From Membranipora membranacea (lineage: Eukaryota; Bryozoa; Gymnolaemata; Cheilostomatida; Membraniporidae), in the NCBI GenBank assembly GCA_914767715.1, contig OU612065.1, forward strand, positions 35,960,001 to 36,024,000: a stretch of 64,000 bases of DNA, in the 5' to 3' direction. The translations under genes were made by a program, and so were the position numbers. The notes under the pieces are model-generated. The model ran no database searches and had not been told where the DNA came from. It was given only the letters and a program-made list of their open reading frames with translations. Of this stretch, positions 1 to 64,000 are shown in pieces (the stretch's first letter is position 1; each line of letters opens with the position of its first letter).

Positions 1-1786
1 CTCTACATATCCTTTGTTTTTCCATTCAACCAATGACAATTGTTGAGCATTGAGTTTTTGTTTTGTAACCAATAACATAATAATACTCAATTTAAACAAT
101 GTACACAAACCCTGGTCTCCTTTCTCGATACTATATTTTATGGGGCCATTTCAACTGCAGCCTGATATAATACCACTGATAAAGGTCGGTTGACATGGAG
201 TGATGGTAGAATACACAGTATGGCAATTTGTGATAAAGTTCCATCAATAGGTAACTCTGTGTCAGTTATTGAATCTACCTAAAAATCTGGCAGCTTTTAC
301 GTTACGCAGTGCTTGCCAAAAGGCATCTAAAACTCAGGCAAGCCAAACTGCTTTATAAATGTTGGTCGTCTGTAGAATTACTGAACTTTTTTGGAACCAG
401 TCAAACACAAGAAATGCGTCCCATTTTCTATACCCATACATCAGCAGGGTGAGTTATAAGCTCCTAAGCTTTTATTAGCTGGCAAAGGGACAAGGAAGTT
501 GTGATAGGGAGCAACGAATTATTCCTGAACAGGTCACAAGATATCCAATCATACCTGCTAATCAAAAATCATCAGTGGGCGGCGCAGGTGTCGGGTGTCG
601 GATTTGTGTATTAGTAATCCATACTTGGGTACCATGCTCCCAGTGCTCCTAATGCTCATTTACTGAGGACACGATAATGTGTTTAAATTCTTTTGATTTC
701 TTTTGACAAAACCTCAGTGACTGAGGAATCTCAATCTGACAGATGTGGGATAGTGCTCATCGATGTGCTCCTGAAAATGTCATAACTTAATACCTTTGAC
801 ACAACCCTGAGCAGCAATCTAAGAGCAACTAAATAATATAAGTGTGAAGAAGAGACACTACTGTCGTAAACGGATTGATTCATGAAGTTTGCGTGACCAG
901 CAAAACAGACAAATAAACAAGTTGTGGGGGAGCTTTATCAAACTAGATCTCCAGAAGTTATGCTCAACAAAAGTAATTTACTGCGCAGGTGGTAATTGTG
1001 AGACATCAGTGGTTATAATACTTAGAGTAATGTAAAGTAAAAAAATTAGAAGTTTCCATAACAAAACTCAGATATAGTACTCCCTTGGCAAAGATAAAAA
1101 TTCCAAATACAGAATATCATGAAAAGTGGTCCACTACTCGCTCTCCTTTGGATTAGCAAAAACAAAACTTAGTAACTGTGTTTTACTTTCATTTGCTTGT
1201 TAGTTTTACTGGTTATATTAGCTGGTACTGGGACAAGGAAGTTGCGATAGGGAGCAACAAATTCTCCCCAAATATGTCACAAGACACGCAATTATTGTTC
1301 AACCACATACCTGCTAATCAAAAATCATATCAGTGGGTGGTACTAGGTGTCGGGTGTCAGGTTTGTGTATTAGTAATCCATACTTAGGTAACACGCTCTC
1401 AGTGCTCCTAATGCTCATTTTCTGAGGACACGATAATGTGTTTAACTTCTTTTGATTTCTTTTGACTTAACCTCAGTGACTGAGGAATCTCAATCTGACA
1501 GATGTGGGATAGTGCTCATCGATGTGCTCCTGAAAATGTTTCACATATGAATTAATGAAGTTTCCGTGACCAGCAAAACAGACAAATAAACAAGTTGTGG
1601 GGGAGCTTTATCAAACTAGATCTCTAGAAGTTATGCTCAACAAAAGTAATTTACTGCGCAGGTGGTAATTGTGAGACATCAGTGGTTATAATTTTGAATG
1701 TTGAGAGGAGATGGGGCATGTTGACATTGGACGGCAAGTGAGAAGTTTGGGGACTGTGTTACATGTTCTATTGATGGATGTTTCAG
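1..1786. other. Upstream non-coding region with direct duplications
   Basis: No exon is convincing here. The stretch holds a duplicated block: about 475-1014 matches about 1215-1690, with roughly 100 bp missing from the second copy. A further block, about 1020-1220, is nearly the same as about 3625-3845, the intron tail just before an LDL-receptor class A exon. Earlier exons of the metalloprotease (signal peptide, propeptide, start of catalytic domain) are probably left of the window. Confidence 0.6.
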
Positions 1787-2236
1787 GTCTGGCATATACT
1801 GGTACTATCTGTGACAGTGACGGCTACTCAAGCTCTATAGTAGAGATAGGTTATCTGATGTCATACGATGCCAGCACAGCAGCCCATGAACTCGGGCACA
1901 GGTGAGCAGATCGTAAAGAACTTTATGTCAATGTCAGCACAAACTCTCTTAACTGATAAATCTATACTGTGTAAACACCATCACATGTTAACATAAATAT
2001 CCTGAAAGTTTGAGCCCCATCTCCTAGCTCTCACTGAGCATCCTTTTCTGAAAAATTGAGACAAATGCTCTTGCTTGTAGCCTTGGGGCACATCATGATG
2101 GACAGGAGGGATCGAGCGAAGCTTGCTCAGATAATAACTATGTAATGGCGGCATACTCTGGTAATGATGAGTATCTCAAAAACAGATTTCTGTTTGGCTG
2201 CTGCTCTCAGAGATCATTTTATGGTACATTATCAGA
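1787..2236 (+). CDS. Metalloprotease catalytic exons (1787-1901 and 2081-2236)
   Basis: The first exon follows a TTTCAG acceptor, carries the usual reprolysin lead-in (GLAYTGTICD, then SIVE) and ends inside the serine after HELGH at a GTGAGC donor. The second exon completes SLGAHHDG and ends at GTGAGT. The three zinc-binding histidines, the catalytic glutamate, the glycine and the closing Asp are all present, so an active enzyme is predicted. The Met-turn methionine lies about 20 residues after the last histidine, which is normal for metzincins. Confidence 0.88.
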
Positions 2237-5200
2237 GTGAGTATTGTCTGCATTGAATCCATATTTACATATTATCAACATGTATTGTTTGCCATCATCT
2301 ATGGGAGTTGTTCTCTGTTTTCTCATGAGAACACAACTATTGGTTTTAATTTTTAAGAAAATCTTATAGCTGAAGATATGAACCTAAGTAACAAATAAGG
2401 ACATTCACATGAGATTGGTACTCTTATATTACCTCTCGCCGGGTGGCCGTCGGGCTAGGGGCAAAAGTCTGGGGGGCTCAGACTAATATTACCTTGATCC
2501 GTTTGGATATTCCTGTCTATCACAGTGTTTTCATGTTTGACATCACTATTGTGTCGTTTGTATACATTAGTGACGGAGCTTGTCTGCAATCTGACGATCC
2601 TGATGGCACAGTTGTATCAAACACCGTCCAGCAAAGTGTATTAAACTTTCTACCTGGTCAGATATTCTCAGCAGATGACCAGTGTTACCTTGATGGTCAA
2701 ACTGCAGCATGTGGCGATGTAAGTCTTTATGTAATTGTTCTAGGCTGATTATTGCCTTGTCACACGGCTGCAAACCTTAAAAGTAGCCGCGTAACAAGGC
2801 TAGGCTGAATGGTCAACGTTTCAAATTTAAATGATGAAATACTGCAGCTGCAAGTCTTGGAAATTTGTGCTTTCTGAGATTGGTAGTTAGTCATTTTATA
2901 TATATATATATATATATATGAATGTATTGGTTTAAGTATAGCTCAAGCTCTAAGGTTCTGACAAGGTTAATAAGTTCTCAATAGATTTTTTATACCCAAA
3001 ATACTAGATACGAACTGAGTACCGTAGAATGATAAATCTTTCAAAATTCTTTATCCATATAGTTTTGCTGATGGCTTTACTTCATTCAATTAAAGCCAGA
3101 ACTTTTTTGCATAAGAACACAGCGTTTTTGTTTTGGCACATACAACATTTTAAAATATTATTTTGTTTTGTTTAGTGGGTGTATTCTCAGACTAACTCCA
3201 GTATATGTCTCAACTTGTGGTGTGTCCACCCTACCACTGCTGGCTCATGTATACAAGCTTACACAGCAGCCGCTGACGGTACGGAGTGTGACAACGGCAA
3301 GTACTGTTATCAGGGCAAGTGTATCACTGAGAATCAGGTCTACTCTCAACTAGATCAGCACTGTGATGGTGAGACAAATCATACAAATCAAGTCTTGATA
3401 AATACATGTATGGTAAATATTACAATACAATAATACAATACAATAATGCAATAATACAATACAATGCATTGATATGTTAGTCAGAATTTTTCGAAAAATA
3501 AAAAACAGGTGGAAAGTAGGCCCAAGGAGGGGCTTCCAGTTGAATGGCACACACACTCATAGAGCAAGTAGCTGTTGCAAGTTTCTAACTCTTTGTTTGT
3601 TTATTTGATGCTTTTTATTCGAAAATACTTAAAGTAATGTAAAGTAAAAAAATTATAAGTTTCCATAACAAAACTCAGATATAGTACTCCCTTGGCAAAG
3701 ATAAAAATTCCAAATACAGAATATCATGAAAAGTGGTCCACTACTCGCTCTCCTTTGGATTAGCAAAAACAAAAACTAAGTAACTGTGTTTAACTGTCCT
3801 GGTTTTACTTTCATTTGCTTGTAAGTTTTACTGGTTATATTTCTCAGTGTCAGACTGTTACGGAGATGAGTTACAGTGTACGGATGGTAGTAACACGGCA
3901 GCGCCCGCCTATGTGAACTGTTATCCTCCGAGCTTTCAGTGTGACGGCGTGCCTGACTGCTCAGATGGCAGCGACGAAGATGGTAACTGTGAGGAGGTAT
4001 ACTGTCCTTCAGGCTATACTAGATGCAGGGCAGGGTAAGTTAGAAATAACTCACATTTCAATTTTGATAACTGATTATAAAAAACAATGCAATAGTACTA
4101 ATATTAAATCCTTGATTGATTCTTGAGTAGTTGATTATGAGAATTATTTTCAAATGTTTATCAAACAAGTAATTGTTATATTACTCGTATATGCCAAATA
4201 AAATAGTATTTAATCATAGACTGTGCAAAAAAACAAAACCCATAACCGCATGAGAAGGCTACTTAGACTGAGGAGCGGGTAAGTATCTCACAGCTGCCCC
4301 GTGTATTGTCTCGTATGATGATACGTGTATCGTCTCATATGATGATACGTGTATCGTCTCGTATGATGATACGTGTGTTTGGGTCATTTGTGCTGCTTGA
4401 CCTCTTATTCTTTAACTACGGGCTGATTTTGTATTCGGCTCTTTTCATCATGATGATAATTAGATTGTTCTCTTTTGTGGCTGATTAGGACGTCATTATA
4501 TGAACTGCCTGATGGTGTACCTCGTACATGTGTATACGACTCCTGGATATGTGACGGGAGTGACGACTGCACAGATGGAAGTGATGAGACCAACTGTGAT
4601 GGTAAGTCTACCAGAGATCATCGACACTCCAGAAGATGGAAGTTTAGGTCATATTCCATATTATGATGTTAATATGTTTTGATATTTTTTTTTTTTGGTT
4701 TCTGCAGCAATTTATTGTATTTAAAATCAAAGGACTAAAATAGTGAAATAAAATAAGGCAGCGGCATGGTCAGATTAGTCCAGGACTAGTATGGCGACCA
4801 TCCGATTATCGGGAAAACGAGGGCTACTGTCCCCAGGGCGAGCCGAGACACGCAACCTACTCGACAAGAAGCGAACCACACCCCCACAGCGAGGACGCCA
4901 ACCTCCCACGCAAAGCAGAAGGAGCTGCCCCCTCCTCCCCCAGTAGGTGTGAATTCCACAGGTTAACACCTGTGGTTAACAGTGACCTCTCCCCTCTACA
5001 GTTGTTGGCTCTCTTTGGGGCAAATTTTTCCTTCGACCTAGTGGCTGTAATGGCAGGGGTTTGAATTTCTAACTCCCCATTAAGGCGAGTATTATTAAAA
5101 TGTAACAAATAGCGGTATTTAAAAAGCATTTCAATGGGCTTTATTTGATACTCAGAGAAGAAAGAGGTCACATGACCAAGTGGGCGGATTTTGAGTATGA

Positions 5201-7573
5201 CACGAAGAGCTGATTTTTGAAGTAAATAGATGTGATTAAGATGACAATTTGCGCCATGACCATAAAACTCAATACCATGAATTAAATGTGGATAAAAGAA
5301 TGTGTAATACAAGTTGACCATCGTAGGAATATCGAAATATGGTCGTACACTACGCATTAAAAATAGGATGTAGTTCAATTTCCGACAAACTTCTAAAATA
5401 TGGGTTTTAAAAATAATGCTCTCATCAAGGTGAATGCCGAGAAATTTTGTGCTAATTTTTGTCTCTAAAACCTGATTACCCAGTTTAATTTGGTACTGTC
5501 AGGATCTAAAATTTGCGTATTTTGGGATTTAATTACCTGAAATGTTTTTGTATAGTTTAAAATCAATTTATTACACTCAAGCACCATTGTTCAATTTTAT
5601 GAACATTTGATTTTAAAATTTCGGGATCATTGGAAAATATATTTGTGTCGTTGGCAAAGAATTAATATTTGCGTTGAGGTAATTGTAGCAATTTGTTGTT
5701 ACTATGTTATTGTTATGGTATAGCCGTGAGTTGATCAAATCTAATTTATTTTGATACTAGTTTAAGCTCAATTATTTGGCCCACCTGCTTGACAATCCAA
5801 TAACTTTGAATAATATTTTAACACGATGTCAATGCAAAGACACTTTAACGGGTGCAGTAACGGATTGGAGCCCATGGTGCCTGTTTACCTGTCAATGCTT
5901 ACTATAGTATGGCTCCTATTGGGGTCTGCTGGTCCGGTATCTCTGGTGTGAGCCTGCTGACCCCTAAGAAACCTGCCCATGGCCCATGGGAAATAAAGAA
6001 CTCCACTATCTTAATATAACACAATACCACAATACAACAGCCATACTTCGGAGTAAAAGCAGATTCTGGTATTTTTACAAATGTTCTTGAAACAAACGCC
6101 ACTCGTAATCGACATGATTGAAGTGACTGTTGATATAAATGTAAGTAAGTCAACTCTCAACTGTCAACGCCAATAGTAAACTGTCAGCGCAATTTAATGT
6201 ACATTAGAAAAGTATATATGTTTATATTGCTACTGTAGCAACAACTGCTACTAGTACTAGTCCTGATAGTACTACTACTGGTACTGGTTCTCACACTAGT
6301 TCTGATAGTGCTGGTACTGGTAGTCACACTAGTCCTGATAGAACTGGTACTAGTACTGAAGGGGTGAACCGCGGTAAGGTTGAGCTATCGATGCTTTTAA
6401 GTGCTGCTGCACCTGTGGTGTGTCTGATACTGCCACAACAAACTAATATTACTAGATGTCATAGTTTATTTCCAGCAACATAAATATTTGTTACTTGCAT
6501 GCTGCTTTTAATGTTTGTTGATATGAAATTCCGCCGGTAACACTCTTGGATTATGCATACCATTTCCTTTCCGGCCATATCTGTGTTACGCTGGCCATGG
6601 AACGCTAACTCAGGTTTTAAAACATCTAGATTTGATACCAAACAGGCTATAGAAAGTCACTGGCTGTTGTAGACCCGGGGAGGCCGCTCTTTAAATTATC
6701 TTGTTACAAAGACTCAGTCTCCATACATCTTGCTGATTACATTGATATACGTTCCGCTACTAGGTTGTCTATGTTTTATGTGAGTGAACTAAAATCAGCA
6801 GGTTGCATTTGTCCTGAGGCAAATTGAAATCCTCTAAACCCACAGATTATTTGGGGTTGAAATAGCCTTGGGCTGACCAGGGATAAGGCATAGGTCTGGG
6901 GTAAATAAGGGTTAGATATTCTACTGCAGCCTATGTCGCAAATCAGGCATTTTTCTGGACTCCGGTGGAGACCCAAAAGAAGGTTTTAATGCACCTCTGC
7001 TTCGAATTATAAAGTTTGAGGAAACTGCAACTTAGTTAGAGTTTGTTAATATCTTTTACATTGCTAAGGCAACTTATCATTAGAAAACCTATGTTGCAAT
7101 ACAAAATTATTTTACTGATGCAAATGAAGCTCTCCCTTTCCTATCCCTAAACAATTATACCGAAACAGAAATTGTTCATTATGAACTTATTTGTGACTGC
7201 AAAACTTTGTTTCCAGTTGCCAAAGAAGTATACTTTTATGTATGTGTTTTATATGGCCGCCCCCACGTATTAAGTCAACATATGACAAATTAAATGTAAA
7301 ATAAATATTAAAATTACATTTTAAAATTATTGCATTAAAGAAATAAAAAAAACATAATCTTGTCTTAACACTGAGTTCCTGTTTCTTACAGGTGAATGTT
7401 ATCTATGCAGTAATTCAGCCTGCGTGGCGACAGAGACAGAGTGTAAGAATAACTGTACCCAGGAGGAGAGTGATTGTATGAGGTGGTTAAACAGCAGCCC
7501 TCAGAGATCCCTCAGTCTCTTACTACTCACTCTAACACTTACACTCCTTACCACTCTATTATGTTACACATAA
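1787..7573 (+). CDS. Reprolysin-type (M12B, ADAM-like) metalloprotease with LDLa modules, 5' end missing
   Basis: A zinc endopeptidase of the ADAM/ADAMTS/reprolysin clan, expected to act outside the cell or at its surface. Exons: 1787-1901, 2081-2236, 2571-2718, 3176-3368, 3848-4034, 4489-4601, optional 6239-6373, and 7392-7573. All phases join. The zinc motif HExxHxxGxxHD is complete but split by an intron: HELGH closes the first exon and LGAHHDG opens the second. A Met-turn (NNYVMAAYSG) follows. Exons 3 and 4 encode a cysteine-rich region of ADAM/ADAMTS type (PGQ..SADDQC and DGTECDNGKYC). Exons 5 and 6 encode two LDL-receptor class A modules, with DCSDGSDE and DCTDGSDE calcium-binding acidic clusters. 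The last exon gives a short Cys-rich piece and a Leu/Thr-rich hydrophobic end that suits a GPI signal or membrane anchor. Start codon and prodomain are outside the window. Whether it is nearer ADAM or ADAMTS is undecided. Confidence 0.85.
2571..3368 (+). CDS. ADAM-type cysteine-rich exons (2571-2718 and 3176-3368)
   Basis: Two exons after the catalytic part. The first contains LPGQIFSADDQCYL, a signature of the region after the M12B catalytic domain. The second contains CLNLWC, then DGTECDNGKYCYQGKC, a cysteine pattern typical of ADAM/ADAMTS cysteine-rich domains. It ends in phase 1 at a GTGAGA donor. The intron between them has a TA-dinucleotide run near 2899-2920. Confidence 0.8.
3848..4601 (+). 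CDS. Two LDL-receptor class A modules (3848-4034 and 4489-4601)
   Basis: Each exon encodes an LDLa module, recognised by the Cys spacing and the C-terminal DxSDGSDE-type calcium cage: CDGVPDCSDGSDEDGNCEE in the first, CDGSDDCTDGSDETNCDG in the second. LDLa modules bind ligands or partner proteins. The second exon ends in phase 1, the phase needed both by the cassette exon at 6239 and by the final exon at 7392. Confidence 0.88.
4309..4377 (+). repeat. 24-bp minisatellite, three copies
   Basis: Three near-identical 24-bp units with the core CGTATGATGATACGTGT lie head to tail in the intron between the two LDLa exons. Each unit is itself partly palindromic (TATGATGATA). Confidence 0.85.
4857..5690 (-). 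mobile_element. Non-LTR retrotransposon (LINE) relic, reverse transcriptase C-terminal part
   Basis: Minus-strand translation gives a degraded palm motif (FFANDTNIF in place of FADDT) near 5670, then KFLGIHLDESIIF and, in a 173-codon open frame at 4857-5378, the thumb and connection typical of LINE reverse transcriptases: a tyrosine-rich P.LIHGIEFYG segment followed by LLQKSALRVI. Frame breaks lie between the blocks, so it is dead. It sits in the intron between the LDLa exon at 4601 and the later exons. Confidence 0.8.
6239..6373 (+). CDS. Candidate Ser/Thr-rich stalk cassette exon of the metalloprotease
   Basis: After a CTACTGTAG acceptor there are 135 nt open in the frame that continues the preceding exon (phase 1), ending at a GTAAGG donor again in phase 1. 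It encodes about 45 residues dominated by Thr, Ser and Gly with repeated SHTS and SPD elements, a mucin-like, likely O-glycosylated stalk. Because it is symmetric (phase 1-1), including or skipping it keeps the frame into the last exon. Without splicing, the frame runs on through a hydrophobic stretch (LLSAAAPVVCLIL) to a stop at 6481-6483, so an alternative end is possible. Splicing is inferred. Confidence 0.6.
7392..7573 (+). CDS. Terminal exon: Cys-rich piece plus hydrophobic C-terminus
   Basis: The acceptor TTCTTACAG precedes a phase-1 exon with six cysteines (CYLCSNSAC, then CKNNC and DC), a possible cleavage/attachment region (WLNSSPQ) and about 20 mostly hydrophobic residues that end the protein. 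Small residues followed by a hydrophobic tail with almost no hydrophilic residues after it fits a GPI-anchor signal better than a transmembrane protein with a cytoplasmic tail. Stop TAA at 7571-7573. Confidence 0.75.
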
Positions 7574-10381
7574 CGAACTCATATAGATACCCATGTCGGA
7601 ATGGTGCAGGTTATCGGCAGCTAAACAGGATACCAGTGTGTGACCTGGTAGTATCGACACTAAGTTATTCCTGGTTGTTGGTATGTGAGGTATGCTCAAC
7701 TTTCAGTGCCACTAGAAAATACACTAGATCAATTTTAGATATTTTTAAATCTAATTTAGCTGCTTATTCACAAAGTGCTCAAACTTTAGGACAATCTTGT
7801 AATGGTTTTTAATAACATATCTCATTGCTTACTGACATAGATTTTCATAATTATTATTTACCTCATTGGTCAACTACACAACATTCGTACAGGTACATCT
7901 CCCCTTTAATGTACTCAGGAGAAACAGATTATATTATTATCATTACTGGATTGAGTATGTAGCCCGAGTTCTCAGACATTACGATGGTTTGAGTTTGTTG
8001 CGATACATCATACAGAATCACTTCACTACTAAAAGCTTTCAGAACAAACTTTACGACAAAGCACTCATACACAGGGACTTGTTTGTGTGAGCAAGGAGAA
8101 ATTCTATAGACTTTACTGCCTTTTTCTAAATTTATGTTTATTTTTTGTATTTTGTAATTTTGCTGTGATTATATGGATCTGTGATAATGATGCGGAGAAG
8201 TGACGACATCAATTGATAAATATCAGGAGGTATATCAATGTAAAGCATGTAGTCATTTGCAAACAAAATAAAATTCCATTATCTCTGTAAACGTATACAA
8301 TCCTCTTTGCAATCAAAATTCCTTTATTATACAATTTTTATTTGGCACCTGGTCGGATGTTTTACATAATGTGCCAAAGAAATTATGGCAAAAGTCGGGG
8401 GGGGGGGGAGGGAGATAGCCTGGGGAGAGGAGGGGAAACAAGGATAATCTATCTTGTTTGTATATAACAAAATTCTCACATCCTGGCAGCGCTGTGAGAC
8501 ACATAGTCAATGATTACTGCATAACAAAAGACCAATCTGCCAGCTCTCATCCGTACTGACCCAGGTTTTCCAAAACTTTATGGTCATTTGCATATTTTGA
8601 GTAAAAAGTTAGCCTAAGTGCTCAGATGGCTGCAATGGGAGCTAGTGGTATCACATCATAAAACGCTCATAATGATTTTATAAAAGGTAATAATACCGTA
8701 ATATAAAGGATTTTGCAAAGGATTTTCTCTTATGAAACTATGTGGAGAGGGGATAATTCTATTTTCTAAGAGAGAAGACAACTACCTAGTATGATTTTTA
8801 TTTAGCACTTTTCTGGATAATATTCCTGACTTCAACTCTTATTTTTAAATACCTATCTATGTTTCATTCCCTGCCAGCTGTGATCTGTAATAAGTGTATA
8901 GCATATGATTCAAGGTCAGGGCTGAAATGACCGCTGACAGTTACCTTTCATGGGCGAATGCCATGCAGAGGATTACTTCAAATGCATGCACTGTGGTGCT
9001 GCGCATTCAGGTTAACTCGCTAGTAAAACGTTGTTCCTTACAAGCTAGCCTGTCTTGACAAACCTTAATGTGGGGGAAAGGGGGAAACGACCTCTCGACA
9101 GCTTCGTCGGCCCCAGGTCCACCCACTGAACAAACTTGTCAAGACAGACTCCTTCCAAGCATGGAATCATTCTAAAGTATGATCCCTTATATCAAGTGTA
9201 AACCAATTTGCCCTCTCTCCGGCTGTTACTATTCTACTGGTCGGCCCCTGCGACTTGAAGTGGGCAACTCTAATATGCAGGCAAATTGGATAATACTAAA
9301 TCTAATGAGACCCAAAGAGTTTTTCATATCCCCACTGGATTAGTAGTTCTGCCTGATCGCTCATCACAAATGTGCTATGGCATAATCCTTGTAACAGCTG
9401 ACCCATCTTTTTGTCTGCTGTCAAAAAATTCCAATTCAGTGAGACGTGAAATTTCCGAGGGATAAGCTAGCTCTTATTTCATGTGGTGTTCTCTCACAGA
9501 TGTTTGGTTGTATATGGTCAAAATGTAGTCCTATATGGTCAAAATTAAGTATTTTAGATTCAAATTGATTAAGTCACTTATTAGTATTAGTTCCAAGGGC
9601 ACAGCGATTATTGCTTTGCTTGTTTAGACATCAATTCTGTCAATATTTATGCAAAAATAGGAGAGAACCTTTGCAAGTAAACCTGTTTTATCAAATAATT
9701 TATGAAATAAAATACTATATTGACCAAAATAACTGAATCTAACATAAATAGATGAGGGAAGTGTGATTGTATGAACTTTGACCTACTAGCAGGCCTTCAG
9801 GGTGGTAATGTAAGGACAGATGGACGGATAGCTACAACAATGTAAAGTAGTATAATCAGATAATACACTGAGACCGCCTAAATAGCATACATACTAGTAT
9901 CATAATTATCATAAGCTTACCACTCTAACAATACAGGGAGACGAGGCTTACTATATGAAATAATATCTGAGACCGAAAAATAAAACAGGAAGAAAAATAG
10001 ACCAAAAACTTGCTCTAACTGCATACACTCTAAAACAATCAACATAATCAAACATGGCGAGCAAAACCCGCAGTGATAATCTATCAGATCATAATTCATC
10101 AGTTCAATTGAGCCTGAAACGTAATAATGGCATAATTAGTGTTTTTTTGGATTGAAGATTGCACAGTTTGAATGAAAACAAACAATCCTTCCACCACTTA
10201 CACAGTGGTTACATGCATCTCGTTTTTTTAAGGGCGCATCACCTGCGCCCATCAATAACGATTCTTTGAGTTAACATTGATCATACAGGGGAGTTATGTT
10301 ATCTTTGTTCGGTCACTTCTCACACACAGGTGAGTCAGATGATGTAGTATATCGTCGCAGCATAGACAGAGAATAAATCTG
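7574..10381. other. Intergenic region between convergent genes
   Basis: No supported gene. The metalloprotease (plus) and unc-119 (minus) converge here, so both 3' untranslated regions should lie in it. A poly-G tract (about 8398-8408) and one copy of a small hairpin element (9049-9146) are the only structures seen. The short open frames lack family features. Confidence 0.5.
9049..9146. mobile_element. Small hairpin MITE, copy 1
   Basis: Ends form an inverted repeat, CTGTCTTGACAAAC at the left and its complement TTGTCAAGACAG at the right, around a G/C-rich middle. A related copy lies at 10568-10647, and a right end with one change is at about 33415-33433. No coding capacity. Confidence 0.55.
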
Positions 10382-13300
10382 CTACCCACAGTACGAGTAA
10401 TCAGCTTTATTATGCATAATCAGTTTATTGCCAACAAAATAGAAGCTGTCCGACTTAGTCTCAAACGGGTGAGCCACCATTTTCTTTACTGTAAACAAAT
10501 AATACAATAAAATAGTTTTCATGTCTAGATAAACAAGGAAGTTACAGACTAGCATCACCTGAGTTGGCCTGTCTTGAGGAGCTTTGTTTGGTGTGGGGAG
10601 GGGAGCTCCTCCCATCATCGAACAGAGCTTGTCAAGACAGGCTACACTTGAGTCCGATCTATCCAGAAAATGAAAGTATAGACAACTTATTATGAACTAC
10701 TCCACTAAGTCGAAAAATGCATTATTTTGAAATTCAACCTCTGAAAATAACACAGAGGGGAGAGCTGTGATGGGTGATTATCGATCTGAGTAATTGTGTG
10801 ACTGAATTGCTGTATATACCACAAGGGCAAATATATTTACCCACCTTCATCATCTTTGAGAGACGGGAACTCGTAGATATGCTCTACCGTATTCTTACTG
10901 CCCGGTATTACAAACCCAAAGTTAAAGTCAAAACTCTTCAAAAGCTTATTCTGGAAATAATGTCGTTCTATCATTCTAAAGTTGGATATTTCCTTATTGC
11001 CAGCTACGAACTCTACTCTAAAACAGAAAACAAAAGGCAACTCAATCACGAGCTTACTTGTCTCTAACCAATCTTAGATCAAACTCTTCTCGCATTGGAG
11101 TCGCTTCCGCTGTCCAGTGTGTTTGTGAAGAAAGGAGGCAGTAGGAGTAAGAGGTGGTTTAGTTGGTTAGAGCGCCGTCTTCAGCATGCAAGTGACTAAG
11201 GTTGTGGGTTCCAATCTCACTGGAGTCCACTTACTACTGGGGACTGTTGGACCCCCTAGGTGTGCTCCGACCTGCCTAAAAGATGAGAGCAAATTTTCGC
11301 AATCATTGCGTCCCCTTGTATCACCGACCACTGTTCAGGATGCGGTGAAGGACTGAATCTGCCAACAAACTTTGAGAAAATTGATGAGACGATTTCGGCG
11401 ACCAATAGGCGGCCCTCTATATCGCCAACCATTCTTCGGAATGTAATGAGTGGCAGAACCTTGTGATTTTAAACAACAATGACCAATACTGATATAGGCT
11501 GATAATCACTGTATATATGATTTGATTTGCCAGGCAGATACTAAGTGGGAGGTAAAGGTAATGACTAACTGGCATATATGGTGTGAAAGTGAATGTAGAA
11601 CGTGTTAAAAGGTATTTTTTACCCACTTGGTTTCCTGATCTACTTGGTTGTCCTCTTGATAAGACACAAAACAATCCCGGGCACCGTTAGTATATCAATA
11701 TTTGGAGAAAAAATCTAAATCCTCAACTCCCGACCTCTCCATAGTGTTCGGCAAGAAATAAGGATTTAAATGACGACTGCCAAATCACATCCTGCAAACT
11801 GAGATGGTTATAGTTATTTGCTATACCAGTGTTATTTACACAATAGGCGTATATACACATGATTGTTAGCATTGTGGAGATACTTACGTCGCTCCGACTG
11901 TTCTCAGCCTAAGGAAATCTGATGTGAAATGATATCTGACAAATCTACCACGATTAGGATCTGCACTATTGTCTCCATTATCTCCTCCTTCCGCTGACAT
12001 GTCTACTAAATTAGATGTTACAGTCACTAGAGGCAGTGATTGGAATGTGTGTTTATAGATGCAATATTCCAGTTTCAAGCACAAGACACCACTTTTAGCC
12101 ATAGTTTGTCCATGACCCTACTAACACAGCAACAGTGATCCAAGAAGACAAACATTCCACATGTATACACAGGAATATAGCACTTAAATTTTGGTTTAGC
12201 TTGGACAAAGTTTTGGCTAACTGAGAGCAGTTTCAACATGAATTGAAAAGGGCAAGTAAATGTGACTTAATGTCTCGATGTAAATTTTTTGTTATTCCTT
12301 CATTCTTTTGTTGACATGGTCTGATTTGTCTGATATGGACACATTGATCGGTCAAATAAAGTAAAATGCAAAAAAAAAAAAATTTATACAATTTGTCAAG
12401 TGAATCTTAGGCTGCAAAAAACGGACCTATGTGTATATATTATCATCAAACAGTTCTCAGTGCATATTTCAGAACGTAGGATTGTGAGATACTTCTAGTC
12501 AGGCTTAAGTAGAACACAGAATCGGTTAGAAAGATAGATAATGATGACATTAACCTGTCTCGGGAGGTTTTGCAACTTCGAATAACGTTGAGCCATCTTC
12601 AATATCCCTGAGTTTGAAACGAGTAAACTCTATACCGTATGTGTTTGCATCCGCGGCACAGAGATAATCTAGAGAATAAAATAGAAAATTATTTGAATAT
12701 AATTGAGTGAGGTAACCACATCATTGGAAAGGTAGCTTTCTCTTTAGGCTTTAATTTGATACTACTAAAGCAATGAACTTCCTCTTCATTGACTAAAGCT
12801 AGCACTATTAACTCCATGGTAATTGAAAGTTACAGTGACTTCATACTGACTGGGAACTACGTGTGAATGGCAGTTGGGCTGATCGCTTGGACTGTATTGC
12901 TATGTGAGGGTGTGGCTCGTGGCTGTATTTAGCTAGCAACTTTGGAAGATTCCTTAACTCAAAACAAAATGGCCCCGAAACGGCAATTGAACAAACAAAT
13001 CGCCAAGACAAAGATAGAATATAACTAAATTGATCAGGCCTTACTGAATCTGGCCTGATCAGGGAGAATGGAAGGGCTGGTCTGATCATACAAAGGGTGG
13101 CATTAGAAGAATTTGAGCTATCTGTATCTGTCTGATTGTAGTTGTCATGTAAATAAATACAGAGTTTTAGAATACAGAGTTTTAGAATACAGAGTTTTAG
13201 AATCTAGTTGAGAGCAAAACCAAGCTAACCAACACAATGACATAGGGTAAAGGTCTAGTGAAAAAATAGAAAGTTTAAAAGCAAATATTTATTAGATTAA

Positions 13301-13600
13301 AGACTATGTCTATCTATGATCAATGAATCGAGCTCATTTATGAATAATGGTTGAATTGATTGATGATTCTTTCTGAACCTCTGGCTTAGTGTTTGACTCA
13401 TGTGTTGAACAATTGCATTAAGGTTAAGAAATATAAGCAGGTTGATAAGCATCAAATAGAAGAGTCATACCATCTGCGGGAGCTGTAAACATTAACACAT
13501 CATCTGGTTGTATATCTGCTGTAGATTTAGTCTTAGCTGATTGAGCTTTTCTGGACAAGAATCCTCCTCCCTTTTTCTTCTTAGTCAAGTCTGCACTCAT
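10382..13600 (-). CDS. unc119: UNC119 homologue (lipid-binding trafficking chaperone), complete
   Basis: UNC119 proteins have an immunoglobulin-like beta-sandwich of the GMP-PDE delta family. They bind N-myristoylated cargo, which ARL2/ARL3 releases, for delivery to cilia and membranes. Exons on the minus strand: 13600-13471, 12668-12555, 12026-11888, 11017-10845, 10488-10382. The total of 663 nt encodes 220 residues, near the usual 240. Family signatures run through every exon: [71 protein letters not shown], and the closing [13 protein letters not shown] and MHNKADYSY. The start is the first Met of a Lys-rich leader ([13 protein letters not shown]). All junction phases agree. An acidic Gly/Asp insert ([13 protein letters not shown]) precedes the GRFVRY block. 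Confidence 0.95.
10568..10647. mobile_element. Small hairpin MITE, copy 2, in the last unc-119 intron
   Basis: The left end CCTGTCTTGA and right end TCAAGACAGG are inverted repeats. The sequence is related to 9049-9146 but shorter. It lies between the last two unc-119 exons (10845 and 10488) and does not touch the splice sites. Confidence 0.55.
11151..11450 (+). mobile_element. tRNA-derived SINE-like element in an unc-119 intron
   Basis: An internal Pol III promoter pair is visible: an A-box-like TAGTTGGTTAGAGCG at about 11160 and a B-box-like GGGTTCCAATCTC at about 11206. These are spaced as in a tRNA but without a clean cloverleaf. A non-tRNA body follows, so a SINE is more likely than a functional tRNA. 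The 3' limit is uncertain. Confidence 0.55.
13159..13203. repeat. 15-bp tandem repeat, three copies
   Basis: Three exact copies of TACAGAGTTTTAGAA lie in the first unc-119 intron. Confidence 0.9.
13471..13600 (-). CDS. unc119: unc-119 exon 1 (start and basic leader)
   Basis: The ATG at 13600-13598 opens a Lys/Ser-rich leader followed by [12 protein letters not shown], the position of the PEDVL block in other UNC119 proteins. The donor GTATGA follows a phase-1 end. The promoter presumably lies in 13601-13780; no clear core element is visible. Confidence 0.9.
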
Positions 13601-14073
13601 TGTAGACGACTGAGAATTTTGAATGTTTAATGTATCTAGAAGTGTTTAGCCTCTCCAGACTATTAATTGGTTTATGCTTGCCCTCAAATGAGTGCTAACT
13701 TTCTACAATGATTGACTTACACAACTAACAACTAACAGTTTTTACTCAGCTGCAACAATGGCTCACTGGTGCATGCTGGGACCGGAAACAGAATATCTAT
13801 GGTTTGATTGGATAATTTATATGGTAGCCATGGTGATTGTAATCAAATAGCACATGGCTTTGTTTACACTCATGAAAACTTCTCCATCATTTACTTTATG
13901 GAAAAAAAACTGTACTGGCCTGTACTTGTTCTTAGGTTATCTTGATCCTACCTATGTCATGGACATATTATGATAATTATACCACTTAGAGTTGCAGTAT
14001 TCTGTATATAACGTGGTGCAGTAGAGTAGACACAAAGGTCCTAACAACTGGCACCCCCATTCATGCAAATCTC

Positions 14074-14650
14074 ATGCAAGTTTGGAAAAGAAGATGGGAG
14101 GGTTACATGAAACACAGCTCAAAAGGAACAGAAAGTTTACTAGAAAAAATAACAGGAGACATCTCGAGAAAGGAGAAAGTCAGGGAATTCTGTAACAATG
14201 CACCTTTCACAGCAGGACGAGCGTCGCCTCTCGTAACTGGACACTGCAATATCTTGCTGCACATGTACAAGCTGGGACTCACCTACACCCCAACATGCTT
14301 ATGTTTAGAGGAAGATGAGCCTCCACGGCACTTTTTAAAACACTGCACCCTGTTTAGCAACAGTCGGATGCAGTGTAACATTTAAGCGGCTACACCATTA
14401 AGTCTATCAAATATTATAGACTTCATCATTTAGACAGGTAGATTTGCCTGAACATTATTTGGTCAGTATTACTTTTAATTGCAGTATTACAGCATGTACA
14501 TAATACTCATTTATGCAGTAGTTTATAGTATTCAATTATCATAAGTTAAATCTCATACACATCCGTTATAACCATTTTGCGATTGTACATGTTACTTGCT
14601 ACTTTCTGATCCCCTACTCCTTAGTCCGCTAGGGAGTGGGGGTTGACACT
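14074..14650 (+). mobile_element. LINE relic, RNase H/C-terminal tail
   Basis: A 103-codon frame (14074-14385) shows the tail organisation of LINE pol proteins. A W..RW entry is followed by a TGHCNILLHMYKLGL helix and a zinc-knuckle-like CLCLEEDEPPRHFLKHC (Cys-Cys-His-Cys). After a stop the same frame continues with SLSNIIDF, typical of the last residues of such elements. The 5' part is missing. Confidence 0.7.
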
Positions 14651-17600
14651 TTAATTTTAGATGGACAACTACACACTCAGTCAATACGAAACAACACAGT
14701 GGATCAGCCTGCTCAATGCCGACAGGGCCGGGGCTTTATTGCCCGTCGGGCTGCCAAGGTAGCTTCTGCCCTTATCCCTGCCTCAGCGTAAGCCTTGGCG
14801 TGGTAACTCTGTATACTTAAACACAACTTCAAAAGACCTGTCTCTTCAACCAGAACATGAACATGCTATAAGTTATTCTTAACTGAATAATTTCGAAACT
14901 ACACTATAATTTCTAGTTGTAACTATTCGCAATAGTTTTGATATTTCACATTGTTATTCTACAGAAGCAATTCTAGTCATCTCACTCTCACACTCACCCT
15001 CCACACTAAACTTAGCTATTCTACTCATTACGGCATATTGTGTCTATGCCGAAATCATTACCATGGCGTAAGGTGCTATTGGCTTCATTTCCTTCCCTTC
15101 CCAGTCTAAAATGGCGAGGGGCTGAGCACGTGGGCATTAAATTGTCGAAATCACGCAGCCAGCCTTTATATTCTCAAATAGCCCTGTCATTCAAAAATAT
15201 AATCATGAGCCGTTCTCAGTCATGATAATCGAAAGAACTACCTCAGGTGCTCAACTCATCATCTCATGTCACCAGCATATTCATTTTTATCGTTTCCATG
15301 CTCCGTACAAATGGGCATATAGGCGATTTTAGCCTTTTTCCATCCCCCCCCCCCCCCCCGCACATGGAAACAATTGAGCTATTCAATTTCGATTTCGATA
15401 GGTTGTTAGCATTCACAAACCGAATTTGTTTGGATCCTATTGTTATTGTATTGTGTTTTGATTACATAATAAGCCTAATCCATTGGATAGGATGCTAATG
15501 ATCATTCGACCCATGGAAACATAGTGATTAATACATTAGAATTTTCACATATGTTTTCATTCAAAATATCCTAGAAGTAGAAGAACATCGATTTGTATGA
15601 CACATTAGTTGCTTGACTATCTTGTGTAATATCGTACATGTGTAGCACTTAAGTATATATTTTTAGTTATTCAACCTACATTCTTTGAAAACATTTGCCT
15701 TCAAAATAGGCCATTATTCTTATTTCCTTCGTGTAATTTGATGTACATTATTACATGAAATAAAATATTTAACTAATTAACTTCATGCAGATACCCCTCA
15801 ACTCACTTAGGCACCCAAGGGCTTCGTAGAATGTTTTGCTCCTATTAATTGTACCAGGTTGTCAATGAGGACAAGATGCTAGGTATCAATATTTTTTCAT
15901 CCATCTGATCAGATAGGATAATGCACTTTTTTTCATTGTGCTAATGAGATAAGGTGAATGAATGAATGGTTAGTCAGCAATGCAGTATGAGTATCATTGG
16001 TTGAGTTACTGCTTGAATATGGTTATCTTTTATATTCAAAAATTATCCATGAACCAATAGTCCTGAGTCCGGTCAGCAATATGATCAGACCAATGAACTA
16101 AACCTTAGTTCATTGATCAGACAGGATAAGAGTATAAATGTATTTATAATGGTGTCTTATGTCAAAATGTTCCTTGAATTAAGCTAGTCTTGAATTGATG
16201 AACCGCCTGCACTGAGGCATCATAAAATCTTTTAAAGATCCTCGTTTTTTTATTAGTTTTCCACTGTTCTCTTTCATCCACATCACCATCATCTACATCA
16301 CCTAGCAACAAATAACAGGCACCATCATAAAACCACGACCCTTCCTAAATCCAGCACTGCTCTTTGCAGAAAAGGCCTTTTTTTATAAATACGCATAAAT
16401 ACGTCAATGCCTTCTTATTGCTTCTTTCTTTTATTTTTTGTTGTTTTCACATGGTCTTATTTGCTTCATGCATTGATCGGTGGTTAATAAAGATCATAAT
16501 AATAATAATAATCACTGCCTATGAATATATTGATTGATTGATGAGTACTTTATTATCGATCAAAATACGTTTGCAACGAATGACAATGTATATAGTGGAT
16601 CTGATTTGACATAAATTGATAAAAAGACTTCAGTACGTTGGTTAGAAAAAATATTGAAATAAAACAGGATTTGACCACATCATCGGTTACAGAGTCTATA
16701 TATAACTGCCATATTTAATGAAAAGGCATTTAGCTGCAGTGGCAGTAGTGTGCTTTATGATTTTGGATTTATTGCTCACTCGTCTCTTAGGTCTGCAGTT
16801 CTGGTTTTCAGATCGAGTTGGCAGGACGTTGCTATGAAACTTTATAGGAAAATCAAATTATTTAACCCTATATGTACAGCTATATACCTTCTCAATTCTA
16901 ATACATTATACTTGTCATATCTTTACGTACCCATTGTCAAACACATGTCTTTGAAGAAGTTTGATTTACCAACTTTTGCTGAATTTACCTTACCCTTCCT
17001 TTCTTATCATTTCTATTTCAATAATGTGCCACCCATCTCAATAATATGAAGGCCCTGAGTCAAGACCGGCTGTCATCGTTCGGCTTCGTGTTGAGTGTTA
17101 AGTGACGCCAGAAGCAGTTGATTCAATCAATGGCTTCATATTTATTGCCTATTTCAAATTACTTGGATGTGATACTGTTTCACAGGAATTAAATAGGGAT
17201 GCTCATTTCTTACTTGAGTGCTTGGTGTCTGGATGTAGAGCATTGTTGAAAATAAACAATTCACTTGAGGAAATAAATGCTACTTTGGTCTGCAAAATTA
17301 CATCGATCTAGTTTTGACAACCATTTTTACACTCAGCCTAGACCTCTAAGATTGGTACCGCAGTAAAAGTGTACCGTGAAAACAGTGAGGAATAAACTGT
17401 TCTCATGCTGGAGCCATACTACTAGATGGTAAATACATTACTATTTAAGTGTTGGCTATGTGTTGTCAGTCCAGAAAAGTTGTTTCTGCAATCGCCAATG
17501 GCAAGCAACTAGAGTATTAAAGCAGAAGCATCTACAACCACTTTAATCTGTTGCTGGGAAATGAGGACAGTGGCCCCCTCTGGCATACCTATCCAAGACA

Positions 17601-18025
17601 GGTGATGTCAGAGGATATTGGCCAACAATAAAGCTGCCCATTGGCAATCCCTGCAAAGGATTGCCGGCTAAGCCTTGCCAGCTGGGATGGTGGTCATCTG
17701 GTTTATATGTCACACGACAGTATCTACAGAATGTGTGCATTAATGCACACTGAAATGTCTTTTCTAATTCTTTCATAATTAGACTGCTGCAAGACATAGT
17801 TAAACTGAAATCTTGGTGCTGGTGCACAGCTAATACAAGATTTCACAAGAGACTCTCATATTTGACGGAGTTGGCTTTTCACAGCACATACCTGAGCACA
17901 TACCTGAGCTGGATAGTTTCAACACCGAATTTTCATCGGGACTATGGAAACTTGGTTTCTCATAAATCCGTTAATTGTACCAGGTCAATAATCATTTATG
18001 CCAGATTGATAGTACTGGTTTTTTC
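14651..18025. other. Gene-poor region
   Basis: No gene is supported. Visible features are a C-run (about 15344-15359), an (AAT)n run near 16498-16512 at what looks like a LINE 3' end, and AT-rich sequence. The 12280-12380 and 16425-16512 stretches resemble each other (ACATGGTCT, then TTGATCGG, then an A-rich tail), which suggests two 3' ends of one LINE family. Open frames at 16750-17049 and 17543-17827 show no recognisable family. Confidence 0.4.
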
Positions 18026-18903
18026 CTACAACCTATATGGGGGCCTGAGGAAGTCACTAGTGTCTGGCAGTTTGTTCCACTCCTTGGCAGTCTTGATAAA
18101 GAACGAGCGCTGGTGGTGTTGCGTGTTGGAGTGAGGTATCATATATTGGTACTGATGTCTTCGTTTTGGTGTTGAAATTGAAGGCTGCAGGTATGTCTGG
18201 ATGGCTTTATCGGTGGCGTCGAAGTGGAAATGCTGGAACAGCTTCAGACGAGTAGATAACCTTCTCTCCGCCAGGGTGGGAAGGTTTAAGCCTTTGAGAA
18301 GACCTGTAGTGCTCGTCTTCCTAGACTTCCTGTCTGTTCTTCTTATACCGCAGAAAATTCGTGCTGCCCGTTGCTGAACTGCTTCTAGGTCTGCAGCAGC
18401 AGTCTTGTGAATGGAGTCCCAAGAGCCCGATGCATATTCAAGCACTGGCCGTACTATCTGTGTGTAGGCGGTGCTCTTGACAGATGTTTAGCTTGTGAGC
18501 ACAGTTCTCCTTACAAAGCCTAGACTAGAGTTGGCTTTGGCAGCCATGTCTTTCACATGCTGCATGAAAGTCAGCTGATCGTCCAGGGTCACACCGAGAT
18601 ACTTGATGGCTGCTGACTTGGGAATGGCAGTGTTGTGTAGTGTATAGGTGTTATCTTGCTGATGTTTCTTTCGCGAGAACAGGATATGCTGGCATTTCTG
18701 AGGGTGAAATTCCATATCATTTTCCTTCTTTTTTTTTTTTTATAAATCGTCTTGCAGAGTTCGGTGGTTTAGTGCACTATTATAAATAACAGTGTCGTCT
18801 ACAATAAACGAACATCAGAGTCGGTGGCAGTGGGCAGTGGTCATTTATATAAAAGAGAAAGAGAGCTGGGCCTATAACTGACCCCTGGGGCACTCCAGTA
18901 GAC
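18026..18903 (-). mobile_element. LINE relic, reverse transcriptase domain
   Basis: Minus strand, in several frames: GVPQGSVIGPALFLFYIND (reverse transcriptase block 4) near 18900-18841, then an IVDDT version of the FADDT catalytic box, then MEFHPQKCQHILFSRKK and KYLGVTLDDQLTF, and, after a frameshift near 18450-18490, LEYASGSWD, LEAVQQRAARI and LPTLAERRL. The order is that of a Jockey/CR1-like reverse transcriptase. An A/T insertion at 18727-18742 and the frameshifts show it is inactive. Confidence 0.85.
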
Positions 18904-20579
18904 TAAGTATAGGAGTTATCCCATCTGATGATGAGAAAACCTTTAAAATTATGCATTGTGAGCACTGAACTCAATCCTGGAACAGCAGAATAGTACAATT
19001 CAATGATTGTGAGTCTAGCTTATAACTTATCAAGGTTTTTCTTTTATTCATGTTTTGGTTTCCGGTTTGGGATTTCCCAGCAAATATGGAAACTGTGAAG
19101 AACATCATAACAGTGGCAACACAGGTAAATCCTTGACTATGATTTGGCACAGAGTTAACAGGGAGGGGTGATGGAGAGGAAACAGCTTCACCATAAGGCT
19201 TTTATTGTTATACAGTGGAAAACTAGTCATTTACTTCTCATGAATGCAATTGCTCTTTTGAATAAAAAAAACAACTCAAATTAAATAGGTCTTTCAGTTT
19301 AGAAACTGCCTTATGGAAATAATGAGTTGACCTAGTTTCAGTTAGTATCAGTTGTTGGCAGTCTTGAGGGGTAGCAATCAGATAAAGTTGTGTGATAGTC
19401 ATGAGGAGTTGTGAGATTAATGCTGTCTTGCAGTCCATACAGTAACAATTGAACACAGGGTTGCAGTGAGACCTAGTAGGTAGACGTAGACCAAGGTGCT
19501 CTCTCACAATAAGCATAAGATTTCACACAAATTTAATACATTTCACCCATCTGATTTTCATGGATTCCTCATTATGCCCCTATCGGAACTGTGTTATATT
19601 TGTAAAGTAGGACTACATGTGAATTGGACTACTGCAGTTTTTATTGTTTGGCTTCGATGGGGTGGGGTGATGAGAAAAGGATCAAAGCTTCATTATAACA
19701 TATATATATATCTCAGTTATCTGGTGGTATGTCTGTCTGTTGTATACAGCAGTTTTTTGATGGATATTTAAATTGCATAAACATTTGTGATTAAGTGCTG
19801 ACCATATAGCAGACAAATGCTTTGCCCATCTTTTGTATGATAATACAAAACAGGATCAAGCCATCAATAACAGAGGCCTACTTGGTTACACTGCCTGCCT
19901 CACTAAACTTGCTGTCACAACATGCTTGAACAGCGAGTAAAGTGAGCCAAGACAGTGTTCTTATGGCTCATACGAGCCCAAGAACCTTTGATCATACGCA
20001 TTTTGGTAACAAATTGGAGAAATGACAACGCATACAACAATAACCTGTCCATTGGCCACTCAGGGAATTTTTTCCATTTTAATCTTTTTCAAACATCCCA
20101 TGTTGATACCAGTTGTCCGATATATTGATTAATATATCATTGGGCATCACCTTAACATCAGGTTGAGCGGTTAGTATTGACAGCAGTTGATGTCAGCCCC
20201 AATGAAAATTTTTCTCCTGTGTACCATATAGCCGGCAAACATGGGAACATAGATGTGCTTGTGAAAAAACATTCAAGACTACTAAGAAGTAGATGTTATC
20301 AGACAGCGCTCATCACCGACTCAGTTCATACCCAAATTAGTAAGTCTGGAATGACCGTGTCCGCAGTTAGGAATTTGTTGAGTTTATTTAGATGTATCTC
20401 AAAGTTAACAGCTGGTTTTGTGTTACCCTTGTCTTCGTAAGTCACTGTAACACAAAAGAGTCAAAGTCGCAGAGTTATTCATAAATGAAAACATGCATAA
20501 TCATATCAATGTCCGCTTAATCTTTAAGATGCTGGTTTAGTCCGATTAGTACAAAAGATCAGCCTTAGCTGACCATATC
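18904..20579. other. Upstream region of the LRR-Roc-COR-caspase gene
   Basis: No gene is supported. The promoter of the gene starting at 20580 should lie in the right-hand part. No convincing TATA or initiator could be picked out. The 87-codon frame at 20177-20440 has no recognisable features. Confidence 0.4.
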
Positions 20580-20694
20580 ATGGATCTTCCACCAAAAGAC
20601 TCTGCTAGGAGAAGAAGACTTAACACACAAGGGGCAGAAGCCACTGAGGAAGCTCAGGCTACAGGAACGGGTCAACCTGCTATTGATATGCAGA
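20580..20694 (+). CDS. Fusion gene exon 1, N-terminus
   Basis: The ATG at 20580-20582 begins a short polar peptide (MDLPPKDSARRRRLNTQG), then a Gln/Glu/Thr-rich part, ending in phase 1 at a GTAAGT donor. There is no signal peptide, so the protein is probably intracellular. The start is chosen because exon 2 joins in frame; an additional 5' exon cannot be excluded. Confidence 0.65.
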
Positions 20695-23600
20695 GTAAGT
20701 TTGGTTTATTCACAATGCAAAGACCCTAATTATAAAGATTATAATACTTTTCAGTGGATTCAACCATTTACTCTTTTATCCACAGCGCTAAGACGCTTAA
20801 CAAGTTTCTCTTCTGAGTAAACATCATGCCTGCTCCATATATCATAATATCACTAATTTCAATTGCACCTGGACGGAACCTGAAGAAGAAATGAAATACT
20901 CCCTAATAGGACGTCACATTTCGTTGTTTTCCTCTCTTCACAAAGAAGAAGACAGCCCTAGTTATTGCCAAAGCATGCGAATGTTTTAGTAGTGTAGTGT
21001 TAGGCCACACCGGGTGTCACATTGTCAAGGCTCTCAGGCTCTCCGCTATAATAACTCCTCTCAGCACGTAAACTTTCTATTGATTCAATATTGCACAACC
21101 TATCAACCATTTCTCTGTTTCTATATGAGATAACACTGATATTATTTGACACAAGCTCTCTTCTGTTTTAATGTTGATTGAAGGAAAAAAACATATTGTG
21201 CCACTGATTTTTCACCATAGCTTTTAATCTTGATCTAGAACATAATATATTAAGTGACGACCAAACTGCTGTTGATATTTATCAAATGTGAAGATATCGG
21301 GTCAATAAAATTAAATAGTTAAGGTAGCCCTATCACTTTTGTGAGCTTGTTTCTAACCATAACATGATATCAATAGTTTTAATATCCAGACTATTTCCTA
21401 TATGATTGGCTGGTCAGCTTAGGTGTGGTGTATATACCCCAATTTCGTTTATATTCTATTCGTATGCTATTGCTGAAACTTCTTTGGTGCTAACATCTAC
21501 CAAACTAGGTGGTACGTTATGATGATTCAGACAAGTTATCAAAGTTAAAACTTTAGGGAAAATATGTAACATCTTATAATCAGAGAACTTCTCTATTTTT
21601 TCTATATTTATGTTCACAGAGTATTATAGAATCTGGTATCGAGATGACAGTGGACCAGATATAGATGAGATACCTGATAAACCAGACTACACAGAATTTA
21701 AACTAGAAGAGCTTATTTCAGCTACACAGGATCTCACTGTGACTCATATGTCTATCGAAGGAGACATACCACCAGTACTCAGTCAGATAGCACCTCATCT
21801 AAAAGTGCTGGAGATAGAGTATATGACTGATGATGTCCAGTTAGAGAAGTAAGTAGATTAAAATCTATATAACAGACTGTATTGTGACCTCATACAGTAC
21901 ACAACGTTAGTTATTCTCATTATGACTGATAAATGTGATTTAGGTGCCCAGGTACTCGGGTGCAGTCCTTGTGATTTTTTGCCATTATTTGTCCTTGGCT
22001 CATTAAATTGAAGGTTTACACAATGGGCAATATCTAAATAATGTTCAATGTGCAAGGGGCAATATTCTTATTATATCCTCCGACATACATACATTCGGAC
22101 AACTCTTATTTTATTCCGAATCCACAACTATTGCAATTTATTTTTGAGTTGTCCTCTTTTTCCCAATGGATTTACCCTGGCTGTCCCCCCTCCCCATCCG
22201 CCCACCCCCAACAACCTGCCAAGGCTACCCTTTGTGGAACAGAAAGATTATGGGAGAGTAATTTCTAACTCTTATTGGACTGGATTATTACATTTTAACA
22301 ATAATTAAAGGGATAATACACTTCTGATCTCTGTTTGGCAGCCAATGGAGCACAGAAAAATGTATGTACATACAAAAACTCCTTATTTGTAATTCAAAAC
22401 CTCTTGTTCTGCTCAAATGTGCATTCTAAATTGTAGTTGTGCATCTCAAACAAGAAATAAGACAACTAACAGAATTGCTTGTGATCTGAAAAAAGCTGAT
22501 TTTGTGAGCAGTTGTGTGCTCCTACCTCTTGGTTAGTGTTTCAATTGTCCAGATACTCAAAGTGCGCATGTGCAATAAGGATGACCTTTTGACTTTAGCT
22601 TGTTATTTTCTAACAGCCCAGCTTAACAGTTTTATTACCATATCCGGTTATGGTAGTAAAAGTGTTAAGCTGGGCTGTTAGAAAATAACAAGCTAAAGTC
22701 AAAAGGTCATCCTTATTGCACATGCGCACTTTGAGTATCTGGACAAATGAAACACTAACCAAGAGGTAGGAGCACACAACTGCTCACAAAATCAGCTTTT
22801 TTCAGATCACAAGCAATTCTGTTAGTTGTCTTATTTCTTGTTGGAGATGCACAACTACAATTTAGAATGCACATTTGAGCAGAACAAGGGGTTTTGAATT
22901 ACAAATAAGGAGTTTTTGTATGTACATACATTTTTCTGTGCTCCATTGGCTGCCAAACAGAGATCAGAAGTGTATTATCCCTTTAAATGTTTTAAATCTC
23001 CAGCATGTTCATAACGAGGGATCAGTTCTCAACTACAGTAGTGTATAAAACAGTATTTTAGTTCAGTAAAATCTCATTTGATGTAAATCATGTAATAATC
23101 CGTGGGCTGAACATAAATTTATGTTTTTGTGTGCTTTTACCCCAGTTTGAAACTGTAACAACTGTTACAAAAAAATTATCCTTTGATTATCAATTGCACT
23201 CAGAAATGATGGTGGTGAAATATTCACCTCAAAATAGACAAAAAATGAACGCAGTCAACATCAAATAACTCGTAACTTAATGTATTAGATATGAATTATA
23301 TTTTTTTTTTTCAAAAAAAATTCAAAATTGATTCTTCTTATAATTGAGATTACTTACAAATTTAGCAGGAGGAAACCAACTAATAGACACATCGGATTAT
23401 ATATAGAGCATAAACCATCTTAACCTCAGTTAGTTATTCTACTTGTTGCAGTATGAGAACACTAACCAGCATAGAGGAAGTGAATATATCTGGGAATGAG
23501 GAACTGATATCCTTACCAGACTGGATTGGAGAACTCACGAGTCTTAAGAAGCTATATGTGTCTGTTTGTGGCCTCACTTACCTGCCTAACAGGTAAATAA

Positions 23601-26600
23601 ATATTATGATTTAATTTTTCTCAATATTAATTCTTACATCAGTGTCTTCATCAGTGATAAAATGACTCTTCATGTGATTTTAGATCTGTCAAAGGTAGTT
23701 TACAATGTGTTTATAATATCATATCAGTTAAAACTTTGATACTGGTAGGTATAAAACGATGTAAAAAAATTTATGTCTTAATATTTGACATCCTGTATGA
23801 GTTTCTGATAAAAGAGTTGCACTGGTTCAGAATAGACAGTTTTCTGAGCTCTGATCTAGGCCTCAATTCGGAGTTGTCCTCTCTCCAGTTTGGTACTTTC
23901 AACCCACGCCGCATAGGAAAAAATGTGCTGAAAAGAGGGTTATCTTGAAAACCGCTTATAATAGGATAAAAATTGTTTTTGATTCAGAATCTGCAACATT
24001 GAAACCTCATATGGACATAGTTTGGGAAATAATTTTAGAATTTGGATAGTCAATTATAGCATTTTCTGCCTGTTTTGCGGACCATTTGGCAGAATTTTTT
24101 ATGAGTTTCGTCACTAAAATTAAGATTAATCAACAATCACGCCTCCATTGATTTGGAAACCCTGTCTCACAGGGTTTTCAATGGTGCAGACTCTGAATCA
24201 AAAATCATTTTTATCTTAACATAAGCAGTTTTCAAGATAACCCTCTTTCAGCAGGTTTTTCCTATGCGGCGTGGGTTAAAAGTACCAAACTAGAGAGAGG
24301 ACAACTCCAAATTGAGGCATAAATAAGAGCCCAGAAAACTGTCTATATGAGTATGAATTTTGAGAAAATTGTAAGCAGTATTTTCATTCCTATTACACAC
24401 CAAAAATTCGGCATAAAAAAGTAGGAAGCAGTTTCTCTCTATTAACCTTGGTAAATCAGTGTAACCTTGTCCTGATCTTTCACAATTAAAAAGAAAGAAA
24501 GGAGGAGGATCTTTGTCTTCTGTTTTTTTTATTATTTAATTTCTTTGCTGCTGAACATTTGCCTGATCAGTTGTCTTCAGGACACCTACTTTTATCATAT
24601 GTTTGCTTGTTACCATACAAATCAAAGAATTTAGAAATTGTCAATTAGTTGGAAAGGGATTTTTTCTCGTATATCTTTCAGAGTGCGTGCTAATGCAATA
24701 TCAAGACAAATATCCTAAACTCCTTGCACTAACTCTGGTCAACGCAAACATCATCTCTTTACCGTTACATTTGAGATCTAAAGAGAAGTTCAGCTCATTC
24801 AAAACGTTACTATTCAACCATTTATTATCGACGTGACCAGCATCATTGATGATATTATTTCCTTTCTGTTTCTCTTTTTTTGTTTTAAAATTTTTTTTTA
24901 TCTGGCACTGAGTGCAAAACATTTCGAATGAGATGACTTTGGTTGCCAATAATGTTCATAACGAGGGATCAGTTCTCAACTACAGTAGTGAATAAACAGT
25001 ATTTTAGTTCAGTAAAACCTCATTTGATGTAGATCAGACAATAATCCGTGGGCTGAACAATTTTGTTTTGGTTATGACTAATTCTTATTGTATAGCATTA
25101 CAACTCTGAAAAATTTAGAGATTATGATATTAGAGAATCACAGGGGACTGAAGACATTACCTGATGGTATCGGGGGGGGGGGGGGTTGGGCTGGACCCAA
25201 GAGTCTCAGAGAGTTATCTATAGTTGAGTGTCTTATCAGACACCTACCTGAGAGGTAATTATATACTGAGTCACTCAGGACTATGATGACTGTATGTGGA
25301 TATTCTTAGTTCAGATCAGCATACTTTTCTACACACAAATCCCTGTCTTTGTAATCTGATAGAGGTTTATGTTGAGGCTGGGCAACATCGAAAGATATTT
25401 TTACCTCAATCCAAATACCACTAAGATTTCGCATTGAAATGGTGAACAACATAACTGCTGTCTGAATAAACTTAAGTTGACAATTCATAAGGTTAATAGA
25501 ATTTACCAATTGCTGTTCAAATCCTGACTAGTCAAAATAAGTTGGAAGTATATTTAATAATAATATTGATTGCACTGATTGTTAGATTTTGGCCAAATTT
25601 TAATTCTAAGCGTATCTGGAAGATTTCAAGAATCAAAACTTGGTAATTTTTCAATCCCAGACGTCGAACATGCCTCATCCGCACCCTCCCATGTGCCAAT
25701 GACCTGCTGCCCTAAATAACTGCCGAGTTGTCTAGCACCCCAACGAAATCTAGTATTTATCAACAAAAATAGTTGGGAGCCCTGGGCATGAATGGTACAT
25801 TTCACATCCATGACACAATAACCATATAAAACCAAGGAGTCCTTTCTCCTTTTCCCTATTACTTGCATTTCATTGTCGAGCTTCCCTTCACTCAATCCTG
25901 CTTTGCGAATTCATTATGTTCAGACTGTGGAGCAACTAAAAACAAATTGTGTCACTACTGGGATTTTAACCAGTAACCTGCTAACCATTAACTATTACTC
26001 CATATGGGCATTCATATTAATAATACTATTTCTTAACCCTGTTTTGCATGCAAGGCAACTTCATTATTTTTTAGCAGAGTACGTGTACCAGCAATCTTTT
26101 TCTCGCAACTTTTACAGTTAGTGATAGATCCCAATCAGTCAATCGAAACTCCATGCTACATCCAGTTGTGGAATGAATAGATGATGAATAAGGAGTGCTG
26201 ATACCGCCACAGTATAGTAAACATAGCCTTTATTCTGGACAGACAGGTTTCCATGAGATTATGACGTAAAAACATCTATCAATCATCATTCTATCTCCGT
26301 GTTACAGCATGAGAACACTAACCGGCATAGAGGAAATGGTTATATCCTGGAATGTGGGACTGAAATCCTTACCAGACTGGATAGGAGAACTCAAGAGTCT
26401 TAAGAAGCTAGATGTGTCTCAGTGTGGTCTCACTCACCTGCCTCACAGGTACATAAACATTATGATTTCATTATTCTCAATAATAGTATTTACATCAGTG
26501 TCTTTATTACTGGCTCTAGATGCAATTTTAGATCAATTACTTGTACTTTTAATACAATATTGGCTTCAATTAGCATGCCTGAAACCCAGCAACAATATGA

Positions 26601-29600
26601 TAATAGGATATGATATTAGCTAATGACTTCTCTTTGAGCGTGAAGAATTTTACAGATATACATTGTAATGATAGCTACATAGTATTTGCGGTTTTACGTT
26701 TCTGATGGGTAGCCTTTATCAGTGGTAGCAGTTGATTTTCGTTAAAATTTGGGTATGAATCGTGTCTTAAAAAGTCACTAACATAACAGAAGCAAATCTA
26801 TAGTCTGGTTGTAGTGTACTGGGGAAAATCACAAGCTTTATCAAATACACCCAATATTAATTTGAGGAAATAAGTAATTTTATCAAGTTGAGAGAACATA
26901 ACGAATAACTATTAATTAAGTGTGCGAAAGTGCAGCGACATATATCTCAAACATGTTAACCATTTTTGGCCATAGTGCCTTGTCAGTATATCATCGATCC
27001 CAGAGGTTTATCCCTGAAATTGTTTGTGATGCAATGGCCTGCGTTCATAAATAGTCCGAACCCTGTCATATTTAAATATGAGCACACTTTTCCCACAGAG
27101 AAGTTTTCCAATTTCAAAGTTGTATTTTGGTTTCATTCTGTCAGAAATTCTGCTGAACTCATGATGAGTCGGACGCAACTTGTATGCCCACTTTTAAGAG
27201 ACCCAGTGAGGCGGCTTGGGGGTGCGGAGTAACCTCTAGAGATTGAATCCACTTAATTTTAGATATGTCAAAGGTAGTTTACAATGTGTTTATAATATCA
27301 CATCAGTTAAAACTTAGATACTGGTAGGTATATAACTATGTAAAAACCTTTCTGTCTGTCTTATTGGACAGCATTACAACTCTGATAAATTTGGAGATTA
27401 TGATTATTAGAGAATCACAGGGGACTAGAAACATTACCTGATGGTATCGGGGGGGGGGGGGGGGGGGGCTGGACTTAAGAGTCTCAGAGAGTTATCTATA
27501 GTTGAGTGTCTTATCAGACACCTACCTGAGAGGTAATTATATACTGGGTCACTCAGGACTATGATGACTGTATGTGGATATTCTTAGTTCAGATCAGCAT
27601 ACTTTTCTACACACAAATCCCTGACTTTAGAGTCTGATAGAGGTTTATGTTGACGGTGGGCAACATCGAAAGATATTTTAACCTCAATCCAAATACCACT
27701 AAGATTTCGCATTGAAATGGTGAACAAAATAACCGCTGCCTGAATAAACTTAAGTTGACAATTCATTAGGATAATAGAATTTACCAATTGCTGTTCAAAT
27801 ACAGACTAGTCAAAATAAGTTGGAAGTAGTTTTAATAATAATATTGCTTGCACTGATTGTTAGATTTTGGCAAAATTTCAAATCTAAGCTTATTTGGAAG
27901 ATTTCAAGAATCAAAACTTGGTAATTTTTTAACCCTGTTTTTGCGTGCAAGGCAACTTCATTATCTTTTAGCAGAGTACTTCTACCAGCAACCTTTTTCT
28001 CACAATTTTTACAGTTAGTGATAGATACCAATCAGTCAATCAAACTGAATAGATGAAGAATAAAAAGCATTGAAAATAGAATGTTAACTAGCTTGATTCG
28101 GAGTGCTGATACCACCACAATATAGAAAACATAGCCTTTATTCTGGACATACAGGTTTCTGGGAGATTATGACGTAAAAATCATCTATCAATAATCATTC
28201 TATCTCCTTGTTACAGTATGAGAACACTAACAAGCATAGAGGAAGTGGATATATCTAGGAATGAGAAACTGAAATCCTTACCAGACTGGATTGGAAAACT
28301 CAAGAGTCTTAAGAAGCTATATGTGTTTGGATGTGGCCTCACTCACCTGCCTAACAGGTATGTAAATATTATGATTTCAATTTTCTCAATAATAATTCTT
28401 ACATCAGTGTCTTCTTCAGTGATAAAATGACTATTCATGTGATTTTAGATCTGTCAAAGGTAGTTTACAATGTGTTTATAATATCATATCAGTCTAAATA
28501 TTTGGCATCCTGTATGAGTTTCTGATAAAAGAGTTGCACTGGTTCAGAATATAAGTATCAAAATTGAGAAATCGTCTAAATGTTGCCTCACTCACCTACC
28601 TAACAGGTATGTGAACGCTATGATTCCATTATTCTCAATAATAGTTTTTACTTCAGTGTCTTTATTAGTGGCTCTAAATGCAATTTTAGATCACTCATCT
28701 TGTACTTTTAATACAATATTGGCTTCAATTAGCATACCTGAAACCCAGCAACAATATGATAATAGGATACGATATTAACTATTGACTTCTTGAGCGTGGA
28801 GAATTTTACAGATATACATTGATTAATGTAATAAAGCTACATAATATTTGCGGTTTTCGTTTCTGCCTGGGTAGTATTCATCAGTGGTAGCAGTTGATTT
28901 TTCTTTAAAATTTGGATATAAATTAAAAAGTCACTAACATATCAGAAGCAACATTGTTGCCGTAAATAGTCTGGTTGCAGTGTACTGGGAAAATAACAAG
29001 CTTTATTAAATACACCCAAAATTGATTTGAGAAACTAAGAGACACTTTGTGATCAAGATACTCTGATATCATAAACTGGTAATACTCACAAGTCGAGAGA
29101 ACATAACAAATAACTATTAAGTGTACGATAGTGTCACAACATATATCTCAAACATGTTAACCTATTTTTGGCCGTAGTGCCTTGTAAGTATATCATTTGA
29201 TCCCAGAGGTTTATCCCTGAAATTGTTTGTGATGCATAAATAATAGTCATAATAGTCATAGTCATAGTCATAATAGTCTGAACTCTGTCAACTTTAAGTA
29301 TGAGCATTGATTCAAACTGTTCCCACAGACAAGATTTCCATTTTCAATGCTGTATCTTAGTTTCAATCTGTGAGAAATTCAGCTTCAGTTATAATGAGTA
29401 AGAAGCAACTTGTATGCCCACTTTTAAAAGACCCATTGAGGGGGCTTGGGGATGCAAGTCAACTTCTTAGAGATTGAGTCCACCACATTTGAGAACATAG
29501 TTATTCACTTATAAGTCAGGCAAGGCAGTAGAGTAATGTGTGGTCGATTTCATTGCTCAGAAATTATCTATCCCCTTGAGTTAAACCTGCCAATCCATCC

Positions 29601-32600
29601 TAGGTTGCCGATGGTCTTATGCTTAAATTTGCTTTCTGGGGGAACCTACCGGTTGTGTTGTTCTTTGGGACGGGTGTTAGCATAAATTAATTTTTTTTTG
29701 TGCTTTTACCCCAGTTTGAAACTGTAACAAAAAAAATTATCCTTTAATAATCAATTGTACTCAGAAATGGTGGTGGTGAAATATTCACCTCAAAATAGAC
29801 TAAAAATGAATGCAGTCAACATCAAATAACTCGGAACTTGATGTATTAGATATGAATTTTTGTTCTACAAAATTTCCCAAAATTGATATTTCTTATAATT
29901 GAGATTACTTACAAATCTAGCAGTAGGAAACCATATAATAATATTCACATCGGATCATATATTATACTTATAATCTTATATTTGTGTATTAAAGAGCATT
30001 AACCATCTTATCCTCACCTATTTACTCTCCTTGTTGCAGCATGAGAACACTAACCAGCATAGAGGAAATGAATATATCCGGGAATATTGAACTGGAATCC
30101 TTACCAGACTGGATTGGAGAACTCATGAGTCTTAAGAAGCTAGATGTGTCTCAGTGTGGCCTCACTCACCTGCCTCACAGGTATGTGAACACTATGATTC
30201 TATTATTCTAAATAATAGTTTTTACTTCAGTGTCTTTTGGATATAAATTAAAAAGTCACTAACATAACAGAAGCAACATTGTTGCAAATAAATAGTCTGG
30301 TTGCAGTGTGCTGGGAAAATAACAAGCGTTATTAAATACACCCAAAATGTATTTGAGAAACTAAGAGACACGTTGTGATCAAGATACACTGATATCTTAA
30401 ACTGGTAATATTCACAACTCGAGAGAACATAACAAGTAACTATTAAGTGTGCGATAGTGTCACAACATATATCTCAATGATGTCAACCTCTTTTTGGCTG
30501 TAGTGCCTTGTAAGTATATCATTTGATCCCAGAGGTTTATCCCTGAAATTGTTTGTGATGCATTCATAATAGTCATAATAGTCATAGTCATAATAGTCAT
30601 AATGTCTCCATTAGTGATCAAATCACTCTAAATGTGGTTTCAGATCTGTCAAATAATATGTTTATGATATCATTTAAAACTTTGATACTGGTAGGTATAA
30701 AACTATGTAAAAACCTTTCTGTCTTAATAATTGGCATCCTGTTTGAGTTTCCGATAAAAGAGTAGCACTGGTTCAGAATATGAGTATCATATTCTGATAA
30801 AATTGTAAGCGGTCTTTTCATTCCTATTACACATTAGAAATTCGGCATACGAAAGGTAGGGAGCAGTTTCTCCATATTACCCTGGGTAAAGCAGTATAAC
30901 CTTGTCCTGAGCCTTCTATAGATATAATGAGTGTTCTAATGCCACTAGAGATAAACCTGACAGTCCAACTCTAGAATTAAATGGTGTGGAAATAGATTGT
31001 TGTGACAATGATAAATCTTTGGGAGTACTCTTTGATAACAAATCATGTTAATAATGTTGTAACAAAATGTTTGTTAGTTTGACCAAGGAGTAGTCCATGG
31101 TTTGACTTTTTGATTCTTCCTTCTTATTCCATGTGATTCCCTAATTATTTGGCATGTCATACTGTTTGAAAAACTACTTCTTTCTTAGTCTTAGCTCATG
31201 GGCACCTGGGACTTACATGCCTTACTTTACCAATGTGCAGTATCAACCGCGTGTTTTTTGGGGTGGTTGATACTGGACATTGGCAAAATAAGGCATGTAA
31301 GTCCCAGGGGCCCATGGCATAGCTAGTAGAGACTACCTGGAGTAAGTAGATTTGTTTAAATTCAGTATTGTGATCTACAGGCATCGACACACAGACATCA
31401 ATTTAGTCTATTAGTCATGTTGTGATCACATGATCTGTAGACCATAGAATAAAATCGGACAACTCTTATTCTATTCCGAATTCACAACTATTGCAATTTT
31501 TTTTTGAGTTGTCCTCTTTTTCCAAATGGATTTACCCTGGCTGTCCCCCCTCCCCATCCACCCATCCCCAACAGCCTGCCAAGGCTACCCTTTGTGGATC
31601 AGAAAGATTATGGGAGAGTAATTTCTAACTCTTATTGGACTGGATTATTACATTTTAACAATAATTAAATGTTTTAAATCTCCAGCATGTTCATAATGAG
31701 GGATCATTTCTCAACTGCAGTAGTGTATAAAACAGTATTTTAGTTCAGTAAAACCTCATTTGATGTAAATCATGTAATAATCTGTGCGCTGAACAATTTG
31801 TTTTGGTTATAACTAATTCTGATACCACCACAATATAGAAAACGAAGCCTATATTCTGGACAGACAGGTTCCCCCGGGAGGTTATGACTTAAAAATCATC
31901 TATCAATCATCATTCTATCTCCTTGTTACAGCATGAGAACACTAACCAGCATAGAGGAAGTGTATATATCCTTGAATAAGGAACTGAAATCCTTACCAGA
32001 CTGGATTGGAGAACTCACGAGTCTTAAGAAGCTAGATGTGTCTGAATGTGGCCTCACTCACCTACCTAACAGGTATGTGAACACTATGATTCCATTATTC
32101 TCAATAATAGTTTTTACTTCAGTGTCTTTTTTAGTGACTCTAAATGCAATTTTAGATCACTCATCTTGTACTTTTAATACAATATTAGCTTCAATTAGCA
32201 TGCCTGAAACCCAGCAACAATATGATAATAGGATATGATATTAACTAATGACTTCTTGAGCGTGGAGAATTTTACAGATATACATTGACTAATGTAATAT
32301 AGCTACTTAATTTTTGCGGTTTTCGTTTCTGCTGGGTAGTATTCATCAGTGATAGCAGTTGATTTTTTTTTCAAATTTGGATATAAATTAAAAAGTCACT
32401 AACATAACAGAAGCAACATTGTTGCAGTAAATAGTCTGGTTGCAGTGTACTGGGAAAATAACAAGCTTTATTAAATACACCCAAAATTGATTTGAGAAAC
32501 TAAGAGACACTTTGCGATCAAGATACACTGATTTCATAAACTGGTAATATTCACAAGTCGAGAGAACATAACAAATAACTATTAAGTGTGCGATAGTGTC

Positions 32601-35600
32601 GCAACATATATCTCAAACATGTTTACAATGTGTTTATGATATCATATCAGTTAAAACTTTGAGACTGGTAGGTATCAAACGATGTGAAAAAATTTATGTC
32701 TTAATATTTGGCATCCTGTATTTTCCGATAAAAGAGTTGCACCGGTTCAGAATATAAGTATCAAAATTGAGAAAATTGTAAGCAGTATATTTATTCCTAT
32801 GACTCACCAAAAATTCGGCTTAAAAATAGTAGGAAGCAGTTTCTCTCTATTAACCTGGGTAAATCAGTGAAACGTTATCCTGATCTTTCACAATTAAAAA
32901 GAAACAAAGGAGGAGGATTTTTGTCTTTTGTTTTTTTTTATTATCTAATTTCTTTGCTGGTGAACATTTGCCTGATCAGTTGACTTCAGGACACGTACTT
33001 TTATCTTATATTTGCTTGTTACCATATTAATCAAAGAATTTAGAAAATTGTCAATTAGTTGGAAAGGGATTTTTTCTCGTATATCTTTCAGTGTGCGTGC
33101 TAATGCAATATCAAGACAAATATCCTTAACTCTTTGCACTGACTCCGATCAACGCAAAACATGATCTCTTTACCGTTACATTTGAGATCTAAAGAGAAAT
33201 TCAGTTCATTCAAAACTTTACTATTCAACCATATATTATCGACTTGACCAACATCATTGATGATATTATTTCCTTTCTGTTTCTCTTTTTTTTCTTTTAA
33301 AATTTTTTTTTCTGGCACTGAGTGCAAAACATTTCGAATGAGATGACTTTGGTTGCCAATAAAAAGTATATATATCTCATCAGAAACCAATGAGATAACA
33401 GTGTCCTTACCAAACAAAGCTTGTCAATACAGGTTAGAGTTGATGTAAAACATAATTTGAATTTGTATGCCTGATTTTAAAAGACCCAGTGAAGCGGCTT
33501 GGGGGCAAGGGGTAACCTCTAGAGATTGAATCCACTTCATTTGGAAACATAGGTATTCACTTATAAGTCAGGCAAGGTAGTAGAGTAATGTGTAGTTGTG
33601 TGTTCATTTCATTGCTCGAGAAATATCTATCCCCTTGAGTTAATGCTGCCAATCCAAGGGTGCGGATGGTCTTATGCTTAAATTTTCATTCTTGGGGAAA
33701 CTACCAGTTGTGTTGGTCTTTAGGACGGGGCGTTAGCATAAATTTATGTTTTTGTGTGTTTTTATTCCAGTTTGAAACTGTAACAACTGTTACAAAATAA
33801 TTATCCTTTAATAATCAATTGCACTCAGAAATGATGGTGATGAAATACTCACCTCAAAATAGACAAAAAATGAACGCAGTCAACATCAAATAACTCGTAA
33901 CTTAATGTATTAGATATGAATTATAATTATTTTTTACAAAATTTCCCAAAATTGATACTTCTTATAATTGAGATTACTTACAAATTTAGCAGTAGGAAAC
34001 CAGATAATGTACACATCGGATCATATATACTTATAAACTTATATTTGTGTATAAGGGAGCATAAACCATCTTAACCTCACTAAGTTATTCTCCTTGTTGC
34101 AGTATCAGAACACTAACCAGTATAGAGGGAGTGAGCATATCCTGGAATAGGAATCTGAAATCCTTACCAGACTGGATTGGAGAACTCAAGAGTCTTAAGA
34201 TGCTATCTGCGTCCGAATGTGGCCTCACTCACCTGCCTGACAGGTAAGTAAATATTATGATTTCATTTTTCTCAATAATAATTCTTACATCAGTGCCTTC
34301 ATCAGTGATAAAATGACGCTTCATGTGGTTTTAGATCTGTCAAAGGTAGTTTACAATGTGTTTATAGTATCATATCAGTTAAAAATTTGATGCTGGTAGG
34401 TAGAAAACTATGTAAAAACCTTTCTGTCTAAATATTTGGCATCTTAACCTCACTTAGTTATTCTACTTGTTGCAGTATGAGAACACTAACCAGTATAGAA
34501 GAAGTGAATATATCTGAAAATTGGACTCTGAAATCCTTACCTGACTGGATTGGAGAACTCACGAATCTTAAGAACCTATATGTGTCTGGATGTGGCCTCA
34601 CTCACCTGCCTGACAGGTAAGTAAATATTATGATTTCATTTTTCTCAATAATAATTCTTACATCAGTGCCTTCATCAGTGATAAAATGACTCTTCATGTG
34701 ATTTTAGATCTGTCAAAGGAAGTTAACAATATGTTTATAATATCATTTAAAACTTTGATACTGGTAGGTATCAAACTATGTAAAAACCTTTCTGTCTTAA
34801 TAATTGGCATCATGTATGAGTTTCCGATAAAAGAGTAGCACTGGTTCAGAATATGAGTATCATATTCTGATAAAATTGTAAGCGGTATTTTCATTCCTAT
34901 TACACATTAAAACTCGGCATAAGAAAAGTAGGAAGCAGTTTCTCTATATTACCCTGGGTAAAGCAGTATAACCTTGTCCTGAGCCTTCTATAGATATAAT
35001 GACTGTTCTAATGCCACTATAGGTCGCAGCTAAAATATATACATAAATACTCCACTTAACGAGATAAACCTGACAGTCCAACTCTAGAATTAAATGGTGT
35101 GGAAATAGATTGTTGTGACAATGTTAAATATTTGGGAGTACTCTTTGATAACAAATTACGTTTCAAAAATCATGTCAATATTGTTGTAACAAAATCTTTG
35201 TTAGTTTGACCAAGGAGTTTTCCTTGTTTTGACTTTTTGATTTTTCCTTCTTATTCCATGGGATTCCCTTATCATTTGGCACTTCATACTGTTTGAAAAA
35301 CTACATCTTTATTAGTCTTAGCTCATGGGCACCTGGGACCAGTGGCGTGTATTACCACTCACGGCCCATGGATTTCCGAGAGTGGCTGAATAGCTCAGTG
35401 AGTAGAGCGTCCGCCTAATAATCACTGTTAAAAAGATGGTTGGGGGTTCGAATCCCATCGTGGTCAGTTTTTTTCAAATTGGTGCTTTATAACTGGAGCA
35501 TTTTTACCGTAATCTTCTACTGCTATTGAGTTGTTTTCTGAAAGCACCCAACAGCTCAGTGAGCTATTGAAATACCTCTCTGCTTGCACTATTTTGCTAC

Positions 35601-38600
35601 CGATATGCAAAAATTTCCGTGGTGGGAGGGCGCTTAAGCGCCCCTCCCTCACCCTCCCCGCCACGCCTACGGCGTGTGGATCGGGCTGTGCCCGATCATT
35701 ATGCTCATCTCTAAAAAGTCAGTGAGTTAAATTTTATAGAATATACGCCCCTGCCTGGGACTTACATGCCTTACTTTACCAATGTCCAGTATCAACCGCG
35801 TGTTTTTTGGGGTGGTTGATACTGGACATTGGCAAAATAAGGCATGTAATTCCCAGGGGCCCATGGCTTAGCTAGTAGAGACTACCTTGAGTTAGTAGAT
35901 TTTTTAAAATTCAGTATTGTGATCTACAGGCATCGACACACAGACATCAATTTAGTCTATTAGTCATGTTGTGATCACATGATCTGTAGACCATAGAATA
36001 AAATCGGACAACTCTTATTCTATTCCGAATTCACAACTATTGCAATTTATTTTTTAGTTGTCCTCTTTTTCCTCATGGATTTACCCTGGCTGTCCCCCCT
36101 CCCCATCCGACCCCCAACAGCCTGCCAAGGCTTCCCTTTGTGGAACAGAAAGATTATGGGAGAGTAATTTCTAACTCTTATTGGACTGGATTATTACATT
36201 TTAACAATAATTAAATGTTTTAAATCTCCAGCATGTTCATAACGAGGGATCAGTTCTCAACTACAGTAGTATATAAAACAGTAGTTTTTTGAGGCGGTCA
36301 CAATGGTGATGATGTACATTACACAAAGTTGCACCATAGGCAGCAAATTGCCAAAAACGCTGCAGAAAATGGGCAAAATTTTGTTTTGGTTATAACTAAT
36401 TCTTATTGGACAGCATTACAACTCTGATAAATTTGGAGATTATGATATTAGAGAATCACAAGAGACATTACCTGATGGTATCGGGGGGGGGGGGGGGGGG
36501 TTGAAATCAAGAGTCTCAGAGTGTTATCTATAGTTGAGTGTCTTATCAGACACCTACCTGAGAGGTAATTATATACTGAGTCACTCGGGACTATGATGAC
36601 TGTATGTGGATATTCTTAGTTCAGATCAGCATACTTTTCTACACACAAATCCCTGTCTTTGTAATCTGATAGAGTTTATGTTGAGGCTGGGCAACATCGA
36701 AAGATATTTTTACCTCAATCCAGGTTAATAGAATACCAATTGCTGTTCAAATACTGACTAGTCAAAATAAGTTGGAAGTATATTTAATAAAAATATTGAT
36801 TGCACTGCTTGTTAGATTTTGGCAAAATTTTAAATCTAAGCTTATCTGGAAGATTTAAAGAATCAAAACTTGGTAATTTTTCAATCCCAGACGTCGAACA
36901 TGCCTCTCCCGCACCCTCCCATGTGCCAAGCACTTGCTGCCCTAAATAACTGCCAAGTTGTCTAGAACTCCAACAAAATCTAGTATTTATCAACAAAATT
37001 AGTTGGGAGCCCTGGGCATGAATGGTACATTTCACATCCATGACACAATAAGCATATAAAACCAAGGAGTCCTTTCTCCTCTTCCCTATTACTTGCATTT
37101 CATTGTCGAGCTTCCCTTCACTCAATCCTGCTTTGCGAATTCATTGTGTCACTACTGGGATATTAACCAGTAACCTGCTAACCATTAACTATTACTCCAT
37201 ATGGGCATTCATATTAATAGTACCATTTTTTAACCCTGTTTTTGCATGCAAGGCAACTTCATTATTTTTAGCAGAGTAGTGTACCAGCAACTTTTTTCTC
37301 TCAACTTTTGCAGTTAGTGATAGATACCAATCAGTCAATCAAAACTCCACGCTGCAACCAGCTGTGTAATGAATAGATGATGAATAAATAGCATTGAAAA
37401 TAGAATATTAATTAGTTTGATTAGAAGTGCTGATACTACCACAATATAGAAAACATAGCCTTTATTCTGGACAGACAGGTTCCTGGGAGATTAGGAAGTA
37501 AAAACATCTATCAATCATCATTCTATCTCCTTGTTACAGTATGAGCACACTAACCAGCATAGAGGAAGTGAATATATCTGGTAATGAGCTGGAATCCTTA
37601 CCAGACTGGATTGGAGAACTCAAGAGTCTTAAGAAGCTTGATGTGTCTGAATGTGGCCTCACTCACCTACCTAACAGGTATGTGAACACTATGATTCCAT
37701 TATTCTCAATAATAGTTTATACTTCAGTGTCTTTATTAATGACTCTAAATGCAATTTTCGATCACTCATCTTGTAATTTTAATACAATATTGGCTTCAAT
37801 TAGCATACCTGAAACCCAGCAACAATATGATAATAGGATATGATATTAACTAATTCACTCACTCACCTGCCTGATAGGTATGTAAACATCATGATTTCAT
37901 TAATATCAATAATACTTCTTACATCAATGTCTTCATTAGTGATCAAGTGTCTACAAATACGATTTTAGATCTATCAAAGGTAGTTTACAGTTGTTCAAAA
38001 AGGCTATGTCTTTATAATGGCATATCATTTAAAACTTTGATACTGGTAGGTATAAAACTATGTAAAAATCTTTCTGTTTTAATATCTGGTATCCTGTATG
38101 AGTTTCTGATCAAAGGGTTGCACTTGTCCAGAATATAAGTAACAAAACTCATAAAAATTGTAAGCAGTATTTTCAATCCTATTACACACCAAAAATTTGG
38201 CATAACAAAGCTTGAAGCCGGTTCTGTCTATTAACCTGGTTAAAACAGTAAAACCTTGTTTTTTGTTTTATTTTTTTCTTTAATTCTTTTTTATTATTTA
38301 ATTTCTTTGCCGTGAAACTCTTTGTAATGACAACAGTGTCCTGTGCGTCACAAATAAACCATCAAAGTTCCTTCGAAAGAAAAATTGCTTAGTTAAGGGT
38401 AGAAATTATTTTGTTTCTTCTAAATATTGATGCTAGTCATCGGATATTTACAGGCAATATTTGCCTGGTACACATATTATGTGAGGTTTTACTGACCAAG
38501 GCATATTTATAAAAAGTGACGCACGGGACAAAAAGCAATAATATCACATTTAATGAGACAAAATGTTTTTTTGTCCAGTAAACACTACCGATATCCCACA

Positions 38601-41600
38601 ACAGGCCCAATCCCATCACAAAATATATTTGAAAAGAGTTTGTTTGCTCCATTCTGCCTTGGATGTGAGATCTTATGGAAAAAAAACAGGGTGTTTAATA
38701 AGGCTTAAAATTTGTTGCCATAAAGCTACTATCAAATTTATTTAATTTTGTTCAATTTCCATAATTTGTCGCAAAGAATATGTAAGAACTCTTAACGAGT
38801 CAAAAATAGATATGATTTTCTAGTTTTATTTTTGTATTTATCAGTATGACAAATATAATGAGAACGTGATTTAGTGTTCTGTTCCGCGTCCTGCGCGTCA
38901 CAGCTGGCAGATCGATAGGGTGATATATTACAGCAAACACAATAAGATTAGATAATTTTGTGTTACACCACATACTTCTAATTCCATACATCCACATCAT
39001 TTGAAATAAAAAATATCAATCTCACTGTACCTTAACTTCCGTAGTAATAATACAAAGTCAGCATTTTTTGTAAGATTTCTGTCCCGTGTGTCACAATATA
39101 ATTTCACTTTAGCCATAATCCTAAATTTTGTGCAAATATTCTGTTAGAAGTTGTTTCCAATGCATAACAGCTTAGATACTTGTATTAGCCTAATGTTTCC
39201 TTTCAGTTTTACGATTTTAAACAGAACCAAACTTTCTTTCCCAAGCGTCACGTCCCAGGCGTCACAGGTTGGAGGCAACTTTCACGGCTAATCATGGCTA
39301 TCACAAAATGATGCGGAATTCTTTTGTTGTAGCATTTTCACATCCTCATTAGAATGAATCAAAGGTTTTTATTTTAACAGCATCTCTATTCTGAAGAGAC
39401 CATAATTATGCAAAGTATCACCATATTTTATGAGTTTTCTGGTCCTGTGCATCACAACACTGAAAAGGCTCTGTAAACTTAAAGTTGTTTTTGAGTATGT
39501 ATATGGGTGGAACAGATGTAGCAAACTAACGCTTTCCTCATTATACATATGCTAAACATACAACATTGACCTGATGTTGCGTATGTGCTGTCCGTCACAC
39601 CCCCTTAAAATTGGCCTGGCCCATTTTAGATAAGTCAAAGATAGTTTACAATTATTCAAAAGGCTATGTGTTTATAATATCATATCATTTAAAACTTTGT
39701 TACTGGTAGGTATAAAACTATGTAAAAATCTTTCTGTCCTAATATTTGGCATCCTGTGTGAGTTTCTAATAAAAGAGTAAAGACTAAAATTGTAAGCAGT
39801 ATTTTCAATCCCATAACACACCAAAAATTCGCCATAAAAAGTAGGAAGCAGTTTCTCTCTATTACCCTAGGTAAAGCAGTAAAACCATGTGGCGAGCTTT
39901 CTATAGATATAATGAGTGCTCTAATGCCACTTTAGTTCGTAGCTAAAATATGTACCTTAATAATTGAAATGCTTCACTTTCTCAATAGGTTGGCTTTTTA
40001 TAAAAAAATATTATCATAAATAGCATATGTTCTGATATAAAGATCAGCACCATCTCCTTTGTTATCTTAGCATTGATTGTTAACTGATCTGCACTGGTCT
40101 GAAAATTGTTTGGCTACATCAAAATAAAATTCTTCTAATTTTTTTAAGTCCAACAATAGCCCTGTCATCAGATAATACAAAAATTTGACATTGTCATGTC
40201 CTGAGCAAATTGAATCTGTGTATATAAAAAAAGCACTGGAGATAAAACACACCCTTGAGGGTACCCTTTATTAAAAGATTAAACATCAGATTTACTGTCA
40301 CCAACTGGCACATGTTGTTGCCTATCCTCAAGAAAGCCCAAACCCCATACGGTTAGTCAGAGATAATATATATTTGCACATTACGGTCTCTTAGGTTATC
40401 TAATATAATATTTGGCACAATAGTAATAAAAGCTGATATGAAATAAATCTACATGAAACACTTTAGCATATGAACTTGGATTCTCTAAATGTGATCCTAA
40501 ATGGAGTGCAAAGAAATACAAGCATCCGTAGTGCTGCTGTCTTTCCTATATACAAATTGAATATTATCCAAAGATAAGATAGATAGAAGTCTAGCTTTGA
40601 TGAGCTGCTCAGAGCACTTCATAAAATCAGACTTAAGGGCAATTGGACAGAAATATATCGATTATACCTAATGTTTACTGTTATCGCTTCTGCTCGGTAG
40701 TGGCAGCAATTGATTTTTGTTATTTTTGGATATATATTATTTCTAAAAATACTGAATCACAATTTGAAATACTTCTCAGATTCAGTCAGTCAGATTTAGT
40801 CCAAAATCAGAAACATAATAGAAGCAGCTTTGTTATCCAGATACAGTCTAGTGGAAGATTACTGGAGAAAATCTGTCGACTAATATACTTTTTTCACCTA
40901 TTTAGCTGGAGTTTGAATGCCATTTAAGGCTAACAAAGGCCATTCTCCAAGACAAAACACAATGGAAAAAAAACAAAGGAGCAGAATTTTTTGTTTTATT
41001 TTTTTAATTAATTTCTTTGCTGGTGAATATTTGACTGTTTAGTTGTCTTCAGGACACCTTTTTTTATCATTTACCTTATATCGGCTTGTTTCCATAATAA
41101 TCAAGGAATTTGAAAATTGTCAATTAGTTGGAAAGGGATTTCATCTCGTTCAACTATCAGTGTGCTAATGCAACATCAAGACAAATATCCTAAACGCCTT
41201 GCACTGACTTCGATCAGCGCAAACATCATCTGCATCAGAAACCAATGAGATAACAGTGTCCTCTTAAAAAAGAGAGGAAGCCTGTTGAGAGCCAGAATAC
41301 AACAATATAATATTGATTTATCTCATTGCCTTTTGTGCCTTTATATGGATTGTTACAATTCACACCATTCTTGCGGCCAACTTCTTATTTGTCTAGAAAG
41401 TAAGATCACTACTTCATGCAGCTCACAGACTTAATTCTGCATTAGGAACCTTCTAGTGTTTACCCTAATATTCATACCAGAACTGCAAGGGTTCATTGAA
41501 AATTAATAATATTTGATTCCTGAATAGCACCCCTAATGCATGCACCTGTGCATTGTAATTTCATTTGTGCGTCATCCATTATTGTATGACTGCGCCTATT

Positions 41601-44600
41601 ACAGAATTAGTTGAGAGTATCCTTATTGTAGAAACTCTTCACCTCACTTAGTTATTCTCCTTGTTACAGCATGAGATCACTAACCAGTATAACGGACGTG
41701 ACTATATATGGGAATGAGGAACTGATATCCTTACCAGACTGGATTGGAGAACTCACAAATCTTGAGAGGCTAGATGTGTCTGATTGTGGCCTCACTCACC
41801 TGCCTGACAGGTAAGTAAATGTTATGATTTCATTTTTCTGGGTAAATCAGTGAAACCTTATCCTGATCTTTCACAATAAAAAAGAAACAAAGGAGGAGGA
41901 TTTTTGTCTTTTGTTTGTTTTTTTATAATTTAATTTCTTTGCTGGTGATCATTTGCCTGATCATTTGTATGCCTGCTTTTAAAAGACCCAGTGAGGCGGC
42001 TTGTGGGCAAGGGGTAACCTCTAGAGATTGAATCCACTTCATTTGGAAACATAGGTATTCACTTATAAGTCAGGCAAGGTAGTAGAGTAATGTGTAGTTG
42101 TGTGTTGACTTCATTGCTCGAGAAGCATCTATCCCCTTGAGTTAATCCTGCCAATCCGAGGGTGCGGATGGTCTTATGCTTAAATTTTCTTTCTGGTGGT
42201 CTTTCTGAGTCTTAAGAAGCTAAATGTGTCTAAATGTGGCCTCACTCACCTGCCTTACAGGTATGTAACTATTATGATTTCATCATTTCCAATAATACTT
42301 CTCACATCAATTTCCTCTAAATGCCATTTTAGATACAAGTGTCTTTCATACAATATTGGTAAAAATGATGCTTAGAATGCATGAAAACAAATGAGAGAAA
42401 AAACAAATATTTCAATCAAATGACCTTAAAGGCTTGATGTTTGTTATTGTGACTTCAATAGCCTACCTGAAAACCAGCCACATTAAAATAATATGTCATA
42501 ATATTAACATATGATCATTCTTATGACTGCTTGGTCGTAAACAATTTACAGATGTATATTGATGAATATATGGCTACCTTATGTTTGTTTTCATTTTATG
42601 CTGGGTAGCCATCATCAGTGGCAGCAATTGGTTTTTGTTTCATGTGGGTATAAATTACGTCTGAAAATTCTTAATCATGATTGGAATTAATTCTCGTTCA
42701 ATTTTAGTCAGATATATGTCTATGTCTGTTAGTCTATGCTATACTGCCTTTAGAAGTCTCTTTGGCGATTAGAGAAAAATATCACAGGCTACATAAAATA
42801 TACCCAATAGTGATTCGGGTACTTGGCATCACTTTATGATCAAGATACACTGATATCACGAATTGGTAATATTCATTAGTTGAGAGGACATAACAAATAA
42901 CATGCAAATGAATAAATCCTGGTGAAATTGCCCTCTGTGCCACCCTACTCCTAATTGTTCAACTGGTTCTACTGATAATAATTGTGTAAACACTGTGTTA
43001 AGTCTGAAATACTGGCGATTTATAGAGGATTCAACAACAAAAATGATGAAAAATATCAAATATTGGAATCATGAGCAGTTAACAATTCAAGATGACAAAT
43101 GTTCTGGTGAAACAAAAATATGATACATCTGTTTGAGATGTCCTGTTACCTAATACCTAATACAGTGTGAAATGACTGCTTGTGAAAATCTGATATTTGT
43201 TGACCGTAGTGCCTTGTAAGTATATCATTGACAAACCTCTGCAGAAGTTTGCCTCTGAAATGGTCGGTAATAGTCCAAACTATGTCATTTTGGGAACATT
43301 AGCAAGAAATCAAACTGTTCTACCAAGAGGTCGGTAGTTGATCATAAGCTGCACCAACCAAAAAGCTGATACTTTGTGGCTCCATCGACCACATTTCTGT
43401 CCATTTGTTTGGTATATTATTCCTCCTCTCTAATACAAGATAATCAAGACTGGTATCTGAACTTATTTCTCTTTTTCTAGCATGTCAAAACTGGTAAATT
43501 TGACTTGAGCTCAGATCTAACACCTCTCTCCTCTCAATCTCTTCTGGTGTTTGTCAACTCAGTAAACTGACGTATATATTCTGTGATAAATGTAAAGCAC
43601 TGACGAGTCCTCCATATGCTGTCTGTACACAGGGGCTTGCTGCAATGAGAAAATACTTTACAGATCTGGAAGAAGATAGGGAGATGAACATTAAGTTTGT
43701 TCCAATCACTGTATTTGGTCAAACCATGGCCGGAAAAACCAGTCTTGTTCGGTCGATGCAGAAAAATGTACGTGTTTTGACCTTGCGATGTGACAATAGC
43801 AAGCTAGATGAGGCTACCAAAGTGTTCAAGGTGTGCGAGGCAGAGGTCGATGAAAAATACAAATTAGTATTCCATGACTTTGGTGGGCAGGCGATTTATC
43901 AGTTTGCCTACCAATTGTCAGATAGATCCCAGTACATTCCCATGCTCGTCATAGACATTGCTGAATTTGACCGTCTGATAACTGAACAGGGAGAAGAAGT
44001 TGCCTGTGAAACAGTTTGTTTTCAATGGCTCTCCCACCTCTACCTTGCAAGCCCCAAGGCAGGCCCGCCATTTGTAGTGTTGACCCACTGCGATGTTATC
44101 GATAGCCAGATCTGCGAAACTAGGCTGAGATTGCTGATAGAAGTAACAGAACGCTTACGATCAATATTATTAAAGGAGGAGAAAGCCATGGTACCAGAGA
44201 AAAGCCCAATTTTGATCATGAAAAGTTTCCAGGATACATCCCAGCCCCTTCTCACTCAGCACACACCACGCTTCTTTTACAAAGATTCTACCACTGAAGT
44301 AATTTGTGGTCTGAAAACCTTCCTCGTGTCTATTGGATTATCGCTGCTCACAGAAATTCCAGGTAGCTGGTATGTTCTGATGGAACTGTGTGCAAACAAC
44401 AAGCAGCCATACCTGACGCTGGAAGAGCTGGACAAGCTATTTCCTGGTGACAAAGACCGCGTAATTCTTCAATACCTGAATGAAATAGGAAGAATCAAGT
44501 GGTACAGGAATAGAGAAAACCTGTCCAATATAGTGTTCCATCGAATCGAGCTGCTCACACACCTGATCGAGTTGCTCTACGACCATTCCAGAAAGGATAC

Positions 44601-47600
44601 CTGGGATCAGCGGATAAAGAGTTTCCAAGCTTTTGAGGATGTGAGTCAGGATGTGAGAATAAACAAAAGGAAATACAACGACATGATTAGATCCTTCCTA
44701 GACACTGGGGTCATAAGGGATATTCTGCTACATCATCTAATCAGCCAAGAGTCTGAGGTTAGACCTGAGGTGGCAATAGAAGTATTGAAGGTGTTCCATC
44801 TGATCTGCGGTCCAGTACAGAAGGGTAGTGAGAGTCACTACGTCATCCCATACTTCAGTCCGAGAGTAATCACAGTAGAGGAATCTGGGAAATACATCCC
44901 TTTGAAAGTTGACATTTGTTTCAATGGATTGGCACTTCCAAGCTATGCATATGATCTGCTTACAGCAATATACGTCAACCTCCATATCACTCCTTCCAAT
45001 CACATTGATGTCGGCTGCAATGGTGCTTGTGTTAGTGAAGACAACGGCACAATCAAGTATTTATTTCACGACCATATTGAGAAAACCGTCACACTTATCA
45101 TACTATCACCATCAGAAGAAATAGCCACATCCTGGGACAGCCTGTTGAACACTTTGCAACATCTGACATCACAACTAGAAAAAGTATGGAAGGGAGCTCA
45201 CTGGGAGAAGGTGTTTTACTGCTCACACTGCCTGCTTGCTAAACAAGACAGCCTACACACTCAGGTGGATCCAGAATGGCTGACCCTTAAAAGGCCACCC
45301 TATACTGGCAAAGAAGTTTCTGTCTGCAGTGAACCCCCTACAGCCCAAGGCCGATTATCAGTTCCATGTCCGTTCATCTATCCATGTTAGTACCGCTAGA
45401 ATTATGTTTATAAACTCATGTGCAGTTGGCGTTTAAGGCATGATTTGAATGTTGCTGGTTGCATTTTTATGTCTCTTTCTGTATCTGTATTCTCTCTGCA
45501 AATCTTCATAAATGTTATAATTAATAGGCGGCAGCATTACTGAAAGAGGAATTAAAACTTTGGACGAGTACTTGTCAAATATTGAAACAGGACAGCATCA
45601 GGCAGGTAGGTAATTACAGAGTTCATGTTCGGTGATCGAGGAAAAAAAATCAAATTTAAAATTCTAATATATACCTCTGTCAGAACAATAACCATGGAAT
45701 TGTCAATGGTTGAACATGTCCACCTTTCCGGACTTTTATTGCTGTCACACAGGACAAGCAAAGTTAGGTATTGGATTGGGGCATCGGTTGATCTACGGTC
45801 TGGAAATGCTTTTATTCCCAGCCTTAGCCTGAGTACTCAACAAGTGCGTTTGAGTTGCTGTTGCCTCTTTTTAATCTTAATCTAGTTTCTGTTGTTGCTC
45901 ACTTGTGACAATTCAACAACAATAATAATTTCACAATCTGAAAACCCCGTTTTGTCATTTTTTTTAACACATATCATGTCTTTTTAGCGCAGATGCATTA
46001 TTTTCTCAATCTTTTTCCTTTTGTCACATGTTATAGTATTCATATTTTTTGTCTTTACAGCCTCAGCAACTTCACAGTCTGGTAGTTCACAAGATCAACT
46101 TGCTGTACAGGTATCACAAATTGATGATATTGTGAATGAAGTGAACTCTGATCAGGTTCTGATCAGTCATGAGCCAGTTACAGCTGATCCATCGAGCACA
46201 TATCTGAAGAATCAGGTAATTGAGTTGTCCAGCTTTTGCTATAAAAAAAGGCATGCTGACCTGTGCGATTCATTTTGCTGTCTTAGAATTGCCCTCTCAC
46301 ATTATCATCAGTTCTGTTAGTTAAGTTAAGTCCATACTTCCCATGCGTCCTCAACAAAACTTATTTCAATTGAAAGCTTTGCCAAGACAGACTAAAATGT
46401 GAAAATGAACACAGTGCAATATAAAATGCGCACTACATTTTACAACTTTGTTGATGTTATGTCTGCATGTCTTCATTGATCGGTTTTAGAGTGTGTATAG
46501 TGTGTCTAAAACTCGTGGAAGAGCACTGATAATATCAAACAGAGTCAGGAGAACAGGCTCAGATCATGACAACGACAATATTAAACGAATGCTAGGCAAG
46601 TTCGGATTCATTACTGTTGGAGGACATGACAGCTACACTGCGCAGGTAATGAATCTTCCACACAGCACTGCAAAATCCCGATACATTCAGTACATGACAA
46701 TAAATGTGTCGATTGAAACCATTACAGTTGGGAGAAATTAATTTGAACACTGAAAACTACTTAATTTAAACTTTGCTGATTTAAATGATGCATGAGTGAA
46801 ACCCTGGCCAATGATCATTAATTTTGATGAATCCCTCAAATATTTCCACTGACTTCATGAAATGTGTATAATGAAAAATATTACCACGGTTATTTACACT
46901 GTTGTGGCACCTAGCCTAACCTGTCTGGAATCAATATATCCATATATCAAACCTCATAGTATCATTTAACTTGGAGAGGTAGATGGATGTAATGATCCGA
47001 TGGGGATTAAGTGGAATTTACTCCTTGTGTTATGCTCTTTGCTTAGGAAATAGTTGCCGCTATTCATTCAGAGACACAACTAGTAGACCCACTGACAAAT
47101 GAATCAGTACACAAACAGCTACACTCATTTGTGCTAGTCATCGCGAGTCATGGACATGAGGGATCTGTATCTGGTTCTGATCGTAGACATCTCAAAATCA
47201 CAGAGGTTATAGACCTACTCTCCCCTAAAAACTTTCCTGCTATGAAAGGGAAGCCAAAGCTCGTGATTATACAGGCTTGTGCTGGCAGTAAGTCTGTAAA
47301 TCTGTATAAAGAATATAAAGACAGCTACCTAAGCTTTCAAAATACCTGCAAGTCTTCATTCAACTCTAGTAGAAAACTCATTTTATATGCTCAATAGAAA
47401 TTTATAGAAATATGATTGATTATCAAATACTATGACGCAACGCTGAGAAGTTGGCTATCGAGTCTAATTAGTATACATACAACCTGTTAACATCCTACAC
47501 TATTGTTAAGTGAACCACAGTAAGCTCTGAGCTATTAAAGTTTTGAAGAAAAAGTTAACATTACCCATCTGGACACATTAAATCAAGTTCTTTGGATTTT

Positions 47601-49152
47601 CATCTGCAACCGTTCTGATTTGTTTGATAGATCCTTATTGGATCGGGTCACTAAAAGCCAAGATAACATGACTTTGCAGGTAAGAGAGAGATGTATCTCA
47701 TGGACCCACCCCCTCCAAGACCTGCACAAATTCAGAATCGACCGGATGTCGGTAATATCAATCAGTCTTCTGCCCACACTTCTGATGATGACAGTGATAT
47801 CAATGAGGAAAATGATGAAGCAAGCAATCAAGACAGTGACGAAGACAGCGGTGAAGACAGCGGTGAAGACAGCGGTGAAGACAGCGGTGAAAATGGAACT
47901 GAGTCACATACCCTCGACCCTAGTGATATCTCTACATCAGACTTCATGATCATGCAGTCCAGCTTTGATTGTAAGTAGAGAACAATTTCTAACCTTGGTA
48001 ACCTAAAGAAAATGAATACAGCGATTGGTCAGCTGTAGCATTACTGATTTAATACACCAGAAAGAAAGCTCTAAGTTGGTCCTTTTCCACACGAAAACAA
48101 ACAAGTTTCCCGATCCATGCATTGCATGAATGTCTGGTTCTAAAAACAAAGTCAATTTGCTAATCTAAAAATTGATTCAGCACTTCAGCCATTGAGACGC
48201 AGGAACAGTGAAGGTCGAGTTAAATACAGGGGCAATCACAGCATGATTGTTTTATGACCAAATTTACTTTGACAAAATCAATTTAGCTTGTTTTAGTTTT
48301 CATATTATGATGTTGTTTTCCTACAGTGTTCAAGTCACCACGGAGACATACAGTTGGCTCGACGTTCATTCGATGCTTGGTATCAGTGTTCTACAGATAT
48401 GCTGATAGATATCATCTCAGGGAGCTGGCAAAAATGGTAAGTGATTGTACGATTAACATGTCGATTACCTTTCCTTTGTGAAAGTGCATAACATCAATTT
48501 TAGCATGAGTTGATGATAACTATATTCATTCCAAATCATTCGAAGATTCATACTTAGCTCTAGTCACATCCCTTGTTTCTCAGGTAGGGGAGGCTGTAGC
48601 TAAAGCTGGAACACAGAGAACAGAATATCTGCTGAGGACTCGTAGATACAATGGAAGTTTTGAGAATGCTTTTCGTGCCTCGATGCCGCAGACCAGATGT
48701 ACATTCATTGAAAAGGAGTTCTATCTACAGCCTGGTATCAATATGAGAACAGAGGATGGGCCAGAGGATCATCCAGAATCACTGAGAAACCCTGTGCTCC
48801 CGGATAAGACGTATACTAAAATAGAGCAAAAACCTAGTGAGTGATAAGAGCTATTTTGAGCTGGTATTTATGTTATTTATTTGCTTATGCTTATTATTGA
48901 TTTTGGTAATTAACCCTTGTGTGGCTTCTCTTTCTGAGGGGGGATGGGGTAATTCAATGATTCAAACAGTGACAGAAAATAACAAAATACAAAATGAATA
49001 CGCAAATAATTATATTGATGGCAATCTCGCATGATATATTTTATACCATATCTTCTGTTTTTCAAGATTTGATACAACGATTTGAGAGAGCAGGAGAGAT
49101 AAACCTGAAGAAAACTTATTATCAGTGGAGAGTGAGAAAGAACCCAACGTGA
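20580..49152 (+). CDS. LRR-Roc-COR-caspase fusion protein (about 1,630 residues)
   Basis: A single reading frame can be traced through exons 20580-20694, 21620-21848, ten intact LRR exons (23452 to 41810), a possible 13-nt microexon 43481-43493, 43633-45385 (Roc-COR), 45528-45605, 46061-46215, 46490-46645, 47047-47287, 47680-47970, 48327-48436, 48584-48836 and 49067-49152, with matching phases at each junction. Roc-COR proteins (LRRK2, MFHAS1 and bacterial relatives) are large GTPases that dimerise through COR. Caspases are Cys proteases activated by dimerisation and cleavage after Asp. Joined, the design resembles a one-chain inflammasome: LRR sensor, GTPase switch, protease output. Domains and catalytic residues are seen; the mechanism and any immune or cell-death role are inferred. 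No kinase, CARD, DED or death domain was seen. Transcript structure, especially which LRR exons are used, is unproven. Confidence 0.85.
21620..21848 (+). CDS. Fusion gene exon 2, LRR-capping segment
   Basis: The acceptor TGTTCACAG precedes 229 nt that end in phase 2 at GTAAGT, the phase used by every later LRR exon. The 76 residues start with YYRIWYRDDSG, are acidic, and end with LKVLEIEYMTDDVQLE, which reads as the first leucine-rich strand. Confidence 0.75.
22309..22982. mobile_element. Foldback MITE 1 (674 bp near-perfect palindrome, TTAA target)
   Basis: Two arms of about 335 bp are inverted copies meeting at a CCGG centre (22644-22647). The ends read AGGGATAATACACTTCTG and its complement. 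TTAA flanks both sides (22305-22308 and 22983-22986). Paralogous introns at about 31660-31690 and 36205-36230 show the uninterrupted site with one TTAA, which proves an insertion. A TTAA duplication fits piggyBac-mobilised non-autonomous elements. Confidence 0.9.
23452..23592 (+). CDS. LRR exon 1 of the array (47 codons, phase 2-2)
   Basis: Acceptor ACTTGTTGCAG, donor GTAAAT. It encodes two LRRs: a degenerate first one (SIEEVNISGNEELISLPDWIG) and a second ending in CGLTYLPNR. LPDWIGEL and CGLTHLP are the hallmark of every unit in this array. Confidence 0.85.
23835..24343. mobile_element. Foldback MITE 2 (about 509 bp, TA target)
   Basis: Inverted arms of about 110 bp end in GACAGTTTTCTG and its complement and are flanked by TA. 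The arms contain CCACGCCGCATAGG and its complement. Paralogous introns (for example about 30775 and 32750) continue straight from GGTTCAGAA to the downstream sequence without it. A related left half lies at about 54749-55040. The TA target points to a Tc1/mariner-type mobiliser. Confidence 0.8.
24440..24960. repeat. Duplicated intron block with minus-strand open-frame relics, copy 1
   Basis: This block recurs at about 32800-33420, and in parts at about 40960-41280 and 41845-41990. On the minus strand it has open stretches with a shared KKEKQKGNNIIND motif. The function is unknown and there is no recognisable domain; it may be an old transposon fragment carried along by the duplications. Confidence 0.5.
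25096..25254 (+). CDS. Poly-G LRR exon, copy 1 (in frame)
   Basis: A different LRR exon type: TTLKNLEIMILENHRGL, then LPDGIG, then a run of 14 G residues coding mostly Gly, then KSLRELSIVECLIRHLPER. At 159 nt it is phase 2-2 and open throughout. It is the only one of three copies (25096, 27372, 36414) that stays in frame. The G run is likely to be unstable or misread. Confidence 0.6.
25652..26026 (-). mobile_element. SINE-like insertion in the LRR intron, copy 1
   Basis: Flanked by ATTTTT/ATTTCT repeats; the empty site (GGTAATTTTTTAACCCTG) is seen in the paralogous intron at about 27921-27938. On the minus strand there is an A-box-like TAATGGTTAGCAGG and a B-box-like GGTTAAAATCCCAG. A second copy is at 36882-37224. 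The 89-codon minus-strand frame in it is likely accidental. Confidence 0.6.
26308..26448 (+). CDS. LRR exon 2 of the array (phase 2-2)
   Basis: Acceptor GTGTTACAG, donor GTACAT. 141 nt, 47 codons, two LRRs with LKSLPDWIGELKSLKKLDV and CGLTHLPHR. Open throughout. Confidence 0.85.
27372..27532 (+). pseudogene. Poly-G LRR exon, copy 2 (frameshifted)
   Basis: Same exon type as 25096-25254, with intact-looking splice sites, but one extra T early on and a 20-G run give 161 nt. The frame breaks to a stop. Skipping it would be harmless because the neighbouring exons share phase 2. Confidence 0.7.
28217..28357 (+). CDS. LRR exon 3 of the array (phase 2-2)
   Basis: Acceptor CTTGTTACAG, donor GTATGT. 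47 codons: VDISRNEKLKSLPDWIGKL and CGLTHLPNR. A detached copy of only the last part of such an exon, with its donor, lies at about 28580-28606. Confidence 0.85.
30040..30180 (+). CDS. LRR exon 4 of the array (phase 2-2)
   Basis: Acceptor CTTGTTGCAG, donor GTATGT. 47 codons: MNISGNIELESLPDWIGEL and CGLTHLPHR. Confidence 0.85.
31205..31309. mobile_element. Short hairpin element (about 45-bp arms)
   Basis: The left arm (CCTGGGACTTACATGCC to CAACC) and right arm (GGTTGATACTGGACATTGG to GTCCCAGGG) are near-perfect inverted repeats around a loop of about 16 nt (TGTTTTTTGG). A second copy (35332-35861) is split by a hAT-like insertion. The size and pairing would also suit a microRNA-like precursor, but the copy number points to a MITE. 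Confidence 0.65.
31932..32072 (+). CDS. LRR exon 5 of the array (phase 2-2)
   Basis: Acceptor CTTGTTACAG, donor GTATGT. 47 codons: VYISLNKELKSLPDWIGEL and ECGLTHLPNR. Confidence 0.85.
32800..33430. repeat. Duplicated intron block with minus-strand open-frame relics, copy 2
   Basis: Similar to 24440-24960, including the T-rich tract near 32930 and the minus-strand KKEKQKGNNIIND motif. It ends with a piece of the small hairpin MITE (TTGTCAATACAGG). Confidence 0.5.
34103..34243 (+). CDS. LRR exon 6 of the array (phase 2-2)
   Basis: Acceptor CTTGTTGCAG, donor GTAAGT. 47 codons beginning IRTLTSIEGV where the others have MRTLTSIEEV, then LKSLPDWIGELKSLKMLSA and CGLTHLPDR. Confidence 0.85.
34476..34616 (+). 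CDS. LRR exon 7 of the array (phase 2-2)
   Basis: It lies only 232 nt after exon 6, with a nearly identical donor side, so it is a recent local duplicate. Acceptor ACTTGTTGCAG, donor GTAAGT. 47 codons: VNISENWTLKSLPDWIGEL and CGLTHLPDR. Confidence 0.85.
35340..35753. mobile_element. hAT-like non-autonomous element (414 bp, 8-bp target duplication)
   Basis: Ends read CAGTGGCGTGTATT and, on the other strand, CAGGGGCGTATATT. The 8-bp duplication CCTGGGAC (35332-35339 and 35754-35761) matches the single CCTGGGAC of the uninterrupted hairpin copy at 31205. End sequence and 8-bp duplication are those of hAT transposons. It carries a tRNA-like stretch and two short palindromes (GGCGCTTAAGCGCC and GATCGGGC..GCCCGATC). 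Confidence 0.85.
35383..35467 (+). other. Degenerate tRNA-like sequence inside the hAT-like element
   Basis: A box TAGCTCAGTGAGTAGAGCG and B box GGGTTCGAATCCC are well kept and the D stem pairs (GCTC/GAGC). The acceptor pairs only with wobble, and the anticodon stem does not close. A TTTTTT terminator follows at about 35468. It could still be transcribed by Pol III. A functional tRNA is unlikely; a tRNA-derived SINE captured by the transposon is more likely. Confidence 0.6.
36414..36564 (+). pseudogene. Poly-G LRR exon, copy 3 (frameshifted)
   Basis: Same type as 25096-25254 but 151 nt long: 7 nt are lost before the LPDGIG codons and the G run is 18. It is not a multiple of three, so it is out of frame. 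Confidence 0.7.
36882..37224 (-). mobile_element. SINE-like insertion in the LRR intron, copy 2
   Basis: Paralogous to 25652-26026 with an internal deletion, flanked by ATTTTT on both sides. Inherited with the duplicated intron rather than inserted independently, since it sits at the same site. Confidence 0.55.
37540..37677 (+). CDS. LRR exon 8 of the array (phase 2-2, one codon shorter)
   Basis: Acceptor CTTGTTACAG, donor GTATGT. 46 codons: MSTLTSIEEVNISGNELESL, then PDWIGELKSL and ECGLTHLPNR. An orphan tail of another unit with its donor lies at about 37855-37878. Confidence 0.85.
38260..39620. repeat. Inserted AT-rich block with recurring GTCCYGYGCGTCACA motif
   Basis: This block interrupts the intron sequence shared by the other LRR units. 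The motif or a close variant recurs at about 38338, 38516-38531 (opposite strand), 38888, 39080, 39252, 39441 and 39588, spaced roughly 150-195 bp apart or twice that. It looks like a strongly diverged repeat. No coding frame was recognised. Confidence 0.5.
40067..40650 (-). mobile_element. LINE relic (L2/CR1-like reverse transcriptase) in an intron
   Basis: The minus strand carries ordered reverse-transcriptase blocks in broken frames: LIKARLLSILSLDNIQFVYR, then DACISLH, then ISAFITIVPNIILDNLR, then GYPQGCVLSPVLF and LYTDSICSGHDNVKF. This order is that of L2/CR1-group elements. Stops show it is dead. Confidence 0.75.
41670..41810 (+). CDS. LRR exon 9 of the array (phase 2-2)
   Basis: Acceptor CTTGTTACAG, donor GTAAGT. 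47 codons: MRSLTSITDVTIYGNEELIS, then LPDWIGELTNLERLDV and CGLTHLPDR. The most divergent full unit, and the one nearest the Roc exon. Confidence 0.85.
42210..42260 (+). CDS. Half LRR exon (17 codons), uncertain
   Basis: Only the second LRR of a unit is present (LKKLNVSKCGLTHLPYR), with a normal GTATGT donor and a possible TTTCTGAG acceptor. The 51 nt keep phase 2-2. It could be a real short exon or a fragment left by a deletion. Confidence 0.35.
42261..43480. other. Intron before the Roc exon
   Basis: AT-rich intron sequence, partly shared with the introns after the other LRR exons (for example the TGCTGGGTAGCCATCATCAG block). No coding or RNA feature was seen. Confidence 0.5.
43481..43493 (+). 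CDS. Candidate 13-nt microexon linking LRR and Roc
   Basis: LRR exons end in phase 2 and the Roc exon opens in phase 0, so a joining exon is needed. These 13 nt follow a strong acceptor (CTCTTTTTCTAG), read as one completing base plus MSKL, and are followed by GTAAAT, giving exactly a phase 2-to-0 change. Inferred from phase logic only. Confidence 0.5.
43633..45385 (+). CDS. Roc GTPase-COR exon (single 1.75-kb exon)
   Basis: Encodes about 584 residues with no intron. A short GLAAMRKYFTDLE helix precedes the Roc domain: P-loop GQTMAGKTS (43717-43740), switch II DFGGQ (about 43876-43890) and THCD as the G4 motif (about 44083). All nucleotide-binding motifs are intact. The COR region follows (ELCANNKQPYLTLEELDKLF, then LNEIGRIKWY and VFHRIELLTHLIELLYDHS). 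COR mediates dimerisation and couples the nucleotide state to effectors in Roco proteins. The exon ends at the GTTAGT donor in phase 1; reading on would stop two bases into the intron. The intronless form contrasts with the rest of the gene. Confidence 0.9.
45528..46215 (+). CDS. Linker exons between COR and caspase (45528-45605 and 46061-46215)
   Basis: Two short exons in phases 1-1 and 1-0. The first encodes GSITERGIKTLDEYLSNIET, possibly a helix. The second is Ser/Gln-rich (ASATSQSGSSQDQL), then acidic and flexible. Low complexity suggests a tether that lets the protease move relative to the GTPase. An alternative frame of the first exon is also open, but only the stated one joins both neighbours. 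Confidence 0.7.
46490..47287 (+). CDS. Caspase p20 (large subunit) exons
   Basis: Exon 46490-46645 encodes the opening strand (RGRALIISN), then RRTGSDHDNDNIKRMLGKFG, matching the caspase R-x-G-x-x-x-D pattern whose Arg lines the S1 pocket. Exon 47047-47287 encodes FVLVIASHGHEGSVSGSD with the catalytic His (codon at 47149-47151), then KPKLVIIQACAG with the catalytic Cys (47278-47280). The usual QACRG is QACAG here. The pocket Gln of QAC is kept. Both catalytic residues are present, so activity is predicted. It is a true caspase rather than a metacaspase, by the QAC context and the split p10. Confidence 0.92.
47680..47970 (+). CDS. Asp-rich interdomain linker exon of the caspase
   Basis: After QACAGSKREMYLMDPPPP the exon encodes a Pro-rich and then strongly acidic stretch rich in Asp, Glu and Ser, including four DSGE units, and ends in DFMIMQSSFD at the start of the p10 part. 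Caspase zymogens are matured by cleavage after Asp in this linker, so many possible sites exist. At about 75 residues it is longer than usual. Confidence 0.85.
47844..47891 (+). repeat. Coding minisatellite, 12 bp x 4
   Basis: Four copies of GACAGCGGTGAA encode DSGE repeats in the caspase linker. Changes in unit number keep the frame. Confidence 0.95.
48327..48836 (+). CDS. Caspase p10 (small subunit) exons
   Basis: Exon 48327-48436 encodes FKSPRRHTVGSTFIRCLVSV, aligning with the SWR.....GS.FI block of p10; the Arg of SWR, which binds substrate Asp, aligns with Arg here, though Trp is Pro. Exon 48584-48836 encodes VGEAVAKAG and MPQTRCTFIEKEFYLQPG, the position of the final LtkelYF strand of caspases. 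About 40 further residues rich in Glu, Asp and Pro form an extension not found in ordinary caspases. Confidence 0.88.
49067..49152 (+). CDS. Terminal exon of the fusion gene
   Basis: The acceptor TTTTTCAAG opens a phase-1 exon encoding LIQRFERAGEINLKKTYYQW and a basic tail, stop TGA at 49150-49152. Its KTYYQW core recurs in an isolated exon relic at 55061-55140. Confidence 0.8.
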
Positions 49153-49740
49153 AGTGCTCCTTCTATCCACTGTAGGCAGCAGTAAATATCCCTTTTATCA
49201 AAGTTCTGTTGATTACTTGTCAGTTAATTCATCACGTATATCGAATGTATAAGCTAAAGTGCTAACTGTGATAAGCCTTATTTGAGTTTTTTTAGTTACT
49301 AGACAGATAATGCTAATCTGATCTACTGATGCTAAATATACTGAAATCAGTTGTAAGGTCATTAATCAGTTACAGCTATTAAGCAAGCATCAATTTTATC
49401 TTATATTATTGTGAATATGGTTTTATATGCATATTTATGTTGTATTCGACATATTATTCCATTCATGAGCTATAAATATTATTATGTATATTTGAGTGAT
49501 TCACAAACGGTTGCAGTAAGATCTACCGACAATTGAAACTGCCCAGACCATGAACTCCTCCATCCGATCGGATTGAGTTTCATTGCCAACCGATCTCCGA
49601 CAAGCCTCCAGTGTGAGCTGAATTGTTATTCCCTAAATACCGCACCTCGTTTGTTCAAGAAAACAGAATCCATGGTCTGCTCAATCTAATTCAGATCTTC
49701 TTACAACTTCTTTTGTGTTATTATCGTTTTTTATTTTGTA

Positions 49741-49746
49741 AATAAA
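49741..49746 (+). promoter_or_regulatory. Candidate polyadenylation signal
   Basis: AATAAA about 590 nt after the fusion gene stop codon, in a T-rich context. Other, closer variants are possible. Confidence 0.35.
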
Positions 49747-50790
49747 CTGTAAAATTTCAAATTTCTGGCGTGGTTACGGTAAAGAGTTAGAGACAACTCT
49801 GTCTCTTACCCCTTGGTCACGACAACAGGGACAATGATCTGCATGTGCAGTTTAGTTCTCGTGTCCGCAATTTGTCATGCCAGAAAAATGTTGTCTTCTA
49901 TTTTGATACATTCTTGTGGTTGGAGAGGATGCATGTAGTGAGATGGACCCTCACAGAGCTTGCAGAAGTAAACTGCAAATTCCATGTTCCATTTTAGCGG
50001 GCCAGGCTTCAAATAATGACCCAATGTTGTAATGTTGTAATTATGTCCCACCAACAAATCAATTCCTAACGCCCGAAGTCAAGAATCAGACGTGTCACTC
50101 AAATTCTGCTAAACATAGAAATTATTAACTGACCGATGTATACTGGTGAACATAGGTAATGAGAACTGTATAATAAAGACCAATGACCCTGATAAAATTT
50201 TATCGTGTTCTTTTTATTTATATGTTATGACAGGATAATAAAAATTAATTTACCCTTATGTTTAGTGAATATTGAGAAACAACAATTGAAAAAAAATTCC
50301 AGTGCACAATATTGAAATGCATCATGTCAATCTACACAAGTGTGTGCAGTTACCAGTAAGACTTCCCAAATGTATGTGTAAGGACTAGTGAGCCAAACCT
50401 CACTGATCTACCTAGAGTCTAGACAATAAAGATAACTAGTAAAGGTGGATACCAGAATTACAATGAGATACATGGATTTAACTGCTATAAATTTAAACGC
50501 CATGATAGTTCCTATGAACGGGAATTTTTAATTCATTGGGTTTTTTCCAGCAGATTGAGCCTTGAGATTGAACCTAAACTCACTCTTGCATCGTCTCCAT
50601 TTCTGTATAAGATGGTCCTGGCTCTTACTATATTATTCACTACAAAATATTAATTGCCAAGCTCTACGTCCTTCTTGTGGTATGCGCGAATGCCTTGTGT
50701 ATCAGGTTATCAGCTCACAAGCCTGACAAAATAAAAGTTTTTAGTGTAATAGCCTCTGTAGGGAGGGGTTAGACGGGCCGGGATTTTGTA
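49747..50790. other. Spacer left of the retroelement
   Basis: No gene. About 50260-50655 contains short blocks (TCTGTATAAGATGGTCCTGG; TTTAGTGAATATTGAG) that recur in diverged form at about 56080-56390. They may be the terminal repeats of the retroelement between them, or dispersed copies. Confidence 0.35.
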
Positions 50791-50794
50791 TTCC

Positions 50795-53135
50795 GTGTGG
50801 GTGGTCTAAAATTTGCAACCACATTCCAGCTTTCTTGATAGCTTATCCACAATGACGTTCAAACTACCGGCTATGTGGCAACCTCGCAAAACAAGGCCAA
50901 ATCTTTCAGTAAGGTGTTGATCATTTTCTCTTTAGAGAGGAATGTGTTGATCATTACCACCAGAGCTTGATTGTCAGTCTGAAAGTACCGTATCACTTAT
51001 ACTGTCGCCCCAGAGATTAACGGCCATGTAGGTGGGAATCTGTTATAAAAGAGTGATATTCTGTTTCGACCACCATTCATCTTGCCAAACCCTGTTGAGC
51101 CACCAGTTGTCGAACACACATCCATAGCCAACCGATCCTGAGGCGTCAGATATGACAGAATGTGGGGCTTCCTGAGATCCTTCAGAAATGAAATTAAATG
51201 GTTTTCTCTCCGGTTGAGACAGGAAGGACTGCCACACTCGCAGATCTCCACGAACGTTTTCATTTAATCTGTGGTGTGCCCACTTGTTTGAGGATAGGAT
51301 ACCAGATAGATTTTGGTATAACCCCGTCAACGGTGCCTTTCCGGGTAAAAAGGTGGCACATAGAAATGTGAGTTTACCAACCAGTTTCTGTATAGAGTGA
51401 ACGCAGGCCCCTTCTTCACGATGAAGTTAGTTGTTTCCCTTCCATAATTTTCTCTTTTTGACAGAGGCACAAATAATAACAGATGAATGCTATCGAAACC
51501 AGCCCTAGGACTATATGTGGTTGCAGGGAAACATGGTCTTTTGTGTGCTGATAGGGAAACCTAAATACTTTAGACATGAGAGAAATTCTGACAATGGCTC
51601 TTGGCATCGCTGATGGCTCAACGCTAATATCAAAAAGTTATCAATGTTATTGGATATTTCACAGTCTGGATGGGCTTTCTCAAATAACCAAGCGAGGCGC
51701 TCAGGCCCATAGGCAGATACAATAATATCGAATAACAACTTTTCTTCGAATTGCATCCCCAGATATCTCCATTCTTCTTTGTTTATTGGGCAGCGCCGAT
51801 ACGAATCTTTGTCATGAAGGTTGGGGCCTGCTCTTTCTCTTGTCTTCCTGACAGCGATTCTGCCACCTACATAACATTACAGAAGCTGACACCTTTAATT
51901 GGGAATTTCATCATTGACAGATGTGCCGGTATAGCATATAAATGACATTGTTAATCGTGAAACATGGTATGGCCCTAAGATGCGGCCTTCCTGCAGTTCA
52001 CAGTTTAGCTTTTCAATGACCACCCCGCGGTTCCTGGCGGGTTTTTGTCTTGGATTACATTATTGACAGAAAAGGAGTTTACAGAAGGCAACCCTATGCG
52101 ACTGGTGTTATGATTCTCGATTCCGCATTTGATTTTACATTTTGCACTAATTCTTAAAATGGAATGTGTAAATAATGTTAGCTCTCAGTGAATACAGTAG
52201 TCACAAAGTTGTCACTGAAAAGGTGAGAGGGTGATTAGAACCTTTCACACTCGTCGATTCAATTCTAATTTGTACAGACTATTCTTGCACAGACGCAGCA
52301 GTATAATTGAACTGAGCTGGCTATTCTTTGCACAAACTTTCCATTTAAACTTTCCTACACTTGTAAATTTACAGCCCGTACGAGTGCATTTGCGTGTGTT
52401 GAAGCAAAAACAGGACCTAAATATGTTGGACGGTTGGTATGATAGTGCCCGATAATGTGCCTGGCTTGCACTCCTTGGGCCTTCAGAATCCATGTAAGAT
52501 TTCTTTGTCATAAACTCTGCCATATAACAGGTTGAAGGTCAACCGATGAATCCTCCTCCTCCTCCAGGGACATCTGTACTGAGGGTATTGTCGGAAGCTG
52601 AGCATGACTGACTGCCTGAGGCTGTAGATATCAGCTCTGTCACTGCTGGTCTTGCTAGCGTAGGTGAAGGGCTCCGTGACAATCCTGGAATCGGGTCCGG
52701 TCGCAGCAACCAACCGCCATGATCGAATCTCATCTCGTTTTGTATCTATGTTAATGTGTGTGAGGTCAACAATTTATTTTTAATTTGCTTCAATTATAAA
52801 CTTTTAGAAAATCTCAATAAATAAATAAATATAATTTGTCCATAGACAGGGAAACTGTCATAATAATAACTTTGGCGGCAAATTGGTCAAACAGGTTGGC
52901 ATGGCCCCTCAAATTAGCGTATAAACTGCTTGGAGTAATCCCATCACTCAGATCGTTCGATCCTATCACTAGGATGATGCCATCTTAATGCTGTTGGTTA
53001 GCTGGGCCCTCTAAATAGTTGGTCAGAGTTCCTCGGCGGCACCTTAATTCTACTGACAGATCTCTTCTGCTGAAGTACACCCCAGCTTGATCTCTCAGCT
53101 ATCGTGCATGTGAGTCCCCGATGACTAGTACCTAC
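50795..53135 (-). mobile_element. DIRS/Ngaro-like retroelement relic (RT, RNase H, SGNH hydrolase)
   Basis: The minus strand carries, in order, an SGNH-hydrolase-like segment (VLVIGDSHAR and, further on, GIILVIGSNDL; two in-frame stops between and next to them) at about 53135-52840. Next come a Gly/Pro-rich region near 52700 and a reverse-transcriptase piece with NIDNFLILALS (a damaged YxDDFL box) and LKYLGFPISTQKT at about 51756-51511. An RNase H domain follows (ISDASGSVGYGCVF, QTDNQALVVMIN, HIAGSLNVIVDKLSRK) ending at a stop near 50803. The RNase H-like ending with HIxGxxNxxxDxLSR is typical of DIRS-type and some gypsy elements; no integrase or tyrosine recombinase was found. The frames are broken, so it is inactive. 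Confidence 0.7.
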
Positions 53136-54216
53136 AGGTAGTTACAGACTTCCCAAATAAGTATAAATTCAGGAATACAGAATTTCTGAATCATCCCATA
53201 ATCGTTAGCGAACACCCAAATATCACTAAATCTAGTTATTAAGTTCATGAAGTTGTTCTATTATCTCTTTCATTACCAATCCACAGGGCTTATTATTTCC
53301 GTCAGCACCAGAATGAAGCCAAGGACAAGCGAGTTGTAGTGGCAGTCTGCCTTAAACAATGAACTCATTCATTAGGCAGAGGTTAGGAAGTTTTTTTAAG
53401 GTGTGCCTTGGGAAGTAATGACAATGAATGATAGTGAAATGATCTGAGTTCCAAAAGGAAGTTGGATAGGAAAGTCCAAGGCATATCTCATAAAGAAGCT
53501 TGTCGTTGAACATATTATTATTTTGTTTGATGCTCTCAGATTATGAGATCATTTCCACAGGTAACATCAAATCACAGCTCAATATAAACAGTATGAAACA
53601 TTGACGAGGTTTAGCCAAACATTCTCTTACTTACTCTTATAATAGAAGACATGTTTACAGTTAAGATTCAGGACCTGACAGAGACAAATAGACAGACAGT
53701 GTTCACTGTCTCAAGGCTAGCAATCAAAGGATTGATGAGTTTAAATCTCCCACAATTCAAAACAAAGTGATCACATAACTTCCTTGTTGCCAGATCAGTA
53801 TTTTATATAACATGCTGGAGTTGTTGGGGCTTATTGGGAAGGCCAGACGACTCTAAATATTGGAGATGCGATGGGATACTTGATCATTTGTTTTGGATTG
53901 CAGTCTAAAAAACAACTTGAGGAAAATTTGGTTTCTTTTTACTGAAACTATGATATCATATTTTGTCAATCATGGCAGCAAACATTTTGGTTTGGCTGCA
54001 ATCTAGCCGCTGCATGTATTTGATACTCTATTCTGATATTCAGTAACAATATAAAGGGCATAGTTTAGAGAAAATATAGGGAGGCAGAAATCTCTGAAGG
54101 CACAAAGTAACACCAACTGTGATGCTGTACGCTTGTCCGATGTGTTTGAAGGTGAATAAATAGCAAATGGCAGCTGATTCCATCCAAGATTATTCAATTA
54201 TAGTATTAATTGGGCT
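53136..54216. other. Non-coding stretch right of the retroelement
   Basis: No gene or RNA is recognised. It may contain the leader of the retroelement. Confidence 0.4.
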
Positions 54217-54560
54217 AGGGAGCGGCTGTGGTGCAATGGGTAAGGTATGGGTTTTATCATTCGAGAGGTCCCGCGTTCGATTCCCGGTCGGTCTTGTTGG
54301 TGTCAGGAAGAGCATCCGACCTCAAATGCTTCTCACACGGTATCACAGGGAATTGAGACTATGAATGGACGTGAGTTTTAGTATTAAATGGGCTACCTTA
54401 CTTAGCATTCTAGAGGAGGATGTGCCACCCTGCCTCCCCTAGGACTCAGGCCTCATTGTCGTATATGTATTAGTACTAGTTGCATGTGCATTACCTGTGT
54501 ATATATATATATTATAATATATTGGTGTGACCTATATGCATTTGACAGAGCAGCATGCAG
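54217..54560 (+). mobile_element. tRNA-derived SINE
   Basis: The tRNA-like head GGAGCGGCTGTGGTGCAATG has an A-box-like part and the B box GCGTTCGATTCCCGG about 50 nt on. The body then contains TGTCAGGAAGAGCATCCGAC, a motif of the AGGAAGGGCATCC type found in several animal SINEs and LINEs (from memory). It ends in a TA-rich run near 54500-54530. Confidence 0.7.
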
Positions 54561-54748
54561 CAGGTTCTGGGACTGTCATGTGACCTTTTTATAAGGCTAT
54601 TAGCTAGCTTTACCTTTATTCTGCTGTCATTGTGTTGAGCGTCAATCTGCTCACCAAAATCTGATCGACCTTCCCCAAGTTTTGACAGCTTATATATTCA
54701 TATCCTCTCAAGCCATCCACTTCTATGGTCTTCATAGCTTGAGATATA

Positions 54749-55040
54749 GACAGTTTTCTGAGCTCTGATTAAGGCCTCCATTCGGAGTTGTCCTCTCTCC
54801 GGTTTGGTACTTTTAACCCACGCCGCATAGGAAAAACGTGCTGAAAAGAGGGTTATGTTGATAACAGCCTATAATAGGATAAAATTATTTTTGATTCAGA
54901 ATCTGCAGCATTGAAAATTTTGGGAAATACTTTTAGTATTTGGATAGTCAATTATAGCATTTTCTGCCTGTTTTGCGGACAATTTGGCAGAATTTTTCAT
55001 GAGTCTGGGCACTAAAATTAAGATTTAACAACATTCAAGC
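54749..55040. mobile_element. Half copy of foldback MITE 2
   Basis: Starts GACAGTTTTCTGAGCTCTGA after TA and follows the left arm and middle of the element at 23835-24343, then stops without the right arm. It directly precedes the exon relic at 55061. Confidence 0.75.
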
Positions 55041-55060
55041 CTCCAATGATTCTTTAGACC

Positions 55061-55140
55061 AGGTTCAATCATTAACAAACGGAGAGAAAGCGCAGACGAA
55101 GACTTATTATCAGTGGTCGGTTGAAAAGACCACACCATGA
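55061..55140 (+). pseudogene. Relic of a duplicated caspase-gene terminal exon
   Basis: Reads, after a GACCAG acceptor, as a short peptide with KTYYQWSVEKTTP and a TGA stop at 55138-55140. Compare LKKTYYQWRVRKNPT and its stop in the fusion gene at 49067-49152. Length from splice site to stop is similar. No other caspase or Roc exon was found around it, so it is probably a leftover of a second gene copy. Confidence 0.65.
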
Positions 55141-56887
55141 GATTTTCTTCTCTCCATCTTCTGACAGATGATGATGATCACCTGATTATATCTTCTTAGG
55201 TACAAACTAGTAGTATTACATATTCGTTGTATTTTCAAATTTCGGGGCTGTACAATCTATGGAAATACCTCCCGGTTCGCGCGAAGCTCGAAGGTTCAGT
55301 TTATGCTGCTGAGCTTTGTGGAATGGCGTGGTCATCATCTAGGGCTGCAGATCGGGAGGCCCAGTGTCAAGTCCTGGAGGTAGATATATTCGAAGTTTCG
55401 ACTTGCACTGAGCTCGAGCTCAAAAAATTCAGGAAAACACACTGAAAAGAGGCGAATTTGTCAGTTTTGTTAATGCCCTTATGCTGTAAGATGCCTTCTG
55501 CTCATCCAATTGATTTTCTCAGCTATCTTTAACATGTGAATCCAACTGGGCCAGTGAGTCTTCAGTTACATTTTATCATTCTAGAGCAGACTTGCACCAT
55601 TGTTTCATCTACTTTATTTCTATCAGACAATATGAGGTTTTTTTTTAAGTTTTATTTTCCGCAGCTCTTTCTTATTGTGCGTATATACCAAATTATATAA
55701 TTATCAATCCTCCACAGTTCATGACTGGGAGACAAGAAATAAAAATATCATGATACGTATAACAGATATATCGTATATCTCGAGTTCTGAGTTTTATATG
55801 TAGATAACTTAAAATTGTGGAAAAAGTTAATTTTAGTTAAATCCCTTTGAAGGCATTGTGCGCAAGCGCACTATATTCAGCCACGCCGCCAATTAGGAAG
55901 TAAGTCGAGTAAACACGGTATAGATATTTGCGTCCAAAAAGTCATTCGTCACAATCGGAATTTGACTTTAATGCCATTTCCATGGGGCGATTACTCCCGA
56001 AATCCTTACATAATCAATCCATGGAACCATAGTGAATACAAGTTTATCTAGCCTACTGTTTAGTAAATATTGAGTTACAACAACAAAGGGAAAATATCAC
56101 TGTACAGTAAATGCGCAAAGAAAGTTTAAGTGTTTGAAGATTGGAAAGTTGAGACAGCAAACCTATCTATTACACTATCCCAGACAGTAAGCATAGAGAG
56201 CAGAATTACGATAAAGAGTTACAGGGATTAGACGCTTTAAATTTAGGTGACATAATTCATCCGAGACACTAAGAATTGAGTATATATTTATTTTTATCCT
56301 GCACGGTCAGCCCTATCTCACTCCTGCATTGGCTCCATATCTGTATAAGATGGTCCTGGTTCTGACTATATTATTAAATATAAAATATGAGGTCAATAAT
56401 AATCTGAGTAAATAAAGGTCAAAATCAGGCATTGCAAGTCTGTCCTGTGTATTTTGGGAACTATATCCTGTAAAATACAGGCAGCATATGACTGATTATT
56501 TAGGACATTAGATATTAAAACTTTACACAGGATATTTTGTAAGTAGAATAATGTATTACCGTTCCAATATCTCAATGAGTTACTTCATGTCTACAATCAT
56601 CAATGCATGTTACTCAGTCAGTGACTGATGATGAAGGTATATAGGATTTGCATGGGAAAAATGAATAATTTCTTCTGGGCGTGAATTACTGATGGCAGTA
56701 AGAATTCTCCCCACAAGGGAAGGCGACTCCCATACACTACCAGACGCATATCCTCTAACCAAGAGTTAGAGTCAGTTAGTGTTAGAGTTGCTCATACTGA
56801 TCATTATATGCAAAAAAACAAGTGATAGCTGCTTTAGCCAATCACAAAAATTACTGAGTGACATCATTTTTCAAGGTAGATGAGCCC
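55141..56887. other. Gene-free stretch
   Basis: No gene. Contains the right-hand blocks (about 56080-56390) related to 50260-50655. The 72-codon frame at 55227-55445 has no recognised feature. Confidence 0.4.
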
Positions 56888-56934
56888 TTACATACTTATA
56901 CTCTCTAGAGAAGTATAAGTATGTAAGGGCCCAT
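56883..56934. repeat. 24-bp-arm hairpin over the SMARCA-like stop codon
   Basis: GCCCTTACATACTTATAC and its exact complement GTATAAGTATGTAAGGGC lie either side of a TCTCTAGAGA centre, with further pairing outside (one mismatch). The arms include the last codons and stop of the minus-strand gene. Confidence 0.9.
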
Positions 56935-58062
56935 CTTCATCTGACTCTATAACTACCTTCTGTTTACGGGGCCTACCTCTCTTCTTTATCTCTCCTTTAA
57001 ATCATAGAAGCATAAAACTTCAAGTCAAGCTGATTTCTGATTTGAGTTTTTGTTCCAGTTCCATACACAATGTCTTTAATAGGATTATCACATATTCTTT
57101 TGGTTTTAGTAGAGAGGTTACGAAATTTTGTATTTGTCTTTTCTCAATACGTGAACTTGTTGTCATGTATACGTTTTCTTGATTGGTCAGTTTTGAGGTT
57201 TAATGTGATTCGGAGTTACACTCTCACGACAGTGGAAAATACTACTTGGTATAAATAAAAAATAATACACCCTGACAGGTAGAAGTTTTCATATCATATT
57301 AAATGTAATATTTTAACGGTGCCATGAAGTTGTCTTATCATGTATGCTTTCACATTCTCGGTCAGATTTCGAAACCTCACTAAAGTTTGGCAATTATCTA
57401 TTGTTAACTAAGAACTTTGGGTGTTGTCCTGACAATATATCATTGATAACTTCAATAGAAATATTCATAAGATACATTAAAAGATGGCGCGAAAATAGGA
57501 ATATCCTATCACACCGCCTACCACCATCATCTAGGTCTCGTTTGGGTTTTCTCTTCTTAGTGGTAGATTTCCCGCCTGATGGAGTTTTAGCTGGCGTTGG
57601 AACCGGGGTGATCTTTTCCTCCTCCTCTTCATCGCTGGAGTTTTCTGGAGTCTTGAGCTCACCATTCTCCAGTAACTCACGAGCGTTAGACCAGATAGAC
57701 TGCAGACATATACTGCCCTCATGGATCTAATAAAACAGCAACAATCTCTACTGTCACAACACAAGAGATTCAGTGCTGCATTTAACTCATAGGTTCTGTA
57801 AAGTGGCGTACTGAATGGAAGCATCTATTTATCATAAACAAAATTACTAACCAAAGTGCCCTCTATGTTGTAGTTCTGTGCGTTCTTGCATAGTAAGGCC
57901 AGATCAGCATCAATATCATCCGGACATCTGTACTGGTGAATCTTGATGTTTTTACGGATTTTCTTGAAGTCCATCGGTTTCCTGATCACATCATAGTAGT
58001 CAGTTAGTTCTCTACGACTTGGTAGCTGGTAGAATAGTTCACTTAGTATACGACCATCACTA
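56888..58062 (-). CDS. SMARCA4: SMARCA2/4 (Brahma/BRG1) homologue, last three exons only
   Basis: Brahma/BRG1 is the ATPase of SWI/SNF chromatin remodellers; its C-terminal bromodomain binds acetylated histones. Exons on the minus strand: 58062-57852, 57726-57525, 56994-56888, with consistent phases. The first two give the bromodomain: GRILSELFYQLPSRRELTDY, then YDVIRKPMDFKKI, CKNAQNYNIEGTL and GSICLQSIWSNAREL; the Tyr and Asn that hold acetyl-lysine are present. An acidic run, a Lys-rich stretch (TTKKRKPKRD) and a GRP-type basic motif (KKRGRPRKQK) follow, then DEDGPLHTYTSLESISM and stop. The ATPase exons are not in the window: the 5S array begins 280 bp beyond the first exon. So this is either the end of a gene with the array in a large intron, or a cut-off fragment. 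Confidence 0.88.
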
Positions 58063-58339
58063 CTGAAAAAAGAGGACATATCAAGATGTCAGGTTAGTCA
58101 GTTAAATTAGAGAAACTATCAAAAGTACTAAAACCTAAATTCCTCGAGGGTGAGTGGCATTTACTGCTACAATCATTTTGTTTTAACAGTCAATGAGAAA
58201 CCCCACAAAGTTGATAAACAACTCCTTGACTACACACAGAAACCACAAATTGGAGTTCCGATTTATTTCGTTTTATCATAACAACTCTCACACACTATCA
58301 AGCCGCTCCAATGACCTTAATGTTCCGTTCTCTCTCGTA
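58063..58339. other. Gap between SMARCA-like exon and 5S array
   Basis: Ordinary AT-rich sequence. I looked for a further minus-strand exon ending in phase 2 and saw none. The first recognisable array sequence (ATTATATCTTTCATCT) begins at about 58345. Confidence 0.5.
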
Positions 58340-58421
58340 CTCTTCATTATATCTTTCATCTAATATAGAACATATCTTTCTGTTCCATAACATTGTTAGT
58401 ATGCAATGTACCTTTTTGATT

Positions 58422-58592
58422 TTAGTTGAGGAGGGACTGGTTGGTTTGGCTGCCAGGTTTCAACCAAGCTGCCGGGTTTGATGGCTCATACAACCATCTT
58501 TTAACGGCATTGGACTTTTTGCGGAGAATTTGTGACATGCTATGGACTATGTGGCAACAATCATTTTGACGCGACATAAGGCATAGCTCCAT
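58422..58592 (-). CDS. Conserved 56-codon open frame in the 5S unit (unit 1)
   Basis: ATG in AACAATGG context, stop TAA. Starts MELCLMSRQNDCCH and carries ILRKKSNAVKRWLYEPSNPA. Same length as in the other four units. No family recognised. Differences from unit 2 are mostly amino-acid-changing, so coding is doubtful. Confidence 0.25.
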   Translation of the reverse strand: MELCLMSRQNDCCHIVHSMSQILRKKSNAVKRWLYEPSNPAAWLKPGSQTNQSLLN

Positions 58593-58976
58593 TGTTTAAC
58601 ATTCTGTCGGACTAAGCGCCGCACTCACAGCGCAAGATTAAAAGCGCAAGTTATAAGCTGGCAGCAAGTAGCGGACTCTGGTAAGTTACTCTCTTGTTTG
58701 ATTGTGACAGTACAAGCAGTGATCTAAGCACTAGTCTGGTCTAGTCTAGTCTTGAATTTATCTCCTCAAAAATTGCACTTTTTGCCTTCTTTTTCGTCGC
58801 AATACACAAGCTTGCATATGCTGCGGTTTAGGAATAATTGGGGGGGGGGCGAAGACGGGGGGGGGGGGGTTGCTGAACTGAGCCTCAAAAAATTCACTTC
58901 ATGCAGCTCATATTGAGTGTAGAGCAAATAATATAACATGTTGTTTTTAGGTTTTAAAAATGGAAAATTATCAAAA

Positions 58977-59094
58977 GTCTACAGCACGCAGTATTCCCAG
59001 GCGGTCACCCATCCAAGTACTATCTAGGCTCGACGTTGCTTAGCTTCAGTGATCGAACGAGAACTGGCGTTTTCAACGTGATATGGCCGTAGAC
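58977..59094 (-). rRNA. 5S rRNA: 5S rRNA, array-edge copy, probably degenerate
   Basis: 118 bp, from GTCTACGGCCATATCACG to GTAGAC, followed by a TTTT terminator. It has several changes from the other copies (for example a C-to-G in the 3' stem region, TATCTAGG for TAACTGGG, GAAC for GGAC). At the array edge, where homogenisation is weakest, it is probably a pseudogene. Confidence 0.85.
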
Positions 59095-59327
59095 GATTAT
59101 GGTGATTAATTTTAGCAGTTTTATGCTTGGATGCAAGAATAACTAACCAAGGGCATGCAACTCTTGTTTTGATTTGCATGTTTATAGTCTTATTCCTAGA
59201 CATTTTAACTTGTTTCTCTATATGACAACAGAATCATCCTTCTCCTTCTTCATCATATCTTTCATCTATTATAGAACATACATTTCTCTTCCATAACATT
59301 GTTAGTTTGCAACTTACCTTTTCGATT

Positions 59328-59498
59328 TTATTTGAGGAGGGACTGGTTGGTTTGGCTGCCAGGTTTCAACCCAGCTGCCGGGTTCGATGGCTCATACAAA
59401 CATCGTTTAACGGCATTGGACTTTTTGCGGAGAATTTGTAGCATGCTATGAACTCTGTGGCAACAATCATCTTGACGCGACATCACGCTTAGCTCCAT
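59328..59498 (-). CDS. Conserved 56-codon open frame in the 5S unit (unit 2)
   Basis: MELSVMSRQDDCCHRVHSM at the start, Lys/Arg-rich middle, stop TAA followed within 10 bases by a donor-like GGTAAGTT. See finding; coding status uncertain. Confidence 0.25.
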   Translation of the reverse strand: MELSVMSRQDDCCHRVHSMLQILRKKSNAVKRCLYEPSNPAAGLKPGSQTNQSLLK

Positions 59499-60341
59499 TG
59501 TTTAACATTCTGTCGGACCAAACGCCGCACACACCGCGCAGGATTAAAAGCGCAAGTTATAAGCTGGCAGCAAGTAGCGGACTCTGGTAAGTAACTCTTT
59601 GGTTTGATTGTGACAGTACCAGCAGTGATCTTAGCACTAGACTGGACTGTAGGCCAAGGGAATTACAATGTGACACTCGTGTGTGATCCATCGTACAGCC
59701 ACAGATATTCTGATTTTATGAAATCTATACCTGTTTAGTTAGCAAAATCTGATGTCTGCGGCTGGATTTTGGTAATCATGTGCATATCGACACACTTAAC
59801 CTAACTAGTGAACACCAGCCATTTTCAGGATTACCGCTTAAAAGTCATAATTTGTGTTGTCAATAACAAAAGCCTATAATGGCTGCTACAATTTTCCACT
59901 TTCGCTAGCTTTCCTACTGGTTATCATTTCTGGAGTATTGTCCAAAAGTGATAGCAATGCAGCACCGGTCTAGCATCTTTTCCGGCATCCTCTTCTTGGC
60001 ATGGGGACAAACCTCTGATAGTACCAGCGATCCCCTACGCTGAGCTTCTCAAGGATCGCTGCTGCCAAATTAAAATGGGGATTGACACAAAACGCAGGAT
60101 ATTCCTGAATTTATCTTCTCAAAAATTATTTTTTTGTCTTCTTTTTCGTCGCAATACACAAGCTTGTATATGCTGCCGTTTAGGAATCATTGGGGATGGG
60201 TGGGGTGAAGAAGGGGGGGGTGAAGAAGGGGGGGGGTGCTGAGCTGACCCCCAAAAATTCACTTCACGCAGCTCATATTGATGGTAGAGCAAAGAATATA
60301 ACATGTTGTTTTTAGGTTGTAAAAGTGGAAAATAATCAAAA

Positions 60342-60459
60342 GTCTACAGCACCCAGTATTCCCAGGCGGTCACCCATCCAAGTACTAACTGGGCTCGACG
60401 TTGCTTAGCTTCAGTGATCGGACGAGAACTGGCGTTTTCAACGTGATATGGCCGTAGAC
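60342..60459 (-). rRNA. 5S rRNA: 5S rRNA, unit 2
   Basis: 118 bp; begins GTCTACGGCCATATCACG, contains the box C region GGATGGGTGACCGCCTGGG and AGCTAAGCAACG, ends GGTGCTGTAGAC, then TTTT as Pol III terminator. Intact. Part of the large ribosomal subunit. Confidence 0.97.
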
Positions 60460-60692
60460 GATAATGGTGATTAAGTTTAGCAGTTTTATGCTTGGATGCA
60501 GGAATAACTAAACAAGGGCATGCAACTCTTATTTTGATTTGCATGTTTATTGTCTTACTCCTAGACATTTTAACTTGTTTCTCTATATGACAACAGAATC
60601 ATCCTTCTCCTTCTTCATTATATCTTTCCTCTATTATAGAACATACATTTCTCTTCCATAACATTGTTAGTATGCAACTTACCTTTTTGATT

Positions 60693-60863
60693 TCATTTGA
60701 GGAGGGACTGGTTGGTTTGGCTGCCAGGTTTCAACCAAGGTGCCGGGTTTGATGGCTCATACAAGCATCTTTTAACGGCATTGGACTTTTTGCGGAGAAT
60801 TGGTAGCATGCTATGAACTCTGTGGCAACAATCATCTTGACGCGACATCACGCTTAACTCCAT
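60693..60863 (-). CDS. Conserved 56-codon open frame in the 5S unit (unit 3)
   Basis: Same length as the other copies even though its stop is TGA instead of TAA. One Gln-to-Pro and one Ala-to-Pro difference. Coding status uncertain. Confidence 0.25.
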   Translation of the reverse strand: MELSVMSRQDDCCHRVHSMLPILRKKSNAVKRCLYEPSNPAPWLKPGSQTNQSLLK

Positions 60864-61710
60864 TGTTTAACATTCTGTCGGACTAAACGCCGCACTCACA
60901 GCGCAGGATTAAAAGCGCAAGTTATAAGCTGGCAGCAAGTAGCGGGCTCTGGTAAGTTACTCTTTGGTTTGATTGTGACAGTACCAGCAGTGATCTTAGC
61001 ACTAGACTGGACTGTAGGCCAAGGGAATTACAATGTGACACTCGTGTGTGATCCATCGTACAGCCACAGATATTCTGATTTTATGAAATCTATACCTGTT
61101 TAGTTAGCAAAATCTGATGTCCGCGGCTGGATTTTGGTAATTATGTGCACAACGACACACTTAACCTAACTAGTGAACACCAGCCATTATCAGGATTACC
61201 GCCTAAAAGTCATAACTTGTGTTGTCAATAACAATAGCCTATAATGGCTGCTGCAATTTTCCAATTTCGCTAGCTTTCCTACTGGTTATCATTTCTGGAG
61301 TATTGCCCAAAAGTGATAACAATGCAGCACCGGTCTAGCATCTTTTCCGGCATCCTCTTCTTGGCATGGGGGACAAACCTCTGATAGTACCAGCGATCCC
61401 CTACGCTAAGCTTCTCAAGGTTCGCTGCTGCCAAATTAAAATGTGGATTGACACAAAACGCAGGATTTTCCTGAATTTATCTTCTCAAAAATTGCACTTT
61501 TCGTCTTCTTTTTAGTCGCAATACACAAGCTTGCATATGCTGCCGTTTAGGAATATTTGGGGGGGGGGTGAAGAAGGGGGGACGAAGAAGGGGGGGGGGG
61601 GTGCTGAGCTGACCCCCAAAAATTCACTTCACGCAGCTCAATTTGATGGTAGAGCGAAGAATATAACATGTTGTTTGTTTTTAGGTTGTAAAAGTGGAAA
61701 ATAATCAAAA

Positions 61711-61828
61711 GTCTACAGCACCCAGTATTCCCAGGCGGTCACCCATCCAAGTACTAACTGGGCTCGACGTTGCTTAGCTTCAGTGATCGGACGAGAACTG
61801 GCGTTTTCAACGTGATATGGCCGTAGAC
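61711..61828 (-). rRNA. 5S rRNA: 5S rRNA, unit 3
   Basis: 118 bp, identical over the conserved internal control region to the copy at 60342-60459, with the same TTTT terminator. Confidence 0.97.
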
Positions 61829-62061
61829 AATTATGGTGATTAATTTTAGCAGTTTTATGCGTGGATGCAGGAATAACTTAACAAGGGCATGCAACTCTTG
61901 TTTTTAGTTGCATGTTTATAGTCTTATTCCTAGACATTTTAACGTGTTTCTCTAGATGACAACAGAATCATACTTCTCCTTCTTCATTATATCTTTCATC
62001 TATTATAGAACATATATTTCTCTTCCATAACATTGTTAGTATGCAACTTACCTTTTTGATT

Positions 62062-62232
62062 TTATTTGAGGAGGGACTGGTTGGTTTGGCTGCCAGGGTT
62101 CAACCCAGCTGCCGGGTTTGATGGCTCATACAAGCATCTTTTAACGGCATTGGACTTTTTGCGGAGAATTTGTAGCATGCTATGAACTCTGTGGCAACAA
62201 TCATCTTGACGCGACATCACGCTTAACTCCAT
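62062..62232 (-). CDS. Conserved 56-codon open frame in the 5S unit (unit 4)
   Basis: Same frame and length, stop TAA; a Lys-to-Asn difference near the end compared with unit 2. Confidence 0.25.
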   Translation of the reverse strand: MELSVMSRQDDCCHRVHSMLQILRKKSNAVKRCLYEPSNPAAGLNPGSQTNQSLLK

Positions 62233-63076
62233 TGTTTAACATTCTGTCGGACTAAACGCCGCACTCACAGCGCAGGATTAAAAGCGCAAGTTATAAGCTG
62301 GCAGCAAGTAGCGGGCTCTGGTAAGTTACTCTTTGGTTTGATTGTGACAGTACCAGCAGTGATCTTAGCACTAGACTGGACTGTAGGCCAAGGGAATTAC
62401 AATGTGACACTCGTGTGTGATCCATCGTACAGCCACAGATATTCTGATTTTATGAAATCTATACCTGTTTAGTTAGCAAAATCTGATGTCCGCGGCTGGA
62501 TTTTGGTAATTATGTGCACAACGACACACTTAACCTAACTAGTGAACACCAGCCATTATCAGGATTACCGCCTAAAAGTCATAATTTGTGTTGTCAATAA
62601 CAATAGCCTATAATGGCTGCTGCAATTTTCCAATTTCGCTAGCTTTCCTACTGGTTATCATTTCTGGAGTATTGCCCAAAAGTGATAACAATGCAGCACC
62701 GGTCTAGCATCTTTTCCGGCATCCTCTTCTTGGCATGGGGGACAAACCTCTGATAGTACCAGCGATCCCCTACGCTAAGCTTCTCAAGGTTCGCTGCTGC
62801 CAAATTAAAATGTGGATTGACACAAAACGCAGGATTTTCCTGAATTTATCTTCTCAAAAATTGCACTTTTCGTCTTCTTTTTAGTCGCAATACACAAGCT
62901 TGCATATGCTGCCGTTTAGGAATATTTGGGGGGGGGTGAAGAAGGGGGGACGAAGAAGGGGGGGGGGTGCTGAGCTGACCCCCAAAAATTCACTTCACGC
63001 AGCTCAATTTGATGGTAGAGCGAAGAATATAACATGTTGTTTGTTTTTAGGTTGTAAAAGTGGAAAATAATCAAAA

Positions 63077-63194
63077 GTCTACAGCACCCAGTATTCCCAG
63101 ACGGTCACCCATCCAAGTACTAACTGGGCTCGACGTTGCTTAGCTTCAGTGATCGGACGAGAACTGGCGTTTTCAACGTGATATGGCCGTAGAC
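63077..63194 (-). rRNA. 5S rRNA: 5S rRNA, unit 4
   Basis: 118 bp with one change in the box C region (CCCAGACGGTC on the plus strand where the others read CCCAGGCGGTC). Terminator TTTT present. Confidence 0.95.
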
Positions 63195-63427
63195 AATTAT
63201 GGTGATTAATTTTAGCAGTTTTATGCGTGGATGCAGGAATAACTTAACAAGGGCATGCAACTCTTGTTTTTAGTTGCATGTTTATAGTCTTATTCCTAGA
63301 CATTTTAACGTGTTTCTCTAGATGACAACAGAATCATACTTCTCCTTCTTCATTATATCTTTCATCTATTATAGAACATATATTTCTCTTCCATAACATT
63401 GTTAGTATGCAACTTACCTTTTTGATT

Positions 63428-63598
63428 TTATTTGAGGAGGGACTGGTTGGTTTGGCTGCCAGGGTTCAACCCAGCTGCCGGGTTTGATGGCTCATACAAG
63501 CATCTTTTAACGGCATTGGACTTTTTGCGGAGAATTTGTAGCATGCTATGAACTCTGTGGCAACAATCATCTTGACGCGACATCACGCTTAACTCCAT
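63428..63598 (-). CDS. Conserved 56-codon open frame in the 5S unit (unit 5)
   Basis: Identical to the unit 4 frame as far as read. The unit's 5S gene would lie beyond the window end. Confidence 0.25.
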   Translation of the reverse strand: MELSVMSRQDDCCHRVHSMLQILRKKSNAVKRCLYEPSNPAAGLNPGSQTNQSLLK

Positions 63599-64000
63599 TG
63601 TTTAACATTCTGTCGGACTAAACGCCGCACTCACAGCGCAGGATTAAAAGCGCAAGTTATAAGCTGGCAGCAAGTAGCGGGCTCTGGTAAGTTACTCTTT
63701 GGTTTGATTGTGACAGTACCAGCAGTGATCTTAGCACTAGACTGGACTGTAGGCCAAGGGAATTACAATGTGACACTCGTGTGTGATCCATCGTACAGCC
63801 ACAGATATTCTGATTTTATGAAATCTATACCTGTTTAGTTAGCAAAATCTGATGTCCGCGGCTGGATTTTGGTAATTATGTGCACAACGACACACTTAAC
63901 CTAACTAGTGAACACCAGCCATTATCAGGATTACCGCCTAAAAGTCATAATTTGTGTTGTCAATAACAATAGCCTATAATGGCTGCTGCAATTTTCCAAT

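Follow-up and report, generated by a model that had tools for sequence, protein, structure and literature searches.

A family of predicted one-chain LRR-Roc-COR-caspase receptors in the bryozoan Membranipora membranacea

Exon organisation and state of the window copy

The stretch of Membranipora membranacea DNA analysed here (64,000 nucleotides, chromosome 1, 35,960,001-36,024,000, hereafter the window) carries on its plus strand, between 20580 and 48844, a start exon followed by an N-terminal exon, LRR exons and a Roc-COR exon, after which come two exons for a linker and five for the caspase. Exon 1 (20580..20694) opens with the start codon at 20580 and ends in phase 1 at a GTAAGT; it has ten matches in the genome including itself, all on chromosome 1, and nine of them lie inside an array at 35.98-36.68 Mb. 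The N-terminal exon (21620..21848, beginning DEIPDKPDYTEFKLEELISATQDLTV) is entered in phase 1 and left in phase 2. It has 141 matches in the genome, 136 of which are on chromosomes 3, 1, 5 and 10.

The LRR exons fall into two full-length types, a and b. Eleven are in frame (nine of type a, one of type b and one of half length), and two further type b exons are out of frame. Most in-frame LRR exons measure 141 nt, encode two 23-residue repeats apiece and are bounded by phase 2 on both sides, so that skipping or adding one leaves the frame intact. Type a exons lie at 23452..23592, 26308..26448, 28217..28357, 30040..30180, 31932..32072, 34103..34243, 34476..34616, 37540..37677 (138 nt) and 41670..41810. 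The in-frame type b exon (25096..25254) contains a glycine run, while the two out-of-frame ones (27372..27532 and 36414..36564) each contain a poly-G run. The half-length exon (42210..42260, 51 nt) again has phase 2 at both ends.

Exon A (43481..45385) encodes the last LRRs, Roc and COR; its start is taken from a conserved acceptor and it ends in phase 1. Two linker exons follow. Exon B (45528..45605) carries a SITxxGxxxLDxYL-like motif and, with a length of 78 nt, could be skipped without changing the frame. Exon C (46061..46215), which leads into the caspase and ends in phase 0, is fused with B into one continuous exon in the paralogs L017, L018, L020 and L021. The caspase part begins with exon D (46490..46645) and continues with exon E (47047..47287), which encodes p20 and contains the His of SHG and the Cys of QACAG; the frame in which it lies matches PF00656 at 2.5e-12. 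Exon F (47680..47970) encodes the acidic stretch, rich in Asp, that links p20 to p10, exon G (48327..48436, GSTFIRCLVSVF) the start of the p10 core, and exon H (48584..48844) the end of p10 with the stop codon at 48842-48844. The preliminary description of this DNA had extended the gene to 49152, which would require one further exon.

The same description had the phases joining from start to stop. This is so for the caspase exons and the in-frame LRR exons; it fails at the two out-of-frame LRR exons and at exon A, which is frameshifted. In comparison with nine paralogs, all of them open at this point, the window copy lacks 5 nt near 43502, where exon A still encodes LRRs, and because of this loss the frame read from 43481 stops nine residues into the exon (chain residue 616). 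The use of a weak inner acceptor, with an exon start at 43515 and the right phase, keeps the chain open for 1660 aa. Three paralogs that are 96% identical to the window (L010, L011 and L015) have an open frame at the deletion site. On chromosome 1, copies with an open exon A lie at 36.26, 36.31 and 36.63 Mb. The closest copy over the exon A part, L012 (99.3% over 4.3 kb), itself lacks about 67 nt inside Roc-COR.

The window copy may thus be damaged, beside intact close copies. We lean slightly towards regarding it as a pseudogene, or as a gene limited to rescue splicing, with function residing in the paralogs; the missing 5 nt, the two out-of-frame LRR exons and the loss in its array neighbour L012 all point that way. 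Against this, the remaining chain is open over its 1660 codons through the right-phase acceptor, every caspase exon is open, and the 5-nt deletion may be an assembly error. For the architecture, the paralogs are therefore better evidence than this flawed copy.

Other features share the window. Upstream on the same strand, 3176-4035 matches an ADAMTS cysteine-rich region (1.9e-11) and an LDL-receptor class A domain (8.9e-7). Downstream on the opposite strand, a bromodomain exon (5.5e-17) belonging to another gene occupies 57828-58088. The end of the window, 59000-64000, contains direct repeats spaced 1365-1369 nt apart, four copies of which are 95-100% alike over a 300-nt stretch from 59002; an 81-codon frame with no Pfam match occurs three times in this region (60858, 62227 and 63593).

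The Roc-COR and caspase parts

The LRR exons and the Roc motifs reported earlier are present in the window, the latter as GQTMAGKT, DFGG and THCD in a 628-codon frame at 43504-45390. In Pfam, exon A scores below threshold for both Roc (20.4 bits, cut-off 27) and COR-A (14.4 bits, cut-off 35.3), and COR-A falls below its cut-off in the paralog L029 as well; the names Roc and COR therefore rest on profile and fold matches. The predicted structure of exon A (pLDDT 81.9, pTM 0.79) was matched by Foldseek to the Roc-COR structures 6hlu and 3dpu of the C. tepidum Roco protein (E 3.8e-15, ~590 columns, TM 0.46 by query length), to LRRK1 (E 1.8e-14) and to LRRK2. This match bears out the COR region proposed in the preliminary description. 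Further, a profile of 21 sequences matched 3dpu at 1.9e-14 across the Roc part, and the AGKTS and D-GG columns are invariant in the 21 aligned sequences. A Pfam scan of exon A at E values up to 10 returned Roc, AAA_22 and COR-A only, with no NACHT or NB-ARC.

A Roc with P-loop, DxxG and G4, a COR directly C-terminal to it and LRRs in the same chain are all found, and the product is predicted to be a Roco-type protein. By analogy with known Roco proteins, it would undergo nucleotide-dependent dimerisation; Roco proteins are thought to be dimeric, and the C. tepidum Roc-COR is described, in the part of the source available, as requiring the dimer for GTP hydrolysis (PMC4104024). That the LRRs and Roc-COR form one chain is seen most directly in L029, where a single frame of no fewer than 2275 codons (L029 2-6829), part of a whole frame of 2462 codons, runs through both without a break. 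About three quarters of this frame is a run of similar 23-residue LRRs ahead of Roc-COR.

Positive selection on the LRR exons was considered and dropped. Among eight LRR exons compared, replacement changes concentrate at the sites predicted to face the ligand (as high a value occurred in 8 of 2000 random sets), and because silent changes in the same exons cluster there too (ratio 0.75 vs 1.09), positive selection is not demonstrated.

The caspase p20 and p10 exons noted earlier are likewise present: the exons at 46490-48844 join in phase into a p20-p10 sequence with a His-Cys dyad whose PF00656 match covers all 233 positions of the profile (1-233, E 5.4e-29). SHG or THG together with QAC(A/S)G is kept in 19/19 paralogs. 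The arginines that we take to form the S1 pocket appear retained in the caspase alignment, and cleavage after Asp is putatively assigned. The linker between p20 and p10 is less regular. A 12-nt tandem repeat at 47830-47891 encodes DSGE units, and the exon F alignments to L010, L011, L012 and L015 span 100, 140, 104 and 96 columns, the length varying among close paralogs. A divergent caspase type is also found, in L029, L031 and L032. Its p10 exon passes PF00656 (2.6e-11, 9.7e-5 and 5.4e-6, respectively), and its p20 exon alone gives a weak PF00656 score or none.

One may ask whether the caspase part acts as a protease under the control of Roc-COR. Roc-COR could be a mere scaffold, and the caspase an allosteric or non-proteolytic module or one that is constitutively cleaved off. 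The window has QACAG where QACRG is the more usual caspase active-site motif, and the many Asp residues of the acidic linker could permit constitutive cutting. However, both His and Cys are retained in all 19 paralogs and the caspase exons are constrained by pN/pS, and we regard this reading as unlikely.

Linkage and splicing across paralogs

The decisive question is whether Roc-COR and caspase belong to one chain, and the paralogs carry most of the answer. A search of the same genome gave 70 scored Roc-COR matches from 244 candidates; two of the 70 are pieces of one broken locus, so the number of loci is 69. A same-strand caspase lies 0.5-3.1 kb downstream of 70/70 matches. For 50 of them this is a PF00656 match at 933-3000 bp, as compared to 0/70 in each of the three other orientations and to a mean of 2.2 (maximum 8) in 1000 trials with randomly shifted positions. 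Behind 16 of the other 20 matches, at a distance of 480-3096 bp, lies a caspase exon of the divergent type, and direct reading of the last four showed exons B-H to be present. The apparent lack of a caspase behind 20 of the 70 matches was an artefact of PF00656 sensitivity and of the scoring of best candidates, and all 20 cases were resolved. The linkage holds over 34%-98% Roc-COR identity and on six chromosomes. A chance alignment of unrelated exons is ruled out by the paralogs.

The reverse direction gave a similar picture. Of 20 regions chosen from caspase places, 19 contain a Roc-COR exon; the remaining one, L028, has a caspase exon and no Roc-COR. No Roc-COR match was found in five of eight short loci (L001, L002, L005, L007 and L008), which are 3.2-3.8 kb long with short flanks only; L005 coincides with L028. 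The N-terminal exon is linked as well. For 60 of the 69 loci, a copy lies at most 60 kb upstream and is not separated from the locus by any other Roc-COR among those listed. Seven loci have no same-strand N-terminal exon within 60 kb upstream, and two more have an intervening Roc-COR. As controls, the opposite strand upstream gave 1/69 and the same strand downstream 34/69, the latter as tandem arrays would give.

The splice sites between the two halves are conserved. In 20/20 loci (the window and 19 paralogs) the donor that closes exon A is a GT in phase 1 and falls at the same codon. A phase-1 acceptor precedes exon B in 16/16 loci where B was located by its motif; the motif missed B in L019, L020, L023 and L027, and tblastn recovered it in L019 and L020. 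A phase-0 donor follows exon C in 14/14 readable loci, and a phase-0 AG precedes exon D in 20/20 loci, with further AGs nearby in some. Compared with L017, L018, L019 and L021, references that are near-identical to one another, Roc-COR has a pN/pS of 0.28, exon B (which has only 24 codons) of 0.36, exon C of 0.46 and exons D-H of 0.26-0.55; the closest copies, L010, L011 and L015, hold too few changes for a meaningful ratio. Finally, L037 contains LRRs, Roc, a truncated COR and a piece of caspase p20 in a single 842-codon frame, and three further places are listed with a frame of this length. L037 arose by deletion; what identifies its caspase part is a 93% identity to the L030-type exon, not a Pfam match.

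Two neighbouring genes, one for LRR-Roc-COR and one for a separate caspase, duplicated jointly as a unit, would also explain the close spacing. An in-frame TAG follows the Roc-COR exon of the window; however, a stop stands directly after the donor in just 5 of 20 loci, the window included, and only where the donor reads gttagt. A separate caspase gene would further need a start codon of its own. In-frame Met codons within B or C in L009, L014, L017 and L021 could in principle provide it, as could candidate exons that combine an ATG with a donor and lie between A and C in the window, L010 and L011, or the Met in exon D of many paralogs (VY(E/K/P)MSETRGR). The last of these we take to be a usual caspase feature. 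Against independent starts, no Met between exons A and D is common to all loci, no possible ATG exon between A and C is listed for L015, L022, L025 or L026, and 10 of 11 loci lack an ATG in the open stretch just ahead of exon D, which is 0-21 codons long in these ten. Exons B and C appear to be coding and constrained, donor, acceptors and phases are conserved, and the linkage persists over the 34%-98% range of Roc-COR identity and on six chromosomes. Two genes are, on this evidence, very improbable.

The one-chain LRR-Roc-COR-caspase protein of the preliminary description is thus well supported by the paralogs through their linkage, phases and the L037 frame; it does not extend unbroken to the window copy, which is frameshifted. 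The one-chain reading is preferred because the paralogs share order, strand, phases and constraint.

Family expansion, proposed mechanism and known systems

The paralogs also suggest how the family changes. In the 36-Mb array, L009, L013, L014 and L016 are near the window in Roc-COR (dS 0.08-0.11) and far from it in exons C-E (dS 0.55-1.39). When L009 and L014 are aligned to the window, the long match breaks off sharply within 45386-45391, its last position being 45391, just beyond the donor of exon A; past this point only pieces over the caspase exons align. From the dS contrast and this break, exchange or conversion between sensor and protease halves has probably taken place at the intron after exon A. 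Within this one array, L009 and L014 on the one hand and the window on the other present a nearly identical sensor half on two different caspase lineages.

Caspases reach beyond the Roc-COR loci. The divergent caspase exon has at least 150 matches in the genome (150/150 scored; 235 candidates), a very large caspase expansion, and it is also found on chromosomes 2, 4, 6, 7 and 8, where no Roc-COR appears in the listed matches. At C11:3007001-3011000, the region L038 contains, at 102-3485, a 1127-codon frame with ankyrin repeats (Ank_2 1.8e-48) and a stretch resembling the divergent caspase p20 (30% identity, E 1.3e-10) that keeps SHG and is not called by Pfam. This frame suggests that the genome holds more receptor-caspase fusions.

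We consider it likely that the locus in the window, which may be damaged, belongs to a large bryozoan family whose products are one-chain receptors, probably cytosolic, of the form N-terminal-LRR-Roc-COR-linker-caspase, and that these would act as follows. The LRRs would bind a microbial, stress or non-self ligand, and binding would alter the nucleotide state and lead Roc-COR to dimerise. Initiator caspases are activated by proximity, and the Roc-COR dimer would pair two caspase domains, as adaptors do for those enzymes. The Asp-rich linker of exon F would be self-cleaved, and the activated caspase would bring about cell death or inflammation-like signalling. Such a sensor-switch-protease mechanism, read from predicted domains, would fit the anatomy of the chain. 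With frame-neutral LRR exons, tandem arrays and halves recombining at an intron, specificity could evolve fast. A bolder view, which we hold only tentatively, is that this colonial animal possesses considerably more than a hundred such chains as 'inflammasomes', each with a built-in caspase set off by GTP-driven Roc-COR dimerisation, and that the exchange of LRR exons and of whole halves between genes could provide colony-individual sets for pathogen defence or self/non-self recognition.

If true, an animal would have swapped the adaptor-built inflammasome or apoptosome for one polypeptide, with Roc-COR where NACHT sits, and would have expanded it on the scale of the NLRs of other animals. The family would offer a direct test of whether Roc-COR dimerisation suffices for caspase activation, would connect the Roco-caspase defence proteins of bacteria with cell death in animals, and would supply candidate receptors for bryozoan immunity or colony recognition.

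Database searches returned few relatives. Among the best 7995 candidates of a protein database, 27 are relatives, none of which (0/27) has PF00656 listed, and the top 20 are Roc-COR frames with no caspase match; the best named match among these candidates is a Haliotis MFHAS1 homologue, only 21% identical. The (Y/F)PC end point is kept in six of seven database relatives inspected (P0002, P0003, P0006, P0015, P0019 and P0021; not P0010). Querying the same database with the caspase part gave no match among 4659 candidates. An ordinary caspase of this genome, by comparison, had eight hits, the only named one being from the bryozoan Watersipora subatra, which speaks against a sponge origin of the DNA. 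Three peptide patterns run against a prokaryote genome set gave 158 pattern matches, none confirmed as a close relative, distant relatives being beyond the reach of such patterns; in the protein database, a cyanobacterial COR protein matched 10% of the query with an E of 2.3e-4. None of 23 viral pattern matches was confirmed, and the best PADLOC hit reached an E of only 0.05. As for the literature, no description of an animal LRR-Roc-COR-caspase protein was found among the top-ranked papers searched, a collection from which subscription journals are mostly absent, and no immune-receptor study in Bryozoa was found in it. A word search of the available text of the Flustra genome paper for 'immun' and 'caspase' returned neither. 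This is a real and surprising gene family and, as far as searched, new in animals.

Animal NLRs, inflammasomes and the apoptosome likewise join an LRR or other sensor and an NTP switch to caspase activation by proximity. In the bryozoan chain, by contrast, Roc-COR occupies the position of NACHT or NB-ARC, and the caspase belongs to the chain itself, whereas those systems recruit it by way of CARD, PYD or DED adaptors. The animal ROCO proteins LRRK1/2, MFHAS1 and DAPK1 share the Roc-COR core and differ in bearing a kinase or no effector, not a caspase. The Aplysia ROCO-TIR, as presented in the accessible part of its source, has the same core with TIR instead of caspase (PMC9334734). A partial animal precedent may exist in sponges, since both CASc and COR are among the domains in the NLR figure of a sponge paper available in part (PMC12909245).

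Outside animals, the LRR-ROCO candidate receptors of brown algae resemble the bryozoan family in their shufflable phase-2 LRR exons, multiple copies and LRR-ROC-COR order. They carry one LRR per 72-nt exon, in contrast to two per ~141-nt exon in Membranipora, and the word 'caspase' is absent from the available text of that paper (PMC11378527). A precedent lies in bacteria, where caspase is among at least 24 C-terminal domains of LRR-AP-GTPase(Roc)-COR proteins (Kaur et al. 2021, PMC8195603); going by the portion of that source at hand, the layout is therefore known in bacteria, with the same domain order. The earlier remark that a Roc-COR-caspase fusion is not known to have been described in animals agrees with the literature searched and has to be read beside this bacterial precedent. 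Like the bacterial AP-GTPase-COR conflict proteins, as far as that source describes them, the bryozoan chains would combine rapidly evolving N-terminal LRRs, Roc and COR with a C-terminal caspase effector; unlike the bacterial systems, in which the effector varies across those domains, the bryozoan family is intron-rich and has a caspase at all 69 loci (PMC8195603).
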